Shown: in pieces, positions 1 through 64,000 of the stretch | How the letters are laid out: every line of letters begins with the position of its first letter | Numbering within the stretch: position 1 is the stretch's first letter | Source: Rhizobium sp. 007 | GTDB taxonomy: Bacteria; Pseudomonadota; Alphaproteobacteria; Rhizobiales; Rhizobiaceae | Length of the DNA stretch: 64,000 nt | Direction: 5' to 3' | Assembly: GCF_015353075.1 (NCBI RefSeq) | Contig: NZ_CP064188.1 | Coordinates: 1,054,001-1,118,000, forward strand | Program-made: the position numbers and the translations under genes | Notes under the pieces: model-generated | The model's database searches: none | What the model saw: the letters and a program-made list of their open reading frames with translations, nothing else | What the model was told of the DNA's origin: nothing

Positions 1-693
1 GGCCGGGTTCTCATAGACTTCACGCGGCGTTCCGGCTTGTTCGATACGCCCATCGCGCAGAACGACGATTTTGTCCGCAAGCGTCATCGCCTCGGTCTGG
101 TCATGCGTCACATAGATCATCGTGTTGCCGAGTTCGCGATGCAGCCGAGCAATCTCGATGCGCATCGAGACCCGCAATTCGGCATCGAGATTGGATAGCG
201 GCTCGTCGAACAAGAACACGTCCGGCTTGCGCACGATTGCCCGGCCGATCGCAACGCGCTGGCGCTGACCGCCGGAGAGTTGTCCGGGCCTGCGGTCGAG
301 CAGGTGCTCGATCTTCAAGATCGCGGACGCGGCCTTCACACGTGCTTCGATCTCTGCTGCCGCCGTTCTCGCCATCTTCAGTCCGAAGGCGAGGTTTTCG
401 CGCACGCTCATGTGTGGGTAAAGCGCATAGGACTGAAACACCATGGCAATGCCGCGCTCGGAAGGATCGAGATCGGTGACGTTGCGTCCCTTGATCTCGA
501 TCTCGCCGTCGGTGACCTCTTCCAATCCGGCAATCATGCGAAGCAGCGTCGACTTTCCGCAGCCGGACGGTCCGACGAAGACAACAAAGGAGCCTTCGGC
601 AATTTCGAGGTCGATGCCATGAATGACATCGAGGCTGGCGAAACTCTTGCGGACGCCCGCCAGCACGACGCCAGTGTCAGCCAGTTTACTCAC
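1..693 (-). CDS. Sugar ABC transporter ATP-binding protein (partial, C-terminus off the left edge)
   Basis: ATPase subunit of a carbohydrate importer of the MalK/UgpC group, which powers uptake at the inner membrane. The visible part has a Walker A motif (GPSGCGKST), the Q-loop ([11 protein letters not shown]), the ABC signature (LSGGQRQR), Walker B with catalytic Glu ([12 protein letters not shown]) and the switch His (THDQ). The C-terminal regulatory domain lies outside the window. The GTG start is chosen because it overlaps the stop of the preceding glycosidase gene (GTGAGTAA). An in-frame GTG four codons upstream is also possible. It is the last visible gene of an operon with a binding protein and two permeases. 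The substrate cannot be read from this subunit. Confidence 0.93.
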
Positions 694-2614
694 CGCGTTC
701 TTCACCTGCTCTTACCCAGACAAGCATCTCACCTGGCGCTCGATTGTCCCAGAATGGATAGGGCACGAAGCGCGCAGTCGTTTCGCGTGCATGCGGCGGC
801 GACGCCCTGTAAAGGGCGCTGCCCCAATCGGCCTCATCGCGCCTTGCGGGCAAATCCAGAGCGACGGCACCACGAAGCTCGGCGACTTCGGAAGTTGTCG
901 CTTTCGAAACGTCGCCATTGAGCCGGATTCCATTCAAGCCGGAGCCGTTGTCGGTTGCCTCGACGCAGTAGACCAGAGGGCCGCGCATCAAAGCGGTGCG
1001 GCCGGCATCCTGGCGCACGAGCGGATTGGCAAAGAGCGAGCGCGCCGCAAGGGGAATGTCGAGATCGACGTGATCGCCGCTTTTCCATTCCCGCTCGATG
1101 CGGGCATAGCCGTCGAGCGCCACGGATGAAAGTTCAAGCGCCTCGCCATTCACCTTGATCGCGACGCCGTTTGCCCATTCGGGGATACGAAGCGACACTG
1201 CGAAACGCGCCGGCCTTTCCGTTACGATGTCGAAACATATGGCGCCATCCCAAGGATAGCGCGTCTCCTGCGCGAGCGTGATATTGGAGCCATCAATTTC
1301 AAAATGGGCCTTGCTTTCTCCGTAGAGATGTACGGCGATCTCGTCGTCGGCAACGGCATACATATACGACCCGATGGAGGAAAGCAGGCGGGCAATGTTC
1401 GGCGGACAGCACGGGCAATGATGCCAGATCCAGCGATGATGCTTACCGGCACTTTCAAGTGGGTTTTCATAAAAGAACGTGCGGCCGTCGAGCGAAATAC
1501 CGGCCATTGCGCCATTGTAAAGCGCCTGTTCCATGATGTCGGCATAGCGGCGGTTCGGGCCGCGGCCGAGCATGCGGCTTGCCCAGAAGACAAGGCCGAC
1601 CGAAGCACATGTTTCCGCATAGGCGCTTTCGTTCGGCAAGTCGTAGTAGTCGGTGAAGCCCTCATTTGCCGCGGCCGGGCCAATGCCGCCTGTAATATAC
1701 ATCTGCTTGGTGGTAAGGTCGTCCCAGAGTATTTCGAGCGCTGCAGTCAGCGTGTCGTCGTTATATTCCGTCGCGATATCGGCCATGCCGGAATAAAGAT
1801 ACATCGCACGCACCGCATGGCCGACCACCTTCTTCTGCTCGCGCACCGGTTGATGCGCCTGATTGTATTCGTAAGTCTTCTGGATGAAATTTGCCGGATC
1901 GCGCCCATCGCGGGTCGCCTCTTCGGTGAAGAAATGCGGCTCTGTGCCACGCTCGTCTATGAAATACTTGGCGAGATCCAGATACTTCTTCTCGCCGGTC
2001 ACCCGAGCGAGTTTCACGAGCGCAAGCTCGATCTCCTCATGGCCGCAATAGCCCGGTATCTGGCCCTCGCCATGGCCGAAGACCTTGATCATATAATCGG
2101 CATACCGGCACATGATGTCGAGCAGCTTTCGCTTGCCCGTCGCCTGATAATAGGCAACGGCGCCCTCGATCAGATGTCCGGCGCAATAAAGCTCGTGGTG
2201 ATCGCGCAGATTGGTCCAGCGGCGACCGGGCTGAACGCGTTGGAACCAGGCATTCAGGTAACCGTCCGCGTCCTGCAGTTTCTCGTACATGTCGATGATT
2301 TCGTCGACGCGCGCCTCAAGTTGGGGATTGGGGCGCCGGTAGAGCGAATAGGCGACCGTCTCGATCGACTTTCCAAGGTCGCTGTCCCAGAACATCTGCG
2401 TCGTACCGCCCCAGGGCTGAATTGGAATGACGACACCGGGGCCTGGCTGGCTGGTATCGATCGCGCGCAGCATGCCCGCCTCCACGCAGCGGTCGAGAAG
2501 TGTCTCAGCCGTGGACTCGCAGATGGCATCCTGACGGTCACCGAAGATCCCGTAAAGCTCGACGTTTGGAACGGGCAGGGGGCGGAACTGGCGGTCACGT
2601 TTTGGCTTGTTCAT
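686..2614 (-). CDS. Glycoside hydrolase family 127 protein (beta-L-arabinofuranosidase-like)
   Basis: A 642-residue protein of the GH127 (DUF1680) family, whose characterised members release beta-L-arabinofuranose with a zinc-bound cysteine nucleophile. The expected active-site features are visible: a Glu-x-Cys pair (AETCASVG, about residue 335) and a double cysteine in CPCCPPN (about residue 400). No signal peptide is evident, so it probably acts in the cytoplasm on imported oligosaccharides. It sits between the permease and ATPase genes of a sugar ABC operon, which fits intracellular cleavage of what the transporter brings in. The ATG start has only a weak ribosome site. Exact specificity is inferred, since GH127 and its relatives vary. 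Confidence 0.88.
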
Positions 2615-2636
2615 GGCTTCATCCGTTGTAGCTGGT

Positions 2637-3500
2637 TCATTTTACCGCGCCGGCCATCAGCCCGCGCATGTAGTAGCGTTGCAAAAGCAGGAAGACGATG
2701 AGGCAGGGGATCGTCATGACGACGACGCCCGCCTGCACAGCACCCCAGTTGATGGCGCCAAGGCGGCCGGCGCGCACCGCCGTCATGAGAACCGGCAGGG
2801 TGTATTTCTCGTTGCTGGAGAGCAGCACAAGTGCTGCCAGGAACTCATTCCAGGCATTCAGGAACGCAAAGATCGCGACGGTGGCGACACCCGGCAAGAC
2901 GAGGGGCAATAGCACGCGCCCGAGGAGTTTTAAATCACGGGCGCCGTCGATGCGCGCAGCCTCCTCGATTTCCTTCGGCACGGCGTCGAAAGCATTTCGC
3001 ATCATGAAGACGGAAAAGGGTAGCTGAAGCGTCACATAGACGAGCGTCAGCCCGAGCAGCGAATTGTTGAGACCGAGCTTTGCAAGGATGATGAAAAGCG
3101 GAGTCAGGATCGACTGGAACGGGATCATCAGTGTCGTGATGATCAGCACGAAGAGCACGTTCTTCAGAGGAAAGCGGTAGCGCGAAAATCCGTAGCCCGC
3201 TAGCAGGCTGACTACAACCGTGAGTACCACGGTGGCAAGGGAAACAAGCAGAGAATTGATCATATGCCGCCAGATGCCGGCGCCGAAGGTATCCAGCAAT
3301 CTGTAGGAATCGAAGCTTATTCCCGCGGTCGGCCATGGTGGCAGGGGCGGCAGGCTCGCTTCGGTTCCATGCCGGAACGAGGCAAGCAGCGTGACGGCGA
3401 AAGGCGCCAGAAAGAAGATTGCGATGGCGATCCCGGTCAGGTGATAGGCCGATTTCTGGCGCAAGCGCTTTCGTGCACGTTTTTCCTTCGCGGAAATCAT
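2637..3500 (-). CDS. Carbohydrate ABC transporter permease (MalG type)
   Basis: A 287-residue inner-membrane permease of the MalG-type (CUT1) sugar importers. It shows the EAA loop (EEAARIDGA followed by RVLLPLVLPG) that docks the ATPase, plus about six hydrophobic segments, the first near residues 20-40. The start is fixed by a strong site (GGAGGGG seven bases upstream) and overlaps the stop of the preceding permease by four bases (ATGA), which indicates translational coupling. It pairs with the MalF-type permease upstream and the binding protein before that. Substrate is not deducible from the permease, although the neighbouring GH127 enzyme hints at an arabinofuranose-containing sugar. Confidence 0.94.
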   Translation of the reverse strand: MISAKEKRARKRLRQKSAYHLTGIAIAIFFLAPFAVTLLASFRHGTEASLPPLPPWPTAGISFDSYRLLDTFGAGIWRHMINSLLVSLATVVLTVVVSLLAGYGFSRYRFPLKNVLFVLIITTLMIPFQSILTPLFIILAKLGLNNSLLGLTLVYVTLQLPFSVFMMRNAFDAVPKEIEEAARIDGARDLKLLGRVLLPLVLPGVATVAIFAFLNAWNEFLAALVLLSSNEKYTLPVLMTAVRAGRLGAINWGAVQAGVVVMTIPCLIVFLLLQRYYMRGLMAGAVK

Positions 3501-4411
3501 GGGTGATCCCCTCCGACACGGAGCAGCCGGAGCTGCACGATGCTGATAGCCACCAGGATCGCGAGCAGCGCGATCGAGAGCGCTGCGCCATAGCCGAGAT
3601 TGAAGGACACGAAGGACTGATTGAAGATGTAGTAGACGACCGAGATCATCTTGTTCTGCGGTCCGCCGGCCGTCATGATGTAGAACTGGTCAAAGGCGAG
3701 GATCGATCCGGTGACGGAGACGATCAGTGCCAGTGCGATCGTCTTGCGCATCAGCGGCAGTGTCAGGTGCACGAAGCGTTGCCAACGCCCGGCGCCATCG
3801 ATGCGGGCCGCCTCGGTGAGTTCGGCGGGAATAGCCTGAAGTCCGGTCAGGAGGATGATCATGGTGAAGCCTGCGATCTTCCAGACGACCATCACGACAA
3901 TCGTCAGAAACGCCGTGTCGAAAGTCGCAAGCAGGTTGGGGCTCTTTGCCACGAGGCCGAGGCCTTTCAAGGCGGGACCGATGAAACCGCTGTCGACATT
4001 GGCGAGCCAAACCCAAAGCAGCGAGGCCGTCGCAAGGCCGACGACCACAGGCAGGAAGATGACCGTGCGGTAGGCGCTGACAAACTGCCGCTCTTTCTCG
4101 ACGAAGATCGCGAGCGGAAAGGCCACCGAAAAGATCGCGATCGTGACGATCACGGTATAATAGGCCGTAAAATTCAGCGCTGTTATGAAGCGACTGTCGT
4201 TATACATGCGAAAATAGTTGTTGAATCCGATCCAGCGAGAAGCGCCCATCAGCGGCCAGTTGTGAAGGCTCATCCATCCGGTGAAAAGCACCGGCATGAT
4301 GAAGAAGACGATAACGAGCGCCATGGCCGGCGCGATATAGGCAAGGCCGCGCCATTGCGATCTCCGACGCCTGCGCGCGGAAGATTGGCGCGGTAAGCCT
4401 GAACCTGTCAT
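3497..4411 (-). CDS. Carbohydrate ABC transporter permease (MalF type)
   Basis: A 304-residue inner-membrane permease, the MalF-type partner of the following gene. An arginine-rich cytoplasmic N-terminus (about 20 residues) precedes the first membrane span. The EAA loop is present (LTEAARIDGAGRWQRF, then TLPLM). An initiator ATG is preceded by GGAG at a suitable distance. The gene follows the binding-protein gene after a 75-base gap that holds a strong hairpin, a common arrangement in sugar ABC operons. It overlaps the next permease by four bases. Together these subunits form the membrane channel of a CUT1-family importer. Confidence 0.94.
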   Translation of the reverse strand: MTGSGLPRQSSARRRRRSQWRGLAYIAPAMALVIVFFIMPVLFTGWMSLHNWPLMGASRWIGFNNYFRMYNDSRFITALNFTAYYTVIVTIAIFSVAFPLAIFVEKERQFVSAYRTVIFLPVVVGLATASLLWVWLANVDSGFIGPALKGLGLVAKSPNLLATFDTAFLTIVVMVVWKIAGFTMIILLTGLQAIPAELTEAARIDGAGRWQRFVHLTLPLMRKTIALALIVSVTGSILAFDQFYIMTAGGPQNKMISVVYYIFNQSFVSFNLGYGAALSIALLAILVAISIVQLRLLRVGGDHP

Positions 4412-4461
4412 CGAGAACGCTCCGCATCTGTCGTTGAGGTTGGCCGGGAAGCTGCCACCGC

Positions 4462-4482
4462 CTCCCGGCCCGCGGCCGGGAG
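4462..4482 (-). promoter_or_regulatory. Intercistronic hairpin after the binding-protein gene
   Basis: Perfect 9-bp arms CTCCCGGCC (4462-4470) and GGCCGGGAG (4474-4482) with a three-base loop sit 4 bases past the binding-protein stop and before the first permease. There is no run of T after it, so it is unlikely to be a full terminator. In ABC operons such hairpins commonly stabilise the upstream message or attenuate downstream expression, giving an excess of binding protein over permease. That role is inferred here. Confidence 0.7.
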
Positions 4483-4486
4483 AGGA

Positions 4487-5725
4487 TTATTGGCCGCTGT
4501 CTATGATCGATTGCATTTCCGACTGGGCGCTTGAAAAGGCGCCGTCGACATCGTCGCCGAAGATCGCGGCATTGGTGAAGCTGGCCCATGGGCCGTTGGC
4601 GCTGTTGATCAGATCGTTGAACTGCAGCGTATAGGGTGTCTTGGCAACGCCAATGGCCTTGAGGCCGACCTGCATGCGCGGATCGAGGCCTTCCAGGACC
4701 TTGTCGGCGATATCGCCTCGCGTCGGCAGGCTGCCGTATTTCGCCATGACCTTCTGGCCATCCACTGAGTAGACGTATTCGAGGAATTCCTTCACGGCGT
4801 CGATCTTCTTCGTGCCCTTGGTGATGACGAAATTATCGCCGCCGGCGAAGGAGGACGGCTTTCCGTCGACGCCAGGAATGAGCGTTACCCCGAAGTTGAT
4901 GTCCGGATGTTCGGTCACCAGCGTGCCGATGGCAAAGGCGCCGAGGCTCTGCTGACCGATTTTGCCATTGGTGAAGGTGAGGAAGTTCGCGCCGTTGTCG
5001 CTTGCAGCTCCCGCCGGCACGAGGTCCTTCTTGACCATGTTGCGATAGATATCGACGGCCTTGCGCATTTGCGGGGTATCAAGTGTTGCTGCCTTGCTGT
5101 CGGCCGACAGGATATCGGCGCCGGCACCCCACACGAGCGGCGTGAAGGTGAATATCATACAGCCACCGCAGCCGCCGCCGGAGAAATAAAATCCGTAGGT
5201 GTCTTCACCGAGCGCGCGGATCTTTTCCGCGTTGGCGGTAATCTCGTCCCATGTTTCCGGTGCCTTTTCCGGGTCGAGACCGGCCTTCTTGTAGAGATCC
5301 TTGTTCCACGCGAAGACCGATGTCTCGACGGAGAGCGGCAGGCCGTAAATGCGGTCCTGATAGGTTCCGAGGCGAACGTGTGACGGCGACAGCGAATTGA
5401 AGTAAGGCAGAGATTTTGCCCAGTCCGTCAGGTCCTCCAACTGGCCGGCCGCAGCAAAGGCCGGGTTATAGATAAGATCCATCGAAAGGGCGTCGGGGGC
5501 CTGTCCGCCGGCAATCGCGGTTGCATATTTCTGCACCAGTTCGGAAAATGGCACCTCGGTTGCGACGACCTGGTTTTCGTGGTTGGCGTTATAGGCTTCG
5601 ACGACCTTCTTGAAGGCGTCGCCGATCCCCGAGCGGACCCACATTTCAACTTTTTCGGCGGCCGATGCTCCGGATACCAGGCATAGGGTAGCGATGCTGG
5701 TCGCTGCTATTAGGCGCTTGATCAT
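4487..5725 (-). CDS. Extracellular sugar-binding protein of ABC transporter
   Basis: A 412-residue periplasmic solute-binding protein of the MalE-like family 1. The start at 5725 is chosen because GGGAGG lies seven bases upstream and the resulting N-terminus is a classic signal peptide (MIKRLIAATSIATLCLVSGASA, written in two parts: MIKRLIAATSI / ATLCLVSGASA) with cleavage expected before AEKVEMW. The mature part has the usual family features, such as SGIGDAFKKVVEAYN near the N-terminus and FAGGDNFVITKGTKK further on. It delivers sugar to the two permeases encoded just downstream. A cysteine cluster (GGGCGGCM, about residue 200) is unusual but readable. The ligand is unknown; the operon's GH127 enzyme suggests an arabinose-containing saccharide. 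Confidence 0.94.
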   Translation of the reverse strand: MIKRLIAATSIATLCLVSGASAAEKVEMWVRSGIGDAFKKVVEAYNANHENQVVATEVPFSELVQKYATAIAGGQAPDALSMDLIYNPAFAAAGQLEDLTDWAKSLPYFNSLSPSHVRLGTYQDRIYGLPLSVETSVFAWNKDLYKKAGLDPEKAPETWDEITANAEKIRALGEDTYGFYFSGGGCGGCMIFTFTPLVWGAGADILSADSKAATLDTPQMRKAVDIYRNMVKKDLVPAGAASDNGANFLTFTNGKIGQQSLGAFAIGTLVTEHPDINFGVTLIPGVDGKPSSFAGGDNFVITKGTKKIDAVKEFLEYVYSVDGQKVMAKYGSLPTRGDIADKVLEGLDPRMQVGLKAIGVAKTPYTLQFNDLINSANGPWASFTNAAIFGDDVDGAFSSAQSEMQSIIDSGQ

Positions 5726-5765
5726 GACATTCCTCCCAATATGGCGCGTCTCCTCGCGCCGCTTC

Positions 5766-6794
5766 TCATTCTTCGCGGGCATCACTCCCGCATGACTGCC
5801 GCACGATCAAACGGCACGGCAATTTCCGCACGCCGGGCTCGACGGGCCGGCCTTCGGCGAGGGCAAGCACGGTCAATCCTGCCTGACGCCCGAGCTCCTT
5901 CAATTCCATGTCGATCGTCGTCAGCGGCGGCCGCGTCTGTGCGGCGACGATCTCCCAATTGTCAAAGCCGACCACAGAAACGTCCTCCGGCACTTTGACG
6001 CCCCGTTCGCGCAGCGCGTCGACGACGCCGCGGGCAATCTGATCGTTGCCGCAGAAGATGCCATCGGGTTTTTCTCCGGCGCGGCTCCATATCTGGTCGA
6101 CCGCTTCGTGACCCCAGGCCTCTGCCCACACGCCGTAAAGAACCGGTTCACCGTCACCTGCCAGTTCGCGATAGGCAAAAGCGCGTTCGCGCACCGAAAA
6201 GAAGCTTTCAGGACCAGTAATATGGGCGATGCGGAAACGCCCGAGCCCGATCAGCCATTCCACAGCGAGCCTTGCGCCCTGTGCGTCATCCGAGCGGAAG
6301 CTGACGCTGCCCGGCATACCTTCCGTAAAGGCATAGACCACGGGTACCGGAAGGCTCGACAAATCGACCGGAAGCTGCCGATCGACCCGTTTTCCCGATG
6401 CGATGATGCCATCGACCTGCTTGTCCAGCATCGCATCCACATGAATCTGCCCAAGGGCCGGATCGTCCTCGATCGCACACAGGAAAACCGAAACTCCGTG
6501 ATCGACAAGCGCTTCCGAAATGCCTGCCATCACCGGAAGGGTGAAGCGGCCATAGGTATCGTTGGTCAAAAGCCCAATAGTGAAGCTGCGCTTGCTCAAG
6601 AGGCCACGCGCCAGCGCGTTCGGCCTGAAGCCAATTTCCCGCGCGATGCGCTTGACCCGCTCGCGTGTTTCCTCGCCCATGCGGCCCGTATCGTTCAGCG
6701 CCTTTGATGCCGTCGAGATGCTGACCCCGGCCGCAGCGGCAAGATCGTGGATCGTGATGCGGCTCTGCTTTCTTCCTGTGTGGTCCAGTCTCAT
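5766..6794 (-). CDS. LacI-family transcriptional regulator
   Basis: A 342-residue regulator with an N-terminal LacI helix-turn-helix (TIHDLAAAAGVSISTASKAL, residues 14-33), the hinge helix (RPNALARGL, about residues 57-65) and a periplasmic-binding-protein-like sugar sensor domain. The start at 6794 is preferred over longer versions because GGTGGAAG precedes it and the helix-turn-helix then lies at the usual distance from the N-terminus. It is the first gene of the sugar operon, only 40 bases before the binding protein, and two LacI-type palindromes lie just upstream. It probably represses its own operon and is released by the imported sugar or a derivative. Confidence 0.94.
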   Translation of the reverse strand: MRLDHTGRKQSRITIHDLAAAAGVSISTASKALNDTGRMGEETRERVKRIAREIGFRPNALARGLLSKRSFTIGLLTNDTYGRFTLPVMAGISEALVDHGVSVFLCAIEDDPALGQIHVDAMLDKQVDGIIASGKRVDRQLPVDLSSLPVPVVYAFTEGMPGSVSFRSDDAQGARLAVEWLIGLGRFRIAHITGPESFFSVRERAFAYRELAGDGEPVLYGVWAEAWGHEAVDQIWSRAGEKPDGIFCGNDQIARGVVDALRERGVKVPEDVSVVGFDNWEIVAAQTRPPLTTIDMELKELGRQAGLTVLALAEGRPVEPGVRKLPCRLIVRQSCGSDAREE

Positions 6795-6811
6795 TCTTCC
6801 ACCCCATAAGA

Positions 6812-6855
6812 GAAAACCTTTTCGCAACAAAAATGTCAACTGCGAAAACGTTTTC
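6812..6855. promoter_or_regulatory. Twin LacI-type operators upstream of the regulator gene
   Basis: GAAAACGTTTTC (6844-6855) is a perfect 12-bp palindrome with the central CG typical of LacI/GalR operators. GAAAACCTTTTC (6812-6823) is a second copy with one central change. The copies are 32 bp apart, about three helical turns, so two dimers would lie on the same DNA face. They are 18-61 bp upstream of the regulator start, which fits autorepression of the whole sugar operon. Binding is inferred from pattern and position. Confidence 0.8.
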
Positions 6856-6939
6856 TCACCTTCTGGGAGACAATCTTAGGCGACTGTGCCGAACGGAAAA
6901 CTGGTCAGCATCAAAGATCTGATGAGGATCCGGTAAGGC

Positions 6940-7227
6940 CTACTTGTTCTTTAGCAGCCACATCTTGCCAGCCATCGTGATCCCGTAGACGTCCTTTGAA
7001 GCATCATGATCGAGATGGCGCCGTTCCAGAAACCCGGACGCTTTTAATTCGTCCAGCGCCTTGCTGGTTACGGATTTCACTTTCTGCGGCCGTTCTTTCC
7101 AACGGTCGGTTTTCGCGTAAGTCACCGTGGCGTTTTGGTGCGTCCACTTCTTCATCGGCTGAGGATAAAGATCGCCGTCCCTTGCGAGTTTCAGTGCTGC
7201 GACCTGCGATGGCGTAAGTTCAATCAT
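6940..7227 (-). CDS. Conserved-looking small protein, possible winged-helix
   Basis: A 95-residue protein of unknown function. It starts with MIELTPSQVAALKLARDG and ends GITMAGKMWLLKNK. The pattern of a helix (SQVAALKLA), a lysine-rich middle (SVTSKALDELKASGFLERR) and a final beta-like stretch resembles short winged-helix DNA-binding proteins, such as MarR-like fragments, but no family was recognised with confidence. It is transcribed away from its neighbours on both sides, with no operon partner. Codon use and a clean start-stop frame support a real gene. Confidence 0.6.
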   Translation of the reverse strand: MIELTPSQVAALKLARDGDLYPQPMKKWTHQNATVTYAKTDRWKERPQKVKSVTSKALDELKASGFLERRHLDHDASKDVYGITMAGKMWLLKNK

Positions 7228-7470
7228 GGGTTCGATAAGTCCTATGGTGGCGTTCTTTGCCGCGACTTAGCACAGATTCATGGAACCTCCTCAAAAAAGG
7301 GGCAAAAAATCAGATCATCGGCAAGCGGCGGACATGCAGGGCCGCAAAGAATTTTATCAGCGCGTCGCCGGCAGACCGTCTGTCCCTGCTATTGAACGTT
7401 TGTCCTCCCATCTCACTGCCTGCCCGTTTGCGGATTTCAAACGGCCATGACAGTCTGGGCTCCATTCATT

Positions 7471-7707
7471 TTACTTTTCGCGCTGCGCGATAAGACCGCG
7501 AGCCGCCTCTACCATGACCTTCAGATGGTCGGGCCTGCGCACGCCCTGGCGATAGAGTTCGATCGTTATGGCAGCAATCCGCTCCGCTTCTTCGGAATCC
7601 TTGGCTACTTTGGCTTCCGATCGAACCTCGTCGAATACGCATTGGCACATCTCAAGGTCACGGGTATCGAGCGGCACGTCCGATCTGTTTATGATCGTCT
7701 GAACCAT
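7471..7707 (-). CDS. Small hypothetical protein downstream of groEL
   Basis: A 78-residue acidic, helical-looking protein with no recognised family. The start at 7707 is preferred because GGAGG lies five bases upstream; an ATG four codons earlier overlaps that site. The sequence (SDVPLDTRDLEMCQCVFDE, then ERIAAITIELYRQGVRRPDHL) looks like a short helical bundle protein. It lies 53 bases after groEL, separated only by a strong hairpin, so it may be co-transcribed with the chaperonin operon at a lower level and thus heat-induced. Function unknown. Confidence 0.6.
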   Translation of the reverse strand: MVQTIINRSDVPLDTRDLEMCQCVFDEVRSEAKVAKDSEEAERIAAITIELYRQGVRRPDHLKVMVEAARGLIAQREK

Positions 7708-7722
7708 CTTGACCTCCATTCC

Positions 7723-7754
7723 ATACGGCCCACCCGTTGCCGGGCGGGCCGTAT
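7723..7754 (-). terminator. Strong hairpin after groEL
   Basis: Arms 7723-7736 and 7741-7754 form a 14-bp stem with a single A-C mismatch around a TTGC loop. The hairpin begins seven bases after the groEL stop and ends before the ribosome site of the next small gene. No T tract follows on the minus strand, so it may act as an attenuator or RNA-stability element rather than a complete rho-independent terminator. Confidence 0.6.
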
Positions 7755-7760
7755 GTCAAC

Positions 7761-9425
<1,665 letters not shown>

Positions 9426-9441
9426 TTAGCTGAAAGGCGCC

Positions 9442-9756
9442 TCAAGCGGCCTTCTTGCCGGCCGCCGGAACCTCGATGATGCCCATTACGTCGCTTTCCT
9501 TCATGATCAGCAGGTCTTCGCCGTCAATCTTGATCTCGGTGCCGGACCATTTACCGAACAGGATACGGTCGCCCACCTTGACGTCGAGCGGCTGGATCTG
9601 GCCGGCGTCATTGCGCGCGCCGGGGCCGACGGCGATGACTTCGCCTTCCTGCGGCTTTTCCTTGGCGGTGTCGGGAATGATGATACCGCCTTTTGTCCTT
9701 TCTTCGGACTCAACCCGGCGGACGAGAATGCGATCATGAAGCGGTCGGAACGTCAT
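9442..9756 (-). CDS. groES: Co-chaperonin GroES (10 kDa)
   Basis: A 104-residue lid protein for GroEL. The start at 9756 is used because GGAGGAAG precedes it; a start four codons earlier would place the ribosome site inside the gene. The family features are all present: [12 protein letters not shown] at the N-terminus, the mobile loop [10 protein letters not shown] that contacts GroEL, and [20 protein letters not shown]. It ends in GKKAA, slightly longer than many homologues. It is the first gene of the groES-groEL operon. The transcript carries a roughly 145-base leader after the CIRCE operator. Confidence 0.98.
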
Positions 9757-9900
9757 GTCTTCCTCCATGGACGATGATGATCACTTATCACGCTCCCGGA
9801 CCAGGCGACCAATCCGGGCGGCTACCGAGCCTTGCTGACCGCTCGGCGGAAAAAATCTGCTACCGATTTTTTCGAATTTCAAGAGGGCCACGGCAAAAAA

Positions 9901-9927
9901 TTAGCACTCGTGTCAGGAGAGTGCTAA
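9901..9927. promoter_or_regulatory. CIRCE operator (HrcA binding site)
   Basis: The sequence is a perfect match to the CIRCE consensus: TTAGCACTC, nine bases, GAGTGCTAA. It lies 145 bases upstream of groES. In alphaproteobacteria the repressor HrcA binds this element and releases it on heat shock. The divergent hsp20 gene starts 165 bases on the other side, so the element might also influence that gene. Confidence 0.97.
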
Positions 9928-9972
9928 CGCGCGGAACGGAAGCTTCCCCATCAGCGTTTAATCTGTGATGCG

Positions 9973-10070
9973 GCGCAGGCAGTTCTGCGCAGTGTCAAGT
10001 GTATTCCGAAGAGTGACTTGTCGCCTGATACCCGCCAGGGCAAAGGCGAGTGCGCCGGATGATCCGGCGC
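9973..10070 (+). promoter_or_regulatory. Structured leader upstream of hsp20 (possible RNA thermometer)
   Basis: Three stem-loops can be drawn in the leader: GCGCAG/CTGCGC (9973-9990), TCGCC/GGCGA (10021-10049, larger loop) and GCGCCGGA/TCCGGCGC (10052-10070, three-base loop). The ribosome site GGAGG follows at 10082-10087. Rhizobial small heat-shock genes are often controlled by ROSE-type RNA thermometers, which have several stacked hairpins. I could not find the expected pairing of the ribosome site itself, so the thermometer idea is only suggestive. Confidence 0.3.
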
Positions 10071-10091
10071 GTTGAAAACATGGAGGCTTAG

Positions 10092-10598
10092 ATGAGCGTT
10101 CGTGATCTTATTCCCTGGGGCCGCAGCAACAGTCCGGTCCCTACAGGCTATGCAGGCAGAGACCAGCACCCGTTCCTTGCGCTTCATCGCGAGATGAACA
10201 GGTTGCTCGATGATGTCTTCCGCGGCGTCGAGGGCCATTTTCCGACTGTCGGGTCCGGTTTCATGTTCGAAACGGCCTGGCCGAAGATCGAAGTCGCGGA
10301 GACGGACAAGGACATCCGTATCGTCGCCGAAATCCCAGGAATGGACGAGAAGGATATCGAACTCCTGATCGACAATGGCATCCTGACGATCCGCGGTGAA
10401 AAGCGGGCCGACAGCGAGGACAAGGACCGGCAATTCTCCGAGCGGTTCTACGGCCGCTTCGAGCGCCGCCTGTCGCTCAATAACGAGGTGCAGGAAGACA
10501 AGGTCGACGCTTCGTTCAAAAACGGCGTCTTGACGATCACCCTGCCACGCTCGGAAACGGCGCAATCGACCGCCAAGCGCATTACGATCAACAGCTAG
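10092..10598 (+). CDS. Small heat-shock protein, Hsp20/alpha-crystallin family
   Basis: A 168-residue small heat-shock protein, an ATP-independent holdase that keeps unfolding proteins soluble. The alpha-crystallin domain runs from about residue 60 to 155 (AWPKIEVAETDKDIRIVAEIP, written here as AWPKIEVAETDK then IRIVAEIPG) and includes the diagnostic FKNGVLTITLP near the C-terminus. The short tail KRITINS carries an I-x-I-type motif for oligomer assembly. It starts with GGAGG six bases before the ATG and lies divergent from groESL. It is probably heat-induced, through RpoH or a leader thermosensor. Confidence 0.96.
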   Translation: MSVRDLIPWGRSNSPVPTGYAGRDQHPFLALHREMNRLLDDVFRGVEGHFPTVGSGFMFETAWPKIEVAETDKDIRIVAEIPGMDEKDIELLIDNGILTIRGEKRADSEDKDRQFSERFYGRFERRLSLNNEVQEDKVDASFKNGVLTITLPRSETAQSTAKRITINS

Positions 10599-10894
10599 GC
10601 CGCCGAACACCGTTGCCAAACCGCATCCGTGGGCCGAGAAACAGGGCGGGACCGCTGGCAGCGACCCCGTTCTCTTCGCCTCGGCCTTTGGCGACAATGG
10701 ATGCTATATTCGGCTTTGAGCGAGCGCCAGGAGGATATCGTCAGTTGCATCGGCGCCCGCGGTGAGTGCCTAAGCCTCACTTCAGCCGTAGTCTGTGGAA
10801 AAGCGACGCTGGGAATCGCCGTGCACCGGGGCGTCGCAGGTTGACTTTGCCGATGAATGAGAACATATAGGGAACAAATGTAACGGAGATGCTC

Positions 10895-11080
10895 ATGACG
10901 CACGCAGAACTCGTTATACAGAATGCCTTGGCTTTTGTTGCTGCATCCCGCTCGGCGCGCGAGCGCGATCTGGAACGCCGTGAAAAGCTGCTCGAGCGGA
11001 TCCAGTTGATGAGACCGCCGAACCCCTATCTCGTAAAGACCCGCGGCGGCGAGCAGCTCAAACTTGACCTCGATCACTGA
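10895..11080 (+). CDS. Small hypothetical protein
   Basis: A 61-residue basic protein with a long predicted helix (ARERDLERREKLLERIQLM). No family recognised. The start at 10895 is chosen because GGAG lies six bases before it; an ATG two codons earlier directly abuts that site. A perfect short hairpin (TCTGCC/GGCAGA, 11087-11101) follows the stop and could end the transcript, though no T tract is present. It lies between hsp20 and transposon debris and has no obvious functional partner. Confidence 0.5.
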   Translation: MTHAELVIQNALAFVAASRSARERDLERREKLLERIQLMRPPNPYLVKTRGGEQLKLDLDH

Positions 11081-11136
11081 GAGGCGTCTGCCATAGGCAG
11101 AAGAGGGTGTTGCCTGCGCCTGATATGCTATAGACC

Positions 11137-11571
11137 TTCACGACGACGCGCATCGCGCGGCGCTTCGCAACGGCCGTCCTCGAAGACCTGAAGATCAGGA
11201 ACATGAGCGCCTCGGCCAAGGGGACGGCAGAGGAACCGGGAAAGAACGTCGCGCAGAAGGCCGCACTCAACCGCTCGATCCTCGCGGCGGCGTGGTACCG
11301 CTTCGAACGGCTGCTCTCCTACAAGCTGGCCTTCCTCGGCGGCAACCTCGTGAAGGTCGATCCGCGATACACGTCCGTGACCTGCTCCCGAATGCGGGTC
11401 GAGGGACAAGGGAAACCGCGAAAACCAAGCGAAGTTCCTCTGCCTCTCCTGCGGACACGCAGACCATGTCGACGTCAACGCGGCGGTCAACATCCTAGCG
11501 GCCGGAACACGGCCATCGGCGATTAAATCCGTCTCCCGAGAACGCGAAAGGGGCGGCCAGAGCCGCCCCTG
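11137..11571 (+). pseudogene. IS200/IS605-type TnpB relic, frameshifted 3' part
   Basis: Only the C-terminal third of a TnpB (RNA-guided nuclease ancestor of Cas12) remains. The frame reads ARRFATAVLEDLKIRNMS, holding the central RuvC acidic residue, then a GKNV...LNRSILAAAW stretch and YTSVTCSR. One base (the A at about 11390) then shifts the frame, and the zinc-finger half continues one frame over as KFLCLSCGHADHVDVNAAVN, with the last RuvC aspartate and the NAA.NIL ending. The N-terminus is gone and no TnpA gene is near. The pieces are inactive as a protein. The family assignment rests on these motifs. Confidence 0.85.
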
Positions 11572-11605
11572 AAAATCCCGTCCTTTCGGCCGGGGGAGAT
11601 GTTAA
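11549..11605 (+). mobile_element. Right end of the IS200/IS605 relic, omega-RNA-like hairpins
   Basis: Directly overlapping the TnpB stop is a perfect 9-bp hairpin (AGGGGCGGC 11549-11557, GCCGCCCCT 11562-11570). A second imperfect stem starts at TCCCGTCC and ends in CGGGGGAGATGTTAAC. This layout is typical of the right end of IS605-group elements, where the 3' part of tnpB and the end sequence form the guide-RNA scaffold. The element boundary is probably near 11605. No left end was found. Confidence 0.55.
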
Positions 11606-11687
11606 CTCGACAGGCCTCTATGGGATTGTACGCCTCCGTTTTACCTTCTCGTGGCCGTCAACCAGTCGCTACAGGCCTGGTCCCAGG

Positions 11688-11783
11688 CTGCTCGACGAAG
11701 AAAAGCACCTGGTCAAGGAATTATCCGGCTATGATCGCTATCGCCGGAACGTGAAGCACCGGCTTGTGCCAGGCATCTGGTAG
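11688..11783 (+). pseudogene. 3' remnant of an isoprenylcysteine-methyltransferase-like gene
   Basis: In one frame the DNA reads LLDEEKHLVKELSGYDRYRR followed by NVKHRLVPGIW and a stop. An acidic pair, a GY..Y...V motif and a terminal RL.PG.W are characteristic of the end of membrane methyltransferases of the isoprenylcysteine/phospholipid methyltransferase group. The bases upstream do not continue the family, so the gene is truncated at about 11688, next to the transposon right end. The match is short and made from memory. Confidence 0.45.
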
Positions 11784-11826
11784 CTTCGCGAACGAATGCG
11801 GGGTTGCTCTAGGGTGCGTTAAGCAG

Positions 11827-11850
11827 GCAGCCCCTAAAGGGCTGCGGAGG
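11827..11850 (+). promoter_or_regulatory. Hairpin abutting the ribosome site of the hydroxyacid dehydrogenase gene
   Basis: Perfect arms GCAGCCC (11827-11833) and GGGCTGC (11839-11845) with a CTAAA loop end right where the ribosome site GGAGG begins (11846-11850). The start codon follows at 11858. A stem so close to the ribosome site could tune translation. No riboswitch class was recognised. Confidence 0.4.
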
Positions 11851-11857
11851 AGAAGAG

Positions 11858-12889
11858 ATGGCATATGACGAGCGGCCACTGGCGATCAGTGCACCGGAAC
11901 CGCGCACGCTCGATCTGATCTTTACCGACGAGGCGCGAAAACTGTTGCACGCCAAATATCAGATCATCGAGGCCGATCCGGAGAATGTCGCCGGGCTCGG
12001 CGATGACGTTCTCGGCAAGGCGCGTTACATCATCGGCCAGCCGCCGTTGTCGGTCGGGACCTTGGCGCGCATGCCCGAATTACGCTGCGTGCTGAACGTC
12101 GAAAGCAATCTCATCAACAACATGCCTTATGAAATCCTCTTCCAGCGCGGCATTCACGTCGTCACAACGGGACAGGTCTTTGCCGAACCCGTGGCGGAAA
12201 TCGGTCTGGGTTTTGCACTTTCGCTCGCGCGCGGCATCGTCGACCAGGACTTGGCTTTTCGTAAAGGCAGAGAGCTTTGGGGCGGAGAGGGCAATGCAAG
12301 TTCCCGACTGATTTCAGGCTCCGAGATCGGCATCATCGGCTTCGGCGATCTCGGCAAGGCGCTCCGGCGGGTGCTTTGCGGTTTCCGGGCGACGATCCGG
12401 GTCTTCGATCCCTGGCTGCCGCGCTCCATCCTGGAGGAGCACGGCGTCGAGGCGGCGAGCCTAAGAGAGGTGCTAACCGAGAGCGATTTCGTTTTTGTCG
12501 TTGCGGCTGTGACCAGTGAGAACAAGCAATTCCTTAACGCTGAGGCGTTTGCCAGCATGCGGCCCGGCTCGGCGTTCATCCTGCTCAGTCGGGCCGATGT
12601 CGTCGATTTCGATGCGCTGATGGCGGCCGTCGCATCGGGCCATATCGTTGCGGCAAGCGACGTGTATCCCGAAGAGCCGTTGCCGCTTGACCATCCGGTG
12701 CGCAGTTTGAAGGGGTTCATCCGCTCCGCCCATCGTGCCGGTGCACTCGACGGTGCCTTCAAGAAGATGGGCGACATGGTGTTGGAGGACATGGACCTGA
12801 TGGACCGCGGTTTGCCGCCCATGCGGTGCAAGCGGGCCGAGCGTGAGACCGTTTCGCGCATGCGCTCGAAGGGCGTGAAGATCAATTGA
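11858..12889 (+). CDS. D-isomer-specific 2-hydroxyacid dehydrogenase family protein
   Basis: A 343-residue NAD(P)-dependent oxidoreductase that would interconvert a 2-hydroxy acid and its 2-oxo acid in the cytoplasm. The Rossmann fingerprint is GFGDLG (about residue 163) and the catalytic-type elements include LSRADVVD (Arg) and SAHRAGALDGA (His). The first 100 residues form the flanking domain. The start is supported by GGAGGAGAAGAG just before the ATG. It stands alone between transposon debris and the leucine operon, in the same orientation but more than 300 bases away. Related enzymes include phosphoglycerate and glyoxylate dehydrogenases; the true substrate cannot be told. Confidence 0.85.
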   Translation: MAYDERPLAISAPEPRTLDLIFTDEARKLLHAKYQIIEADPENVAGLGDDVLGKARYIIGQPPLSVGTLARMPELRCVLNVESNLINNMPYEILFQRGIHVVTTGQVFAEPVAEIGLGFALSLARGIVDQDLAFRKGRELWGGEGNASSRLISGSEIGIIGFGDLGKALRRVLCGFRATIRVFDPWLPRSILEEHGVEAASLREVLTESDFVFVVAAVTSENKQFLNAEAFASMRPGSAFILLSRADVVDFDALMAAVASGHIVAASDVYPEEPLPLDHPVRSLKGFIRSAHRAGALDGAFKKMGDMVLEDMDLMDRGLPPMRCKRAERETVSRMRSKGVKIN

Positions 12890-13205
12890 TCAGCTATGCG
12901 CGGTGCCGCGTGCCAATAGCGCCGGCCGGCTGTTTGCCGCACAATCGCGGCGGCAGATGGTTCAACAACCGTCGATCCCAGCTCCTTTATGAAAATATCG
13001 CGAGCCTGGGCATTCGCTTTTCGATTGATGCGCCGCGGCAGCATTTTTGGTGGGGAAATTCTGCGGATCGGGTGCTATCGTTCTGACTTGGACTGATGAA
13101 GCGGAGGAGCATTGCTTCCAGTATCATGGATCAACACTGCGACCTCGAAGGAGAGCAGATGCCGGTGACGATGCGGCGTGATCGACGGCTAAGGGGAGAG
13201 GCCGG
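12890..13205. other. Intergenic region before the leucine catabolic operon
   Basis: About 316 bases without a convincing gene. It should contain the promoter of the isovaleryl-CoA dehydrogenase operon. The ribosome site GGGGAG is visible just before 13206. No regulator gene of the MerR-like LiuR type is adjacent and no clear operator palindrome was found. Confidence 0.5.
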
Positions 13206-14369
13206 ATGTATTCAGGTGGGTTGAATTTCGCACTCGGCGACGAGATCGAATCCTTGCGCGAAAGTGTCAGGCGGTTTGCGAGTGGACGCATTGCGCCACT
13301 AGCGGCAGAGACCGATCGCAGTAACAATTTTCCAGCACCGCTCTGGCGGGAGATGGGAGATATGGGCCTGCTCGGCATCACGGCGGACGACGCTTATGGC
13401 GGCGCGGGTCTCGGTTATCTTGCCCATTGCGTCGCCATGGAGGAGATCAGCCGCGCCTCGGCCTCGGTCGGCTTGAGCTATGGGGCGCATTCCAACCTCT
13501 GCGTCAATCAGATCAACCGCAACGGCAATGACGCGCAAAAGAGCCGCTATCTGCCCAAGCTTATCTCGGGCGAACATGTCGGCGCACTCGCCATGTCGGA
13601 GCCGGATGCCGGTTCGGATGTCGTTTCGATGAAGCTCAAGGCCGAAAAGCGCGGCGATCGATATCTCCTGAACGGCAACAAGATGTGGATCACCAACGGT
13701 CCGGATGCCGATCTGCTCGTGGTCTATGCCAAGACCGACCCTGAGGCCGGACCGCGCGGCATCACGGCGTTCCTTGTCGAGAAGACCTTCCAGGGGTTTG
13801 CCACAGGCCAGAAACTCGACAAGCTTGGAATGCGGGGTTCGAACACTTGCGAGCTGATCTTTCGAGATTGCGAAGTGCCCGAGGAGAACGTGCTGGGCGC
13901 AATCGGCGACGGCGTGAAGATACTGATGTCAGGCCTGGATTACGAACGCGTGGTGCTTTCGGCCGGTCCCCTCGGCATCATGGCGGCTTGCGTGGATCTT
14001 GTTCTGCCCTATCTGCATGAACGCAAGCAGTTCGGCCGGGCGATCGGCGAATTCCAGTTGATGCAGGCCAAGCTCGCCGACATGTATGTGACGCTGAATA
14101 CGGCGCGCGCCTATGTTTATGCCGTGGCGGCGGCCTGCGACCGCGGCGAGACGACCCGCAAGGACGCTGCAGGTTGCATTCTGTATGCAGCGGAAAAGGC
14201 AACTGGCATGGCGCTCGAAGCGATCCAGGCGCTTGGCGGCAATGGCTATACCAATGATTATGCCGCAGGGCGGCTCTTGAGGGACGCTAAGCTCTACGAG
14301 ATCGGCGCCGGAACCTCCGAAATCCGGCGAATGCTGATCGGACGCGAGCTCTTTGCGGAGACGGCATGA
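13206..14369 (+). CDS. Isovaleryl-CoA dehydrogenase
   Basis: A 387-residue FAD acyl-CoA dehydrogenase that oxidises isovaleryl-CoA to 3-methylcrotonyl-CoA in leucine breakdown. Family signatures include [11 protein letters not shown] (FAD/substrate region), [11 protein letters not shown] and [12 protein letters not shown]. The Glu in LDYER (residue 247) sits where isovaleryl-CoA dehydrogenases carry the catalytic base, which separates them from most other acyl-CoA dehydrogenases. It is the first gene of a tight operon and overlaps the next gene by four bases. The downstream carboxylase, hydratase and lyase genes confirm the pathway. Confidence 0.95.
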
Positions 14370-15973
14370 CCGTACTCAAATCCCAGATCGCGATCAATTC
14401 TGAAACCTTCAGGGCCAATCAGGCGGCCATGCAGGAGGCTGTCAGGCTTATTGAGGACGTCGCGCGATCGGCCCAGAACGGCGGCGGGACGGCGGCACGC
14501 GAGCGGCATGTGGGTCGCGGCAAGATGCTACCGCGCGACAGGGTCATGGGACTAATCGACCCGGCAACACCGTTTTTGGAAATTGCCGCGACAGCTGCTT
14601 ACGGCATGTACGGCGATGAGGCGCCGGCAGCCGGGCTGATCACGGGAATCGGCCGCGTCGCAGGTCGCGAATGCATGATCGTCTGCAACGATGCGACGGT
14701 CAAAGGCGGCACTTACTATCCGATGACGGTGAAGAAACACCTAAGGGCGCAGGAGATCGCAGCGGCGAACAACCTGCCCTGCATCTATTTGGTTGATTCC
14801 GGCGGCGCCAATCTGCCCAACCAGGACGAGGTCTTTCCCGATCGTGATCACTTCGGCCGGATCTTCTTCAACCAGGCTAATATGTCGGCGGCCGGAATCT
14901 CGCAGATTGCCGTGGTGATGGGCTCTTGCACGGCAGGTGGCGCCTATGTCCCTGCCATGTCTGACGAAGCCATCATCGTGGAAGGGCAGGGAACGATCTT
15001 CCTCGCTGGGCCGCCGCTCGTCAAAGCGGCGACGGGTGAGGTGGTCTCTGCCGAGGAGCTCGGCGGCGGCGACGTGCACACGCGCCTTTCTGGCGTTGCC
15101 GACTATCTGGCGCGCGACGATGCCCATGCCCTGGCGCTGACACGCCGCGCCGTTGCCTCGCTGAACCGGCAAAAAGCACATACGGTCGAACTTCGCGAGG
15201 CAGAGCCGCCGCACTACGATCCCGCGGAAATCGCCGGTATCGTGCCCGCCGACCTTCGCACGCCCTACGAGGTCCGTGAGGTGATCGCCCGCATCGTCGA
15301 CGGTTCGCGTTTTGACGAGTTCAAGGCACGCTACGGCGCCACGCTCGTCTGCGGCTTTGCGCATATCCATGGCGTCCCTGTCGGGATCCTTGCCAACAAC
15401 GGCGTCCTGTTTTCCGAATCTGCGGTCAAGGGCGCACATTTTATCGAGCTCTGCTCGCAACGGAAAATCCCGCTGGTCTTTTTGCAGAACATCACCGGCT
15501 TCATGGTCGGGCGCAAATACGAGACGGAAGGTATCGCCAAGCATGGCGCCAAACTGGTCACGGCTGTGGCAACCACCAAGGTACCGAAGATCACCATGCT
15601 GATCGGGGGTTCCTTCGGCGCCGGAAATTACGGCATGGCGGGCCGCGCCTTTTCGCCGCGCTTCCTCTGGACCTGGCCGAACAGCAGGATTTCCGTAATG
15701 GGCGGCGAGCAGGCGGCAGGCGTGCTTGCGACCGTTCGCAGCGAAGCGCTGATCCGCGCCGGAACGCCTTGGAATGCTGAAGACGAGGCGGCTTTCAAAA
15801 AGCCGGTTCTCGATCTCTTCGAAAGCCAGAGCCATCCGCTCTATGCCTCCGCCCGCCTTTGGGACGACGGCATCATCGATCCTGCAAAGAGCCGCGATGT
15901 TCTCGGCCTGTCGCTGTCAGCAGCGCTGAATGCGCCGATCGAGAACACGCACTTCGGCCTGTTTAGGATGTGA
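14366..15973 (+). CDS. Methylcrotonyl-CoA carboxylase, carboxyltransferase (beta) subunit
   Basis: A 535-residue biotin-dependent carboxyltransferase that moves CO2 from carboxybiotin to 3-methylcrotonyl-CoA. Characteristic stretches are [33 protein letters not shown] and [16 protein letters not shown], with the crotonase-fold CoA and biotin sites. The length is normal for this subunit. Its ATG overlaps the stop of the dehydrogenase gene (ATGA), and it is followed eight bases later by the biotin carboxylase subunit. Propionyl-CoA carboxylase beta is the nearest alternative, but the operon setting favours methylcrotonyl-CoA. Confidence 0.95.
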
Positions 15974-15980
15974 GGCTGCG

Positions 15981-17960
15981 ATGTTTGGAAAGATCCTGAT
16001 TGCGAACCGTGGTGAAATCGCCTGCCGTATCATTCGTACCGCCCGCCGCCTGGGCGTGCGCACAGCCACGGTCTATTCCGATGCCGACAGCGGCGCGCTG
16101 CACGCCGAGCTTGCCGACGAAGCGATCCGCATCGGCGGTTCGGCGGCCCATGAAAGTTATCTCTCGATCGAGCGTGTTATAGAATCGGCCAAGCGGGCTG
16201 GCGCCGATGCGATCCATCCGGGCTATGGCTTTCTTTCGGAGAACGCCGAGTTCGCCGAGGCTGTTGAGGCGGCGGGAATAGTTTTCATTGGTCCGCAGCC
16301 AATGGCGATCCGGGCAATGGGCCGCAAGGATGCCGCCAAGGCCCTGATGGAAAGCGCCGGCGTTCCGATCGTGCCCGGCTATCACGGCGACGACCAGGAT
16401 CCGGACCTTCTGGCGGTCAAGGCATCCGAGATCGGCTTTCCCGTTCTCATCAAGGCGCGCGCGGGCGGCGGCGGTAAGGGCATGCGCCGTGTCGACCGGG
16501 CCGAAGAGCTTCCATCTGCCCTGGAGGCGGCAAAGCGCGAGGCGAAGGCGGCATTCGGCGATGATGCCGTGCTTATCGAAAAATACCTGCTTCGACCGCG
16601 TCATATCGAGGTACAGGTTTTCGGAGACCGGCACGGCAATGTCGTGCACCTTTTCGAGCGCGATTGTTCGCTCCAGCGGCGCCACCAGAAGGTCATCGAG
16701 GAGGCGCCGGCTCCGGGCATGACCGCCGAGGTGCGTCGCGCCATGGGCGATGCGGCCGTGCGTGCTGCGCGGGCGATCGATTATCGCGGCGCCGGGACCG
16801 TGGAGTTCATCGCCGATGTCTCGAAGGGGTTGTGGCCGGACCGCTTCTTCTTCATGGAAATGAACACGCGCCTGCAGGTCGAGCATCCGGTAACGGAGGC
16901 GATTACGGGCGTTGATCTCGTCGAATGGCAATTGCGGGTGGCAGCCGGTGAACCGCTTCCGAAAAAACAATCCGAGCTGAAGATCGACGGCTGGGCCTTC
17001 GAGGCGCGCATTTACGCGGAGGACGCGGCAAGGGGTTTTTTACCCGCCACGGGCGTGATCGACGAGATGCGCTTCCCAAAGGACGGCGTGCGGATCGATG
17101 CGGGCGTCAGGACAGGCGATCGGATTTCTGCCCATTACGACCCGCTGATCGCCAAGATGATCGTGCATGGCGCGAATCGCTCCGATGCGCTTGGGGTGTT
17201 GACGCGGGCACTGCAGGCATCGCACATCGCCGGGACGGTGAGCAATATCGGCTTTCTCACCAAACTGAGCCGTCAGGAGGAGTTTGTCTCTGGCCATCCG
17301 GACACTGGTCTGATCGAGCGCAATCTTGAGACCCTGACCGCAATTCCAGCTGCCGAAGACACGGTGATTGCGCTTGCGGCGGTGCTGTCGCTGGAGGGAA
17401 AGAGCCACGGCCGCGATCCGTGGGACACGCTCGGCCATTGGCAGCTCTGGGGCGAGATGCAGCGTAAAGTGACGTTGGAACATGCAGGCAGTCCTGCAAG
17501 TCTGTGTGTCGTCGCTCGAGGCTTCGGCATGTTCGCCGTCCATGACGGCCGCCGGGTGATTCCCATTAGGATTGTCAGCCGCCATGCCGACCGTTTGCAA
17601 GTGGAGACCGATGGCAGACAGGTTTCTGTCGAGGTGGAGCGCGGGACACATCGGTTGTGCCTGAGGCTCGACGGCAATTCGCACCTCTTTGCGCTGCCCG
17701 ATCCGCTGGATGGTACTGCCTCAGAAGCGGAGGTCGGCGATCGCCTGATCGCACCGATGCCAGGCTTCGTCAAGATCGTGCGGACAAGCGAAGGTGCCAC
17801 CGTCTCGAAAGGCGCGCCGCTGATCGTCATGGAGGCCATGAAAATGGAGCTGACGCTGACCGCCGCGCGAGACGCCATCGTGGAAAGCGTTCACGCGAGT
17901 GAGGGTCAGCAGGTTTCCGAGGGCGCCGTCCTCGTCACCCTGAAGGCTAGAGAGGCATGA
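15981..17960 (+). CDS. Methylcrotonyl-CoA carboxylase, biotin-carrying (alpha) subunit
   Basis: A 659-residue biotin carboxylase fused to a biotin carrier domain. It opens with KILIANRGEIACRI, has the ATP-grasp loop KARAGGGGKGMRRV and the active-site EMNTRLQVEHPVTE, and ends with a biotinyl domain whose lysine lies in MEAMKMEL (Lys 621). The start at 15981 is chosen because TGAGG lies five bases upstream and the family begins there; a longer frame upstream overlaps the beta subunit. It carboxylates biotin for transfer by the preceding subunit. It overlaps the next gene by four bases. Confidence 0.95.
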   Translation: MFGKILIANRGEIACRIIRTARRLGVRTATVYSDADSGALHAELADEAIRIGGSAAHESYLSIERVIESAKRAGADAIHPGYGFLSENAEFAEAVEAAGIVFIGPQPMAIRAMGRKDAAKALMESAGVPIVPGYHGDDQDPDLLAVKASEIGFPVLIKARAGGGGKGMRRVDRAEELPSALEAAKREAKAAFGDDAVLIEKYLLRPRHIEVQVFGDRHGNVVHLFERDCSLQRRHQKVIEEAPAPGMTAEVRRAMGDAAVRAARAIDYRGAGTVEFIADVSKGLWPDRFFFMEMNTRLQVEHPVTEAITGVDLVEWQLRVAAGEPLPKKQSELKIDGWAFEARIYAEDAARGFLPATGVIDEMRFPKDGVRIDAGVRTGDRISAHYDPLIAKMIVHGANRSDALGVLTRALQASHIAGTVSNIGFLTKLSRQEEFVSGHPDTGLIERNLETLTAIPAAEDTVIALAAVLSLEGKSHGRDPWDTLGHWQLWGEMQRKVTLEHAGSPASLCVVARGFGMFAVHDGRRVIPIRIVSRHADRLQVETDGRQVSVEVERGTHRLCLRLDGNSHLFALPDPLDGTASEAEVGDRLIAPMPGFVKIVRTSEGATVSKGAPLIVMEAMKMELTLTAARDAIVESVHASEGQQVSEGAVLVTLKAREA

Positions 17961-18829
17961 TGACGGCTGCACACCAGGAACATGTTTCGATCGTCGAGAT
18001 GGCACCGCGTGACGGTCTGCAAAATGAGGAACACTTCATCGGGACGGCAGACAAGATTGCTCTTGTCGATATGCTGTCCGATTGCGGCTACGAGCGCATC
18101 GAGGTGACGAGTTTCGTGAGTCCGAAATGGGTGCCGCAGCTTGTCGACGCCGCCGAAGTGATGGCCCGAATTCGCCGCGTACCTGGCGTGCGCTATGCCG
18201 TCCTCACCCCCAACATGAAGGGCTTTGAGGCGGCACTTTCGGCACGGGCGGACGAGGTCGCGATCTTTGCCGCAGCTTCCGAAAGCTTCTCCCAGCATAA
18301 TATCAATTGTTCGATTGCCGAGAGCATCGACCGTTTCCGCCCCGTCGCGCTGGCAAGCAGCGCGCACGGTATTCCACTACGCGGCTATGTCAGCTGTGTC
18401 GTCGAATGCCCTTATGAAGGTGCCGTACGGCCCGCCAATGCCGCGAAGGTCGTAGCATTGCTGAGGGAACTTGGATGCTATGAGGTCAGCCTTGGCGATA
18501 CGATCGGCCGCGGAACACCGGAAGCCGTGGCGAGGATGCTCGCCGCCGTGCTTGACGAAGCGCCTGCCACAATGCTTGCCGGCCATTTCCACGACACCTC
18601 AGGCCGTGCGCTCGAAAATGTCGACGTTGCGCTCGACCATGGGCTTCGCGTCTTCGATGCCTCGATCGGCGGGCTCGGAGGCTGTCCTTACGCACCGGGT
18701 GCAAAGGGCAATGTCGACACCATGGCCGTCGCGCAGCATCTCGCGGCAAGAGGTTTTTCGACAGGGCTTGCGGAAGACAAGCTGCGGCAGACAGCCGCCT
18801 TTGCCCGTGAGCTGAGGAGTAAGTCGTGA
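17957..18829 (+). CDS. Hydroxymethylglutaryl-CoA lyase
   Basis: A 290-residue TIM-barrel enzyme that splits HMG-CoA into acetyl-CoA and acetoacetate, the last step of leucine breakdown. Visible active-site elements are APRDGLQNE (Arg-Asp pair), the metal-binding HFHDTSGRA and the lyase signature with catalytic cysteine GGLGGCPYAPGAKGN. Two ATG codons begin the gene, with the first overlapping the carboxylase stop (ATGATG). The tight spacing shows it is co-transcribed with the dehydrogenase and carboxylase. Isopropylmalate-synthase-like enzymes share the fold, but the cysteine loop is specific. Confidence 0.95.
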   Translation: MMTAAHQEHVSIVEMAPRDGLQNEEHFIGTADKIALVDMLSDCGYERIEVTSFVSPKWVPQLVDAAEVMARIRRVPGVRYAVLTPNMKGFEAALSARADEVAIFAAASESFSQHNINCSIAESIDRFRPVALASSAHGIPLRGYVSCVVECPYEGAVRPANAAKVVALLRELGCYEVSLGDTIGRGTPEAVARMLAAVLDEAPATMLAGHFHDTSGRALENVDVALDHGLRVFDASIGGLGGCPYAPGAKGNVDTMAVAQHLAARGFSTGLAEDKLRQTAAFARELRSKS

Positions 18830-19617
18830 TGCCTGAAACGCTTCACATCGATATCGACGCCCGCGGCCTTGCGCGGCTGACGCTTGCGCGGCCGGAAAAG
18901 CACAACGCGATCTCGCCCCAGATGATGGATGAACTGACCGCCGCATCAAAGGCTCTCGGTGCTGATCGCAGCGTTCGGGTAATCGTGCTTGCCGCAGAGG
19001 GGGCAAGCTTCTGCGCGGGCGGCGATCTCGATTGGATGCGCGCGCAGTTTGAGGCGGGGCGGGATGAGCGGATTTCCGAGGCAAGGCGGCTTGCCACCAT
19101 GTTCCGTGCATTGAATGACCTTCCGAAGCCGGTGATTGCCCGTGTTCAGGGCAATGCCTTTGGGGGCGGTGTCGGCCTTCTCAGCGTTTGCGATCTGGTG
19201 ATTGCCGCTGAAACCGCCCGTTTCGGCCTGACCGAAGTTCGCCTCGGCATCATCCCGGCAACGATCAGTCCTTTCGTCGTCGCGCGGATCGGCGAAGGAG
19301 CTGCCCGGCCGCTCATCATGTCCGGTAAACTGATCAACGCATCGGAGGCAAAGGCTGCCGGGCTGGCCGGGCACGTTGTACCCGCTGAGGATCTCGATGC
19401 GGCAGTCGAGGCCGAAATCGGGCATTTCCTGAAGGCGTCGCCCGATGCAGTGGCAAGAGGCAAGACACTTGCGCGCTCGCTCGGAATGCCGATCACGGAC
19501 GCGGTCATCGAAAGCGTCATCGAGCAATTAGCCGACACCTGGGAAATGGAAGAGGCGCGCGAAGGCATTGCCGCCTTTTTCGAGCGGCGGGAGCCATCCT
19601 GGCGAAGTGATGCTTGA
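18829..19617 (+). CDS. Enoyl-CoA hydratase (likely methylglutaconyl-CoA hydratase)
   Basis: A crotonase-fold protein of about 262 residues that, by context, hydrates 3-methylglutaconyl-CoA to HMG-CoA. The oxyanion-hole motifs are visible: GASFCAGGDLDWM and GNAFGGGVGLLSVCD. The catalytic Glu region EVRLGIIPATIS is present. The start is either ATG 18829 or the GTG three bases earlier, both behind GAGGAG and touching the HMG-CoA lyase stop. It completes the chain from isovaleryl-CoA to acetyl-CoA plus acetoacetate. Function is assigned mainly from operon position. Confidence 0.88.
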   Translation: MPETLHIDIDARGLARLTLARPEKHNAISPQMMDELTAASKALGADRSVRVIVLAAEGASFCAGGDLDWMRAQFEAGRDERISEARRLATMFRALNDLPKPVIARVQGNAFGGGVGLLSVCDLVIAAETARFGLTEVRLGIIPATISPFVVARIGEGAARPLIMSGKLINASEAKAAGLAGHVVPAEDLDAAVEAEIGHFLKASPDAVARGKTLARSLGMPITDAVIESVIEQLADTWEMEEAREGIAAFFERREPSWRSDA

Positions 19618-19618
19618 A

Positions 19619-19662
19619 TTGAGCGTACTTTGAGCATACTTTGATTGAGGATTGATCAAAAT
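19619..19662. repeat. Four 11-bp TTGA-phased repeats upstream of the toxin-antitoxin pair
   Basis: Four units begin with TTGA at exact 11-bp steps: TTGAGCGTACT (19619), TTGAGCATACT (19630), TTGATTGAGGA (19641) and TTGATCAAAAT (19652). The first two differ by one base. One helical turn between units suggests a cooperative binding array on one DNA face. Its place directly before the antitoxin gene suggests the antitoxin, or a toxin-antitoxin complex, binds here to autoregulate. A promoter probably overlaps it. Confidence 0.6.
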
Positions 19663-19680
19663 ATGCGAGGATTACCCATC

Positions 19681-20052
19681 ATGGCAGCCACAGGCCTCAG
19701 CAATGTCGCTGCACGCTTCGGCGATGAACATTCGTCGTTTCTATCGGCCCGGCGCGTCGCCGAGCAACTGGGCGTAACGCTCTCCGAGCTAGCCCGGCTG
19801 ATCGGGGTTGCGCGCAATACGCTGGCGGCGAAATCGGGCGCCCGCAAAGTGGATAATGCGCTGAGCAACGTCGTCCGCATCCTTGCGATGGCAAGCGAAA
19901 TGGCCGGCGACGAAAACCGTGCGGTCATATGGTTCAAGCATCAGCCGATCCCCGGTTGGGGCGGCAAGACGGCGTTTGACCTTGTCGGCGAAGGCAAGTC
20001 CGACCGGGTTCTCGCCTATCTCGAGGCCGTCCGCTCCGGCGTCTATGCCTGA
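19681..20052 (+). CDS. Xre/ParS-type antitoxin (DUF2384) of a RES-Xre module
   Basis: A protein of about 123 residues with an Xre-like helix-turn-helix region (RRVAEQLGVTLSELARLIGV then RNTLAAKSGAR) and a C-terminal toxin-binding domain with the family's GWGGKTAFDLVGEGKSDRV pattern, near the usual NPxLGGxTPxxLL.tG. The start at 19681 is favoured because GAGGA lies nine bases before it. ATG 19663 would add six residues but has a poorly spaced site. Its stop overlaps the toxin start by eight bases. The antitoxin neutralises the toxin and probably represses the operon through the repeats upstream. Confidence 0.85.
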   Translation: MAATGLSNVAARFGDEHSSFLSARRVAEQLGVTLSELARLIGVARNTLAAKSGARKVDNALSNVVRILAMASEMAGDENRAVIWFKHQPIPGWGGKTAFDLVGEGKSDRVLAYLEAVRSGVYA

Positions 20053-20551
20053 GACCGTCGTGCATCTATGGCGCGCCTTCGTTCCACGATGGGCCCATGC
20101 GCCGCTTTCTGGGGAGGGCGCCAGCCGTTTTGGTGGCCGGTGGAATCGGGTGGGTGCCCCGACCATCTATGCGGCCTGCGAGCTGTCCACGGCCTGGGCC
20201 GAATATAACCAGGGCTTTGTTCAGCACCCGGCGATGATCGTGCAATTGGAACTCAAAGGGGCGCGCCTCGCGGACACGACCGACCAGATGCTTCTTCGAA
20301 AGTTTGACGTTACTGCGGATATCCATCGTTGCGAATGGCGGATGCTGATGGATGAAAGCAAGGTGCCGGCAACCCACCACCTGCGCGAACGTCTGATTGC
20401 ATCGCGATATCATGGCGCGATCTATCCATCTTTCATGTCGCTCGGCGGCACATGCGTCGCGCTGTGGGAATGGAATATGCCGGGTGCACCGGAGCTTCGC
20501 GCAATCGATCCAGAGGGTCGACTGCCCAAATCACCGGCCTCCTGGTTGTAG
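20045..20551 (+). CDS. RES-domain toxin (NAD-depleting)
   Basis: A 168-residue RES-domain protein. Characterised members of RES-Xre modules break down NAD+ and stop growth unless bound by the antitoxin. The arginine of FGGRWNRVG, the acidic region YAACELSTAWAE and a late serine-containing segment (YPSFMSLGG) match the conserved Arg-Glu-Ser pattern that names the family; I place the serine less surely. The ATG lies inside the end of the antitoxin gene, typical of coupled expression. It follows the leucine operon but has no metabolic link to it. Confidence 0.88.
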   Translation: MPETVVHLWRAFVPRWAHAPLSGEGASRFGGRWNRVGAPTIYAACELSTAWAEYNQGFVQHPAMIVQLELKGARLADTTDQMLLRKFDVTADIHRCEWRMLMDESKVPATHHLRERLIASRYHGAIYPSFMSLGGTCVALWEWNMPGAPELRAIDPEGRLPKSPASWL

Positions 20552-20879
20552 ATTACGGACGCGTCGAGAACATCGCGATGGAATTGTCCAATTATAGCAT
20601 TCCGGAAGTTTATGAGCGCTCTTCGAGAGCAATGAACGGTTGCTTAAGTAGCTGGTGTCGGCGCATCTGTCGTTCAAAGTAGCAGATGTCTGGCTCGCGA
20701 AGCTAGAAACGGGGAGGATGCGGGAACCCCTACTGCCATCACTGATCTGGACGCTGCCAATGCTGGCTGGCGTCCACTGGAGTACTCGCTTCCTGGCGCT
20801 CAGCGAAGTGGAGGCGGCGCAAGGCTTGGAGCAATAGCGCTCCGCATCCGGTTGAATGCAGAGCGCATGATATTCGGCG
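20552..20879. other. Intergenic region between RES toxin and HtrA gene
   Basis: About 330 bases with no gene I can support. A 60-residue open frame on the plus strand (20655-20837) lacks a ribosome site and family resemblance. Both flanking genes point into this region, so it should hold the end of both transcripts, but no clear terminator hairpin was seen. Confidence 0.4.
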
Positions 20880-22376
20880 TCAAGCCGCTGCGAAAGGTAC
20901 CGCTACGAAGATCCTATTGCCACCACGTTCGACAAGCAGCAGCACCGACTTGCGGCCGGATCTTGCAGCATTGGCGACGGCGTTCTTCACATCGCCTGCA
21001 TTATGTACGGTCTTGTCGTTGACCGAGACGATGACATCGCCCGTCTGAACGCCTGCTTCGGCGGCCGGCTTGTCCGGATTGACACTGGCGACGACCGCGC
21101 CCGTGACGCCTCTGGCCAGGTTAAGTTCCTCCCGGGTATCCGGCGTCAGATCGGCAAGAGCAATTCCGATGCCCGGACCGGTCTGTGTCCTGCCGCTGCT
21201 TTCTTCGGCTGCTGCCTGCTTCTCGCCGGTGCCGTTGCCGCCGATGGTGACGGTGAGATCGGTGCTCTGGCCGCCGCGCCAGACGGTGAGCGTTTCTCTG
21301 GCGCCCGGCGACATGTCGGCGACGAGACGCGAGAGGCCTTTCGGCGTCTTTACGGTCTCGCTGCCTAAGGCGGTGATGATATCGCCCGTCTTGACACCGG
21401 CGCGTGCGGCAGGGGTTCCCCCGGTGACGGCTGCAACGAGCGCACCCTGCGAGGCATTGAGCCCAACGGCATCTGCAACATCCTTGGTAACTGCCTGGAT
21501 CTGCACGCCGAGATAGCCATGCTCGATCGAACCGTCCTTCTGAAGCTTGGCGACGATCGCCTTGGCCTCATCGGACGGAATGGCAAAACCGACGCCGACA
21601 CTGCCACCGTTTGGTGAATAGATCGCCGTGTTGATGCCGACGACATTGCCGCCGTGATCGACGAGCGGACCGCCGGAATTGCCGTGATTGATCGGCGCGT
21701 CGATCTGGATGAAGTCGTCGTAGGGACCACTGTGCAGATCGCGGCCGCGGGCCGACACGATACCGGCTGTGACTGTCGTGCCGATGCCGAAAGGATTGCC
21801 GATGGCCAGGATCTGATCACCAAGCTTCAGCGTGTCAGAATCGCCCCAGGCGATCGTTGCAAGTGGCTTCGGAGCTTCAATCTTCAAGACGGCGATATCA
21901 GACTTAGGATCGGCACCGATCAGCTTGGCCGGGATTTCCGTTCCGTCATCAAGGGTCACCTTGATGCCCAAAGCATTGTCGATCACATGATTGTTGGTGA
22001 CGATGACGCCATCGGAGCTGATGATGAAGCCGGATCCGAGCGCCATGGCGCGCTCATCGTGCTGATGCTGCGGCACCTGCTTCGGAAATGGTATGCCTTG
22101 CTGTTCGAAGAACTGCCGGAATTGCTCGTCCATCGGCGATTGGTCGTCGTCGGCGCTGGCGTCGGCCTTCATCGTTGTGGTGATAGTGACGACGGCAGGC
22201 TTGTCGGCATCGACGACCGAGGCGAAAGAGCCGCTGGAGGAAAGCGCGCCGTTGGTTTTCGCCGGAGCGGCGGCGGCATTGGATGCGTTGATGGCAAACG
22301 GCACGACGGCAGTGCCGGCGATAAATGCTGCGCCGATCAGCGCTGCGGTGCGATGCTTGGAGAGGATCGGTAACAT
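20880..22376 (-). CDS. Do/DegP-like periplasmic serine protease
   Basis: A 498-residue HtrA-family protease and chaperone that handles misfolded envelope proteins. The start at 22376 gives a signal-peptide-like N-terminus (MLPILSKHRTAALIGAAFIA). The trypsin-like domain shows the triad His in TNNHVID (about 130), Asp in KSDIAVLK (about 160) and Ser in HGNSGGPLV (about 234). Two PDZ domains follow, the first starting near GYLGVQIQ and the second near LNLARGVTGAVV. A glutamine- and histidine-rich loop (QHQHDERAM) precedes the protease core. It is monocistronic; regulators were not seen. Rhizobia usually have several paralogues. Confidence 0.95.
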   Translation of the reverse strand: MLPILSKHRTAALIGAAFIAGTAVVPFAINASNAAAAPAKTNGALSSSGSFASVVDADKPAVVTITTTMKADASADDDQSPMDEQFRQFFEQQGIPFPKQVPQHQHDERAMALGSGFIISSDGVIVTNNHVIDNALGIKVTLDDGTEIPAKLIGADPKSDIAVLKIEAPKPLATIAWGDSDTLKLGDQILAIGNPFGIGTTVTAGIVSARGRDLHSGPYDDFIQIDAPINHGNSGGPLVDHGGNVVGINTAIYSPNGGSVGVGFAIPSDEAKAIVAKLQKDGSIEHGYLGVQIQAVTKDVADAVGLNASQGALVAAVTGGTPAARAGVKTGDIITALGSETVKTPKGLSRLVADMSPGARETLTVWRGGQSTDLTVTIGGNGTGEKQAAAEESSGRTQTGPGIGIALADLTPDTREELNLARGVTGAVVASVNPDKPAAEAGVQTGDVIVSVNDKTVHNAGDVKNAVANAARSGRKSVLLLVERGGNRIFVAVPFAAA

Positions 22377-22685
22377 GGTGACAGGTCCCTTGCGAAAATA
22401 CTGCATGGCGGCGTCTTGGTTCCATGCCGGGGAACGCGGGCGTCGGGTGAACGTGGCGCCAATCCTTTGGCCTCCAGAGGACAATCATCGAAACTGTAGC
22501 GAATGCTGCCGGTTTCAAGAAATGGCGTCTTGGAGAGATATGCTCTGGTCAAGCCGCATTTACAAATTAAATGTTCATTACGGTTTCATTGCAAAAATGT
22601 AAGAATTACAGATGGTTAATGTTCGTGCACCCTATGCGGACATCGGGGGGCGAAGCGGCCGATCTTCGTCGGTAATCACACGACG
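22377..22685. other. Intergenic region upstream of the HtrA gene
   Basis: About 310 bases. The part between 22540 and 22620 is AT-rich and probably carries the htrA promoter. No convincing gene, palindrome or terminator was recognised. Confidence 0.4.
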
Positions 22686-24098
22686 CTATCGGACCGCTTT
22701 CAGTTTTTTTGCAAGTTCGGCTGCGATGAAGACAGCATGTTCGGTTACCTGCGGCAGTCCCATCAGTTCACCGAAGGTGCCGCGCGCCAGCGGACCCGAG
22801 ATCAGCAATGACGAATTCGCCAGACCATCCGTTGCGACCGCTTCTGAGCTCTCGTTGCAGGCGATGCCGAGGCCGCTCGGATCGAGCTTCAGATGACCGC
22901 CCTGGTTGAGCTCATGCAGCCATATCTGGCTTTGGAGAATGCTGCCATGGGCAGGACCGGTGGTCACGACCACAGCATCGAAGCGTTTCTCCACGCGCTC
23001 GCCGCTTCGCCTGAACAGAAGTACGTCGATCGCCGCTCCGTCGGTTTTGGCACCGGCAACGGAAGCGGCAAGGACCTCGAGGCGTCCTTCAACGATCGCC
23101 CGGTCCAGCACCTCTTCGACCTGCGGTGCGATGCGGAAGCGATGGACGTCCCAATAAGGCCGCAAATGGCGGACGATGCGCCGCCGCTCGGCAACAGGCA
23201 GATTGCGCCAGATTTCATGGCCGTTGCTGCGGACCTGATCGATGACTGCATGCCAGCTTTCGCCGATTTCAGCCGCCCCCGCGATCGTCTTTCGAACGTT
23301 CCGGAGGAGTGCTGCAGCGCTTGTAGCCGGCTCGGAAAGGAAGTCGCCGAAGGGCTCCTGCGGGCATGGTGGGTGGCCGCGCGAACGAAGCCCGCGGCGG
23401 GAAATCGAAGTGATCGGTCCATGATGCCCGCTGCGTGTCAGCGACGCGACGATATCGGCGGATGTCAAGCCGTTGCCGACAATGAGGACCCGATCGTCCG
23501 GACGAATGGCATCGAGCGAGCCGGGGCGCATCGGATCGGCAACAAAGCGCGGGTGGCCGGCCAATGCGGCGGAGAGGCTGCGCGGTGCTGAGGGCGCTGG
23601 ATGGCTGGTGGCGATCACGAGGAAATCCGCGCGTGTCTCATCGCCGTTGCTGTCGGTGATCAACCATTCCTTTGGACCGGGTAACACCCTTCTTACGAGC
23701 GTCCTCTTATGCTCGACCTCACCGTTTTCAAGATATGGGCGCAGTCTCGCAGCGACATAGGCGCCGAAGAGCCGGCGTTGCGGGAAGAGATTGCCATTCG
23801 GCCATAACGCTTCCGGATCGTCCGCGACGCCATCGCTGTCGGCAATCCAATCAAGAAAATCCTCCGGTTCATCGGGAAGCAGGCTCATACGGGCTGCCGG
23901 AACATTGATGCGGTGGGAAGGGTCGTTCGTATCATAGGCAAGCCCGCGGCCCAATTCGCGGCGCGGCTCAAAGACGATGACGCGTGGCAGCTCGTGCATT
24001 GTCCTTGCGAGATGAAAGGCTACACCCGCACCGGAAACGCCGCCGCCAACGATGGCAATGGCGGGTCTTTTGACGCTGTCCGTTTCGTTTTTCGTCAC
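22686..24098 (-). CDS. FAD/NAD(P)-binding protein (HcaD-like N-terminal domain)
   Basis: A 470-residue flavoprotein. The N-terminus has a dinucleotide fold (AIVGGGVSGAGVAFHLAR) followed by VFEPRRELGRGLAYDT...HRINVPAARMSLLPD, the hallmark of the NAD_binding_9 group of uncharacterised FAD-dependent oxidoreductases. A second Gly-rich stretch (RVLIVGNGLTSADIVASL) is the NAD(P) site, and a C-terminal stretch GPLARGTFGELMGLPQV is typical of these proteins. It is probably cytoplasmic. The substrate is unknown; members are sometimes near siderophore or amino-acid genes, but no such partner is here. Confidence 0.82.
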   Translation of the reverse strand: MTKNETDSVKRPAIAIVGGGVSGAGVAFHLARTMHELPRVIVFEPRRELGRGLAYDTNDPSHRINVPAARMSLLPDEPEDFLDWIADSDGVADDPEALWPNGNLFPQRRLFGAYVAARLRPYLENGEVEHKRTLVRRVLPGPKEWLITDSNGDETRADFLVIATSHPAPSAPRSLSAALAGHPRFVADPMRPGSLDAIRPDDRVLIVGNGLTSADIVASLTRSGHHGPITSISRRGLRSRGHPPCPQEPFGDFLSEPATSAAALLRNVRKTIAGAAEIGESWHAVIDQVRSNGHEIWRNLPVAERRRIVRHLRPYWDVHRFRIAPQVEEVLDRAIVEGRLEVLAASVAGAKTDGAAIDVLLFRRSGERVEKRFDAVVVTTGPAHGSILQSQIWLHELNQGGHLKLDPSGLGIACNESSEAVATDGLANSSLLISGPLARGTFGELMGLPQVTEHAVFIAAELAKKLKAVR

Positions 24099-24334
24099 CG
24101 CTGCTGATCCAACTGGGTTCGAGATTTGGGAGGAGCTTGACGCATCTTTGAGGCTCGGCCTAGCCGATATTTGGCGCGGTCGCAGTAAATTAATCTATAA
24201 GATTTATGGAGATCAATCAGAACCTGCAGCTGCAACCACCGAGACTGGTTGAAAGTCATTTCGGCAATCGACAACCTCGAAGCTCGCAAATGAAACCCTT
24301 TAGGTCCTCGGAGGTATGCACCAGAAGAGAAGCG

Positions 24335-25957
24335 CTAGGGTGCCGGCTGGATGATGTGCTGCGCGAGGCGAATGGCAAGGGCCATTGCTGTCAATGTTGG
24401 GTTGGCTTGGCTCGACGTCGGAAAGACAGAAGAACTCGCAATATATGCGTTAGAAAGATCGAAGACCTTCAAGTTCCCGTCGACGACGGCGTCGTTGCGG
24501 TTCGTTCCCATCCGTGTCAGCCCAATCTGATGCGTGCCATGGCGGATACGCGTAGCGATGGCACTTGCAAGCGTATCGTCATTACGATTCAGATCGAGTT
24601 CACCCAAGCAATTTTTTTCAAGCCAGTCATTCAGGAGACGATGGGTGCGAACGAGTGCACGGATATTTTCGTCAGGCACGCGCATGTCGATCGTTAGCCG
24701 CGGCACGAAGAAAGCATCGACACTGTCAGACAAGCGCACGTGGCTTTGCCTGTCTGGGAAATGTTCGGCATGGAAAGCAAGCCTGTACGTCCGACGGCTG
24801 TTATTGACGAAGAAGCCAGGCTTCCTGGCGCTTCGCCCGTAGCGATTGCGCAGATAGCCTGGTAGGTGCCTGACAATCTCGGTCGGGTTAGCGGCGAGGT
24901 TCTTGAGATGGCCGGCGATTGCATCAAGACGGCTTGCATGATGCCGGCGGATGACTTCAGGCGTGAGGTACCGACCGAGTGGACGAAAGCTCAAGGCAAG
25001 GTAAGCGGCGGACAAAAAGGCGCTTTCATGCTGCGGATCTGAAAGGGCCGGCACGTCGGGCCAGAACGCCACATTCGGCAAATGATGCTGGTTGATTAGC
25101 GTATCGCTCGGCACGATGCGTCTGCGCACATATGCGCCTGTTTCGTCCCGGCGGAAGTCGAAAAGTGCCTCGGCCGGTCTGTTCGAAAATCTGAGCGCAG
25201 CAACATGCCCGAAAAGATGGCCCATGTAATAACGGCCGAGCGCTCCATGGGGTCCGCCAAACATCAGCGGGTGACGCCGCTGGATGTTGAGCAGAAGTCT
25301 CGCCGCTTCCAGTCCCCCTGAGGCAAGAACCACGCGTCTGCATGAAATGCGATAGGCAAGACCGTTTTTGTGACGGGCCACGACATGGCTGACGCTGCTA
25401 TTTTCCGTCAGGACCAGATCCACGACGGTGGTGTTCAGCAGGATTGTCAGTCCCCTATCCTCGCTGAATTGCTGAAGGCTCGCGCGAAACAGCTTCGGAT
25501 CACGACTGTAACGTTCAAGGTGCGTTAGTTCGAAACTGGCGTCTACCGACGCAAGTGGCACCTTATCGACGAAACCCTGGCCGCAGTTGGCGTATTCAAC
25601 GGCACGGTCGTAGAACGGCCGTATCTCGTCATAGGAAATAGGCCACCGCCCATCGGGAAATCGATCTTCAAAGTCGATCGGATCAAAGGGAAGGCATCGC
25701 CCAGTCCAAAGGTTGCTTGTTCCGCCGAATTGACGCGAGACGCAGATGCGTACGTCGTCGTGGGTGGCGGGCTGCAGGATCAAGGCGCCGGCGAGTTCGT
25801 TCGAAGCCGCAGATGGGTCTAACCCGCCCGACTCAACAACGAGCACGCGCTTGTCGGCCTGTCGAAGCTCTTTGGCAAGGGTGAGGCCGACGGGTCCGGA
25901 TCCGACGATGAGGACATCGGTGTCACCTGGCATGTCATCAATACGCCCTGAAATCAT
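24335..25957 (-). CDS. GMC-family oxidoreductase
   Basis: A 540-residue FAD-dependent oxidoreductase of the glucose-methanol-choline type. The N-terminal FAD fold is DVLIVGSGPVGLTLAKELR, followed by VVESGG. FGGTSNLWTGRC marks the flavin-contact loop typical of this branch, and the C-terminus has GTHQIGLTRMG (active-site His region) and SSVFPTSSQANPTLTAMALA. A start at about residue 9 (MPGDTDVL) is equally possible. Such enzymes are often found beside polysaccharide clusters, where they may oxidise a sugar hydroxyl. This one lies 2 kb from exoX. Its substrate is unknown. Confidence 0.85.
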   Translation of the reverse strand: MISGRIDDMPGDTDVLIVGSGPVGLTLAKELRQADKRVLVVESGGLDPSAASNELAGALILQPATHDDVRICVSRQFGGTSNLWTGRCLPFDPIDFEDRFPDGRWPISYDEIRPFYDRAVEYANCGQGFVDKVPLASVDASFELTHLERYSRDPKLFRASLQQFSEDRGLTILLNTTVVDLVLTENSSVSHVVARHKNGLAYRISCRRVVLASGGLEAARLLLNIQRRHPLMFGGPHGALGRYYMGHLFGHVAALRFSNRPAEALFDFRRDETGAYVRRRIVPSDTLINQHHLPNVAFWPDVPALSDPQHESAFLSAAYLALSFRPLGRYLTPEVIRRHHASRLDAIAGHLKNLAANPTEIVRHLPGYLRNRYGRSARKPGFFVNNSRRTYRLAFHAEHFPDRQSHVRLSDSVDAFFVPRLTIDMRVPDENIRALVRTHRLLNDWLEKNCLGELDLNRNDDTLASAIATRIRHGTHQIGLTRMGTNRNDAVVDGNLKVFDLSNAYIASSSVFPTSSQANPTLTAMALAIRLAQHIIQPAP

Positions 25958-26579
25958 TGCGGCCCCGTCACAATGTTAGCTATGATGCGATATGTTGCAA
26001 TGCATTCAATGCAAAAGAGTATGCGGGCGTGGGGTTCAAGACGATTTCTGGATTAAAAAATCCCAATGACTCTCACGAAAGAAGCGGCATCATGGTTTTG
26101 AAGTTCTTGCAATATTTATTTACTATCATAAGTTAGAAATAGTGTTCAATCACGTTATGTATATGGAAAAATGTATCATTTGTGATGTGTTCGAAATGGG
26201 TATTTAATCAATATTCTCTGCGATCATTACGTGTAACAAAAGTGGCTTACTAGCATAAATTTATAATACTGACGACAGTGTACTCAAAAGCTTTAACTCG
26301 ATACGATGCCTCGGAAGGATCGGATTCCGATCTTTATTAATTCCAGCATTGCCGAGGCACGTGCAGTGGCACTGTGCGAGAAGACGTCGATTGCGGATTA
26401 TGCCGGCTGCAAGGAAAGCTCGGATACGCGACCTTGGCGTACCTTGCCCATGTGATGGCTTTCGTGGTTGCTCGCCTTACTCTCTAGGCCCGCACGTCGG
26501 GTGGAGGAGATCCCGCTCCCTCCGCGCACTAAACACGGCCGCGTGTAGCTTTTTCAGGCAGATAGAGCACGAGAACCGC
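25958..26579. other. Long intergenic region, AT-rich then GC-rich
   Basis: About 620 bases. The first part (about 26040-26330) is clearly AT-richer than its surroundings and probably contains the GMC gene promoter. The second part (about 26340-26460) carries a short open frame reading INSSIAEARAVALCEKTSIA and onward to RPWRTLPM and a stop. It looks protein-like but matches nothing I know and has no start site. It may be a decayed gene. Confidence 0.35.
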
Positions 26580-27725
26580 TTATCGATCAGAGTGGGGTGC
26601 TTCTTTGTCGCTTGCAACTCCAAGTGCGACCACAACCATATCCGCAATCGCAAGCGATCCTGTCAGACCGGGGCTCTCGATCCCGAACAGATTGACCAAA
26701 CCTTTGACGCCGTGCAGCTGCGGCCCGTCGATGCGGAAGTCCGGCATCGGCATGGTTGCGTCGTGAAGCTTTGGCCGTATCCCGGCATAATCCGGTTGCA
26801 AGGCGCCGTCACGCAAACCTGGCCAATAGCGGCGGATCGCGTCATAAAACTGTTCCGCGCGCGAGGCAGCAACATCGAGCGAATGATTCTCATCGACCCA
26901 TTCGACATCAGGCCCGAAACGGCAGCGCCCGTTGAGGTCGAGTGTTGCGTGGACTCCAAGGCCGGCATGGTCGGGCATTGGATAGATGAGGTGCGAAAAG
27001 GGTTGGCGTCCGGAAAGCGCGAAGTAGTTGCCCTTGGCGTACCACTGTGGCGGCACCATCTTGGGGGAAAGCCCCGCTGTTCTTGCCGCAAGGCCGGGGG
27101 CGCCGTGGCCGGCGGCATTGACTACGAAGCTGGCCTCAATTTCGGTGGGTTCCGCTCCGCCCGTGGTCAGGCCGATCCGCGCACCACCGCACCTGATTGC
27201 CATAGCCGGCGTGTGGAAGGCGAGCATGCCGCCGGCGGCCTCGAAATCCTCGCGCAGCGCCTGCATGTAGCCGTGACTGTCGATGATGCCCGTCGATGGC
27301 GAGAGCAGCGCGCCGGCGCAGTGCAGCTCCGGTTCGAGGTCGGCGACGTCGCTCGGTGTGAGCGGAACGACATCGAAAACGGCGTTGCGTTTGGCTGCCG
27401 CAGCGATCGCTTCAAGCTTGGGTAATTCCTCGGGGCTTGCGGCAAGCAGGATCTTGCCTACCCGTCGCGCATCCACGCCGCGGCGGGTACAGTAGTTGTA
27501 AAGCGCTGCCCGGCCCTCGACGCAGACCGTCGCCTTCAGCGAACCCTGCGGGTAATAAAGACCGGCGTGGATAACTTCCGAGTTCCTGGATGAGGTTTCT
27601 GTGCCGATTGCATTGGCGCGCTCGAGAATGATGGTTTCAAGGCCGCAAAGCGCGAGCTTGCGGGCAACCGCCAGACCGATGACGCCTGCGCCAACGACAA
27701 TGGCGTCGACAAACAATCTGCTCAT
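26580..27725 (-). CDS. FAD-dependent oxidoreductase, LhgO/DAO-like
   Basis: A 381-residue FAD oxidoreductase of the D-amino-acid-oxidase fold. DAIVVGAGVIGLAVARKLA is the FAD site. SSRNSEVIHAGLYYPQGSLKA is the stretch typical of L-2-hydroxyglutarate oxidase-type proteins, and the C-terminus has PDYAGIRPKL and NLFGIESPGLTGSLAIA. By family it would oxidise L-2-hydroxyglutarate or a similar 2-hydroxy acid and pass electrons to the quinone pool. It stands alone between the AT-rich gap and exoX. Substrate assignment is by resemblance only. Confidence 0.85.
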   Translation of the reverse strand: MSRLFVDAIVVGAGVIGLAVARKLALCGLETIILERANAIGTETSSRNSEVIHAGLYYPQGSLKATVCVEGRAALYNYCTRRGVDARRVGKILLAASPEELPKLEAIAAAAKRNAVFDVVPLTPSDVADLEPELHCAGALLSPSTGIIDSHGYMQALREDFEAAGGMLAFHTPAMAIRCGGARIGLTTGGAEPTEIEASFVVNAAGHGAPGLAARTAGLSPKMVPPQWYAKGNYFALSGRQPFSHLIYPMPDHAGLGVHATLDLNGRCRFGPDVEWVDENHSLDVAASRAEQFYDAIRRYWPGLRDGALQPDYAGIRPKLHDATMPMPDFRIDGPQLHGVKGLVNLFGIESPGLTGSLAIADMVVVALGVASDKEAPHSDR

Positions 27726-27911
27726 CCGGCTTTCATCTCACCAACCGCCGCCACGCATGAACTAACGCTCCTTCATCTGACCTCTGAGCAGCGAAGTCAA
27801 TTCTGCAGCGTGCAAAGCGGCGCAGATTTTCATCACGCGAGAGCCGATGACACCTCGCCTCTCGACCAATCTGAACAGCCATATTTGGGGCTGCTCGGAA
27901 GGATCGTGACC

Positions 27912-28148
27912 TCATCGGGATCGGGGACCGACCGCCTGGCTCGAAATATCAAGAGCGCGAGAAGGCCTGGACACGTCCTCGTGCCAGACCAGAAACAGGA
28001 CCCCGAGAAAATACCCGCTCTGGATCAGGACAGCGCATAAAAGACTATCGGCAAACGCACTGAGGACGGACCCTTGCATCCACAATATCGCGCAAAAGAA
28101 AGCGATGAGCACGGCGGCCATCGAAACAAACACCCTGGGTGCGTACAT
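27912..28148 (-). CDS. exoX: Exopolysaccharide production repressor, ExoX type
   Basis: A 78-residue small inner-membrane protein that by family lowers exopolysaccharide output by acting on the priming transferase ExoY after translation. The start at 28148 is chosen because GGAGGGGAG precedes it and the family begins MYAPRVFVSM. A longer frame upstream has no site. Two membrane segments (FVSMAAVLIAFFCAILWM and LLCAVLIQSGYFLGVLFLVW) are separated by a short loop. It is divergent from a degenerate exoY paralogue and 9 kb from the true exoY. An imperfect hairpin (27873-27896) follows the stop. Confidence 0.88.
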   Translation of the reverse strand: MYAPRVFVSMAAVLIAFFCAILWMQGSVLSAFADSLLCAVLIQSGYFLGVLFLVWHEDVSRPSRALDISSQAVGPRSR

Positions 28149-28607
28149 GAACTCCCCTCCGGCCTCACGACGCACACTCTGATCTGGGACCTTCTTCCAT
28201 CGTCCCGCAATACTTCGCATAATCAGAGATAACTGAGTTCTTTGTTGCAGTGTTTCCATGCTTAATGCGTCGCCGGAAACCTTCAACAGACAAGATGTCA
28301 AAAAGATGTCATCGTTAAAAAGTCATTAAACACGATTTTTCATGACGACCTTTGCGATAAATGGCGAAAAGCTGTCAGTAACCGGAAAGATAGAAGCTCA
28401 TAAAATATAAGATAGTGAATCATCAGCAAAAATCAGAAGTCTATGCGCCAGATGAATGTGCTCGTGCAAATCGATCGTGACGTAACGCTACCTACAGTAA
28501 CGTAGGGTATTCCAGGACGTAGTTCATGCTTTCGAGGTATACATAAGATTCTGCTTGAAAATACTAATCAATACGATTTAAATGGCCAACGCTGTGGAGG
28601 CCTCAAA
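28149..28607. promoter_or_regulatory. Divergent promoter region between exoX and the exoY-like gene
   Basis: About 460 bases, AT-rich from 28300 to 28420 and again near 28540-28590. It must carry promoters for both divergent genes. A direct repeat AGATGTCA occurs twice within 20 bases (near 28292 and 28303). A small inverted repeat CCTAC/GTAGG lies near 28490-28507. No known regulator box was recognised. Confidence 0.45.
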
Positions 28608-29282
28608 ATGAAATACGATGCCGAATTTGCCAATCCCTCGCGTGATCACGGCGATCGACACATCCCGCAGCCTGCGGGCGGTGCACAGAAACGGATTTTT
28701 GACGTCGTTCTGGCGGGTGTGGCTATCATTTGCCTTCTGCCGCTGATGATTGCGATCGCGTTACTTGTTCGTTTGGCCGATCGCGGACCGATCCTTCACT
28801 TGGAAAGACGGCGATCACCCGGGGGAGAGGCGTTTGACTGCTACAGCTTCCGGAAATTGCCGGTCGACTGGCGCCTCCGGCTTGGCCAGCATCTGTCGCG
28901 CCATCCAGACGAGCTTGCAAGCTGGATCATGACGGAAACGTTGAAGGACGATATTTTGCTAACGCCGGTTGGACGAGTTCTTCATCGAACAGGGCTTGAT
29001 GATCTGCCGCAACTTCTCAACGTGCTCTTCGGTGACATGAGCTTCGTTGGTCCGCCATCGCTGCCTGTTGATCGCGGTTATGTAAAAAGGGGCAACGTGT
29101 CGGCACAATTCTGTAGACCAGGCATGATCAACGATTGCCGCGCCACGGCTGACGGTGTCAGGAACGGGGAAATGGCGGCTGCTTCCTACGCCGCGCAGTG
29201 GAGTTTTTTGGGTGATTTGAAAATTCTGGTCCGCGCGATTGGTGGTCTGTTCCAGGCTGAAAGGTTTCAGCTCGATCATTGA
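28608..29282 (+). CDS. Degenerate ExoY-like sugar-phosphate transferase paralogue
   Basis: A 224-residue protein of the bacterial sugar transferase family (undecaprenyl-phosphate sugar-1-phosphate transferases). The membrane anchor KRIFDVVLAGVAIICLLPLM and the core GLDDLPQLLNVLFGDMSFVG are retained. Several conserved positions have changed: the usual KFRTM is SFRKL, GPRP is GPPS, and the RPGLTG-WQ loop reads RPGMINDCRATADG. A strong ribosome site (GGAGG) precedes the ATG. It may be inactive as an enzyme, an altered-specificity enzyme or a regulatory decoy. Its place facing exoX, whose known partner is ExoY, makes the last option worth testing. Confidence 0.8.
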   Translation: MKYDAEFANPSRDHGDRHIPQPAGGAQKRIFDVVLAGVAIICLLPLMIAIALLVRLADRGPILHLERRRSPGGEAFDCYSFRKLPVDWRLRLGQHLSRHPDELASWIMTETLKDDILLTPVGRVLHRTGLDDLPQLLNVLFGDMSFVGPPSLPVDRGYVKRGNVSAQFCRPGMINDCRATADGVRNGEMAAASYAAQWSFLGDLKILVRAIGGLFQAERFQLDH

Positions 29283-29350
29283 GAAGACCGCTGATGGCGG
29301 GCGCGGTTCAGGACCGTGCTTGTGCGAGTAAGCAGCCGTTGCAGCCCTCA

Positions 29351-30166
29351 CTAGCGAATCACGAGTTGGACGCGGGTAATATTGGTCTGGTTATCACGCT
29401 GGACCGATAGCCGCGCGCCAAGGCCATTGACGGCGCGCCTTAGGATCGCGGCGTCCCGACCGCTCATGAATGGAAACATTAGTGTGGCGTTCTTCTGGAT
29501 GAAAGTCACCGACCTTTCTGCTGCCCCGCCTGCGATCTCGACACTGACGGCCTCTGCTTCTTGTGCGCTCGCTGCCATCGTCGACAGCGCGATGATCAGG
29601 ATCAGCAGTCGTTCCCGATAAGCTTCAATGCCGTCGAAACTGCGCAGCGAAGATACCCGCAGATCAAAAAGGATGGTCAGCGCGTCAAGGGCTCGATGTA
29701 AGACAAGTCCGGGCAGGGCGTCGTGTTGCGGTACATCGCTTGCGATCTCGGTGAACGTTTTGAGTAACTGGCCAATCAGGAAGCTTGCGGCGGTCAGCTT
29801 TTCCAGGGCCAGCGCGTCGCTCTGTCGCCCAGCACGCCTTGCGATCCCGACCGCACCATTTGCCAAGCCCTCTGCCGGAGAAATTGCGGATGTCAGATAA
29901 AGTCCGAGCTCACTGGATCTGACTTCGAGCACAGCCGCTGCAAAGTCGCGGAAGTAATTGTCAGCGGCCGCCCCGGTTTTTTCCTCGAAATCTTCAATGA
30001 TTTCGCACCTTGCCGGCGCACCCGCTGCGCGCATGATAAGGACGAAGCGAGCCTCATAGTGAAAGTACAAAAATGATAGCTCAGCGCTCTCGCAGACCAA
30101 AAGCCTGTCCAGAACGCAGACTGATGCTGCCTGAACGGCAGGAAATACGGTATCATTGAGTAACAT
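29351..30166 (-). CDS. Hypothetical protein in the exopolysaccharide region
   Basis: A 271-residue protein of unknown function. The start at 30166 has GGTGG seven bases upstream; an upstream extension lacks a site. It has no signal peptide or clear membrane span. The middle is helical (ALALEKLTAASFLIGQLLKT), and the C-terminal stretch RRAVNGLGARLSVQRDNQTN then ITRVQLVIR resembles the end of a histidine-kinase ATPase domain, though the N and G boxes are not visible. It could be a sensor-like or phosphotransfer-type regulator, but that is a guess. It is convergent with the exoY-like gene. Confidence 0.6.
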   Translation of the reverse strand: MLLNDTVFPAVQAASVCVLDRLLVCESAELSFLYFHYEARFVLIMRAAGAPARCEIIEDFEEKTGAAADNYFRDFAAAVLEVRSSELGLYLTSAISPAEGLANGAVGIARRAGRQSDALALEKLTAASFLIGQLLKTFTEIASDVPQHDALPGLVLHRALDALTILFDLRVSSLRSFDGIEAYRERLLILIIALSTMAASAQEAEAVSVEIAGGAAERSVTFIQKNATLMFPFMSGRDAAILRRAVNGLGARLSVQRDNQTNITRVQLVIR

Positions 30167-30381
30167 CACTATACCACCTGTGGAGGCGCTAACAATATGA
30201 AGACATATCCTACTAAAGACCAGATAAAAACTTCGATTTTCGGCTGTGGATGTTACGCTCTCTGGATAATGAGACATAAATGCCTCAAGATTATTCTAGC
30301 AGATAATCTGCAGATTTCTATCCGGTGATTAAAAAGGCGAGCCGGAAGCAGCTTTTGGCGCGCCGATCCTTTCTGATTGCG

Positions 30382-30471
30382 CTAGCGCAGCAGACAGACG
30401 ACCGCGAGCAGGATAAAAAGCCAGAGGAGCACGGAAAGCCCGGTGGCATTCAGCAACGTCGTTTTCTTCAT
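30382..30471 (-). CDS. 29-residue single-span membrane peptide
   Basis: A very short frame starting MKKTTLLNATGLSV and continuing as an unbroken hydrophobic span (LLWLFILLAVVCLL) before the stop. GGGAG lies six bases before the ATG. The layout (two lysines, one transmembrane helix, a C-terminal Arg) is that of small membrane proteins that modulate larger ones. It lies between the hypothetical gene and the flippase gene and may be the last part of the flippase transcript's neighbourhood. No family recognised. Confidence 0.55.
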   Translation of the reverse strand: MKKTTLLNATGLSVLLWLFILLAVVCLLR

Positions 30472-30552
30472 GTCGCTCTCCCGCTTTCGCATGAGAGAAG
30501 GATAGGCGGTGAAGCTTGCGTCGAGGCTATCGCCTGTCTGTGACGCTGTGCG

Positions 30553-32004
30553 TCATCTGCCTTGGCCACGCAGGAGCTGGATACGTTCGATCATCCAGCT
30601 TCGGCTGAAGCAGGTGAGCCAGCCGAAATAGATGACCATGCCAAGGCTCGCCGAGATAGCGAGGCGGAAGGAAGATTGCATCCCAACCATTGCTGTTGCT
30701 TGCACATAATATACGACGACGCCCATGGCGAGGGCCGCCGCCGCGGCCGGCGCGAGCCCCATGTAATGCACCTTCGCCTGCAGGTTCAGCCGGCGCAGTA
30801 ACAAGACATTGCCGATCACCCCATAGACGAGCGCCGGCGACGACATCACCAAAATCGCCGCGCCCGGCGTGCTTGTCGGTATGACGACGAGCGCACCGAT
30901 AGAAGTCAAGGCAACGATGATGGAGTATTGCAGCGACATGCGGTTCAAGCCGAGCGCGTTCATTGCAATGGGATTAAACCAGACGATCGGGATCATCAGC
31001 GAGGTGATCGCCACAGCGCGAAGAATGGGCGCGACCCCGGCATAGGACGAGGGCAACAGCAACGCCACCGCATCATCGGCGACGACAATCAGTCCGGTGA
31101 AGGCCGGCAGTGTCACGAAGGCAGCGGTGCGGATGATGGCGGTAAACACTTCGCGTTCCGCCGCAAGGTTGCCGCGCACCTTGCTCATCAACGGAAACCA
31201 AAGCGCAAAGAGCGGGCTGACCAGGGGATTTTGCAGCGATTCGCTGATCCTGTCGGCAGCCCGGAACAGACCGACGGTCGCGCCATCGAAGCGGATGCCG
31301 AAGAACAGCACGGCAGCGCGCTGCATGGATATGTTAATGGCGGCGACCATCCATAGAGGCAGGAAGCGGCGAAGAATTTCGCGACACGCGCCTTTTTTGG
31401 TATGACGCCCGGGAAGCCAACCGGTATGACGGAACTCAAAGACAACAACGGCCATTGTCGAGACAATGCGCTGAGCAGGCAGCGCCCAAATCGCCAGCGG
31501 TGAGAACGCCAGCGTGATGCCGGCGATACCGCCCGCAAGCGTCGAAATCATATTGCGCTTGGCAAACGTCTTGAAGCCCAGTTCGCGCATTATGAGGGCA
31601 TCCATCACCGACAGCCACGGCGTAAAGAGCAAAAGAAGGCCAAAAATCGGCATATAGTAACCGACCAGTGGCGCGTTCTCAAAGCCAGCGATCAAAGGCC
31701 CAGCCATGACCAGAAAGAGCGCGAAGGGTGAGGCGACCAAAGACAGGGAAATGAAAGCCGCGTTTAAGCTCTTCTTGTCGAAATCACCACGCTGCAGGAT
31801 CGCATCCATGCCGGCATAGCGGCCGTCATTGGCGATGAAGTCGGCAATAACAGCAGAGAGCGCGACTGCCCCGAAGACCGCCGGTTCCAGCATGCGTGCA
31901 AGAACCAGGAAGATGACAAAACCGGCGCTCTGCGAAAAGATCGCGTTGATGGTATTCCAGGCAATGCCATTACGAAGTGCCGTTGCTAGCGACGTTTCAG
32001 ACAT
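30553..32004 (-). CDS. Polysaccharide flippase (Wzx/ExoT-like)
   Basis: A 483-residue integral membrane protein of the polysaccharide transporter/MOP family, with about twelve hydrophobic segments. It would flip lipid-linked repeat units across the inner membrane. Family-like stretches are AWNTINAIFSQSAGFVIFLV near the N-terminus and GLFRAADRISESLQNPL in the middle. The start at 32004 follows GGGATGG; a start four codons earlier is possible. It lies upstream-to-downstream with a GT8 and a GT2 gene, on the same strand. It may serve the repeat unit built with the altered exo set, in place of ExoT. Confidence 0.88.
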   Translation of the reverse strand: MSETSLATALRNGIAWNTINAIFSQSAGFVIFLVLARMLEPAVFGAVALSAVIADFIANDGRYAGMDAILQRGDFDKKSLNAAFISLSLVASPFALFLVMAGPLIAGFENAPLVGYYMPIFGLLLLFTPWLSVMDALIMRELGFKTFAKRNMISTLAGGIAGITLAFSPLAIWALPAQRIVSTMAVVVFEFRHTGWLPGRHTKKGACREILRRFLPLWMVAAINISMQRAAVLFFGIRFDGATVGLFRAADRISESLQNPLVSPLFALWFPLMSKVRGNLAAEREVFTAIIRTAAFVTLPAFTGLIVVADDAVALLLPSSYAGVAPILRAVAITSLMIPIVWFNPIAMNALGLNRMSLQYSIIVALTSIGALVVIPTSTPGAAILVMSSPALVYGVIGNVLLLRRLNLQAKVHYMGLAPAAAAALAMGVVVYYVQATAMVGMQSSFRLAISASLGMVIYFGWLTCFSRSWMIERIQLLRGQGR

Positions 32005-32094
32005 GGACCATCCCATCTGTGCAAGGTGTAACCGGCGCCGTTGCACCGCCGCGCATCATAATCAAGCATGTGCGCCTGGAAAACCAGGTCCGCC

Positions 32095-33162
32095 TCACGC
32101 CTGCAACCGGTACCAGTTGACGATGGTCTTGATTTTCCGACGCAGATCCTTGACGAAATGGACCTCGCCAAGCTTGAGGACCTGCGCGCGATACGGGGTC
32201 TTTTTCAAATAGCGGTAATAGGTCCAGATCAACGGATGCCATCCGTCCGTCGACCACGGTTTGTTGTGCTCCGTGAAGTGGATGATTTTTGGCCGGCGCC
32301 CTTTTTTCATTTCGGCTGCAGTTGCATAGCAGGGCTTGCCTTCCTGCGGCATCAGCATTCGGCGTTGGACGTTCCACAATATGTCAAGCTGTTTCCATCG
32401 GCTCCAGAAGACAACGTTAAGAGCGCACTGATCGCCATACTCCATATCGTCGATGCGCGTTTCCAAAACAGTGATGACTTTGGAAAGATCATCACTGGCG
32501 CGCAGCTTGGTGAGATCCATCAACAGTACACCGGAATTGAAGTAGCCAAGACGCTTGGGGTGCAGCTGAAAACGCTTGGCGAACACCTCGCCGTCCATGC
32601 CGACGTCGCAGACCGCGCCGATTGCATGCTCGCCCAGATCGGAGGCATAGAGTTCCCGAATATCACCCATGACGACGAGGTCGGCATCGAGATAAAGGAC
32701 TCGATCGATATCTGGCGGGGCCAGCTCGGCAAGCATCAGACGATAGTAGCCGGCGCGGCTGATATGGCGTTTGCCGGGCATTGCAAGGACACTTGAGCCT
32801 TTAATCTCGAGCCAATCAAACCGGTGTCCTTCAGCAGAGCGTTCGAATGTCGAACGGGCTTGGGGGGGAATGCCATCATGGACGATCAGAAAACGGAGTT
32901 TTGCGCCCGGCGCGTTAGCGATAAGAGATGCCAGCACAACAGCTGCATGCGGCAGGTAAGCGGTATCGAGTCCGAAGGCGATTGTCACCTCCGAAGCTGG
33001 CGGTTGCGGGCGGCTGTATCGCTGCATTGCTGCCTCAAGTAGAGGTTCGGCAAGGGGGCGACCGTTCAGGCCTTCGGCGATTGACCGGAAACTGGCAGTC
33101 TTCATCGGCAAGGCGCCCATGGCAGAAGATGCCAGATTTCCTTCAAATGCGGGATCACTCAT
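32095..33162 (-). CDS. Glycosyltransferase family 8 protein
   Basis: A 355-residue cytoplasmic glycosyltransferase of family GT8 (retaining, often glucosyl or galactosyl transfer). IAFGLDTAYLPHAAVVLASL is the donor-binding start, YLDADLVVMGDI carries the metal-binding DxD motif, GYFNSGVLLMDL is the family's acceptor region, and IIHFTEHNKPW is the conserved C-terminal His region. The start at 33162 is fixed by GGAGGGG nearby. It lies between the GT2 and flippase genes and probably adds one sugar of the repeat unit. Succinoglycan clusters do not normally include a GT8. Confidence 0.9.
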   Translation of the reverse strand: MSDPAFEGNLASSAMGALPMKTASFRSIAEGLNGRPLAEPLLEAAMQRYSRPQPPASEVTIAFGLDTAYLPHAAVVLASLIANAPGAKLRFLIVHDGIPPQARSTFERSAEGHRFDWLEIKGSSVLAMPGKRHISRAGYYRLMLAELAPPDIDRVLYLDADLVVMGDIRELYASDLGEHAIGAVCDVGMDGEVFAKRFQLHPKRLGYFNSGVLLMDLTKLRASDDLSKVITVLETRIDDMEYGDQCALNVVFWSRWKQLDILWNVQRRMLMPQEGKPCYATAAEMKKGRRPKIIHFTEHNKPWSTDGWHPLIWTYYRYLKKTPYRAQVLKLGEVHFVKDLRRKIKTIVNWYRLQA

Positions 33163-33219
33163 TACCCCTCCAAGCGGGAGCCTCATGCTCCAGTCTCATG
33201 TCGTCGAAACGTTTGCCGC

Positions 33220-34182
33220 CTATTGCCAGCCCGGATATCCGGTCCAGGCGCGGCGCATGCCAAGCTTGACGTAAATCCAGTCCAGCACGGCATCGACGAC
33301 AAGCATGCCGTTGACACCAAAGCCGGCTCTTGCCAGTGCATCAAAATGGGGTTGCAGATGCTCGCGACCGCGATCTTCGCGCCACCAGGTCAGAATGCGG
33401 CGCACATAATAGCGGCGAAACGCGAGAAGCTGGTGGCGGTAGTCGGTCCCGAAGGCGACTGGACCGTGGCGCATGATCAGATCAAGGCCATCGCGCGTCC
33501 AGGCGCGAGTTTTGCCGGCATAATGCAAGGCAGTGACCGTATTCTCGTGTACACGGGTAAAGCCGAGTGCCTCATGCACGAAACCGAAATCGCTGATCGC
33601 CAGCATCCGGAAAACCGTATCGAGGTCCCAGCTGCCGTCCATGGCGCTGGCAAAAAGAGGTTCGAGCGAGTCAGTCACGCGCCGGCGCCACATCATCTGG
33701 ACCGGCATTAAAATGCCCTGACGCAGCAGCGCCATCCGCATGGCGTCCTTGCCGGGGAAAACCGGCTTGCCGGGTGGCCAGAAGAAATCTTGAACAGCAC
33801 CCGCGCAGTCATGAAGGCTGCCAATGACCCCGACATTGGGAAAGGTTTCGCCGAGTGCCGCCATCTTGGAGATCGACGTCGGGCTAATCGTGTCATCGTC
33901 GCAGAGATAGCGCACATAGACAGCGTCCCGTGGTACCAGGCGATAAGCTTTCGTCCAGTTTTCACGCTGATCCAGCGTCTTTTCATTGCGGAAGCGAAGG
34001 ACAGGGATGCGCTTGTTCAAATAGGCGGAGACGATTTCTTCGGTATTGTCGCTGCTATTGTTGTCGAGCACGACGTGAACAAGGTTTGGCCAATCTTGCT
34101 GCTGAACGGATTCCATCGTTTCAGCCAAGAACCGTCCGCCATTATACGTCGGGGTCACAACAGCGACAAGCGGCAAAGACAT
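33220..34182 (-). CDS. Glycosyltransferase family 2 protein
   Basis: A 320-residue inverting glycosyltransferase of family GT2. It opens VAVVTPTYNGGRFLAETMES, has DNNSSDNT and carries YLCDDDTI as its metal-binding acidic motif. The C-terminal part is mostly helical and lacks a strong membrane anchor. The start at 34182 follows GTGGAA; a start four codons earlier is possible. It heads a three-gene set (GT2, GT8, flippase) whose spacing of about 50-90 bases suggests one transcript. Acceptor and donor are unknown. Confidence 0.88.
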   Translation of the reverse strand: MSLPLVAVVTPTYNGGRFLAETMESVQQQDWPNLVHVVLDNNSSDNTEEIVSAYLNKRIPVLRFRNEKTLDQRENWTKAYRLVPRDAVYVRYLCDDDTISPTSISKMAALGETFPNVGVIGSLHDCAGAVQDFFWPPGKPVFPGKDAMRMALLRQGILMPVQMMWRRRVTDSLEPLFASAMDGSWDLDTVFRMLAISDFGFVHEALGFTRVHENTVTALHYAGKTRAWTRDGLDLIMRHGPVAFGTDYRHQLLAFRRYYVRRILTWWREDRGREHLQPHFDALARAGFGVNGMLVVDAVLDWIYVKLGMRRAWTGYPGWQ

Positions 34183-34585
34183 TGTACATTCCACAACGCG
34201 AAAGAAATCCTAAGAAGAACTAAAGCTATGTTATAGTTAAGGTGATGCGAGTCAATAATGGCTTAGCGTAGAATCCAATTTATTATTGAGATATTGTCGA
34301 TCCTCTGTATAGCTGACTATCAAAGAGCTTAGCTGCATTCTATGCAGAGGCCGTTTGAGGCTGTCGGCAATTGCAGCGAGCAAATGAAAGAATGTCGCCA
34401 ACAGATGCAGTCGCGAATAGACCCCGGCCTGTTCGCAAACTGTGGCGATGACGAGCTAGCCCTGGAGATGCACGAGCCAAAGGAGATTGCACTCTGGCGC
34501 GCAGCAAATGAGGTGCATAAAATCGACTGTGACAATACCTTCCATCTGTCGCTTCGCTTGTTTTGTAAGCGGTCATCCTGATCGG
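34183..34585. other. Intergenic region with an uncertain small frame
   Basis: About 400 bases. The part from 34200 to 34330 is AT-rich and should hold the promoter for the GT2 gene. A 79-residue frame on the plus strand (34342-34581, starting MQRPFEAVGNCSEQ) has a protein-like acidic composition but no ribosome site and no family. I do not call it as a gene. Confidence 0.35.
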
Positions 34586-35881
34586 TCACCCGTGACCGCC
34601 ACGGCGAGGCACATGAAAACCTTCACTGCCAGCGAATTGAGGATAGAACCGCACCGAGGCATTGCCTACCGTTCCAGCGACCGGTTTGGTGAGTGCCCCG
34701 GCGCAGTAGTAGATGAGGAAGGATCCGATCGTGTATTGATTCAGGAAATCGACTTCGAAAAAGGAGCGACCGATGAACAGTATGACGAGACCGAAGAGGA
34801 CCACATCCTCGTTTCGCGCGCCCGACGACAGGAGGCGTCTGAGGTATCCAGCGAGGAGGCCAAGAATAACGGCGCTGAGCAGGATCAGTCCGATATAGCC
34901 AAGTTCGACCGCGGCCTCGATGTAGGTATTATGAAAGTGAAAGCCTGCACGCGATGCAATATAGAACTGCTGCCACAGGACCTCCGGTTGAGAAAAGCCC
35001 TGGACCCAGAAACCCTGAAAACCGAGGCCGAAGATAGGTTGTTCGTGGGCGATTTCGATACCTCGCTGCCAAAGATACGTCCGCCCTGTCAACGTCGCAT
35101 CCTTGCCGAAGGCGCCGAGGATCGCGCCGAACAGCCCGGTACTCAATGCAATCAGGAGTCCGACGGCTGCTGCCGGAACGATCGACAGGAAGAGGACCGT
35201 CCGGTGCCGCGGTGAGAACCGCTTCAGAAAGACCGCAGCGACCGTTACGGCAATCGTTGCGGCGATCGTGATGGTGGAGGTCGCCGACTGGGCGGTGTGT
35301 AGCGAAAAGACGCCGAAGACGCCTGACATAAGGGCCAGGATGCGCCAGATCATCTGCACGCGCAGGACGAAGACCACCGAGAAGGAGGCAAAGACGCCGA
35401 GCGCGGCAAACATGCCGAGTTGGTTCTTCGATCCGAAGGCGCCGATGAAGCTGTAGACGCCATCAAGAGGGTCGTAGCTGAAGTGTCCAAATATCAGTGA
35501 GTAGAGCAGTACCAGCGATGCGCCGAGGCTCATGCCCAAAATCATCGCCTTTACAGGCACGACCCGTGCGGCAACCAACGCGCAGACAATCGTTGAAAGA
35601 TATTGCAGCCCGCCGCGCAGGCTGAGCCCCGGAACCGCAGACCAGAAAAAGGACAGACATGCAAAGATGGAAAAGGCAAAAATCCAATAGAGAGGCCGTG
35701 GATCGCCGATGACTGCGCGCGGGTCCATGGCAAGAAGAGGCAGCCACACCAGATAGAACAACAAAATGAAGACAGAGCCAAACAGCTGCGCATAGGCGAT
35801 GAAAAACATCGTCGCGACCATAGCAGCGATCGCAAAGGGCGCGTTCTGTCCAGGCGATAAGAAAGCGTTGATACTGATACG
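34586..35881 (-). CDS. exoQ: ExoQ-like polysaccharide polymerase (O-antigen ligase family)
   Basis: A 431-residue membrane protein with about ten hydrophobic segments, of the Wzy/O-antigen ligase family. By position after exoF it is the ExoQ-type polymerase that joins repeat units in the periplasm. The large periplasmic loop contains TGRTYLWQRGIEIAHEQPIF and HFHNTYIEAAVELGYIGL, the conserved catalytic-loop pattern. The start at 35881 avoids overlapping exoF by 23 bases; an upstream in-frame start is possible. The exoY-exoF-exoQ order is as in known rhizobial clusters. Confidence 0.88.
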   Translation of the reverse strand, partial: RISINAFLSPGQNAPFAIAAMVATMFFIAYAQLFGSVFILLFYLVWLPLLAMDPRAVIGDPRPLYWIFAFSIFACLSFFWSAVPGLSLRGGLQYLSTIVCALVAARVVPVKAMILGMSLGASLVLLYSLIFGHFSYDPLDGVYSFIGAFGSKNQLGMFAALGVFASFSVVFVLRVQMIWRILALMSGVFGVFSLHTAQSATSTITIAATIAVTVAAVFLKRFSPRHRTVLFLSIVPAAAVGLLIALSTGLFGAILGAFGKDATLTGRTYLWQRGIEIAHEQPIFGLGFQGFWVQGFSQPEVLWQQFYIASRAGFHFHNTYIEAAVELGYIGLILLSAVILGLLAGYLRRLLSSGARNEDVVLFGLVILFIGRSFFEVDFLNQYTIGSFLIYYCAGALTKPVAGTVGNASVRFYPQFAGSEGFHVPRRGGHG

Positions 35882-35906
35882 CATGCCGATCTGCCGACCC
35901 CAAGTC

Positions 35907-37196
35907 CTATGATTTTTCGTTGGTGACACTGACCTTGACCAAGTCTCCCGGCTGAACGGGCGTTGTTTCGGTCGCTGGAATCTCCTGGATCTTGCTTGCG
36001 ACCGTTCGCACGATCGAATAGCTGATGAGCCTGGCAGCGTCGCTTCCGGTCAATTGCGAGGCCATTGGCGCATTCACCAGCGCCTCAGCCATCAGTTGCC
36101 GGTACATCTGGAGCTGCAGCGCATTTTCGTCCAGCTGCGACTTGGTTTCCTGCATATCGAGCGCAATCTTCGATTTGCGCTCATTCTTCAAGTCGATCGT
36201 GTCGAGTGCGGCCTTGTTCATCTCCTGCTTGGCGCGCAGCGAGGCAGCATCGAGGTCAAGCAGGTTGCTCTGGGTATCGGCAAGCGTCGTCTCGAGGCCC
36301 AGCGCCCGGGAGCTGACTGCCAGACCCTGATCGACGAGCTTGGCAGTCTTTTCGAGCTCTCTCCTGTAAAGGTCCACTTGCCGTGTCTGGTTGTCGACCT
36401 TCTTGCTGAGCGAGGTGATTTCGTTGCTGTAGAGGGTTTGCAGCTCATCAAGCCCTTTGAGGCGAAGGTCGAACGCGTTGCGGTTCGTTTCCATGATTGC
36501 TATTTCATCCTCGATCAGCGTTCGCGATTGCGGGATGGCGGCAAGGTCTTGGGGGATAGCAATCTTCTCCTTGCCGGCCTCCTCGGAGGCAAGTCGCGCC
36601 TTCTTCGCCATCAGACGGGCGCGCTCGGCAACAAGCACCTCGTAACTGCCCCTGGCGTTAATGAAGTCGCGTTCGAAGCGCTGACCTTCGTGCAGTCCGC
36701 GACGCATGCCGCCGGCAAGACTAATCGCCTTCAGGACCGTCATCTCCGGATCGTAGGGATATTTGCCGGGCGTGTGGACTTCGCCAGCTACGAAAATCGG
36801 CCGGAATTCAAGAATTTCAACCGAAGCTTCCGGCGGATCGGGAAGCCCGAAACGCTCCTGGAGACTGCGTGCGATCTCGCGCGCCACCTCCGAGGTCGAC
36901 CGGCCGACAGCTTTCAGCTCACCCGCAAACGGCAGAGCCAGATCGCCGTTCGGACCGACGATGTATTCGCCTGTAATACCCGGCCACTCGCGAAACTGCC
37001 CCTCGGCAGTCTGCCATTCGACCACGCGGACGGACAGCTTGTCCATGATTCCAAGCTTATAGGGATCGGCGCGCGCAGCCGAGAGCAACACCGGTTGAAC
37101 AAGACAGACGACTGCGGCAAGCGTTGCAAGGCACAGCCGCGGTAGCGCGTAAATGGCGTTACGCGCGGCAGGAGAAAGCTGACGAACTAACCTCAT
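35907..37196 (-). CDS. exoF: ExoF-type polysaccharide export protein
   Basis: A 429-residue periplasmic/outer-membrane export protein of the polysaccharide export family. A signal peptide fills about residues 1-43 (ending in SAARADPYKLG). The export domain follows (GPNGDLALPFAGELKAVGRS) and then SLBB-like repeats (VAGEVHTPGKYPYD). A long coiled coil runs from about residue 190 to 350 (LEKTAKLVDQGLAVSSRAL). It would form the channel end of the machinery with ExoP. It lies 39 bases after exoY and just before exoQ. Confidence 0.9.
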   Translation of the reverse strand: MRLVRQLSPAARNAIYALPRLCLATLAAVVCLVQPVLLSAARADPYKLGIMDKLSVRVVEWQTAEGQFREWPGITGEYIVGPNGDLALPFAGELKAVGRSTSEVAREIARSLQERFGLPDPPEASVEILEFRPIFVAGEVHTPGKYPYDPEMTVLKAISLAGGMRRGLHEGQRFERDFINARGSYEVLVAERARLMAKKARLASEEAGKEKIAIPQDLAAIPQSRTLIEDEIAIMETNRNAFDLRLKGLDELQTLYSNEITSLSKKVDNQTRQVDLYRRELEKTAKLVDQGLAVSSRALGLETTLADTQSNLLDLDAASLRAKQEMNKAALDTIDLKNERKSKIALDMQETKSQLDENALQLQMYRQLMAEALVNAPMASQLTGSDAARLISYSIVRTVASKIQEIPATETTPVQPGDLVKVSVTNEKS

Positions 37197-37235
37197 GGTT
37201 CTTCCCTATCTTTGCCGGGCAAAGGCGTCGTCGTG

Positions 37236-37922
37236 CTAGCGGGCACCCCGCGCGAACAGGACAACCGGCACGGTTTTCAGAATGATCCAGACGTCGCCCA
37301 CGAAGGACCAGTGCTCAACATACTGGCTATCGAGCTGAACGCGCTCCTCGTAGGTCGTGTCGCTTCGCCCACTCACCTGCCACTTGCCGGTAAGACCTGG
37401 GCGCGAGCGGAGGTAGTGACTTCCGCTATCACCGTAACGGGCCATTTCTTCGCCCATGATTGGACGCGGGCCAACAAGGCTCATATCGCCGCGCAAGACA
37501 TTGAGCAGTTGTGGTAACTCGTCGAGACTGAGTTTTCGCAGCACCTTTCCGGTGGCGGTTACCCTGATGTCGTGACGCAGCTTGCGGGTCGTTGCCCATT
37601 CAGCAAGGGCGACGGGATTTTCGGCGAGATAGGCAGCAAGCCGCGCATCGCTCTCGGTAACCATGGTTCGGAATTTCAGGCAACGGAATGACTTTCCGTT
37701 GTGGCCAACGCGCTGATGACCGAAAAGAACGGGGCCGCGGTCATCAAGCTTTACGGCGATCGCGATCAGCAAGAAGAGTGGGGAAAACAGGACGAGCAGA
37801 ATGAGGGCGCCGACGACGTCAAACACCCTCTTGCGCAACCCGCCTAGTGGCCTCATTGGCCGCCACTGGGTGTAGTGTGAGAAAATAGAGGCATCGGCTA
37901 ATTCGACATCATGCTTCATCAT
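37236..37922 (-). CDS. exoY: Priming galactosyl-phosphate transferase ExoY
   Basis: A 228-residue membrane enzyme that transfers galactose-1-phosphate from UDP-galactose to undecaprenyl phosphate and so starts each repeat unit. The N-terminal anchor is KRVFDVVGALILLVLFSPLF. All core motifs are intact: KFRTM, LRKLSLDELPQLLNVLRGDM, VGPRPIMGEEM and RPGLTGKWQVSGRSDT. Two ATG codons stand at the start behind GGGGAG. It heads exoY-exoF-exoQ. An AT-rich upstream region of 229 bases (37923-38151) should contain the promoter. The galactose donor is inferred from the family. Confidence 0.93.
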   Translation of the reverse strand: MMKHDVELADASIFSHYTQWRPMRPLGGLRKRVFDVVGALILLVLFSPLFLLIAIAVKLDDRGPVLFGHQRVGHNGKSFRCLKFRTMVTESDARLAAYLAENPVALAEWATTRKLRHDIRVTATGKVLRKLSLDELPQLLNVLRGDMSLVGPRPIMGEEMARYGDSGSHYLRSRPGLTGKWQVSGRSDTTYEERVQLDSQYVEHWSFVGDVWIILKTVPVVLFARGAR

Positions 37923-38151
37923 GAAGCTCCCCGAAAGCAGAATGTTAAGAAATTAGTAACTAAAGCGTTCGAAAAGGCAATAGAAAAAGATCCGTTATAA
38001 TCGAAATATACTTAGTGTAACATTGTGATACAGATTGGTTCTGTAGTTCGCGCAGTTCGCAGGCAATATTCCATTGAACAGACGGTATTATTCAATTTCG
38101 GTCGGGCGGGTCAAACCGCAGAGGCGACGTGTCACTCGTCAGCGGTTCGGT

Positions 38152-38940
38152 TCACCCCGGTGTCGGGTCCCAGAGCTTCCATGGCGCATTGCCGCTCTCC
38201 CAGGCCTTTTCGAGCACCATCTTGTCTCGCAGCGAATCCATGCTTTGCCAGAAGCCCTGGTGCCAATGCGAGCCAACCTTGCCCATGTGAAGCGCTCTTT
38301 CCATCGGCCCCTCTTCCCAGACGGTGTCATCACCTTCGATGAGGTCGAAGACTTCAGGCTCGCAGACAAAGAAGCCACCGTTGATCAGACCGCCATCGCC
38401 AATGCGTTTTTCGCGGAAGGCATGGACACGAGTTCCGTCGTCAGACAGGCCAAGCGCGCCATAGCGGCCCGGCTGGCTGACGGCGGTCAGCGTGATCCAG
38501 TTTCCGTCCCTCTCATGAAGCTCAATGGTCGCGGCGATATCGGTATCGGAGACACCGTCGCCATAGGTCAGAAGGAACCGCCTATCGCCAATGACGTCGC
38601 GGGCGCGCCTCAATCGTCCGCCAGTCATCGTGTTCAGTCCGGTATCGAGCACGGTGATCTTCCACGGCTCCAACGCGCGGCGGAGCCACTTGAACTCGCC
38701 TGTCGCTAGGTCGACTGTGAAGTCGCTGTTTATCATCGCATAGTTGATGAAGTAGTCCTTGATGTAATCCGCTTTATAACCGGCAAGCACAACGAAGTCG
38801 TTGAAGCCGTAGTGCGAATAGATCTTCATAATATGCCAGATGATCGGTCGCCCGCCGATCTCGACCATAGGCTTTGGCCGAAGTGTAGTCTCCTCCGAAA
38901 GACGGCTCCCGTAGCCTCCTGCAAAAATGACAACTTTCAT
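38152..38940 (-). CDS. rfbF: Glucose-1-phosphate cytidylyltransferase
   Basis: A 262-residue nucleotidyltransferase that makes CDP-glucose from CTP and glucose-1-phosphate. Features are the start FAGGYGSRLSEETTLRPKPM (nucleotide loop with Arg and Lys), GRPIIWHIMK, TYGDGVSD (metal-binding Asp) and NGGFFVCEPEVFD. It is the entry step to CDP-linked 3,6-dideoxy or branched sugars. Notably no CDP-glucose 4,6-dehydratase gene of the usual type is next to it. A sugar epimerase/dehydratase gene lies 70 bases upstream in the same direction, so the two are probably co-transcribed. Confidence 0.95.
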   Translation of the reverse strand: MKVVIFAGGYGSRLSEETTLRPKPMVEIGGRPIIWHIMKIYSHYGFNDFVVLAGYKADYIKDYFINYAMINSDFTVDLATGEFKWLRRALEPWKITVLDTGLNTMTGGRLRRARDVIGDRRFLLTYGDGVSDTDIAATIELHERDGNWITLTAVSQPGRYGALGLSDDGTRVHAFREKRIGDGGLINGGFFVCEPEVFDLIEGDDTVWEEGPMERALHMGKVGSHWHQGFWQSMDSLRDKMVLEKAWESGNAPWKLWDPTPG

Positions 38941-39010
38941 TGCGTCCTCTCGTCATTTGAAGCGTTACCCGCCGTACGCGGCTTTAAGTCACTGTGTCAC
39001 ATGATCCGGT

Positions 39011-40123
39011 TCAGCCAGGCATGGCTTCGCGCGTCCGATGAGCGGGGTCCTTGAAACCAGGAATGAAACTACGGTCGGACGGATTGGCCGTGTAGCGCAG
39101 ATCAGTGCCAAGGCTGCCGCCGTCGATCGCCTGTGTGAGCACGTTCAACCGCACGAGTTGCGCTGAGCGGTAATCGGGATCCTTCAAACCCGCCGCATCA
39201 AGGCCGGTTTTCAGATCGGCAATAGCGCCTGCAAGCGTTACTTCTGGCTGATGGGCCGGTGCCAGGCTCCGGTAGAGATCGAAATTAACCCGATAAGAAC
39301 GCCGGTCCGGTGGCGCGTCCTTGTTGATTTCGACCACCGTCCCCGGAACCGAGGCGGCGACGGCCTCCGCGAGCTCGCGGACCTGATAATTCCAGTCTTC
39401 GGAACCGACGTTGACGGCCAGAAAGTTTCCGCCATCCTGCCTGAGCAGCGCCCATTCGATTGCCCTTGCCATGTCGTTGACATGAATGAGCGGCCGCCAG
39501 GGCGTGCCATCAGAGAGGACCGAAACCCGTCCGGTCCTCAGCGCCGAGGCCACAAAATCGTTAAGGACGAGATCGAGCCGCGTGCGCCCTGAAAAGCCGC
39601 AGGCAGTCGCGAAGCGCAGCGCGCTGACCCTCATTTGGCTGTTGCGGGCGATCTCGCCAAGCCCGGTCTCGGCCGCAACCTTCGAACGCGAATAGGCGGT
39701 CAGAGGATTAAGCTCATCTGCTTCGGTGCGCGCGCCGCCCTCAGCAAATCCGTACATGGAGCAGCTGGAGGCGAAAACAAAGCTTCTTACGCCCATCGTG
39801 GCGGCGAGTTCGGCTGTTCTCAGTGTAGCACGGTGGTTAATCTCGTCGGTCACCGCCTCAAAGCGGCCGCCCATCGGGTCGTTGGAAACGGCTGCCAGAT
39901 GCACGACCGCATCGACGCCCTCGAATAGCTCGGCGGGCAGGTCGCGGACATCGGCAAAGACCTGACTATTAAGCAAACGCTCGGGCAGGTTTGCTTGGGT
40001 GAGGCAATGCGCGAAAAGGCCAGTATCGACGCCAACAAGCAAGCAGTCAGGCATCTCACGGCGCAGGTGAGAGACGACAGCAGGCCCGACATAGCCCATA
40101 TTTCCTGTGATTAAGATCTTCAT
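39011..40123 (-). CDS. NAD-dependent sugar epimerase/dehydratase
   Basis: A 370-residue extended short-chain dehydrogenase that acts on nucleotide sugars. KILITGNMGYVGPAVVSHL is the NAD-binding fold, SSCSMYG carries the catalytic Ser/Thr region and AYSRSKVAAE the Tyr-x3-Lys pair. The region RRSYRVNFDLYRS is typical of a subgroup often found with cytidylyltransferase and sugar methyltransferase genes. The start at 40123 follows GGAG. It is likely the partner of the CDP-glucose synthase downstream, either as a 4,6-dehydratase or a reductase/epimerase. Lack of the usual Asp-Glu before SMYG-type tyrosine motifs makes a pure dehydratase role uncertain. Confidence 0.85.
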   Translation of the reverse strand: MKILITGNMGYVGPAVVSHLRREMPDCLLVGVDTGLFAHCLTQANLPERLLNSQVFADVRDLPAELFEGVDAVVHLAAVSNDPMGGRFEAVTDEINHRATLRTAELAATMGVRSFVFASSCSMYGFAEGGARTEADELNPLTAYSRSKVAAETGLGEIARNSQMRVSALRFATACGFSGRTRLDLVLNDFVASALRTGRVSVLSDGTPWRPLIHVNDMARAIEWALLRQDGGNFLAVNVGSEDWNYQVRELAEAVAASVPGTVVEINKDAPPDRRSYRVNFDLYRSLAPAHQPEVTLAGAIADLKTGLDAAGLKDPDYRSAQLVRLNVLTQAIDGGSLGTDLRYTANPSDRSFIPGFKDPAHRTREAMPG

Positions 40124-40229
40124 TTCAAACGCTCCGGAACTGGTGACTGTCATTAAGATGGGCATGGCGCAAACCAGGGGGTTGCTTCACACCAACGTTG
40201 CATCGGATCAGTGTTTCTTGCGCGTCTCG

Positions 40230-42626
40230 TTAGAGCTCCTTCGATAGGTGCACGCGCGCCTTTCGCCGTCTGCGGCCTCGCGCCTTCATGATCGGCTCGC
40301 CATGCTCGAGGTAGTAGCTCGCATACCGGGAATAGAGCTTTTCGGAACTGCCAAGCCCACCATAGGTAGAAAGTTTCTCCTGATCGGCCTTGTTGAGCAC
40401 AACGCCCAGCAATTTTGCTGCGATCGCCGGTTCTTGTTCAAGCGTTGACTTCAAAAGGGCCCGCGGTGTGGCTCCCCATTCCGACACGAGCAGGAAACCA
40501 TCGGCCAACGGCTCAAAGGCTTTGGCATCAAAGACCGGCCCGATTGGTGGAAGATCGACGATTATATAGTCGAACATGGAGCGGGCCTCTTCTAACAGAG
40601 TTGCCATGGAAGGACCTGAGATCAGCTCGCTCGTGTTGAAGACCTTCACTTGGCGCGGCGTCGCGAGAAGGCTCGCACCCGTCTGTGGATCGACAACCAG
40701 AGTGTCTTGCCATTTCGTTGTTCCAGCCAGCGCCTCTGTCCAGCCGGTTTCAAAGCGGATGCCAAGACCCTGCGTTAGTGATCCGCGTCTAAGATCAGCA
40801 TCGATCATCAGCACCTTGGCTGGGCTGGATGCCACGAGCGTCGCGAAATTTGCCGCGATCGTCGTCTTGCCTTCGCCTGGCAATACTGAGACGACGCCGA
40901 TGACCTTGCAGTTCTGGCTGCCAAGCATCGTGTCGGTCACGATCTTTGCATGCCGTAAGGTCTCGGTAAATTTGGTGCCGCCCGACTTGACCGCAAACCG
41001 CATGGTTTCGACATCGGGATTGGCGATCAGCTTCCTTTCGTCATCGGGGGAGGGACGCGTGGCCCCAGGGATCGGCGGCAGGTAACCCAAGAACTTCAGG
41101 CCGAACGGCGTAAATTCCTCACCAAGGCGGAACGTGCCTTCCCTAATCTCGCGCCACAGGCCAAGTCCGATACCGAAGATCGCGCCGAGCATCAGCGAGC
41201 CACCAAGCGTCAAGGTGCGTTTGGGGCTGGATGCCTCGGTCGGCGGCGAGGCAGGCGAGATGACGCGCGCTTCTGATATCGGGAACGACTGGTTCTGGGC
41301 CGTTTCCTGATATTTCGTCAGATAGGTCTTGTAGAGGTCGCTAATGGCTTCGGCGTTGCGTTCCAAGTCCTTCAATTGCACGAGCGATTCATTCGCCGCC
41401 GAGGTTTGTCCGGTGATCCTCGACAGTCCCTCCTTCAGCGATGCCTCGCGCGAGACCGCAACCTCATACTGATTGCGGTAGCTTTCGGTCATCTGCTTGA
41501 GTTCTAGAAATATCTGCCGTCCAATGTCGTCCTGCTCCCTGCGCAGCGTGATTGCCTGCGGATGTTCGGGACCGAAACGGCCTTCGATCTCCTGGGCCCG
41601 TTTGGTGACCGCCAGATAGCGGGCTCTGAGCGTGGCAATGACCGTCGAGCCTTGCTGCTCGGAGACGGTTGCGGCATTGTCGACCGCAGTTTGCTGGCCG
41701 GCGGCGACGATCGCTTTGTACTGGTTGTAAAGCGCAAGCGCCTTGGCGCTGTCCGCCTGGGCCAAAATGTACTGGCCACTGATGTCGGAGAGCTGTTCTT
41801 CCGACAAGAGGGCACCTTTTGCTGAGGTGAGGCCGTTTTCGGTGCGGTAGCGTTCGACCTTCAGGGCCGCTTCCTGCGACTGGTCCTTCAGATCGGTCAG
41901 CCGAGCGCGCAACCAGACCGTCGCCCTTTGCGACGCGTCGAAATTGGCATCGAGCTTGTCTGACAGGTAGGCCTCGGCATAGGCGTTAGCGATCTGCGCC
42001 GACAAGGTGGGGTCTGTCGACGTGTAGTAGAGATCGATCACGAAGCTCTGCGGTTGCTGCTCGACCCTCAGATTTTCCATGAGAACTGCCACGGCAGCGC
42101 CCTTGCGCGCGTCGAGGCTATCGGCATCTGCCATCTCCGTGCCTTTGCCGGCAAACACGTCCATCGCCATCTTGGCAAGGCCCTTGATCTGCTGGGTGAC
42201 CGAGAGTGGAGGGTTGACGAATTCGTGCTTTTCGTAAAGCTGCTGCCTATCCACCACCTTTGCTGCAAGCGAGCTCGACCTCAAGATCGCCACCTGGCTC
42301 ATGATCTTCTTGTCAGATTCCATGTTTGCAGGCGCCGGTGAAACGTCTCCAGCAAACCGGCTCAGATTGTCATCGATGAGGACGCTAGTGCCTGCCGTGT
42401 AATAATAGGTTGCAAACACCAGCCGGGTAACGCCGAGCAGCAGGCCAATGGCGGCAAAAAGGACCACGAGCTTTGCTTGACGCCTGGCGATCTGTATCAG
42501 GCGGTCGACGTCTATGAACCTTTCATCGCCGGCCTCAGGCTGCTTGGCCGTGCCCGGCTGACCGAGATAGGGGCGTATTGCTTCCTGCATCTTCTTTGCC
42601 TTGCCTATGCCTATGAACTCGTTCAT
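40230..42626 (-). CDS. exoP: ExoP-type chain-length regulator with tyrosine autokinase
   Basis: A 798-residue inner-membrane co-polymerase fused to a bacterial tyrosine kinase. The Wzz domain occupies the N-terminal half with two membrane spans (about residues 53-72 and 480-500) around a long periplasmic coiled coil. A short proline-containing stretch (SPPTEASSPKRT) precedes the second span. The kinase has Walker A (LPGEGKTTIAAN), the Walker A' DADLR and Walker B IIVDLPP, and a C-terminal tyrosine cluster YSRYASYYLEHGE. It controls polymer length and export with ExoF. Its ATG overlaps the stop of the exoM stump (ATGA). Confidence 0.93.
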   Translation of the reverse strand: MNEFIGIGKAKKMQEAIRPYLGQPGTAKQPEAGDERFIDVDRLIQIARRQAKLVVLFAAIGLLLGVTRLVFATYYYTAGTSVLIDDNLSRFAGDVSPAPANMESDKKIMSQVAILRSSSLAAKVVDRQQLYEKHEFVNPPLSVTQQIKGLAKMAMDVFAGKGTEMADADSLDARKGAAVAVLMENLRVEQQPQSFVIDLYYTSTDPTLSAQIANAYAEAYLSDKLDANFDASQRATVWLRARLTDLKDQSQEAALKVERYRTENGLTSAKGALLSEEQLSDISGQYILAQADSAKALALYNQYKAIVAAGQQTAVDNAATVSEQQGSTVIATLRARYLAVTKRAQEIEGRFGPEHPQAITLRREQDDIGRQIFLELKQMTESYRNQYEVAVSREASLKEGLSRITGQTSAANESLVQLKDLERNAEAISDLYKTYLTKYQETAQNQSFPISEARVISPASPPTEASSPKRTLTLGGSLMLGAIFGIGLGLWREIREGTFRLGEEFTPFGLKFLGYLPPIPGATRPSPDDERKLIANPDVETMRFAVKSGGTKFTETLRHAKIVTDTMLGSQNCKVIGVVSVLPGEGKTTIAANFATLVASSPAKVLMIDADLRRGSLTQGLGIRFETGWTEALAGTTKWQDTLVVDPQTGASLLATPRQVKVFNTSELISGPSMATLLEEARSMFDYIIVDLPPIGPVFDAKAFEPLADGFLLVSEWGATPRALLKSTLEQEPAIAAKLLGVVLNKADQEKLSTYGGLGSSEKLYSRYASYYLEHGEPIMKARGRRRRKARVHLSKEL

Positions 42627-42745
42627 TGCGACACCCGCCTAACCTGCTCAGGTACCGCAACCGCCGCAATCGACGCCAGCGTGTCGCTGAGCGAGCTCCT
42701 CCGGTATGTGCAGACGGCAATTTCGATGAGAAGTGGCCGGCTCAT
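42623..42745 (-). pseudogene. exoM: Truncated exoM (40-codon N-terminal stump)
   Basis: A 40-residue frame starting MSRPLLIEIAVCTYRR that matches the N-terminus of ExoM-type GT2 transferases (I-x-I-x-VCTYRR...L..TL.S.AA..VPE). It then ends abruptly. An intact ExoM would continue for about 270 more residues. The stump has GGAG before its ATG, overlaps the exoA stop (ATGA) and its own stop overlaps the exoP start (ATGA). In Sinorhizobium meliloti the order is exoA-exoM-exoO-exoN-exoP, so a deletion removing most of exoM plus exoO and exoN would give exactly this. It may still act as a short coupling peptide. Confidence 0.75.
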
Positions 42746-43740
42746 GAGACGCTCCTTCTTGGACCAAGCGACAGCATCTCGAGCCAGAAACCGGTTGACC
42801 AGGCTACATGCATGACCATAGCAAGCAGTCCGGCCAATGGTCCGTGGGGCATCTGCTGGCGCACGCGAAGATAAAAGCCATAGCCGATACAGGTAAACGC
42901 CCAGGCGAAAGCTGGAACGATCGCCGCCCAGTAAAACAGCGCGAGCACGGTGCCGGCAACGGCGGGCGCGACTGTAAGCGGCAGCATTTGGCGCAAAGCT
43001 GGCATTGTCTTGTGTTTGCGGATATTGCGCGCCCGTCCGCGGCCGTAATTGAGGTATTGACAAAACAGTGCGCCAACGCTTGCGCGCGGATGATAGACCA
43101 TGCTTGTCCTGCCGCTGATCCAGATCCTGTAGCCAGCCTTCCTCAGGCGGAAGTCGAGCTCGGCATCTTCATTATGGGAAAAGGTTTCGTCGTAGCCGCC
43201 GACGGCGAGAAAGGCGCTGACGCGCATCAAGGCGTGGTGTCCGTGATCGACGTAACCACCCGTCGACAGATTGCGATGCGGAGAACCGCCATTGCCGATC
43301 TTGGAGTTCTGGGCAATCGCGGCTGCTTTCTGGATCGTATTGAAACCGGTCGTCTCCAAGGCGACGACGACGGAGGCAGCCGCGGTCATCTCGGCATCAG
43401 CAATTAGCTGTTGACAATAACTCTTCGGATATTGTCCATGCGCGTCCATGCGCACCAAATATTCAAAATCACGGCCGTAGCGTGCCACTGCAAGATTGAT
43501 CGCCGCACTTTGCAGGCGCTTCGGATTGTCAAGGAAGATGATGCGCGGATCGATGGCGCAGGCGGCCTTAATGATATCCTGCGAGCCGTCCTTGCTGCCG
43601 CCATCGGCCACGACAATGCGCCAGCCCGGAGCTTGAAGTTCCATGCTCAGAGCGTTCAGAAGCGCACCAATGTAGTTTCGCTCGTTAAGGCATGGAATGA
43701 CGATCAAGCAGCAATCTTCTGGACTTACGTGCTTATTCAT
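42742..43740 (-). CDS. exoA: ExoA-type glycosyltransferase (GT2)
   Basis: A 332-residue GT2 transferase with C-terminal membrane segments (AGTVLALFYWAAIVPAFAWA and more). It opens LIVIPCLNERNYIGALLNAL, has VVADGGSKDGS and VRMDAHGQYP (acidic motif), then HNEDAELDFRLRKAGYRI (acceptor/catalytic region). In the rhizobial pathway ExoA adds the first glucose to the lipid-linked galactose. The start at 43740 follows AGGA; a TTG three codons earlier is possible. It lies three bases after exoL's stop and overlaps the exoM stump by four bases. Confidence 0.9.
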   Translation of the reverse strand: MNKHVSPEDCCLIVIPCLNERNYIGALLNALSMELQAPGWRIVVADGGSKDGSQDIIKAACAIDPRIIFLDNPKRLQSAAINLAVARYGRDFEYLVRMDAHGQYPKSYCQQLIADAEMTAAASVVVALETTGFNTIQKAAAIAQNSKIGNGGSPHRNLSTGGYVDHGHHALMRVSAFLAVGGYDETFSHNEDAELDFRLRKAGYRIWISGRTSMVYHPRASVGALFCQYLNYGRGRARNIRKHKTMPALRQMLPLTVAPAVAGTVLALFYWAAIVPAFAWAFTCIGYGFYLRVRQQMPHGPLAGLLAMVMHVAWSTGFWLEMLSLGPRRSVS

Positions 43741-43751
43741 CGCGTTCAATC

Positions 43752-44936
43752 CTATATGGCAAATGACGAACTGATCGGAAAGTGATCTGAAGTTTTGCGA
43801 GGCTCGGATGGCGCCAAGCCGGCGAGCCAGGCGACCAAGTTCTTGCAGTCTGCCTCATCGATCGCCCAGTTGCGCCGATCGCACGCGGCAACGGCGGACT
43901 TCAGGTACCTAAAGCGGCGAACGTCCAGCCCCTCCATCGCCATGCTTAGCGCAACGGACGTGGCATCCGACAAGATCAGGCCGATATTATTGCGCCGAAG
44001 TGCCTCAGCCGTCTCGGTGCCTTGAACGGCAATCGGTACCGCCCCGTGCAGGCATCCTTCGTAAAGCCGGTTCGGTAACAGCCACTTGGAATTGTGGCCC
44101 TCTTCGAAACAATCGGCCGTCCAGGCAAAGTCGACCTCGCCGTAAATTGCACCCAGATCCTCCGGGTTTCGGTAGGGCCCACAAAAACGCATGAAGGGTT
44201 CGTTCGCCACGAAGGCGTCGAAATCGTCAAATTCCGAATAAGCCGGCCGGCCGCGCAGAATGATCTCGAACCTGCCATTCGCCATCCTTGAGAAGTGCGC
44301 GAGCAGCTTCAATGATTTCCTGCAACGCAGCGCGCCAAACCAGCCGATGCGCCATGGCCGGTCTTCGCGTTTTTGTGGGGCAGGAAGAAGGCCGTCATCC
44401 ATGACCGCGACGACTTTGTTCTCGACGAGCATGACCGGGACCTTCAGAAACGACAGCACATCGAAATAGTTGCTCTTGAAGGCTGGCGAACTGGTGACGA
44501 TCGCACTGACGTTTCGGCCAAACCAACGTTCGGCAAATCGCATCGAGCGCGCGACGGGACCCATGCCGACGAGCAGCCTGTGAATATCGAGACACTCGTA
44601 AACGATTGGTACGGACCCGCCGAAATAGCCGTTGGCGCGGTTTGCCAATGCAAGCATTTCGAGATTGCGGGCGACGATCACGTCCGGCTTGCTGAGGCCT
44701 GCAAGGACGGAACGCAGCCTTGCCATTGCCTTGAGAACGGCCCAGGTGCGCTGGACAAAGCGACCATCGGCCGTCTTGCCGAGGTTGACCGGCTTGATGC
44801 CTTCGATATCGCCTGGGATCTTAGCTCGCGAAAAACCTAGAAGGTCAACCGTCGCGCCGCCGCGTGTCAGCATGATCAGGCGCCGGCGAACTGCCGGATC
44901 GGACAGATCATGGACTAGGTAAAGCACGTGCGCCAT
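43752..44936 (-). CDS. exoL: ExoL-type glycosyltransferase
   Basis: A 394-residue cytoplasmic transferase resembling ExoL, which adds an early beta-1,4-linked glucose in succinoglycan-type repeat units. It opens MAHVLYLVHDLSDPAVRRRL. Its C-terminal half has a GT4-like nucleotide-sugar binding fold (RIGWFGALRCRKSLKLL, then LLPNRLYEGCLHGAVPIAV). The start at 44936 shares its A with the exoK stop (TGATG), so the two are coupled. A longer frame upstream overlaps exoK and lacks support. Function is taken from order and family. Confidence 0.88.
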   Translation of the reverse strand: MAHVLYLVHDLSDPAVRRRLIMLTRGGATVDLLGFSRAKIPGDIEGIKPVNLGKTADGRFVQRTWAVLKAMARLRSVLAGLSKPDVIVARNLEMLALANRANGYFGGSVPIVYECLDIHRLLVGMGPVARSMRFAERWFGRNVSAIVTSSPAFKSNYFDVLSFLKVPVMLVENKVVAVMDDGLLPAPQKREDRPWRIGWFGALRCRKSLKLLAHFSRMANGRFEIILRGRPAYSEFDDFDAFVANEPFMRFCGPYRNPEDLGAIYGEVDFAWTADCFEEGHNSKWLLPNRLYEGCLHGAVPIAVQGTETAEALRRNNIGLILSDATSVALSMAMEGLDVRRFRYLKSAVAACDRRNWAIDEADCKNLVAWLAGLAPSEPRKTSDHFPISSSFAI

Positions 44937-45766
44937 CAAAGGTTCTCCTGCGGCTTTGCAGGGGCGCTGACGGTGATGGCCCCGTCGCAGGTCAGAGAGG
45001 CTGCAAACAGACATCTTTCGCCTGTAGCGGTATAGCTCACCCAGTCGACCTGCATGATCGCCGGTCCTTTGTAGGCAAAGGGGCCCATCCAGCCTGTCAG
45101 CGTATCGGTTCCCCACAGGCTAAAGAAGATTTTCTGCCTTGCCGTCGGAATGCGGAGCGTATCGGTAACTTCGTTGACGAGTAAGCCGTTGACGTAGAAC
45201 CGCAGTCTCGAGGGCTCCCAGGTAAAGGCGAAATGGTTGAAATCCACGTCTGCCGGACCGGCGAGTGAAACGAGCTTTTCGTTGCCGCCTTTCGCTTTCA
45301 CATATTGGTTGACCTGGACAGCAGCACTGTTCTTCCCCAGCACCTCGAAATCGATCTCGTCGTGCTCCTCCTGGTCGGCGGGGCCAATATAGGAGAAGAA
45401 CGCCGAGTTAAGGCCTGACCCGGTCGCCGACTTTATCCGTGCCTCATAGGTACCAAAGCCGTAGCGTTGCTTCGTCTGGATTTCTGCGCACAGAAGGGCC
45501 TTCTGATCGACAGTGTCCTTTGCGAGCATCAGCGACGCAAAGCCGTCGGCAATCTTGATCATTTCTGCCGACCAGAAGCAGTTTTGATGATCACCGTTCG
45601 TCCAGCCGTCTGAAATATACCAGAAGTTGGGATCGAGCCGGTCAAAGCTCTCGAAGAAGGACGCTGCAGGGCGGCCGTCCGCGGCTTGAACGTTGGGGAC
45701 AAGCGCACACGTTAGCAAGATCAATGAAAAGATCTGCCGGAAAATGCAACTGAATTCCTGACCCAT
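44936..45766 (-). CDS. exoK: ExoK-type endo-beta-glycanase (GH16)
   Basis: A secreted GH16 endo-1,3-1,4-beta-glycanase that trims newly made exopolysaccharide to lower mass. The active-site signature is clear: HDEIDFEVLG, with nucleophile and acid Glu in E-I-D-F-E. The start at 45766 gives a signal peptide (MGQEFSCIFRQIFS then LILLTCALVPNVQA) cut before ADGRPA; an ATG 13 codons earlier is possible and neither has a strong ribosome site. It is the first gene of exoK-exoL-exoA-exoM'-exoP. The succinyltransferase gene exoH that precedes exoK in other rhizobia is absent. Confidence 0.9.
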   Translation of the reverse strand: MGQEFSCIFRQIFSLILLTCALVPNVQAADGRPAASFFESFDRLDPNFWYISDGWTNGDHQNCFWSAEMIKIADGFASLMLAKDTVDQKALLCAEIQTKQRYGFGTYEARIKSATGSGLNSAFFSYIGPADQEEHDEIDFEVLGKNSAAVQVNQYVKAKGGNEKLVSLAGPADVDFNHFAFTWEPSRLRFYVNGLLVNEVTDTLRIPTARQKIFFSLWGTDTLTGWMGPFAYKGPAIMQVDWVSYTATGERCLFAASLTCDGAITVSAPAKPQENL

Positions 45767-45805
45767 AACTGAGCGGTCAGCATGTGAAGGTTGATCGAAA
45801 TTCAT

Positions 45806-46260
45806 AGTAGCAACCCGAAGCGAGTACGAGAAACAAATGGCGCGGGGACGTCGGCACTAAAAATTCCAGGCTATACTTTCTGGTTCTTTTATTACAGGCA
45901 GAATAAACGCGCGGTGGAATCACCGCATAGTTATCCTGCCAGAATTTCAGCGCCGATGTTGCCAATATCGACCGCGTTCAACTAGTTGCGATCGTTTATA
46001 CCGGCAGCCTTAGAACGGCGTATCAGTATTTGTGACGACGTTATTTCAGAAATCTGAAATAGGCAACAAAAAATTAACGAATCTGATAGCTAAAAGCTTG
46101 ATTTTACGCCGTAGATTAGTTTTTGAACAAAGTTCAGCTGCTGCCGTTTCATAATGGTACAGGTAGGCATTCCGAATGCTGGAGAGGGCAGGGACGTCTG
46201 TCCGTCATGAGCGTATTTGCTCTATCACGCTGGCGCTGCGGATGGAGGCACCAAGAATGT
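45806..46260. other. AT-rich promoter region upstream of exoK
   Basis: About 455 bases without a gene. The part from 46020 to 46130 is AT-rich and includes a perfect inverted repeat (separate entry). It should carry the promoter of the exoK operon and the end of the SDR operon. No terminator hairpin was clear. Confidence 0.5.
46042..46061. promoter_or_regulatory. Perfect 20-bp inverted repeat upstream of exoK
   Basis: TATTTCAGA, AA, TCTGAAATA form perfect 9-bp arms with a two-base centre, about 275 bases upstream of exoK. Size and symmetry fit a dimeric regulator's operator. I do not recognise the consensus. A short hairpin in RNA is less likely, given the AT-rich arms and lack of loop. Confidence 0.55.
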
Positions 46261-46992
46261 CTAGTCGTTGAAGGTCGGCGGCGTCGGTCGTGCTGGACGC
46301 ATGAAAATCTCGGTGACTTCACAGGTGGACGGCATCGACAAGGCTGTGATTAGGTTCGCTGCCACCGATTCCGGCTGCAGTAACTCGTCTGCCTGATAGG
46401 AAAGCGCTCGCGAATCATGGATAGTTTCCTGCATCGGCGTTGCGGTCTTCCCGGGAAAGATGCTGAGGACACGCACGTCCTGATTGTTGATCTCGGCTCT
46501 CAGCACGTCGGCAAAGGCCTTCAAGGCATATTTACTCATCGTGTAACCCGCGAGCTCCATTCTCGGATTCAGCCACACGCTTGAGTTGATGAACGCGATA
46601 TAACCCTTCTGTCTGGCCAGTGCCGGGAGGAGGAGCTGTGTCAGAACATAGGGCGCGCGCAGATTGACGCGCCAAACGTTATCGAGTTCTTCCACCGGGC
46701 TTTGCGCAACCGGACCGGAACGAAAGACGCCAGCACTGTGCACAAGGTAGTCGATGCCGCGATCGGTCACCCGCAAACGGGCGACGAATTCGGCGATCGC
46801 CCGATCATCGGCAAGATCGACGTGATGCCAGCTGATCGATGCTCCGTTGCTAAGGGACGACGGCGGGACGCCGCCGCGGGTAAGAGCATGAACGGTCACG
46901 CCGGCTACACCTAAGGCTGATACGATCGCCTGACCGATACCGCCCGCTGCCCCGGTCACCACTGCCACCCGCCCCTTAAGAGATTTTTCCAT
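46261..46992 (-). CDS. Short-chain dehydrogenase/reductase in sugar module
   Basis: A 243-residue SDR. VAVVTGAAGGIGQAIVSAL is the cofactor-binding fold, HSAG corresponds to the NNAG motif, and the catalytic residues are Ser in FINSSVW with Tyr-x3-Lys in YTMSKYALK. It is the last gene of a four-gene operon (aminotransferase, methyltransferase, DUF4910 protein, SDR), five bases after its neighbour. By context it probably reduces or oxidises a keto group on a nucleotide sugar or its side chain. Fatty-acid-type reduction is possible, but the setting argues against it. Confidence 0.85.
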   Translation of the reverse strand: MEKSLKGRVAVVTGAAGGIGQAIVSALGVAGVTVHALTRGGVPPSSLSNGASISWHHVDLADDRAIAEFVARLRVTDRGIDYLVHSAGVFRSGPVAQSPVEELDNVWRVNLRAPYVLTQLLLPALARQKGYIAFINSSVWLNPRMELAGYTMSKYALKAFADVLRAEINNQDVRVLSIFPGKTATPMQETIHDSRALSYQADELLQPESVAANLITALSMPSTCEVTEIFMRPARPTPPTFND

Positions 46993-46997
46993 GATCC

Positions 46998-48308
46998 CTA
47001 GTCCCTCTGCGCCGGTGCAAGTAGATCATGGCCAAGCAGAAGATCGGCGGCATCGGCAATCAAATCAAATTCAAGACCCGATTTTACGGCGATATCGAGG
47101 AGATCATGTTTGCCGTCCGAGTAGTTTAGAACCCAGAGCAGGGCCAACTGACGCGTCTTCGTGTCGGATTTGCCGCCGACGGCATCGTAGAGCCCCCGTT
47201 TTCCAAGTTGCGGCTCGCACATCGGCGAAAGGTTCAGGAAAGCTCGATTGCGGTCCAGTGTGTCAAGCACGCAGGCGTAGGTTTTGAGCGAGTGGGCAAG
47301 CGCTTCCGGCTTCACGAAATCAAGGTTGTCGCCCGACGTATGGTACTCAGCAAACCGCCCGTAGGGTGTACGCGACAGACAGCCGAAGGGAAGGTTGATG
47401 CCAGGCGAGCTGAACTGCCTTTCGTCATAGCCATAGGGAGAAAACGCCATAATCGAATGGGCTTGCCCCGCTGCCTTCAGCACATGCTCCACCACCCGAT
47501 CGATCTCGGCCGTTTCGTGACGACTTTTCTTATAATGCAGCATGCCAGGGTCGCCCAGGTTGACGGCGACGAGACCATGTCTGATGCGCGACAGCCGCTC
47601 GCGGTTCATCGAAAGCCAGGCAATCGAACCGATGGTGCCCGGAATGAAGAGCATCCGCACGGAATAGCGCCGCTGTGCTGCCATCAAAAGCTTAGCAAGC
47701 TCGACACAGACGGCGATGCCGGACAGGTTGTCGTTGGCAAGTGACGGATGGCAGATATGCGTCGAGATAACGATCTCGTCGGTTGTGGTGCCGGGGATGA
47801 AACACTCGCCCCACAGGAGTTCGCCGTCTGAAAGTGTTGAGTCTATCAGGACCTCGTAGGATCCTTCGCTCATCGCCTCAAGGGCGTTCTGGGAGAGGCA
47901 GAAGCCCCAGTCCTCCTTGTAGTAGCTCGTCCGGTAGGGTATCCAAGCGGGATGGGCGGGGTCGGTGTGTAGATGGGTCCTCAGCGCCTTAAGCGGCAAT
48001 GTCGCGTGGATCGGTCGTGAATAGTTGACGACGTGCAGATTACTTGCCTTGAAGTCGATGACGCGATTGCCCTTATCGTCCTTCACATAGGCATCGCGGA
48101 TGCTCCATTCCTGCGGGACCGTCCAGTCGAAGATCTCTGTGCCGCTTGCTATGCGATGAATCTTAACCGGAATTTCCTGCCTGATAATCTCCAGTGTCTC
48201 CACGACGCCGGGACCGGTGATGCTGCGACAGATCGGATAAAGTCGTTCAATGAGGGCATACATCCGCGCGCCGGCAGGCTCCTTGTCTGGCGCACTGACG
48301 GCGCTCAA
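46998..48308 (-). CDS. DUF4910 aminopeptidase-like protein in sugar module
   Basis: A 436-residue protein with a zinc-peptidase-like (M28-related) fold of the DUF4910 type. Likely metal ligands are in STHICHPSLANDNLSG (His and Asp), GYDERQF (Glu-type) and AEYHTSGDN (His). The N-terminus YPICRSITGPGVVETL and the C-terminal winged-helix-like region (WVLNYSDGKHDLLDIA) are typical of the family. Such proteins occur in polysaccharide and sugar-modification clusters, where they might hydrolyse an amide on a sugar precursor. That role is a guess. It overlaps the methyltransferase gene by four bases. Confidence 0.85.
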   Translation of the reverse strand: MSAVSAPDKEPAGARMYALIERLYPICRSITGPGVVETLEIIRQEIPVKIHRIASGTEIFDWTVPQEWSIRDAYVKDDKGNRVIDFKASNLHVVNYSRPIHATLPLKALRTHLHTDPAHPAWIPYRTSYYKEDWGFCLSQNALEAMSEGSYEVLIDSTLSDGELLWGECFIPGTTTDEIVISTHICHPSLANDNLSGIAVCVELAKLLMAAQRRYSVRMLFIPGTIGSIAWLSMNRERLSRIRHGLVAVNLGDPGMLHYKKSRHETAEIDRVVEHVLKAAGQAHSIMAFSPYGYDERQFSSPGINLPFGCLSRTPYGRFAEYHTSGDNLDFVKPEALAHSLKTYACVLDTLDRNRAFLNLSPMCEPQLGKRGLYDAVGGKSDTKTRQLALLWVLNYSDGKHDLLDIAVKSGLEFDLIADAADLLLGHDLLAPAQRD

Positions 48309-49543
48309 GCAACGACCTCGACATTGGGAAGCGGAACCACAAACTGGCTGCCCAAGCCTTTGACCTCCGACATTTGGCTGATGATCTCATCCTTGATGTT
48401 CCAGGGAAGGATCAGGACGTAATCGGGCTTGGTCTCCGCAATCTTTTGCGGTGCGTGGATCGGGATGCGGGTCCCCGGAAGCAAGTGGTTCTGCTTATGA
48501 GGGCTGACATCGACAGTATATTCGATGAGATCCGTACCAACGCCGCAGAAATTCAAAAGCGTGTTGCCCTTTGCCGGAGCGCCATAGGCGACAACGGTCT
48601 TTTTGCTCTCTTTTGCATCGATCAGAAAGCGCAGCAGATCGCGCTTGGTGCGGTGAACCTGTTCAGAAAATTTGCTGTAGCGTTGAACAGAGTTGACGCC
48701 GCCTTCAATCTCGCGCGCGCGCAGTTCGCCGACACGCACCGAGACTGGCTGGCTTTGATCTTCGGCGTGGCGAGCATAAATGCGCAACGATCCTCCTTGT
48801 GGACGGATCTCATCGACATCGAAGATCGTCAAGCCGTGATGGGCAAAGATTTTCTCGACACTATAGAGCGACAGGTACGAATAGTGCTCATGATAGATCG
48901 TATCGTAGTAATTGAGCTCCAGCATCTTCATGAGATGCGGAAATTCGATCGTTACGATGCCGGTTGCCGACAACACGATTTTGATGCCGGCAACGAAATC
49001 GTTGATGTTGGGGACATGCGCCAGCACGTTATTGCCAATCAATAGGTCAGCTGTGAGGCCATCGCCAACCAACTGCCGTGCCGTCTCGACACCGAAAAAC
49101 TGCACCCTGCTCGGGATGCCGGCCTCTACCGCGACAGCCGCGACATTGGCACATGGCTCTATGCCGAGCACCGGAACGCCGCGTTCCTTGAAGTTCTTTA
49201 AAAGGTAGCCGTCGTTGCTGGCAATTTCGATCACCTGGTGGCCAGAGTCGAATTGAAACCGCTCGACCATATGGTCAACATATTCGCGGGCATGTTTCAG
49301 TACCGAGGCCGAATAGGAGGAGAAATAGGCATATTCGCTGTCGAAAATGTCTTCCCGCGGCGCCATGGGAGGGACCTGGACCAAGAAGCACTCGTCGCAA
49401 ACGAAAGCATGTAGTGAAAAGAACGGTTCGGCATCCTGGGTTTTGTCGATGGCGATGTAGGAGTTTGCAAGCGGTGACGCGCCAAGGTCGACGACCGTCT
49501 GAGTGAGTGTGGTATTGCAGAACCGGCAGTTGAATGAAGACAT
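48305..49543 (-). CDS. Sugar C-methyltransferase-like SAM-dependent protein
   Basis: A 412-residue methyltransferase of the type that adds a methyl to a carbon of a keto nucleotide sugar (TylCIII/NovU-like). An N-terminal zinc site is formed by CRFC and CDEC. The SAM fold follows (VIEIASNDGYLLKNFKERG, then GIEPCANVAAVA). HEHYSYLSLYSVEKIF carries the catalytic His/Tyr region. The C-terminal domain has VAYGAPAKGNTLLNFCG and ends LPNVEVV. It would make a branched-chain sugar. It lies second in the aminotransferase-led operon. The nearest alternatives are N-methyl or C-acyl transferases of the same family. Confidence 0.9.
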   Translation of the reverse strand: MSSFNCRFCNTTLTQTVVDLGASPLANSYIAIDKTQDAEPFFSLHAFVCDECFLVQVPPMAPREDIFDSEYAYFSSYSASVLKHAREYVDHMVERFQFDSGHQVIEIASNDGYLLKNFKERGVPVLGIEPCANVAAVAVEAGIPSRVQFFGVETARQLVGDGLTADLLIGNNVLAHVPNINDFVAGIKIVLSATGIVTIEFPHLMKMLELNYYDTIYHEHYSYLSLYSVEKIFAHHGLTIFDVDEIRPQGGSLRIYARHAEDQSQPVSVRVGELRAREIEGGVNSVQRYSKFSEQVHRTKRDLLRFLIDAKESKKTVVAYGAPAKGNTLLNFCGVGTDLIEYTVDVSPHKQNHLLPGTRIPIHAPQKIAETKPDYVLILPWNIKDEIISQMSEVKGLGSQFVVPLPNVEVVA

Positions 49544-49705
49544 GATCTTCGTCCCCCTAGACGAAACGATGCAGTGAAGAGTACGTGGTCTGAAACCTAT
49601 GGCAGCTTTATGAGACGTTTACCTTTGCTGATCTGTTCGCGGTAGAACAGCCGTGAGTTTTAGGCTCCTCGAAAATGATCCGGGGCGATGCATCATTAAA
49701 CCTCT

Positions 49706-51127
49706 CTATCGGCCGGCAGTGGCAAGGCTCGTCTCGCGCCGTTTGACGCGACGATTTAATTCAGGCACCAGAGCGGGCACAGCGTCAGGCTGGGTTGTCA
49801 TGCGGTTCGTGGCGCGGAACACCACGTCCGATGGTCGGCCGACCAGATAATTGGACACACCGTTTTCAAGGGCCTTGCGATAAACGCAAAGCGCACCGTC
49901 AACAGCATCGAGCGTCTTTGCAATCTCGGGGTCGCCGTGCGTGTAACTGACAACGAAGGAGGGAGCGAGAACGCCGCGCTTGATCAATTCCTGCAGGAAC
50001 AGCGTGCGGAACGCTTGGGAGGGACGGCCGTCCTCATCAATCGTTGCGTAAACGAGGTTACTTGCCAGCCCGAAGACGCTGAAATGATTGCTAATCCCGT
50101 GGCTAGCGGCGATCTGCGAAATACCTTTTCGAAGCGCCTCGCCTTTTTCAAAAAGATGCTGGATCACCGGCTCTTCACGATAAATCTTCATCGTTGCAAT
50201 TGCCGCCGCCATAGCGTGCGTTTCAGCGCCATGGGTGGTCGACAACAGGAAAACGCGTGGCTTCTCGCGCTGATCGATACCGCCAAGCTCCATGAATTGG
50301 CGTTTTCCCGCAAGCGCGGAGATGGCAAAGCCATTGCCCATCGCTTTGCCGAAACAGGATAGATCTGGCTGGATATCGTAAAGAGCCTGCGCTCCGTTCA
50401 GGTGCCACCGGAAACCGGTTATCATCTCGTCAAGGATGAAAAGTGCTCCATTGGCATGACAAAGATCACGAAGACGATGCAGGAAGTTATCCTTCGGTGC
50501 TTCGCCTTTCGATGGCTCAAGGATGACAGCCGCGATCTTACCGGGATGTTGCTCAAACAGTGCTTTGGCACTGTCAATCTCATTATAGCAAAACGATAGC
50601 GTCATATCCCGTACGGCTTTCGGGATGCCGGCATTCATGGGCGTTGTGCCGATGAACCAATCGTCGGTCGAAAAGAACGGGTGATCGGCGCATCGGGCAA
50701 CAAGGTCACGACCGGTGACGGCTCTTGCCAAACGGATGGCGCCAGAGGTTGCATGTGAGCCATCCTTGCAGAATTTGACCATTTCGGCGCCTTGGATCGT
50801 CTCAAGAAAGATCGATGCGCAATCTAACTCGATGACTGCCGGCCGGGTGAAGTTCGCACCATTTTTCAATTCACGCTCGACAGCGCGCAAGACCTTCGGA
50901 TAGGCATGGCCAAGGGAGACTGCACGGTTTCCCATGCCAAACTCGATATATTTGTTGCCGTCTACATCAAAGACATAGGCGCCGTGCCCCCGGGCGATGA
51001 AGCCCGGCGATAAGACCGGATACTGATCGTCGCCCTTTGCATAAGTATGCGCTCCTCCCGGAATCAACCTTCTGGCTCGCTGGCGCAACTCTTTCGAGTT
51101 CTCAAAGTTGCTAATGAGGCTGGTCAC
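49706..51127 (-). CDS. Class III aminotransferase, GSA-aminomutase-like
   Basis: A 473-residue PLP enzyme related to glutamate-1-semialdehyde aminomutase. Key features are GGAHTYAKGDDQYP near the N-terminus, FCKDGSHATSGAIRLARA, ILDEMITGFRW (PLP-contacting Asp) and the Schiff-base lysine in CFGKAMGNGFAISAL. The GTG start at 51127 follows GGAGGGGGAAA; a GTG eight codons earlier overlaps this site. A true GSA aminomutase is unlikely here: the sequence is longer and lies in a sugar operon. It probably transfers an amino group to or within a sugar precursor. It heads the methyltransferase-DUF4910-SDR operon with a 160-base gap. Confidence 0.85.
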   Translation of the reverse strand: MTSLISNFENSKELRQRARRLIPGGAHTYAKGDDQYPVLSPGFIARGHGAYVFDVDGNKYIEFGMGNRAVSLGHAYPKVLRAVERELKNGANFTRPAVIELDCASIFLETIQGAEMVKFCKDGSHATSGAIRLARAVTGRDLVARCADHPFFSTDDWFIGTTPMNAGIPKAVRDMTLSFCYNEIDSAKALFEQHPGKIAAVILEPSKGEAPKDNFLHRLRDLCHANGALFILDEMITGFRWHLNGAQALYDIQPDLSCFGKAMGNGFAISALAGKRQFMELGGIDQREKPRVFLLSTTHGAETHAMAAAIATMKIYREEPVIQHLFEKGEALRKGISQIAASHGISNHFSVFGLASNLVYATIDEDGRPSQAFRTLFLQELIKRGVLAPSFVVSYTHGDPEIAKTLDAVDGALCVYRKALENGVSNYLVGRPSDVVFRATNRMTTQPDAVPALVPELNRRVKRRETSLATAGR

Positions 51128-51151
51128 CGTTCTTTCCCCCTCCGAAAACAC

Positions 51152-51667
51152 GTCGTAGACCGTTGCAAGGGGCGTCGACGGACGTGTTTAACGACATTTT
51201 GAAATCGCTGAGCGGGGAGGGGTGACCGTGGGATGTCCCAAGCGCGGGAAGACCATACCTTGAGTGATCAAGGTGGGTGAAGTCTTTTCTGAAAAACTGT
51301 TGAGCCAGCCGCATATATTGCAACGGGCGCCAAATCGAAATCGTGCAGCGACTGCTGGATTCCAAGTTCGTCAGGTACGCATTAGATACACGCAAGTACA
51401 CTATACTCCACTGCTACTGTTCAAGAGTTATCATTAAAGAAACAACATGTAAATAAGAATTAATGATGCGTTAAAAGCAGATTTAATCTGGTGTATTTTT
51501 GTGCATTTGCTACTTGGAAAACCGGGGCGTTGCGCTGGTTGAGCGTGCAATTGTAATCAGATCCCATCGAGATGAACCATAACGGGATTCGAGAGCCTTT
51601 CTCTTTGAACTTCAGTTAAGACATTTCCTGTAGGGAGATTTGAGTCGTTGTCATTTTCGGTGGATCA
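51152..51667. other. Divergent intergenic region between aminotransferase and phosphatase genes
   Basis: About 515 bases. It should hold promoters in both directions. It is AT-rich from 51400 to 51500. An 18-bp dyad (ACCTTGA-GTGA-TCAAGGT, 51257-51274) lies about 130 bases upstream of the aminotransferase start. A 96-residue minus-strand frame (51111-51401) overlaps the aminotransferase start and is not supported. Confidence 0.5.
51257..51274. promoter_or_regulatory. 18-bp dyad, possible operator
   Basis: Perfect 7-bp arms ACCTTGA and TCAAGGT separated by GTGA. The outer ACCT...AGGT resembles LuxR-type boxes in size and ends, though the inner bases do not match any box I know. It lies about 130 bases before the aminotransferase start. 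Confidence 0.4.
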
Positions 51668-52438
51668 ATGTTTCACTTCCCGATGCGTTGGCGCCGCAAT
51701 ATGAACCCGCAGTCGATCGGCAGGCAAAGGCTCTTGTGGTCCGATAACGACTTCGATGCGATCTATGCTATCAGCGATATACACGGTTGCGCCGATGAAC
51801 TGGCAGAAGCACAACGACGCATAGTCGATGACTCTAGGGCCTATCTTGGCCCCAAGCTCCTCGTTTTTCTCGGCGACTATGTTGATCGCGGTCCCGCCAG
51901 CAGCAAGGTTCTCGACATGCTTGCAGCAGAGCCGCCTGTTGGCTTCGTGCAGGTAGCGCTTTCAGGCAATCACGACGACGAATTTGCCCGCATGTTCCGC
52001 AAACCTTCCATCATTGCTGATTGGCTCGACTTCGCCGGGACCGAGACGCTTGCTTCCTACGGTATCGACGTTGCGCATATCATCAAGACGAAAGGGGTTC
52101 GCGGTCTTCAAGGTCTCGTCGCGGAACTCGTCCCAGAAGAGCACATCGCCATGATCGAAATGATGCCGGTCTCGCTTCAGATCGGCAAATTACTCTTCGT
52201 GCACGCCGGCATAAAGCCTGGCGTCGACATGTCAAAACAAACGGATATGGACCTCATGTGGATCCGCGAGCCATTCTTAAGCGAAGGCCCGCGTCGGCCG
52301 CTCTTCGTGATCCACGGGCATACACCTGTCCTGCAGCCGACCTTCGGACCGCAGCGGGTTGCCATCGACACGGCGGCAACGGCCACTGGCCACCTGACAG
52401 TGCTGAAGATCGCCGAGGCAAGCTTTAATTTCATCTGA
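51668..52438 (+). CDS. Metallophosphoesterase, serine/threonine phosphatase-like
   Basis: A 256-residue phosphatase with all the metal-binding motifs of the PPP family: YAISDIHGCADEL, FLGDYVDRGPAS, LSGNHDDEF, FVHAGIKPG and VIHGHTPV. It is cytoplasmic. The start is uncertain within about 12 residues; the first ATG follows GGTGG. It faces away from the sugar operon and may counteract protein phosphorylation, for example in polysaccharide control with the tyrosine kinase of ExoP, but that link is only by location. ApaH-like nucleotide hydrolases share these motifs. Confidence 0.9.
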   Translation: MFHFPMRWRRNMNPQSIGRQRLLWSDNDFDAIYAISDIHGCADELAEAQRRIVDDSRAYLGPKLLVFLGDYVDRGPASSKVLDMLAAEPPVGFVQVALSGNHDDEFARMFRKPSIIADWLDFAGTETLASYGIDVAHIIKTKGVRGLQGLVAELVPEEHIAMIEMMPVSLQIGKLLFVHAGIKPGVDMSKQTDMDLMWIREPFLSEGPRRPLFVIHGHTPVLQPTFGPQRVAIDTAATATGHLTVLKIAEASFNFI

Positions 52439-52599
52439 CAGCCCGGCTCTTTGGGTGGCGCTGGCCGCCGCCCTGCCGTCCCGATTTGCGCAGCCGACGT
52501 TAGGGGAGGCGCCGTCGGCGCATTGCCGTCAAATTCAATGGCACAGCGCCGCCTTGATCAAGGCATGCAACACATTCCATCGTCTGCGGATCACGACGG

Positions 52600-52770
52600 A
52601 TGACCGATAACCATTCTTCACTCTTCATCCGTTTCAGGAAAGCTGCAGCGCGGATCGCCAAATTCTGGCCGGTTATCGCCGACTACCCTTGCGCCGGCTG
52701 TTCAAGCGAATGCCGAAACCAGCTCGAGGCTGTAGGAATGACTCTGAGTAAATCAAACCCAGCTCTCTAG
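52600..52770 (+). CDS. Possible cysteine-containing small protein
   Basis: A 56-residue frame inside a 528-base gap (52439-52966). It starts MTDNHSSLFIRFRKAAARIA and contains a cysteine group (YPCAGCSSEC), then ends SNPAL. The ribosome site is weak (GGA eight bases before). No family known. Codon choice looks fairly normal, but a chance frame is possible. The remaining part of the gap shows a short GCGCCG-T-CGGCGC palindrome near 52509 and nothing else recognisable. Confidence 0.35.
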   Translation: MTDNHSSLFIRFRKAAARIAKFWPVIADYPCAGCSSECRNQLEAVGMTLSKSNPAL

Positions 52771-52966
52771 CCGCTCCGGCTGGTGAAGTAAGCCATCGAT
52801 GTAAAACACGAACAGCTATCCAGGAAGCCGATGAACAAAAAAGAAACCATGTTACTCAAGACAGATGAGGAAGTTTCTCCGGTTTAACTGTTCTATTGAC
52901 TCCGGCTTCTAAGCTGATTACCCATGACTAACAAACCTGAAAATCCTTTCACAAACTAGGATCTTC

Positions 52967-54871
52967 ATGAAATATCGGCCGGAGATTGACGGATTACGGA
53001 CGATAGCAGTATTGCCAGTGCTGTTTTTCCACGCCGGCGTCACTGGATTTTCTGGCGGCTTCGTCGGCGTCGACATCTTTTTCGTTATTTCTGGCTTCCT
53101 CATAACAAGAATTCTGGACGATGATCTCAAGAATGATCGCTTTTCCATACTGACATTCTACGAGCGGCGTTTTCGCAGGATCATTCCAGCACTGGTTTTC
53201 TATATTTTACTGACGGCGATCGCCGCCTACATGCTTTTTCTGCCACCATTCTTCGAAGACTTCGCCCGAAGCCTGGTGGCCGTCGGGACATTCACCTCAA
53301 ATATCTATTTCTGGAAGTTCTCAGGTTATTTCGAAAACAGTGCGCTTTTACGCCCTTTGCTGCATACCTGGTCGCTTGCGGTCGAAGAGCAGTTCTACAT
53401 CTTCATGCCGATCGCCATGTGGCTGCTCTACAAAGTGAACTTCCGCGTGCGGTTGGCGGCATTCGCACTCGCCTTAACACTGTCCCTGGCACTTAGCATC
53501 TATGCGATCGACGTCGCTCCGACAGCGAACTTCTTCCTCTTGCCGACACGAAGCTGGGAGCTCTTGATTGGAAGCTTGCTGGCGCTTTGGGGAGGACAAA
53601 GCACGCTGTCCTACCGGACAAACAGCGCCGTTGCGATCGGTGCTGCGATCTTGATCCTCTATTCGGTATTTGCCTATACTGATGCGACACCATTTCCGGG
53701 GCTCGCCGCCGTTTTGCCATGCGCGGGCGCAGCTCTCATCATCTATACAGGCGGCCCGACCCGTTCCGTGGTCGGCAAAATCCTTGCGAGCGCGCCCTTC
53801 GTATTCATCGGCAAGATTTCCTATTCGCTCTATCTGGCGCACTGGCCAATTACCGTCTTCGTCCGATACGTGACCCTTGAGGAGCCCAACGGACTCCATG
53901 CCATGGGCATTATCGCCGCCAGCCTTCTGCTTGCCATTTGCTCCTGGCGCTTTGTCGAAACGCCGTTCCGTCTGCAGACCGTAAGTTGGCCTCGGCGCGC
54001 CCTCATCGGCTCGGCGCTTGCCAGCATGTCGATCGTCTCGCTGTTTGGTTACGCGGGCATCGCCGCTCATGGCTTCCCCCAGCGTTTTCCCGGCTATGCA
54101 ACCAAGGTCGAAGCGCGCATGCTTGACGTTTCTGCAGTTGTAGCGAGCGCGGATACGACAGTGCAGGCCGGCCAGACGTGGCGGAACGGCATCTGCTTTT
54201 TCGAAGACGACGACGGCTTTAAAAATTGGCGCCCTGAAGATTGCGCTTTGACGACAAACATGGGTGATGTTGCGCTTCTGTGGGGGGATTCCTATGCCGC
54301 CCACTACGCCCCCGGGATCGTCGCGAATGCTGCGTCCATTCATGGCCGCGTTTATGAGTATACATTTGCCGGATGCCCTCCGGTCCTTGCCTACTACTCC
54401 TATGCAAGACCGAACTGCCAGGCATTCAATCAGAAGGCACTAGAGATCATCCGGTCGCTTGACGTTAAGACGGTCGTGCTCTCGGGCCGATGGGTTGATT
54501 TGCAACGCCGGGGCCTGGATATGCTCGACGACACTGTCAGGCAGCTTCAGGCGCAGGGTGTCCGGGTAATAGTGATCGGGCAATCGCCAATGTTTGTAAC
54601 CAATGTCGATGTCATTGCTTTTAAGAAGGCAGCCGCTGGCCAAAAAGCGGCCTCTTGGTCAACCGTGATCGATCACGATTTTAACCAGCGGCTGCGGACT
54701 GCTGCGGGCGGCGCCGATTTCGTTGATCCGATTGCGATGGATTGCGCAGCCGGCGAGTGCCCTTACATTGACGATGGCAGGATGCTCTATTTCGATTCCG
54801 GTCACCTGTCGAATTTTGGCAGCGCTCGCGTTGTCGAACGCTATTTCCCGCTCGTATCCCGCGTCAATTGA
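52967..54871 (+). CDS. Acyltransferase-3 with C-terminal SGNH domain (OafA-like)
   Basis: A 634-residue membrane acyltransferase. The first about 345 residues are an acyltransferase-3 membrane domain, starting RPEIDGLRTIAVLPVLFFHA, with RRFRRIIPAL and HTWSLAVEEQFY as catalytic-type motifs. The C-terminal half is a periplasmic SGNH hydrolase-like domain with LLWGDSYAAHYAPG (Ser nucleophile) and FDSGHLSNFGS (Asp/His). Such proteins add acetyl or other acyl groups to surface sugars. Its place between the sugar operons suggests a decoration of the polymer made here. It converges on the ExoZ-like gene. Confidence 0.92.
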   Translation: MKYRPEIDGLRTIAVLPVLFFHAGVTGFSGGFVGVDIFFVISGFLITRILDDDLKNDRFSILTFYERRFRRIIPALVFYILLTAIAAYMLFLPPFFEDFARSLVAVGTFTSNIYFWKFSGYFENSALLRPLLHTWSLAVEEQFYIFMPIAMWLLYKVNFRVRLAAFALALTLSLALSIYAIDVAPTANFFLLPTRSWELLIGSLLALWGGQSTLSYRTNSAVAIGAAILILYSVFAYTDATPFPGLAAVLPCAGAALIIYTGGPTRSVVGKILASAPFVFIGKISYSLYLAHWPITVFVRYVTLEEPNGLHAMGIIAASLLLAICSWRFVETPFRLQTVSWPRRALIGSALASMSIVSLFGYAGIAAHGFPQRFPGYATKVEARMLDVSAVVASADTTVQAGQTWRNGICFFEDDDGFKNWRPEDCALTTNMGDVALLWGDSYAAHYAPGIVANAASIHGRVYEYTFAGCPPVLAYYSYARPNCQAFNQKALEIIRSLDVKTVVLSGRWVDLQRRGLDMLDDTVRQLQAQGVRVIVIGQSPMFVTNVDVIAFKKAAAGQKAASWSTVIDHDFNQRLRTAAGGADFVDPIAMDCAAGECPYIDDGRMLYFDSGHLSNFGSARVVERYFPLVSRVN

Positions 54872-54977
54872 AGCCTGCGCCGGTCGATTTGCGGTCGCGC
54901 CCCGCAAAGCCCTTGCCCGCTCCGCTTTTTCCAGATGCGCGGCCGCGGTCTTCTCGGCCAAGTCAGGAGCCTTTTCG

Positions 54978-56039
54978 TCAGGCGTTTGATGTCGCCAGGG
55001 GATCGCGACGTCTGGACTGAAATCGCCGATTGATCACCCTGCCCAACGGTTTTTCGACGTAAACATAGGCAATCAGCGACAGGCCGAGCGCAGCCGCGAC
55101 TTCGATCGGAGGGAAAGCCCAATGCGGGATCCCGCTTCGCAGAAGAAGCGCGACGATCGCCACGCCGAATAACACATGCCAAAGATAGATCGAGTACGAT
55201 GCGTTGCCAAGGAAGAGCAGCATGCTGGATGGCTGGACATTCCTTCGCCGCTCCCACATCACGGCGGCAAGGACGAGAAGCGCCGAGGGAACACCCCATC
55301 TTATGGCGCGCGGCAGGTCTGCATCAAAGGCCGTGGCCGCTGCCAAGCAGATCAGAGCGACGGCAGCAAGTCCTATACACAGCCAGGTCGGACAATCTGG
55401 TCCACGGACGAATGCACGGCCAATCAAGAGACCGGCGGCGAATTCCAAGATGACGGGGCTTGTCAAAGCCCGCAGGTAAGGCCAATCCAACAGGAGTGAC
55501 GAAAGGCACATGATGCAGAGCGAGCCGATTGCCAAGGTCAGTCTGGTAGTGTGTTCCCTGAAGAATAGCGTGAGGGAGAAGACGAGATAGAAGACCATTT
55601 CGTAGGTGAGTGTCCACCCTTGGACGACGACCGGATGAAGGCCGTCCTGCAGGTGTGGAAGAAAAAACAAGGAGCCAAGGAGGTTTTGCAACGATCCATC
55701 GTGATTGAAGAAAAAGGCCGGCTTGACGAGCAAGGCAGCAAATGTCGCAAACGTCACAACCCAGTAAAGTGGCACAACTCTTTTGACGCGTTTTTGAACA
55801 AAATGTCCCGGTGTCATGGCTGTTCCGTCAGTCGTGATCCACATGATGAAGCCGCTGATAACGAAGAACAGGTCGACGCCCGCCGCTCCGACTGAAAAGC
55901 CGAGATTATGTCGTTCGCTGACATGGAAAACGAGAACTGCGATTGCTGCGATCCCTCGCAGATATTGAACAGTATAGATCTGCTGCACGGTACGCCTCAC
56001 ATGTGCAAGAAAACGCAGAATGCAAACCAGAGTCTTCAT
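54978..56039 (-). CDS. exoZ: ExoZ-like polysaccharide O-acetyltransferase
   Basis: A 353-residue integral membrane acyltransferase-3 protein, with about ten spans and no SGNH domain. It opens YTVQYLRGIAAIAVLVFHVS, close to the ExoZ start, and has RVKRVVPLYWVVT and QGWTLTYEMVFYLVF. In rhizobia ExoZ acetylates a glucose in the exopolysaccharide repeat. Usually exoZ lies next to exoQ; here it is about 20 kb away, so the link is by sequence resemblance only. The first 15 residues are basic and the start is not well supported by a ribosome site. Confidence 0.78.
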   Translation of the reverse strand: MKTLVCILRFLAHVRRTVQQIYTVQYLRGIAAIAVLVFHVSERHNLGFSVGAAGVDLFFVISGFIMWITTDGTAMTPGHFVQKRVKRVVPLYWVVTFATFAALLVKPAFFFNHDGSLQNLLGSLFFLPHLQDGLHPVVVQGWTLTYEMVFYLVFSLTLFFREHTTRLTLAIGSLCIMCLSSLLLDWPYLRALTSPVILEFAAGLLIGRAFVRGPDCPTWLCIGLAAVALICLAAATAFDADLPRAIRWGVPSALLVLAAVMWERRRNVQPSSMLLFLGNASYSIYLWHVLFGVAIVALLLRSGIPHWAFPPIEVAAALGLSLIAYVYVEKPLGRVINRRFQSRRRDPLATSNA

Positions 56040-56069
56040 TGTAATGACGCCGGTTCAATGCAGTAAACA

Positions 56070-56486
56070 TCACGGGTAAATGCTATTCAGTCGTTGGGTT
56101 GCAGGATAAATATCGGTGTTTGACCACTTGAATGCCGCTAAGGCGAATAGTGTCTTTTGTCTTGATGGTGACTTTTTTGCAGCTCCGGTGATTGAATCCT
56201 GGCGCGGGTCACGATCCTTTCTTACTACCGCGCCAAGCGATAGGTCAGCGTCGATCGCTTCATGAGCGGCTTTGATGAATGCTGCGCGAACATCTTCGAG
56301 AGGCACGCGGTTATGCAAGCCCTCCAGGCACACCATGACTACCTCAGAAAAGTCCTCACCGTCATCGATCGACCATCGCTGTAGAAGCGTTTCGGCGGCG
56401 CGGCTGACAGAATTAACAACTCGGTACTCTGCGATGCAATGCATCGTCAGACCGATGGGCCGAACGGCCAAATTGTTTTGTTTCAT
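56070..56486 (-). CDS. DUF982 domain protein
   Basis: A 138-residue protein with a DUF982-type core, a family common in rhizobia with no known function. The pattern SVSRAAETLLQRW, DGEDFSEVVMVCLEGLHNRV, PLEDVRAAFIKAAHEA matches the family's helix layout. The C-terminal 40 residues (KSPSRQKTLFALAAFKW) are basic and not part of the domain. AAGGTG precedes the ATG. It lies near IS630 debris. A second DUF982 gene is at the right edge of the window. Confidence 0.75.
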   Translation of the reverse strand: MKQNNLAVRPIGLTMHCIAEYRVVNSVSRAAETLLQRWSIDDGEDFSEVVMVCLEGLHNRVPLEDVRAAFIKAAHEAIDADLSLGAVVRKDRDPRQDSITGAAKKSPSRQKTLFALAAFKWSNTDIYPATQRLNSIYP

Positions 56487-56639
56487 GGCACCTTGCTCAC
56501 TGTTTAGCCCCGGTAGCTATTGCCAATGCAAAATCCATGCCGAGCCGCTTAAGCAGCCGAAGAGAAAGGTTGTCTGCGGAAGTGGCGTCGAAAATTCCAT
56601 TCGCTGGCGTTTCGGCAGGTCTGATACGAACGAGCGGCG

Positions 56640-56760
56640 ATCGATGCGCCGATTGGCGGCTTCCGATGGACATGATCTTCCTCTTGGGCAGCCATGGGTG
56701 GCGATGTCGCCGCTATCCTTGACGATACGGTTGGAGAGCCAGTTGTCACCTAAGAACATT
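56640..56760 (-). pseudogene. IS630-family transposase remnant (minus strand)
   Basis: One frame reads GDNWLSNRIVKDSGDIATHG, which matches the IS630 C-terminal motif (RDNWLSNRIF..YDDI). After a deletion of about 12 codons and a frame change the next frame reads KIMSIGSRQ, the usual continuation. The rest of the transposase, including the catalytic Asp and Glu region, is missing. It is the mirror-direction partner of the remnant near 59.4 kb. Confidence 0.75.
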
Positions 56761-56994
56761 GACGCGTACTGTAACGCAATTTTCGCAACCTTCGGCTCCT
56801 CCTCTTGGCGTAAGGATCCGGCTTATTTGCAGCGAATGGGTAAGGCTGCAGCAGAGCTTTTAAAATGACGATTGAGAGGCTCTGGTGCGCCGATTGAATA
56901 CTGCATTTTCCGTAGATCTACCCGTCGGTGTCGATGTAAGATTATCAGCCACACAATTGATGCGAGGGTCCCCACCGAAGTTCCGTCTCCGTCA

Positions 56995-58278
56995 CTACGC
57001 AGCAAACATCGCCGTCTGTTCGCGGCGCAGCAGATCGATGGTGCGGCCTGCCGGCAGCACCACATCGGCATAGGTAAGGACTTGATCCTTCGCCACGGCC
57101 TGTTTCAAGACGCATCCCTCTGCAACCCCCATGGGCAGCAAATTCTGAGCGCCGGCGACATCGACGCGCTCGCATTGGCCATAGCTCATGTAGCCGCCCA
57201 AACCGTCGATTGTTTCGCCAGCATTAAGGTCGCGCTTTGCAGTCGCCACAACCTCGACCCTTGGGCCCTCCAGTGGTTGAAGCACGGGATCGCGTAAAAG
57301 TACAACCCTAGCCACTGAGAGGGGTACTTCGAAATGGCAAAGATGGTAAGGTGTGTAAAAGCTATAAAGCGGGCCGGTTCCGAGCTTGTAAAGGTTCAGG
57401 TAATGCTGCTGCTTCGGATCGTCGTGGTAGGCGAGAATAAAGACACCCGGACCTGGTGTTGCTCCCACAACATAGTCGACGGCTCCACCCACGGCTTTCA
57501 GCGCCTCAATGTCATACGCGTTGACGAGTTCATCGACATGGCCACGATGCTCGACACCTGTCATGCCGCGCTTCAAAATGGACATGCCAGTGCCGTTAGC
57601 GACAATAGCTTGCTCAAAGCTAATCTTCGTGCCATCAGCGAAGCTGGTGACCATATGCGGGTCCTGCCCCCATTTTGCCGCGAATTCGGCCTGCGTTGTC
57701 GGTGTTCGATAGGGATCCTGTAGGCCTTTGATATTGCCGCACACCAGCGGCGTAAGGCCGATGGATTTGACGAAGCGCCACAAGTTCATCTGTACTCCGG
57801 GCTGGTCTCCATCGCAGGCCGTGAAGATAACCCCTGCCGCATCGGCTTTTTTCTTGAGAAGCGGACCAACCGTACCGTCCAGTTCGGCATTCATGGTCAC
57901 CATGTCGCGACCGTGCGCGATTGCCCCTAAGGTGATGTTGGCGCCATATTCGATCGCACCCGTCGCATCAATCAAGCAATCCAGATCACCCGACTCATAC
58001 AGCAATGCTGGATTGTCAGTGACAGCCGGCGTGCCTTCGGCAATCAAGTCGGAGAGCTTGCTGCTGTCGCAGGCGTAGGATGCCTCAAGGCCAGCAGCGC
58101 GGTAGGCTAACATAGCCTTCTCCACGTTTCGGTTGCAGATCACGCAAAGGATCATTCCCGGCACGGAGTTGGCGATCTGGTTGACGATGCCCTTCGCCAT
58201 AAAGCCCGCGCCATACATCCCGACCCTAATGGGACGGCCATCCTGTTCCCGTTTCTTCAGGAGCGTGTCAATCACCAT
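56995..58278 (-). CDS. NAD(P)-binding SAF-domain oxidoreductase in sugar module
   Basis: A 427-residue protein with an N-terminal dinucleotide fold (RVGMYGAGFMAKGIVNQIA), a homoserine-dehydrogenase-like middle (TMNAELDGTVGPLLKKKADA) and a C-terminal SAF-like domain (AKRDLNAGETIDGLGGYMSYG). Such proteins recur in polysaccharide loci beside RmlC-like and methyltransferase genes, with no defined reaction known to me. The start follows AGGAGG six bases before the ATG. It lies 15 bases after the epimerase gene, so the pair is an operon. It probably makes or modifies the acid or side chain of an unusual sugar. Confidence 0.78.
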   Translation of the reverse strand: MVIDTLLKKREQDGRPIRVGMYGAGFMAKGIVNQIANSVPGMILCVICNRNVEKAMLAYRAAGLEASYACDSSKLSDLIAEGTPAVTDNPALLYESGDLDCLIDATGAIEYGANITLGAIAHGRDMVTMNAELDGTVGPLLKKKADAAGVIFTACDGDQPGVQMNLWRFVKSIGLTPLVCGNIKGLQDPYRTPTTQAEFAAKWGQDPHMVTSFADGTKISFEQAIVANGTGMSILKRGMTGVEHRGHVDELVNAYDIEALKAVGGAVDYVVGATPGPGVFILAYHDDPKQQHYLNLYKLGTGPLYSFYTPYHLCHFEVPLSVARVVLLRDPVLQPLEGPRVEVVATAKRDLNAGETIDGLGGYMSYGQCERVDVAGAQNLLPMGVAEGCVLKQAVAKDQVLTYADVVLPAGRTIDLLRREQTAMFAA

Positions 58279-58293
58279 CAGAACCTCCTGCTC

Positions 58294-58857
58294 CTAGATG
58301 CCGCGTAGGCTTTCCACGCCATGAAAATCCTCATCGAAGTCTGGCCATTTCGCGTCTTTCTCCGAAATTACGACCCCTTCAACCGGCCAGGCGATGCCGA
58401 ACTTCGGATCATTCCAACGCACACCGCGCTCCGACTTTGGATCATAGAACTCGCTGGCAAGATACAATGTCTCGGTGTTGGGCCTTAGTGTCACAAACCC
58501 GTGGGCAAAGCCGCGGGGCACATAAAATGCCAGCCGGTTCTCACCCGTTAACTCAACCGCGTGCCAACCGAGGTACGTCGCGGAATCGGGCCGCAGATCG
58601 ACGATACAGTCCCACAGTGCTCCGGAGAGGCACCGGACGATCTTAACTTCTGGCGACGGCGGGAGTTGATAGTGCAGCCCACGCAGGGTGCCCGCTTCGG
58701 CATTGAACGAGTTATTGACTTGTACGAAGCGGCCTTCCACTCCGGCGTCGGCCATTTCTCGCTCGCAGAAGACGCGCTGAAACCATCCTCGTTCGTCCCC
58801 GCGCGGTTCCGGCTCGATAACGTATGCACCATCCAAAGGCGTTCCGTGAAACTTCAT
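58294..58857 (-). CDS. rfbC: RmlC-like dTDP-4-dehydrorhamnose 3,5-epimerase family protein
   Basis: A 187-residue cupin epimerase. Typical features are EPRGDERGWFQRVFCERE, LRGLHYQLPP (catalytic His), KIVRCLSGALWDCIVDLR and FYVPRGFAHGFVTL. It usually converts a 4-keto-6-deoxy nucleotide sugar at C3/C5. Here the companion genes point to a CDP-sugar rather than dTDP-rhamnose, because rmlA, rmlB and rmlD are absent. It is the first gene of a two-gene operon with the SAF oxidoreductase. Confidence 0.9.
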   Translation of the reverse strand: MKFHGTPLDGAYVIEPEPRGDERGWFQRVFCEREMADAGVEGRFVQVNNSFNAEAGTLRGLHYQLPPSPEVKIVRCLSGALWDCIVDLRPDSATYLGWHAVELTGENRLAFYVPRGFAHGFVTLRPNTETLYLASEFYDPKSERGVRWNDPKFGIAWPVEGVVISEKDAKWPDFDEDFHGVESLRGI

Positions 58858-59298
58858 GCCGCTAGCCTCGTATCCCTCTGTTAGCGGTCAGCTGCGATGC
58901 AGCCCCGACCGTAGAGCAATGACGCTCTGAGCGCCTTTCAAAGGCCCGCAAAGATTGATTTTAATCATATGCTCTTCACGCTGCTCCAGAATTTAATATT
59001 ACATTAACCATGAGTTTTAAAGTTCAAAAACCAACAAAGCGCGCGCGTCGTATAAATATAAATGTCGCTGCAGCGGGTTATGTTAAAAGAATGTCGACCG
59101 ATTTTTTGCGCGAAGCAAGGGATTCAGGCAGGAACGGTATCTTAAACGTGCATGGAACTCAATATCGATACTTGCCAGTATCGATAAAACGATATCATTT
59201 ATTCCATCATGCTATATGCTACCTTCCGCCATTGCGTAATGTCAACTCTTAAGACTTAATCGTTTGGAAGAAATAATGTCGACCGATAAACGCTGAGC
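58858..59298. other. AT-rich intergenic region after transposon debris
   Basis: About 440 bases, AT-rich from about 58960. It should include the rfbC promoter (58860-58990). An 80-residue plus-strand frame (59010-59252) lacks a ribosome site and contains a perfect hairpin, so it is not called as a gene. Confidence 0.4.
59163..59186. repeat. Perfect 10-bp-arm inverted repeat
   Basis: TATCGATACT (59163-59172), TGCC, AGTATCGATA (59177-59186). No T tract follows. It lies between rfbC's promoter and the IS630 scrap on the plus side. It could be an operator or the relic of a mobile-element end. No match to known repeat families from memory. Confidence 0.55.
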
Positions 59299-59495
59299 CT
59301 GAAGATGCCGGACCACATCATCTTGACGTTGCTGCCGCCGCACTCGCCGGAACTGAACCCAGTTGAAAACGTGTTGCAGTTCATGGGCGACTGGATCTTT
59401 AACGACGCACGACATCGTCACCCATGGCTGCGCTTCCTCGAATAGGCCGCCGCGACCGGTCGTGAAAGATCATGTCTGTCGGACGCCGCCACAGC
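59299..59495 (+). pseudogene. IS630-family transposase remnant (plus strand)
   Basis: The frame reads LTLLPPHSPELNPVENVLQF, the conserved IS630 motif around the catalytic Glu. It is then shortened (QFMGDWIFNDARH, missing the DNWLSNR part). It continues in another frame as HDIVTHGC and, one frame on, KIMSVGRRH. At least two frameshifts and the lack of any upstream portion show it is dead. It points opposite to the remnant at 56.7 kb. Confidence 0.82.
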
Positions 59496-59596
59496 TTCAC
59501 TTGGATCCTGTCGTCAGGCAGATGCATACGAGAGAAAACGCTCTGTTAACCAGTGCCGCGGGAAGCGTAGGGTGACCGGGAGGCGTGGTGAATTGC

Positions 59597-59639
59597 AGAC
59601 CGTTTATGCTGCGGCAGGTGCTGCATCATGAAACGGTCT
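59597..59639. repeat. Inverted repeat downstream of IS630 debris
   Basis: AGACCGTTT (59597-59605) and AAACGGTCT (59631-59639) are perfect 9-bp arms, extended by ATG/CAT with one bulged base. The 25-base middle contains a small CTGC-G-GCAG palindrome. It may be a hairpin or a relic terminal repeat. The gap 59496-59974 otherwise has only overlapping frames on both strands (59604-59939, 59723-59978), none of which I can support. Confidence 0.45.
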
Positions 59640-59974
59640 ATTTGGGACACTCACTCTGAAGATCCGGCGACTGGAAAGGTGTGGACGGTCAACCGTGCGA
59701 CAAGCAGGCGGCGCTTTGCGCCTTAAGTTTTGAACGCTGCTAAGACATCGATGAACTCGGCTTGGTTGCGCCCGATTGTGCAAGAATACCTTTTCGAATC
59801 CCGTCCGCGCATCATCACCCAACCATGCGATATGATCTGCAGGATCGGCCGAAATGCGGACATGCTGATCCATGTCTTCAGGACGCACGTGCCGACAGGC
59901 ATTGTCGAAATGACCAGCCGATATCGGAATAGAACGCATGAGGCAGCGCCGTCTTCTGCGCCGCCCGACAACAC

Positions 59975-60187
59975 TTAGTGCGATTGACCCTCATTCATCT
60001 CAGCCGGATCGTAGTTCAGATCCCAGTCTTTTTCTGGCTTTTGCTTGCCTGGAGGGTTTTTATGAACCGTGGCGTCCTCCGACCCCGTTATGACGGTGGG
60101 CTTGGCGCTGTGGACGCCGGAAGCCTTTCTGTCTGCACGAGACTTCGCGAATTGGCCGGCGGCATCTTTCTTGGGGCTTCCACCCAT
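59975..60187 (-). CDS. Small hydrophilic hypothetical protein
   Basis: A 70-residue lysine-rich, probably disordered protein, starting MGGSPKKDAAGQFAKSRADR and ending NYDPAEMNEGQSH. The start at 60187 is clear, with AGGAGGAAG before it. A longer frame upstream is just the previous gene region. It lies two bases after the stop of another small hydrophilic gene, so the two are co-transcribed. Similar small genes accompany stress-response loci in rhizobia. No function known. Confidence 0.7.
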   Translation of the reverse strand: MGGSPKKDAAGQFAKSRADRKASGVHSAKPTVITGSEDATVHKNPPGKQKPEKDWDLNYDPAEMNEGQSH

Positions 60188-60188
60188 G

Positions 60189-60392
60189 TCAGCTTCCTCC
60201 TTTTGTCTTGAAGGCATCGGAAAGTTTTTTTCTCTCTGGATCACGGTTGTTTTCACCAAGCGCGTCCCGATCGTTGTCCGGATCGTCTTTCGGCGGAAGA
60301 TAGCCCCTCGGAGTATTGCCCTTAGGGCCTTCCCAACGTGGCGACTGATCGGTGGTTCCTGGTGGGCCATTCTTCGGTGAATTCATGCCCAT
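60189..60392 (-). CDS. Small hydrophilic hypothetical protein
   Basis: A 67-residue protein rich in Pro, Asp, Asn and Lys (PKNGPPGTTDQSPRWEGPKG, then DNDRDALGENNRDPERKK). It is probably disordered. GGAGGACTAAG precedes the ATG. It is the first of two coupled small genes. No family recognised. Confidence 0.7.
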   Translation of the reverse strand: MGMNSPKNGPPGTTDQSPRWEGPKGNTPRGYLPPKDDPDNDRDALGENNRDPERKKLSDAFKTKGGS

Positions 60393-60602
60393 CTTAGTCC
60401 TCCGTCTGTCTATGCGGGGTTGAGGCAGGCTTGCTGGCTGCCATCGCCATAGATCATTCCTGACGGTCTAACCCTTGACCAAGTCCAAGGTTCCAAAGTC
60501 GCAGCAATGGGAAATTGAGCGTCACGCCAGAAGCGGCCGGCAAAAAGCTCGCTGGCGCGCTTCAACTTGCTTTACCGGTCCGTATGGTCGCGGCGCTTGC
60601 GA

Positions 60603-61460
60603 TCAGATGATCGGTTTGCCACCTGTAATGGCAATTGTAGCGCCTGAGACATAGCTCGACAGGGGATCGGCGAGCATTACATAGGTCGTCGCCAGTTCGG
60701 CCGGCTGCCCAGGGCGGTGCATTGGAACCTGTTTTCCGAAGTTCCTGACTGCGTCCTCCGGCAGGGTAGATGGGATCAATGGCGTCCAGATTGGCCCGGG
60801 TGCCACCGCATTTGCCCGAATACCTTTGTCGGCAAGCATTTGGGCAAGACCAGCGGTGAAGTTCTGGATGGCGCCTTTTGTTGTGGCATAGGCAAGCAGG
60901 TGCGGGCTTGGACTGTCAGCGTTGATCGAGGCGGTGTTGATAATCGCGCTGCCTGGTTTCATATGCGCAACAGCCGCTTTGGAAAGGTAGAACATCGCGT
61001 GGATATTGACCTTGAATGTCAGCTCCCATTCCTGGTCGCTTATGTCTCCAATGTCGCTAAAGCTTGCCTGATGAGCGGCGTTGTTGACGAGAATATCGAT
61101 GCCGCCGAGTTCTGCCCTTGCCGTGTCGATGATGTGGCGGCAATGCTCGGGATTTTGGATGTCGCCTCGCAAGAGGATGGCCTTGCGACCGGCCTTTTCG
61201 ACCCAACTTTTCGTTTCATTGGCGTCATCATCCTCGTCCAGATAGGCGATGAGAACATCGGCACCCTCTCGGGCGTAAGCGATGGCGACAGCGCGGCCGA
61301 TACCGCTGTCGCCGCCGGTGATGATCGCCTTCTTATCCTTGAGGCGACCGGAGCCACGGTAAGTATGTTCGCCATGATCAGGCAACGGCGACATGGCGTT
61401 CGTCGAACCGGGCATTGGCTGCTTGGGGGTGTCGAAGGGCGGGGCTGGATAGTTTGGCAT
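60603..61460 (-). CDS. SDR-family oxidoreductase (YghA/general-stress type)
   Basis: A 285-residue short-chain dehydrogenase with an extended N-terminus (PPFDTPKQPMPG) typical of the YghA/YdaD-like group. Key features are KKAIITGGDSGIGRAVAIAYA, VNNAAHQ, the catalytic Ser in NTASINA, and Tyr-x3-Lys in AYATTKGA, then PGPIWTPLIPS. The start at 61460 follows GGGAG. A longer frame upstream is unsupported. It likely reduces an aldehyde or ketone in stress metabolism. It stands alone near small stress-type genes. Confidence 0.9.
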   Translation of the reverse strand: MPNYPAPPFDTPKQPMPGSTNAMSPLPDHGEHTYRGSGRLKDKKAIITGGDSGIGRAVAIAYAREGADVLIAYLDEDDDANETKSWVEKAGRKAILLRGDIQNPEHCRHIIDTARAELGGIDILVNNAAHQASFSDIGDISDQEWELTFKVNIHAMFYLSKAAVAHMKPGSAIINTASINADSPSPHLLAYATTKGAIQNFTAGLAQMLADKGIRANAVAPGPIWTPLIPSTLPEDAVRNFGKQVPMHRPGQPAELATTYVMLADPLSSYVSGATIAITGGKPII

Positions 61461-61671
61461 GGCAATCTCCCACGGGTTGCGTGTTAAGGTCTTTGAGCCA
61501 TTTGGAGATAATGCTCGAAAGCTGGACAGGCGTGCGGCCAAGCGTTCGGGTCACGATTGTCCTGCCGTTTTGTAGAGCCTAAGTGGTTGTCGTGGCGATG
61601 CAGGCGACAGGAATGTGTTTCATGTCTCCTTGGCTGTGTCTCAACACAACTTCCAAAGACGCTCAGAGTTC

Positions 61672-61893
61672 CTACGATTGCTTCGTCGTAAGCTCGTCGC
61701 GAAGCAGTCTCGAAAGCTCCGCCTCATCCCGCACGCCGAATTCAAACCAGTCAATGAGGGCTTTCGCCTGCACGATGGCGGCATCACTCGATGGTTCGCA
61801 ATCTTGCTCGGCGCACCATTCGCGAAGAATGCGATCGAGCATCTTCATGGTTTCGCTTGTCAGCGGTTCCTTCGGCCAGTCCGTCTTTGCCAT
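61672..61893 (-). CDS. Small hypothetical protein
   Basis: A 73-residue acidic protein starting MAKTDWPKEPLTSETMKMLD and ending LLRDELTTKQS. The start at 61893 follows CGGGG; a longer frame is not supported. It looks helical and soluble (MLDRILREWCAEQ). No family recognised. It lies between the SDR gene and a decayed flavodoxin-like gene. Confidence 0.6.
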   Translation of the reverse strand: MAKTDWPKEPLTSETMKMLDRILREWCAEQDCEPSSDAAIVQAKALIDWFEFGVRDEAELSRLLRDELTTKQS

Positions 61894-62082
61894 GGTTACC
61901 CCGTTTTTTGATGACGATAGCGGCCGCCGGGCAATGAGCAAATCACCAGAAAGCCACACGCGCCCAAAATCTGAGCGGCTTAGTTGTGAACCTTCGAATC
62001 GATGGCGGTGGCATGGCGCGACCTAGCATCTGCGATTGATCCTATTTTGGGCGAGCATGCTCCCCGTCTTTCCCAGTTTCGA

Positions 62083-62494
62083 TCAAATCCCGCGACGCTT
62101 CGCAACGACGGCTTCGCGCAGTGTCCTTGCAGCGTTTGGGGCCGTCGTGGATTGGCCCGAGAGAGTAGTCCGGATAGCAGGAGCACGGCCAGTGACACAG
62201 CGGCGCCGCTGTGGAGGAGCACGACTTGCAGGGATGGATCTGCCGTTCATATTCGGACGCAATACGGCTGAGGTCGAGGACTTCGACTTTGAAATCGGAT
62301 CTTTCCCGGAAAATCTGCTTGGCCAGTTGAACCATCCTGTAACTCTTCGATAGTTCGCAGGGACAGGTGTGTTCGCTGCGCGACGATCCATTGATCAAAA
62401 GCGCTCGCGGCGGGCCATTTGCATCCCTCGTGGCGCGATTGCGCCTCCTGAACCGCGAGCCTTGAGCCACTCCGTCAAGATTGTCGAGGCGCAT
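62083..62494 (-). pseudogene. Flavodoxin-fold NAD(P)H oxidoreductase with large internal deletion
   Basis: The N-terminal part reads RALLINGSSRSEHTCP, then VEVLDLSRIASEYER and HPCKSCSSTAAPLCHWPCSC, as in a rhizobial flavodoxin-family protein of about 280 residues. Just after YSLGP the frame changes, and the other frame gives NAARTLREAVVAKRRGI and a stop, which looks like that protein's C-terminus. About 180 codons of the middle are missing. The start is approximate. Match to the family is from memory. Confidence 0.6.
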
Positions 62495-62666
62495 CGCTGT
62501 CAAAACGACAATCAGCTCAGGAACCATCCTTTCCGGCAGGAGTTGAGCGCACGAGCGATCACCGGACAATCCGGTCAAGGGCGAGGCACGTCAGGGGCGC
62601 CGGGCGTGTGTTCGCAGTGCCAAGGCGCGCTGTGCTGTAACAGCAAAATCGAATTGGAGGAGCAAC

Positions 62667-63083
62667 ATGCCTAAGCGCGACACAACCCTCTCGGAAGGCC
62701 TCGACACCGACGTCGAACTGCAGGCTCATCTCGCCGCGCTTGAGGCCGAAACCTATTCAGCGCCCGACAGCGGCCCGCCGGAAGCTCGTCCTTTCCAGCG
62801 GGTTAGAGACGACCTTGATCATGTGCGGGACGAGATCGAAACCCTTCGCTCAAGGCTGTCACTCGTCAAGCAGCGGGCGGTGATCGTCGCCAGATCCAAC
62901 CTCGAATGGGCCGACGCCAGCGCTCATGACCAACTCGGAACATACCCATGGGCGAAGCTTGCAGGCGCCATGGCCGCGACCGCTTTCGGCGCGCGGGTGC
63001 TGAGACGCCTTCCTGTGAGTGCAATTGCGGCAGTCGCGATCCCCTTAATCGTCGCTCGCCTCGAGGCGAATTCGCGCCGATAG
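62667..63083 (+). CDS. Membrane-anchored hypothetical protein, DUF883-like layout
   Basis: A 138-residue protein with an acidic N-terminus, a helical middle (RVRDDLDHVRDEIETLRSRL) and a C-terminal hydrophobic segment (VSAIAAVAIPLIVARLEA). This layout resembles YqjD/ElaB-type inner-membrane proteins, but the match is weak. GGAGGAGCAAC precedes the ATG, a strong site. It lies ten bases before the HD-domain gene and is probably co-transcribed. Confidence 0.65.
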   Translation: MPKRDTTLSEGLDTDVELQAHLAALEAETYSAPDSGPPEARPFQRVRDDLDHVRDEIETLRSRLSLVKQRAVIVARSNLEWADASAHDQLGTYPWAKLAGAMAATAFGARVLRRLPVSAIAAVAIPLIVARLEANSRR

Positions 63084-63093
63084 GAGAAATTAG

Positions 63094-63522
63094 ATGCAAT
63101 CTGAACAGCATCTCCAGCATGCCATTCAAGTCGCAACCGAAGCCCACGACGGCCAGCAGGACAAGCTTGGAAACCCTTACTTTGACCACTGCCGAAGGGT
63201 CGCGGACGCAGTATCTGGCGACGAAGAGAAAGTGGTCGCCTACCTTCACGATGTGCCTGAAAAGGCCTGGGGATGGACGCTCGACCGACTGAAGGAAGAG
63301 GGTTTTTCCCAGGCCGTCCTCGCCGCGGTCGATGCGTTGACGAAAAGGCAAGGCGAGGAGGACGAGGTCTTTGTGCGGCGGGCGATCGCCAACCGGCTGG
63401 CACGGCCCGTGAAGCAGGCGGATCTCGAGGACAATCTTGACCAAGCGCGGCAAACCGGAAGCGAAACGTTAAAATACGAGCGCGGACTTGCGATAATTGC
63501 GAACGTCTCTTCTGCAGATTGA
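63094..63522 (+). CDS. HD-domain protein (small RelA/SpoT-like hydrolase fold)
   Basis: A 142-residue single-domain HD phosphohydrolase-like protein. FDHCRRVADAV, AYLHDVPEKAWG (the HD pair) and KQADLEDNLDQ supply the metal ligands in the order seen in SpoT-like hydrolases. It lacks a synthetase domain, so it might be a small alarmone hydrolase or a general nucleotide hydrolase. GGAG lies seven bases before the ATG. It follows the membrane protein gene by ten bases. Confidence 0.8.
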   Translation: MQSEQHLQHAIQVATEAHDGQQDKLGNPYFDHCRRVADAVSGDEEKVVAYLHDVPEKAWGWTLDRLKEEGFSQAVLAAVDALTKRQGEEDEVFVRRAIANRLARPVKQADLEDNLDQARQTGSETLKYERGLAIIANVSSAD

Positions 63523-63735
63523 CCAAAAGGTGGCGATATGGCCTCGTTCGACGATCGTCGCAGATTTTGAGCCTGCCGACGCGATGGGCCTGGGCATGCC
63601 TGAAGACGAATGAGGTATGGGAGGCATGGCCTCGGGTTTTTAATCGTCCGCGGCAGCCGTACTGGCGGTCTTGAACGCGTCAAAATCACCTCCTAAATTT
63701 TGGAACGTCAACACGCCAAAGACAAGGAGGTAAAA

Positions 63736-64000
63736 ATGGCAAGTTTTCAGTTTGACCTTCCTGTTTACGTTCAGCGCAAGCACTTCATCGAAGAGATTAC
63801 GAACCTCCATGAAGCTTTTGATTTTCTTGACGAATGGCCGGAATACAAGCGCGATATTCCCTATGAAACATTGCAGAGGGCGTGCCGGGAGGCTGCTTGC
63901 GGAAGATTTCCTTTGAGTGCAGCGCGTCAGAATTTCCAACGCTTCGTCAAGAGGGCATGGATGCTGATCGAAAATGAGGATATGCCCAGTTTCGTCGGAT
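63736..64000 (+). CDS. DUF982 domain protein (partial, runs off the right edge)
   Basis: The first 88 residues are visible. The sequence FDFLDEWPEYKRDIPYETLQ then RACREAACGRFPLSAARQNF is typical of the DUF982 family found in rhizobia, of unknown role. AGGAGG lies five bases before the ATG, a very strong site. The preceding 213 bases (63523-63735) hold no other gene. The end of the gene is outside the window. Confidence 0.8.
   Translation, partial: MASFQFDLPVYVQRKHFIEEITNLHEAFDFLDEWPEYKRDIPYETLQRACREAACGRFPLSAARQNFQRFVKRAWMLIENEDMPSFVG

What the first reader, a model, noticed from the sequence alone, without database searches (positions are those of the whole stretch)
38152..58857. Candidate undescribed CDP-sugar pathway interleaved with exo genes
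Eight genes form a recurring-looking set: cytidylyltransferase (38152), epimerase/dehydratase (39011), SDR (46261), DUF4910 peptidase-like (46998), sugar C-methyltransferase-like (48305), GSA-aminomutase-like aminotransferase (49706), SAF oxidoreductase (56995) and RmlC-like epimerase (58294). rmlA, rmlB, rmlD and a standard CDP-glucose 4,6-dehydratase are not seen. Inference: they build a methyl-branched sugar that carries an amino or amide side chain. A peptidase-like and an aminomutase-like enzyme in the same operon as a sugar methyltransferase is hard to explain with known pathways.
Basis: partly seen in the sequence, partly recalled or inferred. Interest (0 to 1): 0.72.

Follow-up and report, generated by a model that had tools for sequence, protein, structure and literature searches.

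The report
Conserved pathway to an unusual L-sugar
Four of the eight genes belong to a sugar-building set found in very different bacteria, some of them carrying streptomycin-type antibiotic clusters, and they probably make a rare ring-contracted sugar; the other four look like a second, branching module.

Summary
All eight genes are real, but they form two modules. Module A is RfbF (38152), an extended SDR (39011), RmlC (58294) and a DXR-II-like oxidoreductase of the DLO1 clade (56995). All four lie on one strand in 65 of 80 named DLO1 loci, from several phyla. In actinomycetes RmlC adjoins 9 of 9 fetched DLO1 genes and 0 of 11 distant homologues. The SDR lacks the dehydratase motif and is kin to PDB 6vo6 (Cj1427 by recall), a C4 dehydrogenase. 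In one genus DLO1 occurs in 5 of 392 genomes, always in streptomycin-type clusters: three with StrE/StrL; two with RfbF+SDR+RmlC instead, one of these keeping only StrE/StrL fragments. Best reading: CDP-glucose, C4 oxidation without dehydration, 3,5-epimerisation, then DLO1 ring contraction to a hydroxystreptose-type sugar. A plain CDP-L-hexose is the main rival. Module B (SDR, DUF4910, C-methyltransferase, aminotransferase) probably branches from the same trunk; DUF4910's link to sugar genes was published in 2014. No product has been shown.

The parts
38152..38940 (-). Module A: RfbF, CTP:glucose-1-phosphate cytidylyltransferase (StrQ-like)
   Evidence: TIGR02623 363.8 bits, cut-off 300.25; homologue in 65 of 80 named DLO loci
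39011..40165 (-). Module A: extended SDR ('EPI'), proposed NDP-glucose C4-dehydrogenase (net 4-oxidation, no 4,6-dehydration); homology starts at about residue 15
   Evidence: SSCS-x-YG plus YxxxK in 76 of 76 core homologues, in place of the dehydratase TDE (one actinomycete homologue outside these has STCS); PDB 6vo6 72.7 bits, top hit of a cyanobacterial homologue at 96.6 bits
58294..58857 (-). Module A: RmlC-family 3,5-epimerase
   Evidence: TIGR01221 171.1 bits, cut-off 155.75; catalytic His in 86 of 87 and Tyr in 86 of 87 core homologues
56995..58278 (-). Module A: DLO1-clade DXR-II-like NAD(P) oxidoreductase, proposed ring-contracting reductoisomerase (dihydrohydroxystreptose-synthase type)
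   Evidence: PF21135 179 bits plus SAF; PDB 3upl 226 bits; clade apart from seven distant DRL-family rows, support 100/100
26580..27725 (-). Probable module A helper: LhgO-like FAD oxidoreductase, proposed to re-oxidise L-2-hydroxyglutarate
   Evidence: NF008726 174 bits, below its cut-off of 299; 49-53% identical genes near the core in Xanthomonas, Sphingobium and Gemmobacter loci
48305..49543 (-). Module B: sugar 3-C-methyltransferase (TylC3/MtmC type)
   Evidence: PF08421, PF13489, PF08484; PDB 4rv9 D-mycarose 3-C-methyltransferase 270.5 bits
46998..48308 (-). Module B: DUF4910/DUF2172/HTH_47 peptidase-like protein, methyltransferase-linked subfamily
   Evidence: PF16254 352.3 bits; PDB 3k9t 506 bits; D193, N194 and no Glu at 224 in 8 of 8 methyltransferase-linked homologues
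46261..46992 (-). Module B: classical SDR, possible 4-ketoreductase (inference)
   Evidence: PF00106 117.7 bits; none of the 25 NCBIfam models shown (of 206 matching) reaches its cut-off
49706..51151 (-). Module B: class-III aminotransferase of the PRK06209 family (named GSA aminomutase)
   Evidence: NF004856 764.8 bits, cut-off 486; homologues 57% and 67% near DUF4910 in L135 and L138

Best explanation
Module A (RfbF, EPI, RmlC, DLO1, helped by an LhgO-type oxidase) makes a CDP-linked L-sugar that keeps its 6-hydroxyl. RfbF makes CDP-glucose. EPI oxidises C4 with tightly bound NAD that is renewed by 2-oxoglutarate, giving L-2-hydroxyglutarate, which the LhgO-type oxidase recycles; no water is lost from C5/C6. 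RmlC epimerises C3 and C5 of the 4-keto sugar. DLO1 then carries out the DXR-type reaction on it (alpha-ketol shift plus reduction by NAD(P)H), contracting the ring to CDP-3-C-(hydroxymethyl)-L-lyxose (dihydrohydroxystreptose) or a close isomer for the exopolysaccharide. Module B (C-methyltransferase, DUF4910, SDR, aminotransferase) probably uses the same 4-keto trunk for a second, C-methyl-branched and perhaps amino sugar. Shown: gene families, conserved linkage, motif conservation, presence of RfbF+EPI+RmlC where StrE/StrL are lost or broken in streptomycin-type clusters. Inferred: every reaction, the nucleotide used by EPI/RmlC/DLO1, the ring contraction, and all of module B.
For: (1) All four genes on one strand in 65 of 80 named loci, 71 of 89 core loci, 26 of 35 clusters at 85% identity. 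(2) Actinomycetes: RmlC beside 9 of 9 DLO1 genes, EPI 6 of 9, RfbF 5 of 9; none of the three in 11 stretches around distant homologues (Fisher p 6e-6, 0.002, 0.008). (3) EPI has SSCS-x-YG and YxxxK in 76 of 76; its kin 6vo6 is Cj1427 by recall, and Cj1427 reduces 2-oxoglutarate to L-2-hydroxyglutarate (passages). (4) LhgO or a relative in 54 of 89 core loci (12 of 35 clusters) against 0 of 27 comparison loci, seven of them shorter than 19 kb (p 0.0006); three of four tested loci genes pass the LhgO cut-off. (5) Persicobacter has rfbG where others have EPI. (6) Five streptomycin-type clusters hold DLO1: three with full-length StrE, StrL and StrM and no EPI in the genome at E 1e-30, two with EPI+RfbF+RmlC; of these G777 has no StrE/L/M in 75 kb and G1116 only StrE/StrL fragments, without Ns. 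(7) G777's StrR-like protein is identical to one named from Streptomyces subrutilus, a hydroxystreptomycin source by recall; the StrE-type G826 and G1126 have contigs as long as those of S. mashuensis and S. bluensis. (8) DLO1 is homologous to DXR-II. (9) Coxiella, whose O-antigen has dihydrohydroxystreptose, has a DLO1; its C4 oxidase and synthase are unidentified.
Against: No product was measured for any locus here; papers seen call dihydrohydroxystreptose unique to Coxiella. DLO1 also occurs in the three clusters that keep StrL, the assumed ring-contracting enzyme, so its job there is unclear. RmlA (dTDP route) is kept in both EPI-type clusters. StrP/Q/X are counted among essential streptomycin genes in a 2025 paper (passage) and by recall belong to N-methyl-L-glucosamine. 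Two of the three fosmidomycin-anchoring residues of DXR-II are changed in DLO1. The RmlC position that is Met in CBU1838 is Phe in the window and Phe or Tyr elsewhere. That the Coxiella DLO1 gene lies in cbu1831-1838 is my inference from accession numbers, and one paper assigns dihydrohydroxystreptose to another region. 15 of 80 loci lack the full set on one strand, six of them with no contig end, split cluster or visible damage to explain it (L017, L028, L031-L034). The Persicobacter row sits on a long branch.
Confidence: 0.53

Rival explanations
1. Same trunk, but DLO1 is a plain C4 ketoreductase, so module A makes CDP-L-mannose or an isomer (an unbranched L-hexose with 6-OH). In streptomycin-type clusters this would feed N-methyl-L-glucosamine.
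For: StrP, StrQ and StrX are called essential streptomycin genes in a 2025 paper (passage), by recall for N-methyl-L-glucosamine; Campylobacter makes an L-heptose by C4 dehydrogenase, C3/C5 epimerase and C4 reductase (passages); DLO1 occurs in all five streptomycin-type clusters, which should all need that aminosugar.
Against: EPI has no match at E 1e-30 in three whole genomes with such clusters that should make the same aminosugar; RfbF+EPI+RmlC appear exactly in the two clusters where the streptose genes StrE/StrL are lost or broken; the C4 reductases I know of in such routes are SDRs, not DXR-like (recall).
Confidence: 0.27
2. All eight genes make one sugar: a methyl-branched CDP-sugar with an amino or amide group.
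For: Module B homologues do recur with RfbF-like, SSCS-type EPI and RmlC genes in L136-L138, so the trunk can feed the methyltransferase; the region is conserved over at least 80% of its length in six Rhizobium plasmids.
Against: DLO1 was not found in the 23 DUF4910 loci compared, and DUF4910 is within 10 kb of DLO1 only in Rhizobium, 3 of 89 core loci.
Confidence: 0.11
3. EPI is an ordinary C4 epimerase and DLO1 performs the oxidation at C4, EPI the final reduction.
For: EPI scores best with GalE in NCBIfam, below every cut-off.
Against: Persicobacter has rfbG, a 4-keto maker, in place of EPI and keeps DLO1; L-2-hydroxyglutarate oxidase genes fit a 2-oxoglutarate-dependent dehydrogenase.
Confidence: 0.09

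Closest known systems
Streptose route StrD-StrE-StrM-StrL of streptomycin clusters
   Same: Nucleotidyltransferase, 4-keto maker, 3,5-epimerase, terminal reducing and rearranging enzyme; DLO1 itself lies in five such clusters
   Different: Here CDP synthase, a C4 dehydrogenase without dehydration, and a DXR-like terminal enzyme instead of an RmlD-like one
Campylobacter Cj1427 / Cj1430 / C4-reductase heptose route (PMC10680097, passages)
   Same: C4 dehydrogenase using 2-oxoglutarate, then a C3/C5 epimerase
   Different: GDP-heptose substrate; a C4 reductase at the end; whether an L-2-HG oxidase gene is linked there was not looked at
DXR-II (DRL) of Brucella and others (PMC3847144)
   Same: Same family, 226 bits to 3upl, Lys191 equivalent invariant in 89 of 89 core loci
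   Different: DLO1 is another clade; Lys193 and Thr229 are Leu and Ile; linked to sugar-nucleotide genes
DUF4910 carbohydrate neighbourhoods (PMC4000134, 2014)
   Same: DUF4910 with epimerase, nucleotidyltransferase and sugar methylase genes
   Different: Here in a methyltransferase-linked subfamily with its own residue signature
Dihydrohydroxystreptose synthesis in Coxiella (PMC9095892)
   Same: RmlC (CBU1838) and a proposed C4 oxidase plus DHHS synthase; genome encodes a DLO1
   Different: dTDP route proposed there; the locus was not examined here

Membership tests
Glucose-1-phosphate cytidylyltransferase (RfbF) | TIGR02623 over curated cut-off | tested here: met
   363.8 against 300.25 bits
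CDP-glucose 4,6-dehydratase | TIGR02622 cut-off anywhere in the genome | tested here: not met
   best 100.7 against 278.45 in the whole genome
NDP-sugar 4,6-dehydratases (for 39011) | Thr-Asp-Glu motif before YG (motif recalled) | tested here: not met
   SSCSMYG in the window; SSCS in 76 of 76 core homologues
Cj1427-type C4 dehydrogenase | Sequence kinship to PDB 6vo6 | tested here: inconclusive
   72.7 bits, tied with MoeE5 72.9; clear top hit only for a cyanobacterial homologue. That 6vo6 is Cj1427 is recalled
Cj1427-type C4 dehydrogenase | 2-oxoglutarate-dependent C4 oxidation | not testable with these tools
   needs purified enzyme
RmlC | TIGR01221 cut-off and catalytic His/Tyr | tested here: met
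   171.1 against 155.75 bits; His and Tyr kept
DXR-II | Fosmidomycin/substrate-anchoring Lys191, Lys193, Thr229 | tested here: not met
   Lys kept, Lys193 is Leu and Thr229 is Ile, 89 of 89 core loci
DLO1 | Clade with published DLO1 members | tested here: met
   79% to a Pseudoxanthomonas spadix gene (L012), a species listed under DLO1 (another strain); clade 100/100 apart from seven distant rows. The published accessions themselves were not in the tree
L-2-hydroxyglutarate oxidase (for 26580) | NF008726 cut-off 299 | tested here: not met
   174 bits; of four locus genes tested, L037, L082 and L059 pass (554-622 bits) and L085 does not (187.7)
TylC3-type sugar C-methyltransferase | PF08421+PF13489+PF08484 | tested here: met
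   PDB 4rv9 270.5 bits
HemL glutamate-1-semialdehyde aminomutase | TIGR00713 cut-off 527.3 | tested here: not met
   228.7 bits; PRK06209 met at 764.8
Streptomycin-type cluster (for G777) | StrB1-type inosamine-phosphate amidinotransferase and StrR-type regulator | tested here: met
   PDB 1bwd 707.4 bits; homologues of the regulator named streptomycin biosynthesis operon regulator
Dihydrohydroxystreptose pathway | Ring-contracted product | not testable with these tools
   no polymer or enzyme data

The most novel reading that the evidence does not exclude
Bacteria of several phyla share an unrecognised route to CDP- (or dTDP-) dihydrohydroxystreptose in which a DXR-II-like enzyme, not an RmlD-like one, is the ring-contracting synthase, and a 2-oxoglutarate-dependent C4 dehydrogenase with its own L-2-hydroxyglutarate recycling replaces the 4,6-dehydratase. 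The same module serves exopolysaccharides, hydroxystreptomycin-type antibiotic clusters and the Coxiella O-antigen, so a sugar called unique to one pathogen would be widespread.
Probability: 0.44. Interest if true: 0.86.

Novelty: new variant of a known kind. Interest (0 to 1): 0.69.

Why it matters
If true, it names candidates for two enzymes that a 2022 paper says are still to be found for dihydrohydroxystreptose, gives a function to the DLO1 family (called uncharacterised in 2013), extends DXR-type rearrangement from isoprenoid precursors to nucleotide sugars, and predicts a rare furanose in many surface polymers. The steps can be tested with soluble enzymes from harmless bacteria.

Tried and rejected
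Rejected: one eight-gene pathway as the recurring unit. Rejected: 39011 as an unusual 4,6-dehydratase (motif). Rejected: 56995 as an isoprenoid DXR-II (residues, clade). Weakened: N-methyl-L-glucosamine as the product of the whole module. A simple rule '6-deoxy substrate goes with Phe186 in DLO1' fails: the three StrE-type clusters have Phe but the rfbG-linked Persicobacter gene has Leu. The RmlC Met123 idea from PMC9095892 gave no support. Literature: DUF4910 gave 2 papers; any three of glucose-1-phosphate cytidylyltransferase, C-methyltransferase, aminopeptidase and SAF domain gave none; searches for S. griseus and Coxiella locus numbers gave nothing that places their DLO1 genes; a search for the sugar's names gave 28 papers (listing), none of whose titles names another polymer with it. 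DLO1 was too rare in the 398-genome Pseudomonadota sample (2 of 398 at E 1e-80) to count co-occurrence there. No structure was predicted. Of 23 matches listed I fetched new stretches for 9 DLO1 and 11 distant ones; L040 had been fetched before, and the last two distant ones listed were left out because a call takes 20 stretches. Of 30 DUF4910 places outside the window's genome I fetched and compared 23.
Full report
What is there. The window matches a large replicon of Rhizobium gallicum-type strains: 20.9 kb aligns at 99.2% to NZ_CP092346.1 and NZ_CP017105.1, and six Rhizobium plasmid records hold at least 80% of it in one place. All eight ORFs of the finding exist, all on the minus strand, with the families given. 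The genome has no CDP-glucose 4,6-dehydratase over the cut-off. It does have an rml group on another contig, so 'rmlABD not seen' holds for the window only.

Two modules. I took 80 named loci around relatives of the 56995 protein, up to 10 kb on each side (the tool kept the best 80 of 566 confirmed stretches), and mapped all eight genes. At the thresholds, RmlC was found in 78 of 80, EPI in 68, RfbF in 65, and all four on one strand in 65. The methyltransferase was found in 10 (three Rhizobium, seven cyanobacteria), DUF4910 and the aminotransferase in 3 (all Rhizobium), the SDR in 1 (Rhizobium; two other Rhizobium loci end inside or before it). The 15 loci without the full set are: three Rhizobium loci where the cluster is split as in the window; L013 (core damaged); L015, L042 and L064 (contig too short); L071 and L081 (RfbF cut by the locus end); and L017, L028, L031-L034, where RfbF and EPI are not within 10 kb. 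With nine further loci (seven on plasmids, two from one genome) the figure is 71 of 89, or 26 of 35 clusters at 85% identity. Hosts include Xanthomonas and Pseudoxanthomonas, Sphingobium, Roseomonas-type bacteria, Beijerinckia, Bradyrhizobium, many cyanobacteria, Kineosporia, a Phycisphaerales MAG, Deinococcus, Gemmobacter and Paracoccus.

Controls. Distant homologues of 56995 (about 35% identity) in Sinorhizobium, Agrobacterium and Priestia lie among sugar-uptake, kinase and 2-oxoacid-dehydrogenase genes; four such loci, including NGR234, have none of the core partners. In actinomycetes 22 of 394 genomes match at E 1e-60. Of the 20 stretches fetched, 9 hold a relative of at least 59% identity: RmlC lies beside 9 of 9, EPI 6 of 9, RfbF 5 of 9. 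The other 11, at 35-40%, have none of them (Fisher p 6e-6, 0.002 and 0.008). The three DLO1 loci without EPI have an EPI homologue elsewhere in the genome, 47-74% identical.

What 56995 is. It belongs to the DRL/DXR-II superfamily (PF21135; PDB 3upl, 226 bits). A 2013 study (PMC3847144; passages, part of section 5 and section 6 read) divided this family into DXR-II, DLO1 and DLO2, the last two uncharacterised; four tested DLO members failed to complement a DXR mutant. Ours is 79% identical to a gene of Pseudoxanthomonas spadix, a species listed as DLO1 (another strain). In my tree the DLO1 rows form one clade (100/100) apart from seven distant rows (the tool flags long branches, Persicobacter above all). 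Of the fosmidomycin anchors Lys191, Lys193 and Thr229, only the first is kept: Lys, Leu and Ile in 89 of 89 core loci. In the 13 further actinomycete DLO1 genes checked, Lys is kept, the second is Leu or Phe and the third Ile, Val or Met; in the 15 distant homologues checked, Lys193 is kept in 13 and Thr229 in 12. So it is not an isoprenoid enzyme but keeps part of the site. On paper the DXR substrate and an NDP-4-keto-hexose line up well: ketone, two hydroxyl carbons, then a carbon bearing phosphate. This mapping is my inference.

What 39011 is. It carries SSCS-x-YG and YxxxK, both invariant in 76 of 76 core homologues, in place of the dehydratase Thr-Asp-Glu (the dehydratase motif is recalled); the G1116 homologue has STCS. 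A cyanobacterial homologue's best PDB hit is 6vo6 (96.6 bits, next 73.0); for the window protein 6vo6 (72.7) ties with MoeE5 (72.9). 6vo6 is, by recall, Cj1427. PMC10680097 (passages) says that Cj1427 oxidises C4 of GDP-heptose, that its bound NADH is oxidised by 2-oxoglutarate, which becomes L-2-hydroxyglutarate, and that a C3/C5 epimerase acts next.

A missed helper gene. Between RfbF and EPI, cyanobacterial and Deinococcus loci have a gene of the L-2-hydroxyglutarate oxidase type. Four such locus genes were tested: L037, L082 and L059 pass the cut-off (554-622 bits against 299), Gemmobacter L085 does not (187.7). The window has a related FAD oxidoreductase at 26580-27725 (174 bits), whose 49-53% homologues lie near the core in Xanthomonas, Sphingobium and Gemmobacter loci. 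One or other is present in 54 of 89 core loci (12 of 35 clusters) and in 0 of 27 comparison loci (p 0.0006); seven of the 27 are shorter than 19 kb, which favours absence there. Such an oxidase is what a 2-oxoglutarate-dependent dehydrogenase would call for.

Streptomycin-type clusters. One actinomycete DLO1 (G777) lies in a cluster with an amidinotransferase matching PDB 1bwd, inosamine-phosphate amidinotransferase (707 bits), a regulator whose homologues are named streptomycin biosynthesis operon regulator, an RmlA (447 bits) and an APH(6)-family kinase; StrF, StrG and StrH are named from memory (Pfam finds nothing for the last two). RfbF and EPI are side by side in it; RmlC and DLO1 are 21 kb away. 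In 392 genomes of the same genus DLO1 occurs in five at E 1e-100, always in such a cluster. Three (G826, G1028, G1126) have full-length StrE, StrL and StrM (G826's StrM matches the epimerase 7pwh at 298 bits) and no EPI match at E 1e-30 in the whole genome. Two (G777, G1116) have EPI, RfbF and RmlC: G777 lacks StrE, StrL and StrM over 75 kb (an RmlB exists elsewhere), and G1116 keeps StrM but only 63 residues of StrE and two short pieces of StrL, with no Ns in the stretch (a mis-assembly is not excluded). The simplest reading is that RfbF+EPI+RmlC took over the streptose-type branch, making the version that keeps the 6-hydroxyl, with DLO1 as the only remaining candidate in the cluster for ring contraction. 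The five DLO1s form one clade (100/99), so both cluster types share it by descent. DLO1's presence beside StrL in the other three is not explained.

Which strains. The G777 regulator is identical over 96% of its length to a protein named from Streptomyces subrutilus, and contig lengths listed equal those of G826 (S. mashuensis), G1126 (S. bluensis) and G1116 (no name). By recall S. subrutilus is a hydroxystreptomycin source, S. bluensis makes bluensomycin, and StrQ was shown to be a CDP-glucose synthase in another 5'-hydroxystreptomycin producer; no call confirms these three points. They fit the reading: EPI-type for the 6-hydroxy sugar, StrE-type for the 6-deoxy one.

Coxiella. Its O-antigen contains dihydrohydroxystreptose; PMC9095892 (abstract, passages and discussion) characterised its RmlC (CBU1838), proposed a C4 oxidase plus a streptose-synthase-like enzyme, and said that both remain to be identified. 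The 2013 table lists Coxiella DLO1 proteins. That the gene lies within cbu1831-1838 is inferred from accession numbers only. Another paper assigns dihydrohydroxystreptose to cbu0825-0856 and cbu1831-1838 to other O-antigen sugars (passages), which counts against this link.

Module B. DUF4910 was found in 29 of 398 Pseudomonadota genomes, the window's own included. Of 30 places in other genomes I compared 23. The five closest (48-53%) all have the C-methyltransferase nearby; three of them also have RmlC, an RfbF-like gene (31-39%) and an SSCS-type EPI; two have the aminotransferase. The 18 more distant loci have none of these at the thresholds; six of the 18 are under 17 kb long. Methyltransferase-linked DUF4910s share a signature (D193, N194, Gly or Ala at 224) in 8 of 8 loci, three of them Rhizobium; the other 17 checked have Glu at 224. 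So module B also recurs and seems to use the same kind of trunk. The 2014 study PMC4000134 already linked DUF4910 to such genes and argued that it is not a peptidase.

Verdict. I put the oxidation-without-dehydration trunk at about 0.8 and ring contraction by DLO1 at about 0.65 given the trunk; both are slightly higher than.

Noticed in passing
window 26580-27725 (-): LhgO-like FAD oxidoreductase in the same exo region, homologues near the core in Xanthomonas, Sphingobium and Gemmobacter loci
   Followed up: yes
L234 (G1116 C89:45000-64990), about 3970-4640: Short remnants of StrE and StrL in a streptomycin-type cluster that has RfbF, EPI and RmlC; StrM full-length
   Followed up: partly
L135-L139 and L002-L004 against L140-L159: DUF4910 splits into a methyltransferase-linked subfamily (D193, N194, no Glu224) and the rest (Glu224)
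   Followed up: partly
L161, L162 (and L163 in part): Distant DRL homologues sit among sugar ABC transporter, kinase and 2-oxoacid dehydrogenase genes, suggesting catabolism of an unknown sugar
   Followed up: no
L017, L031-L034, L202, L203: RmlC-DLO pairs standing apart from RfbF and EPI; in the L202 and L203 genomes EPI is on another contig
   Followed up: partly
L013: Xanthomonas arboricola pv. juglandis locus with the core damaged: RfbF and EPI mostly missing, RmlC partial
   Followed up: no
L058, L060, L061, L065, L071, L077, L081: Cyanobacterial loci with a 56-58% C-methyltransferase between EPI and RmlC of the core, so both branches may share one operon there
   Followed up: partly
L136, L137, L138: PIG-L-type deacetylase beside the DUF4910/methyltransferase/RfbF-like genes (family tested for L138 only, below cut-off; the others read by eye)
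   Followed up: no
L139: A methyltransferase-linked DUF4910 locus with RfbF (54%) and a partial CDP-glucose 4,6-dehydratase match (46%), so a 6-deoxy trunk may feed module B there
   Followed up: no
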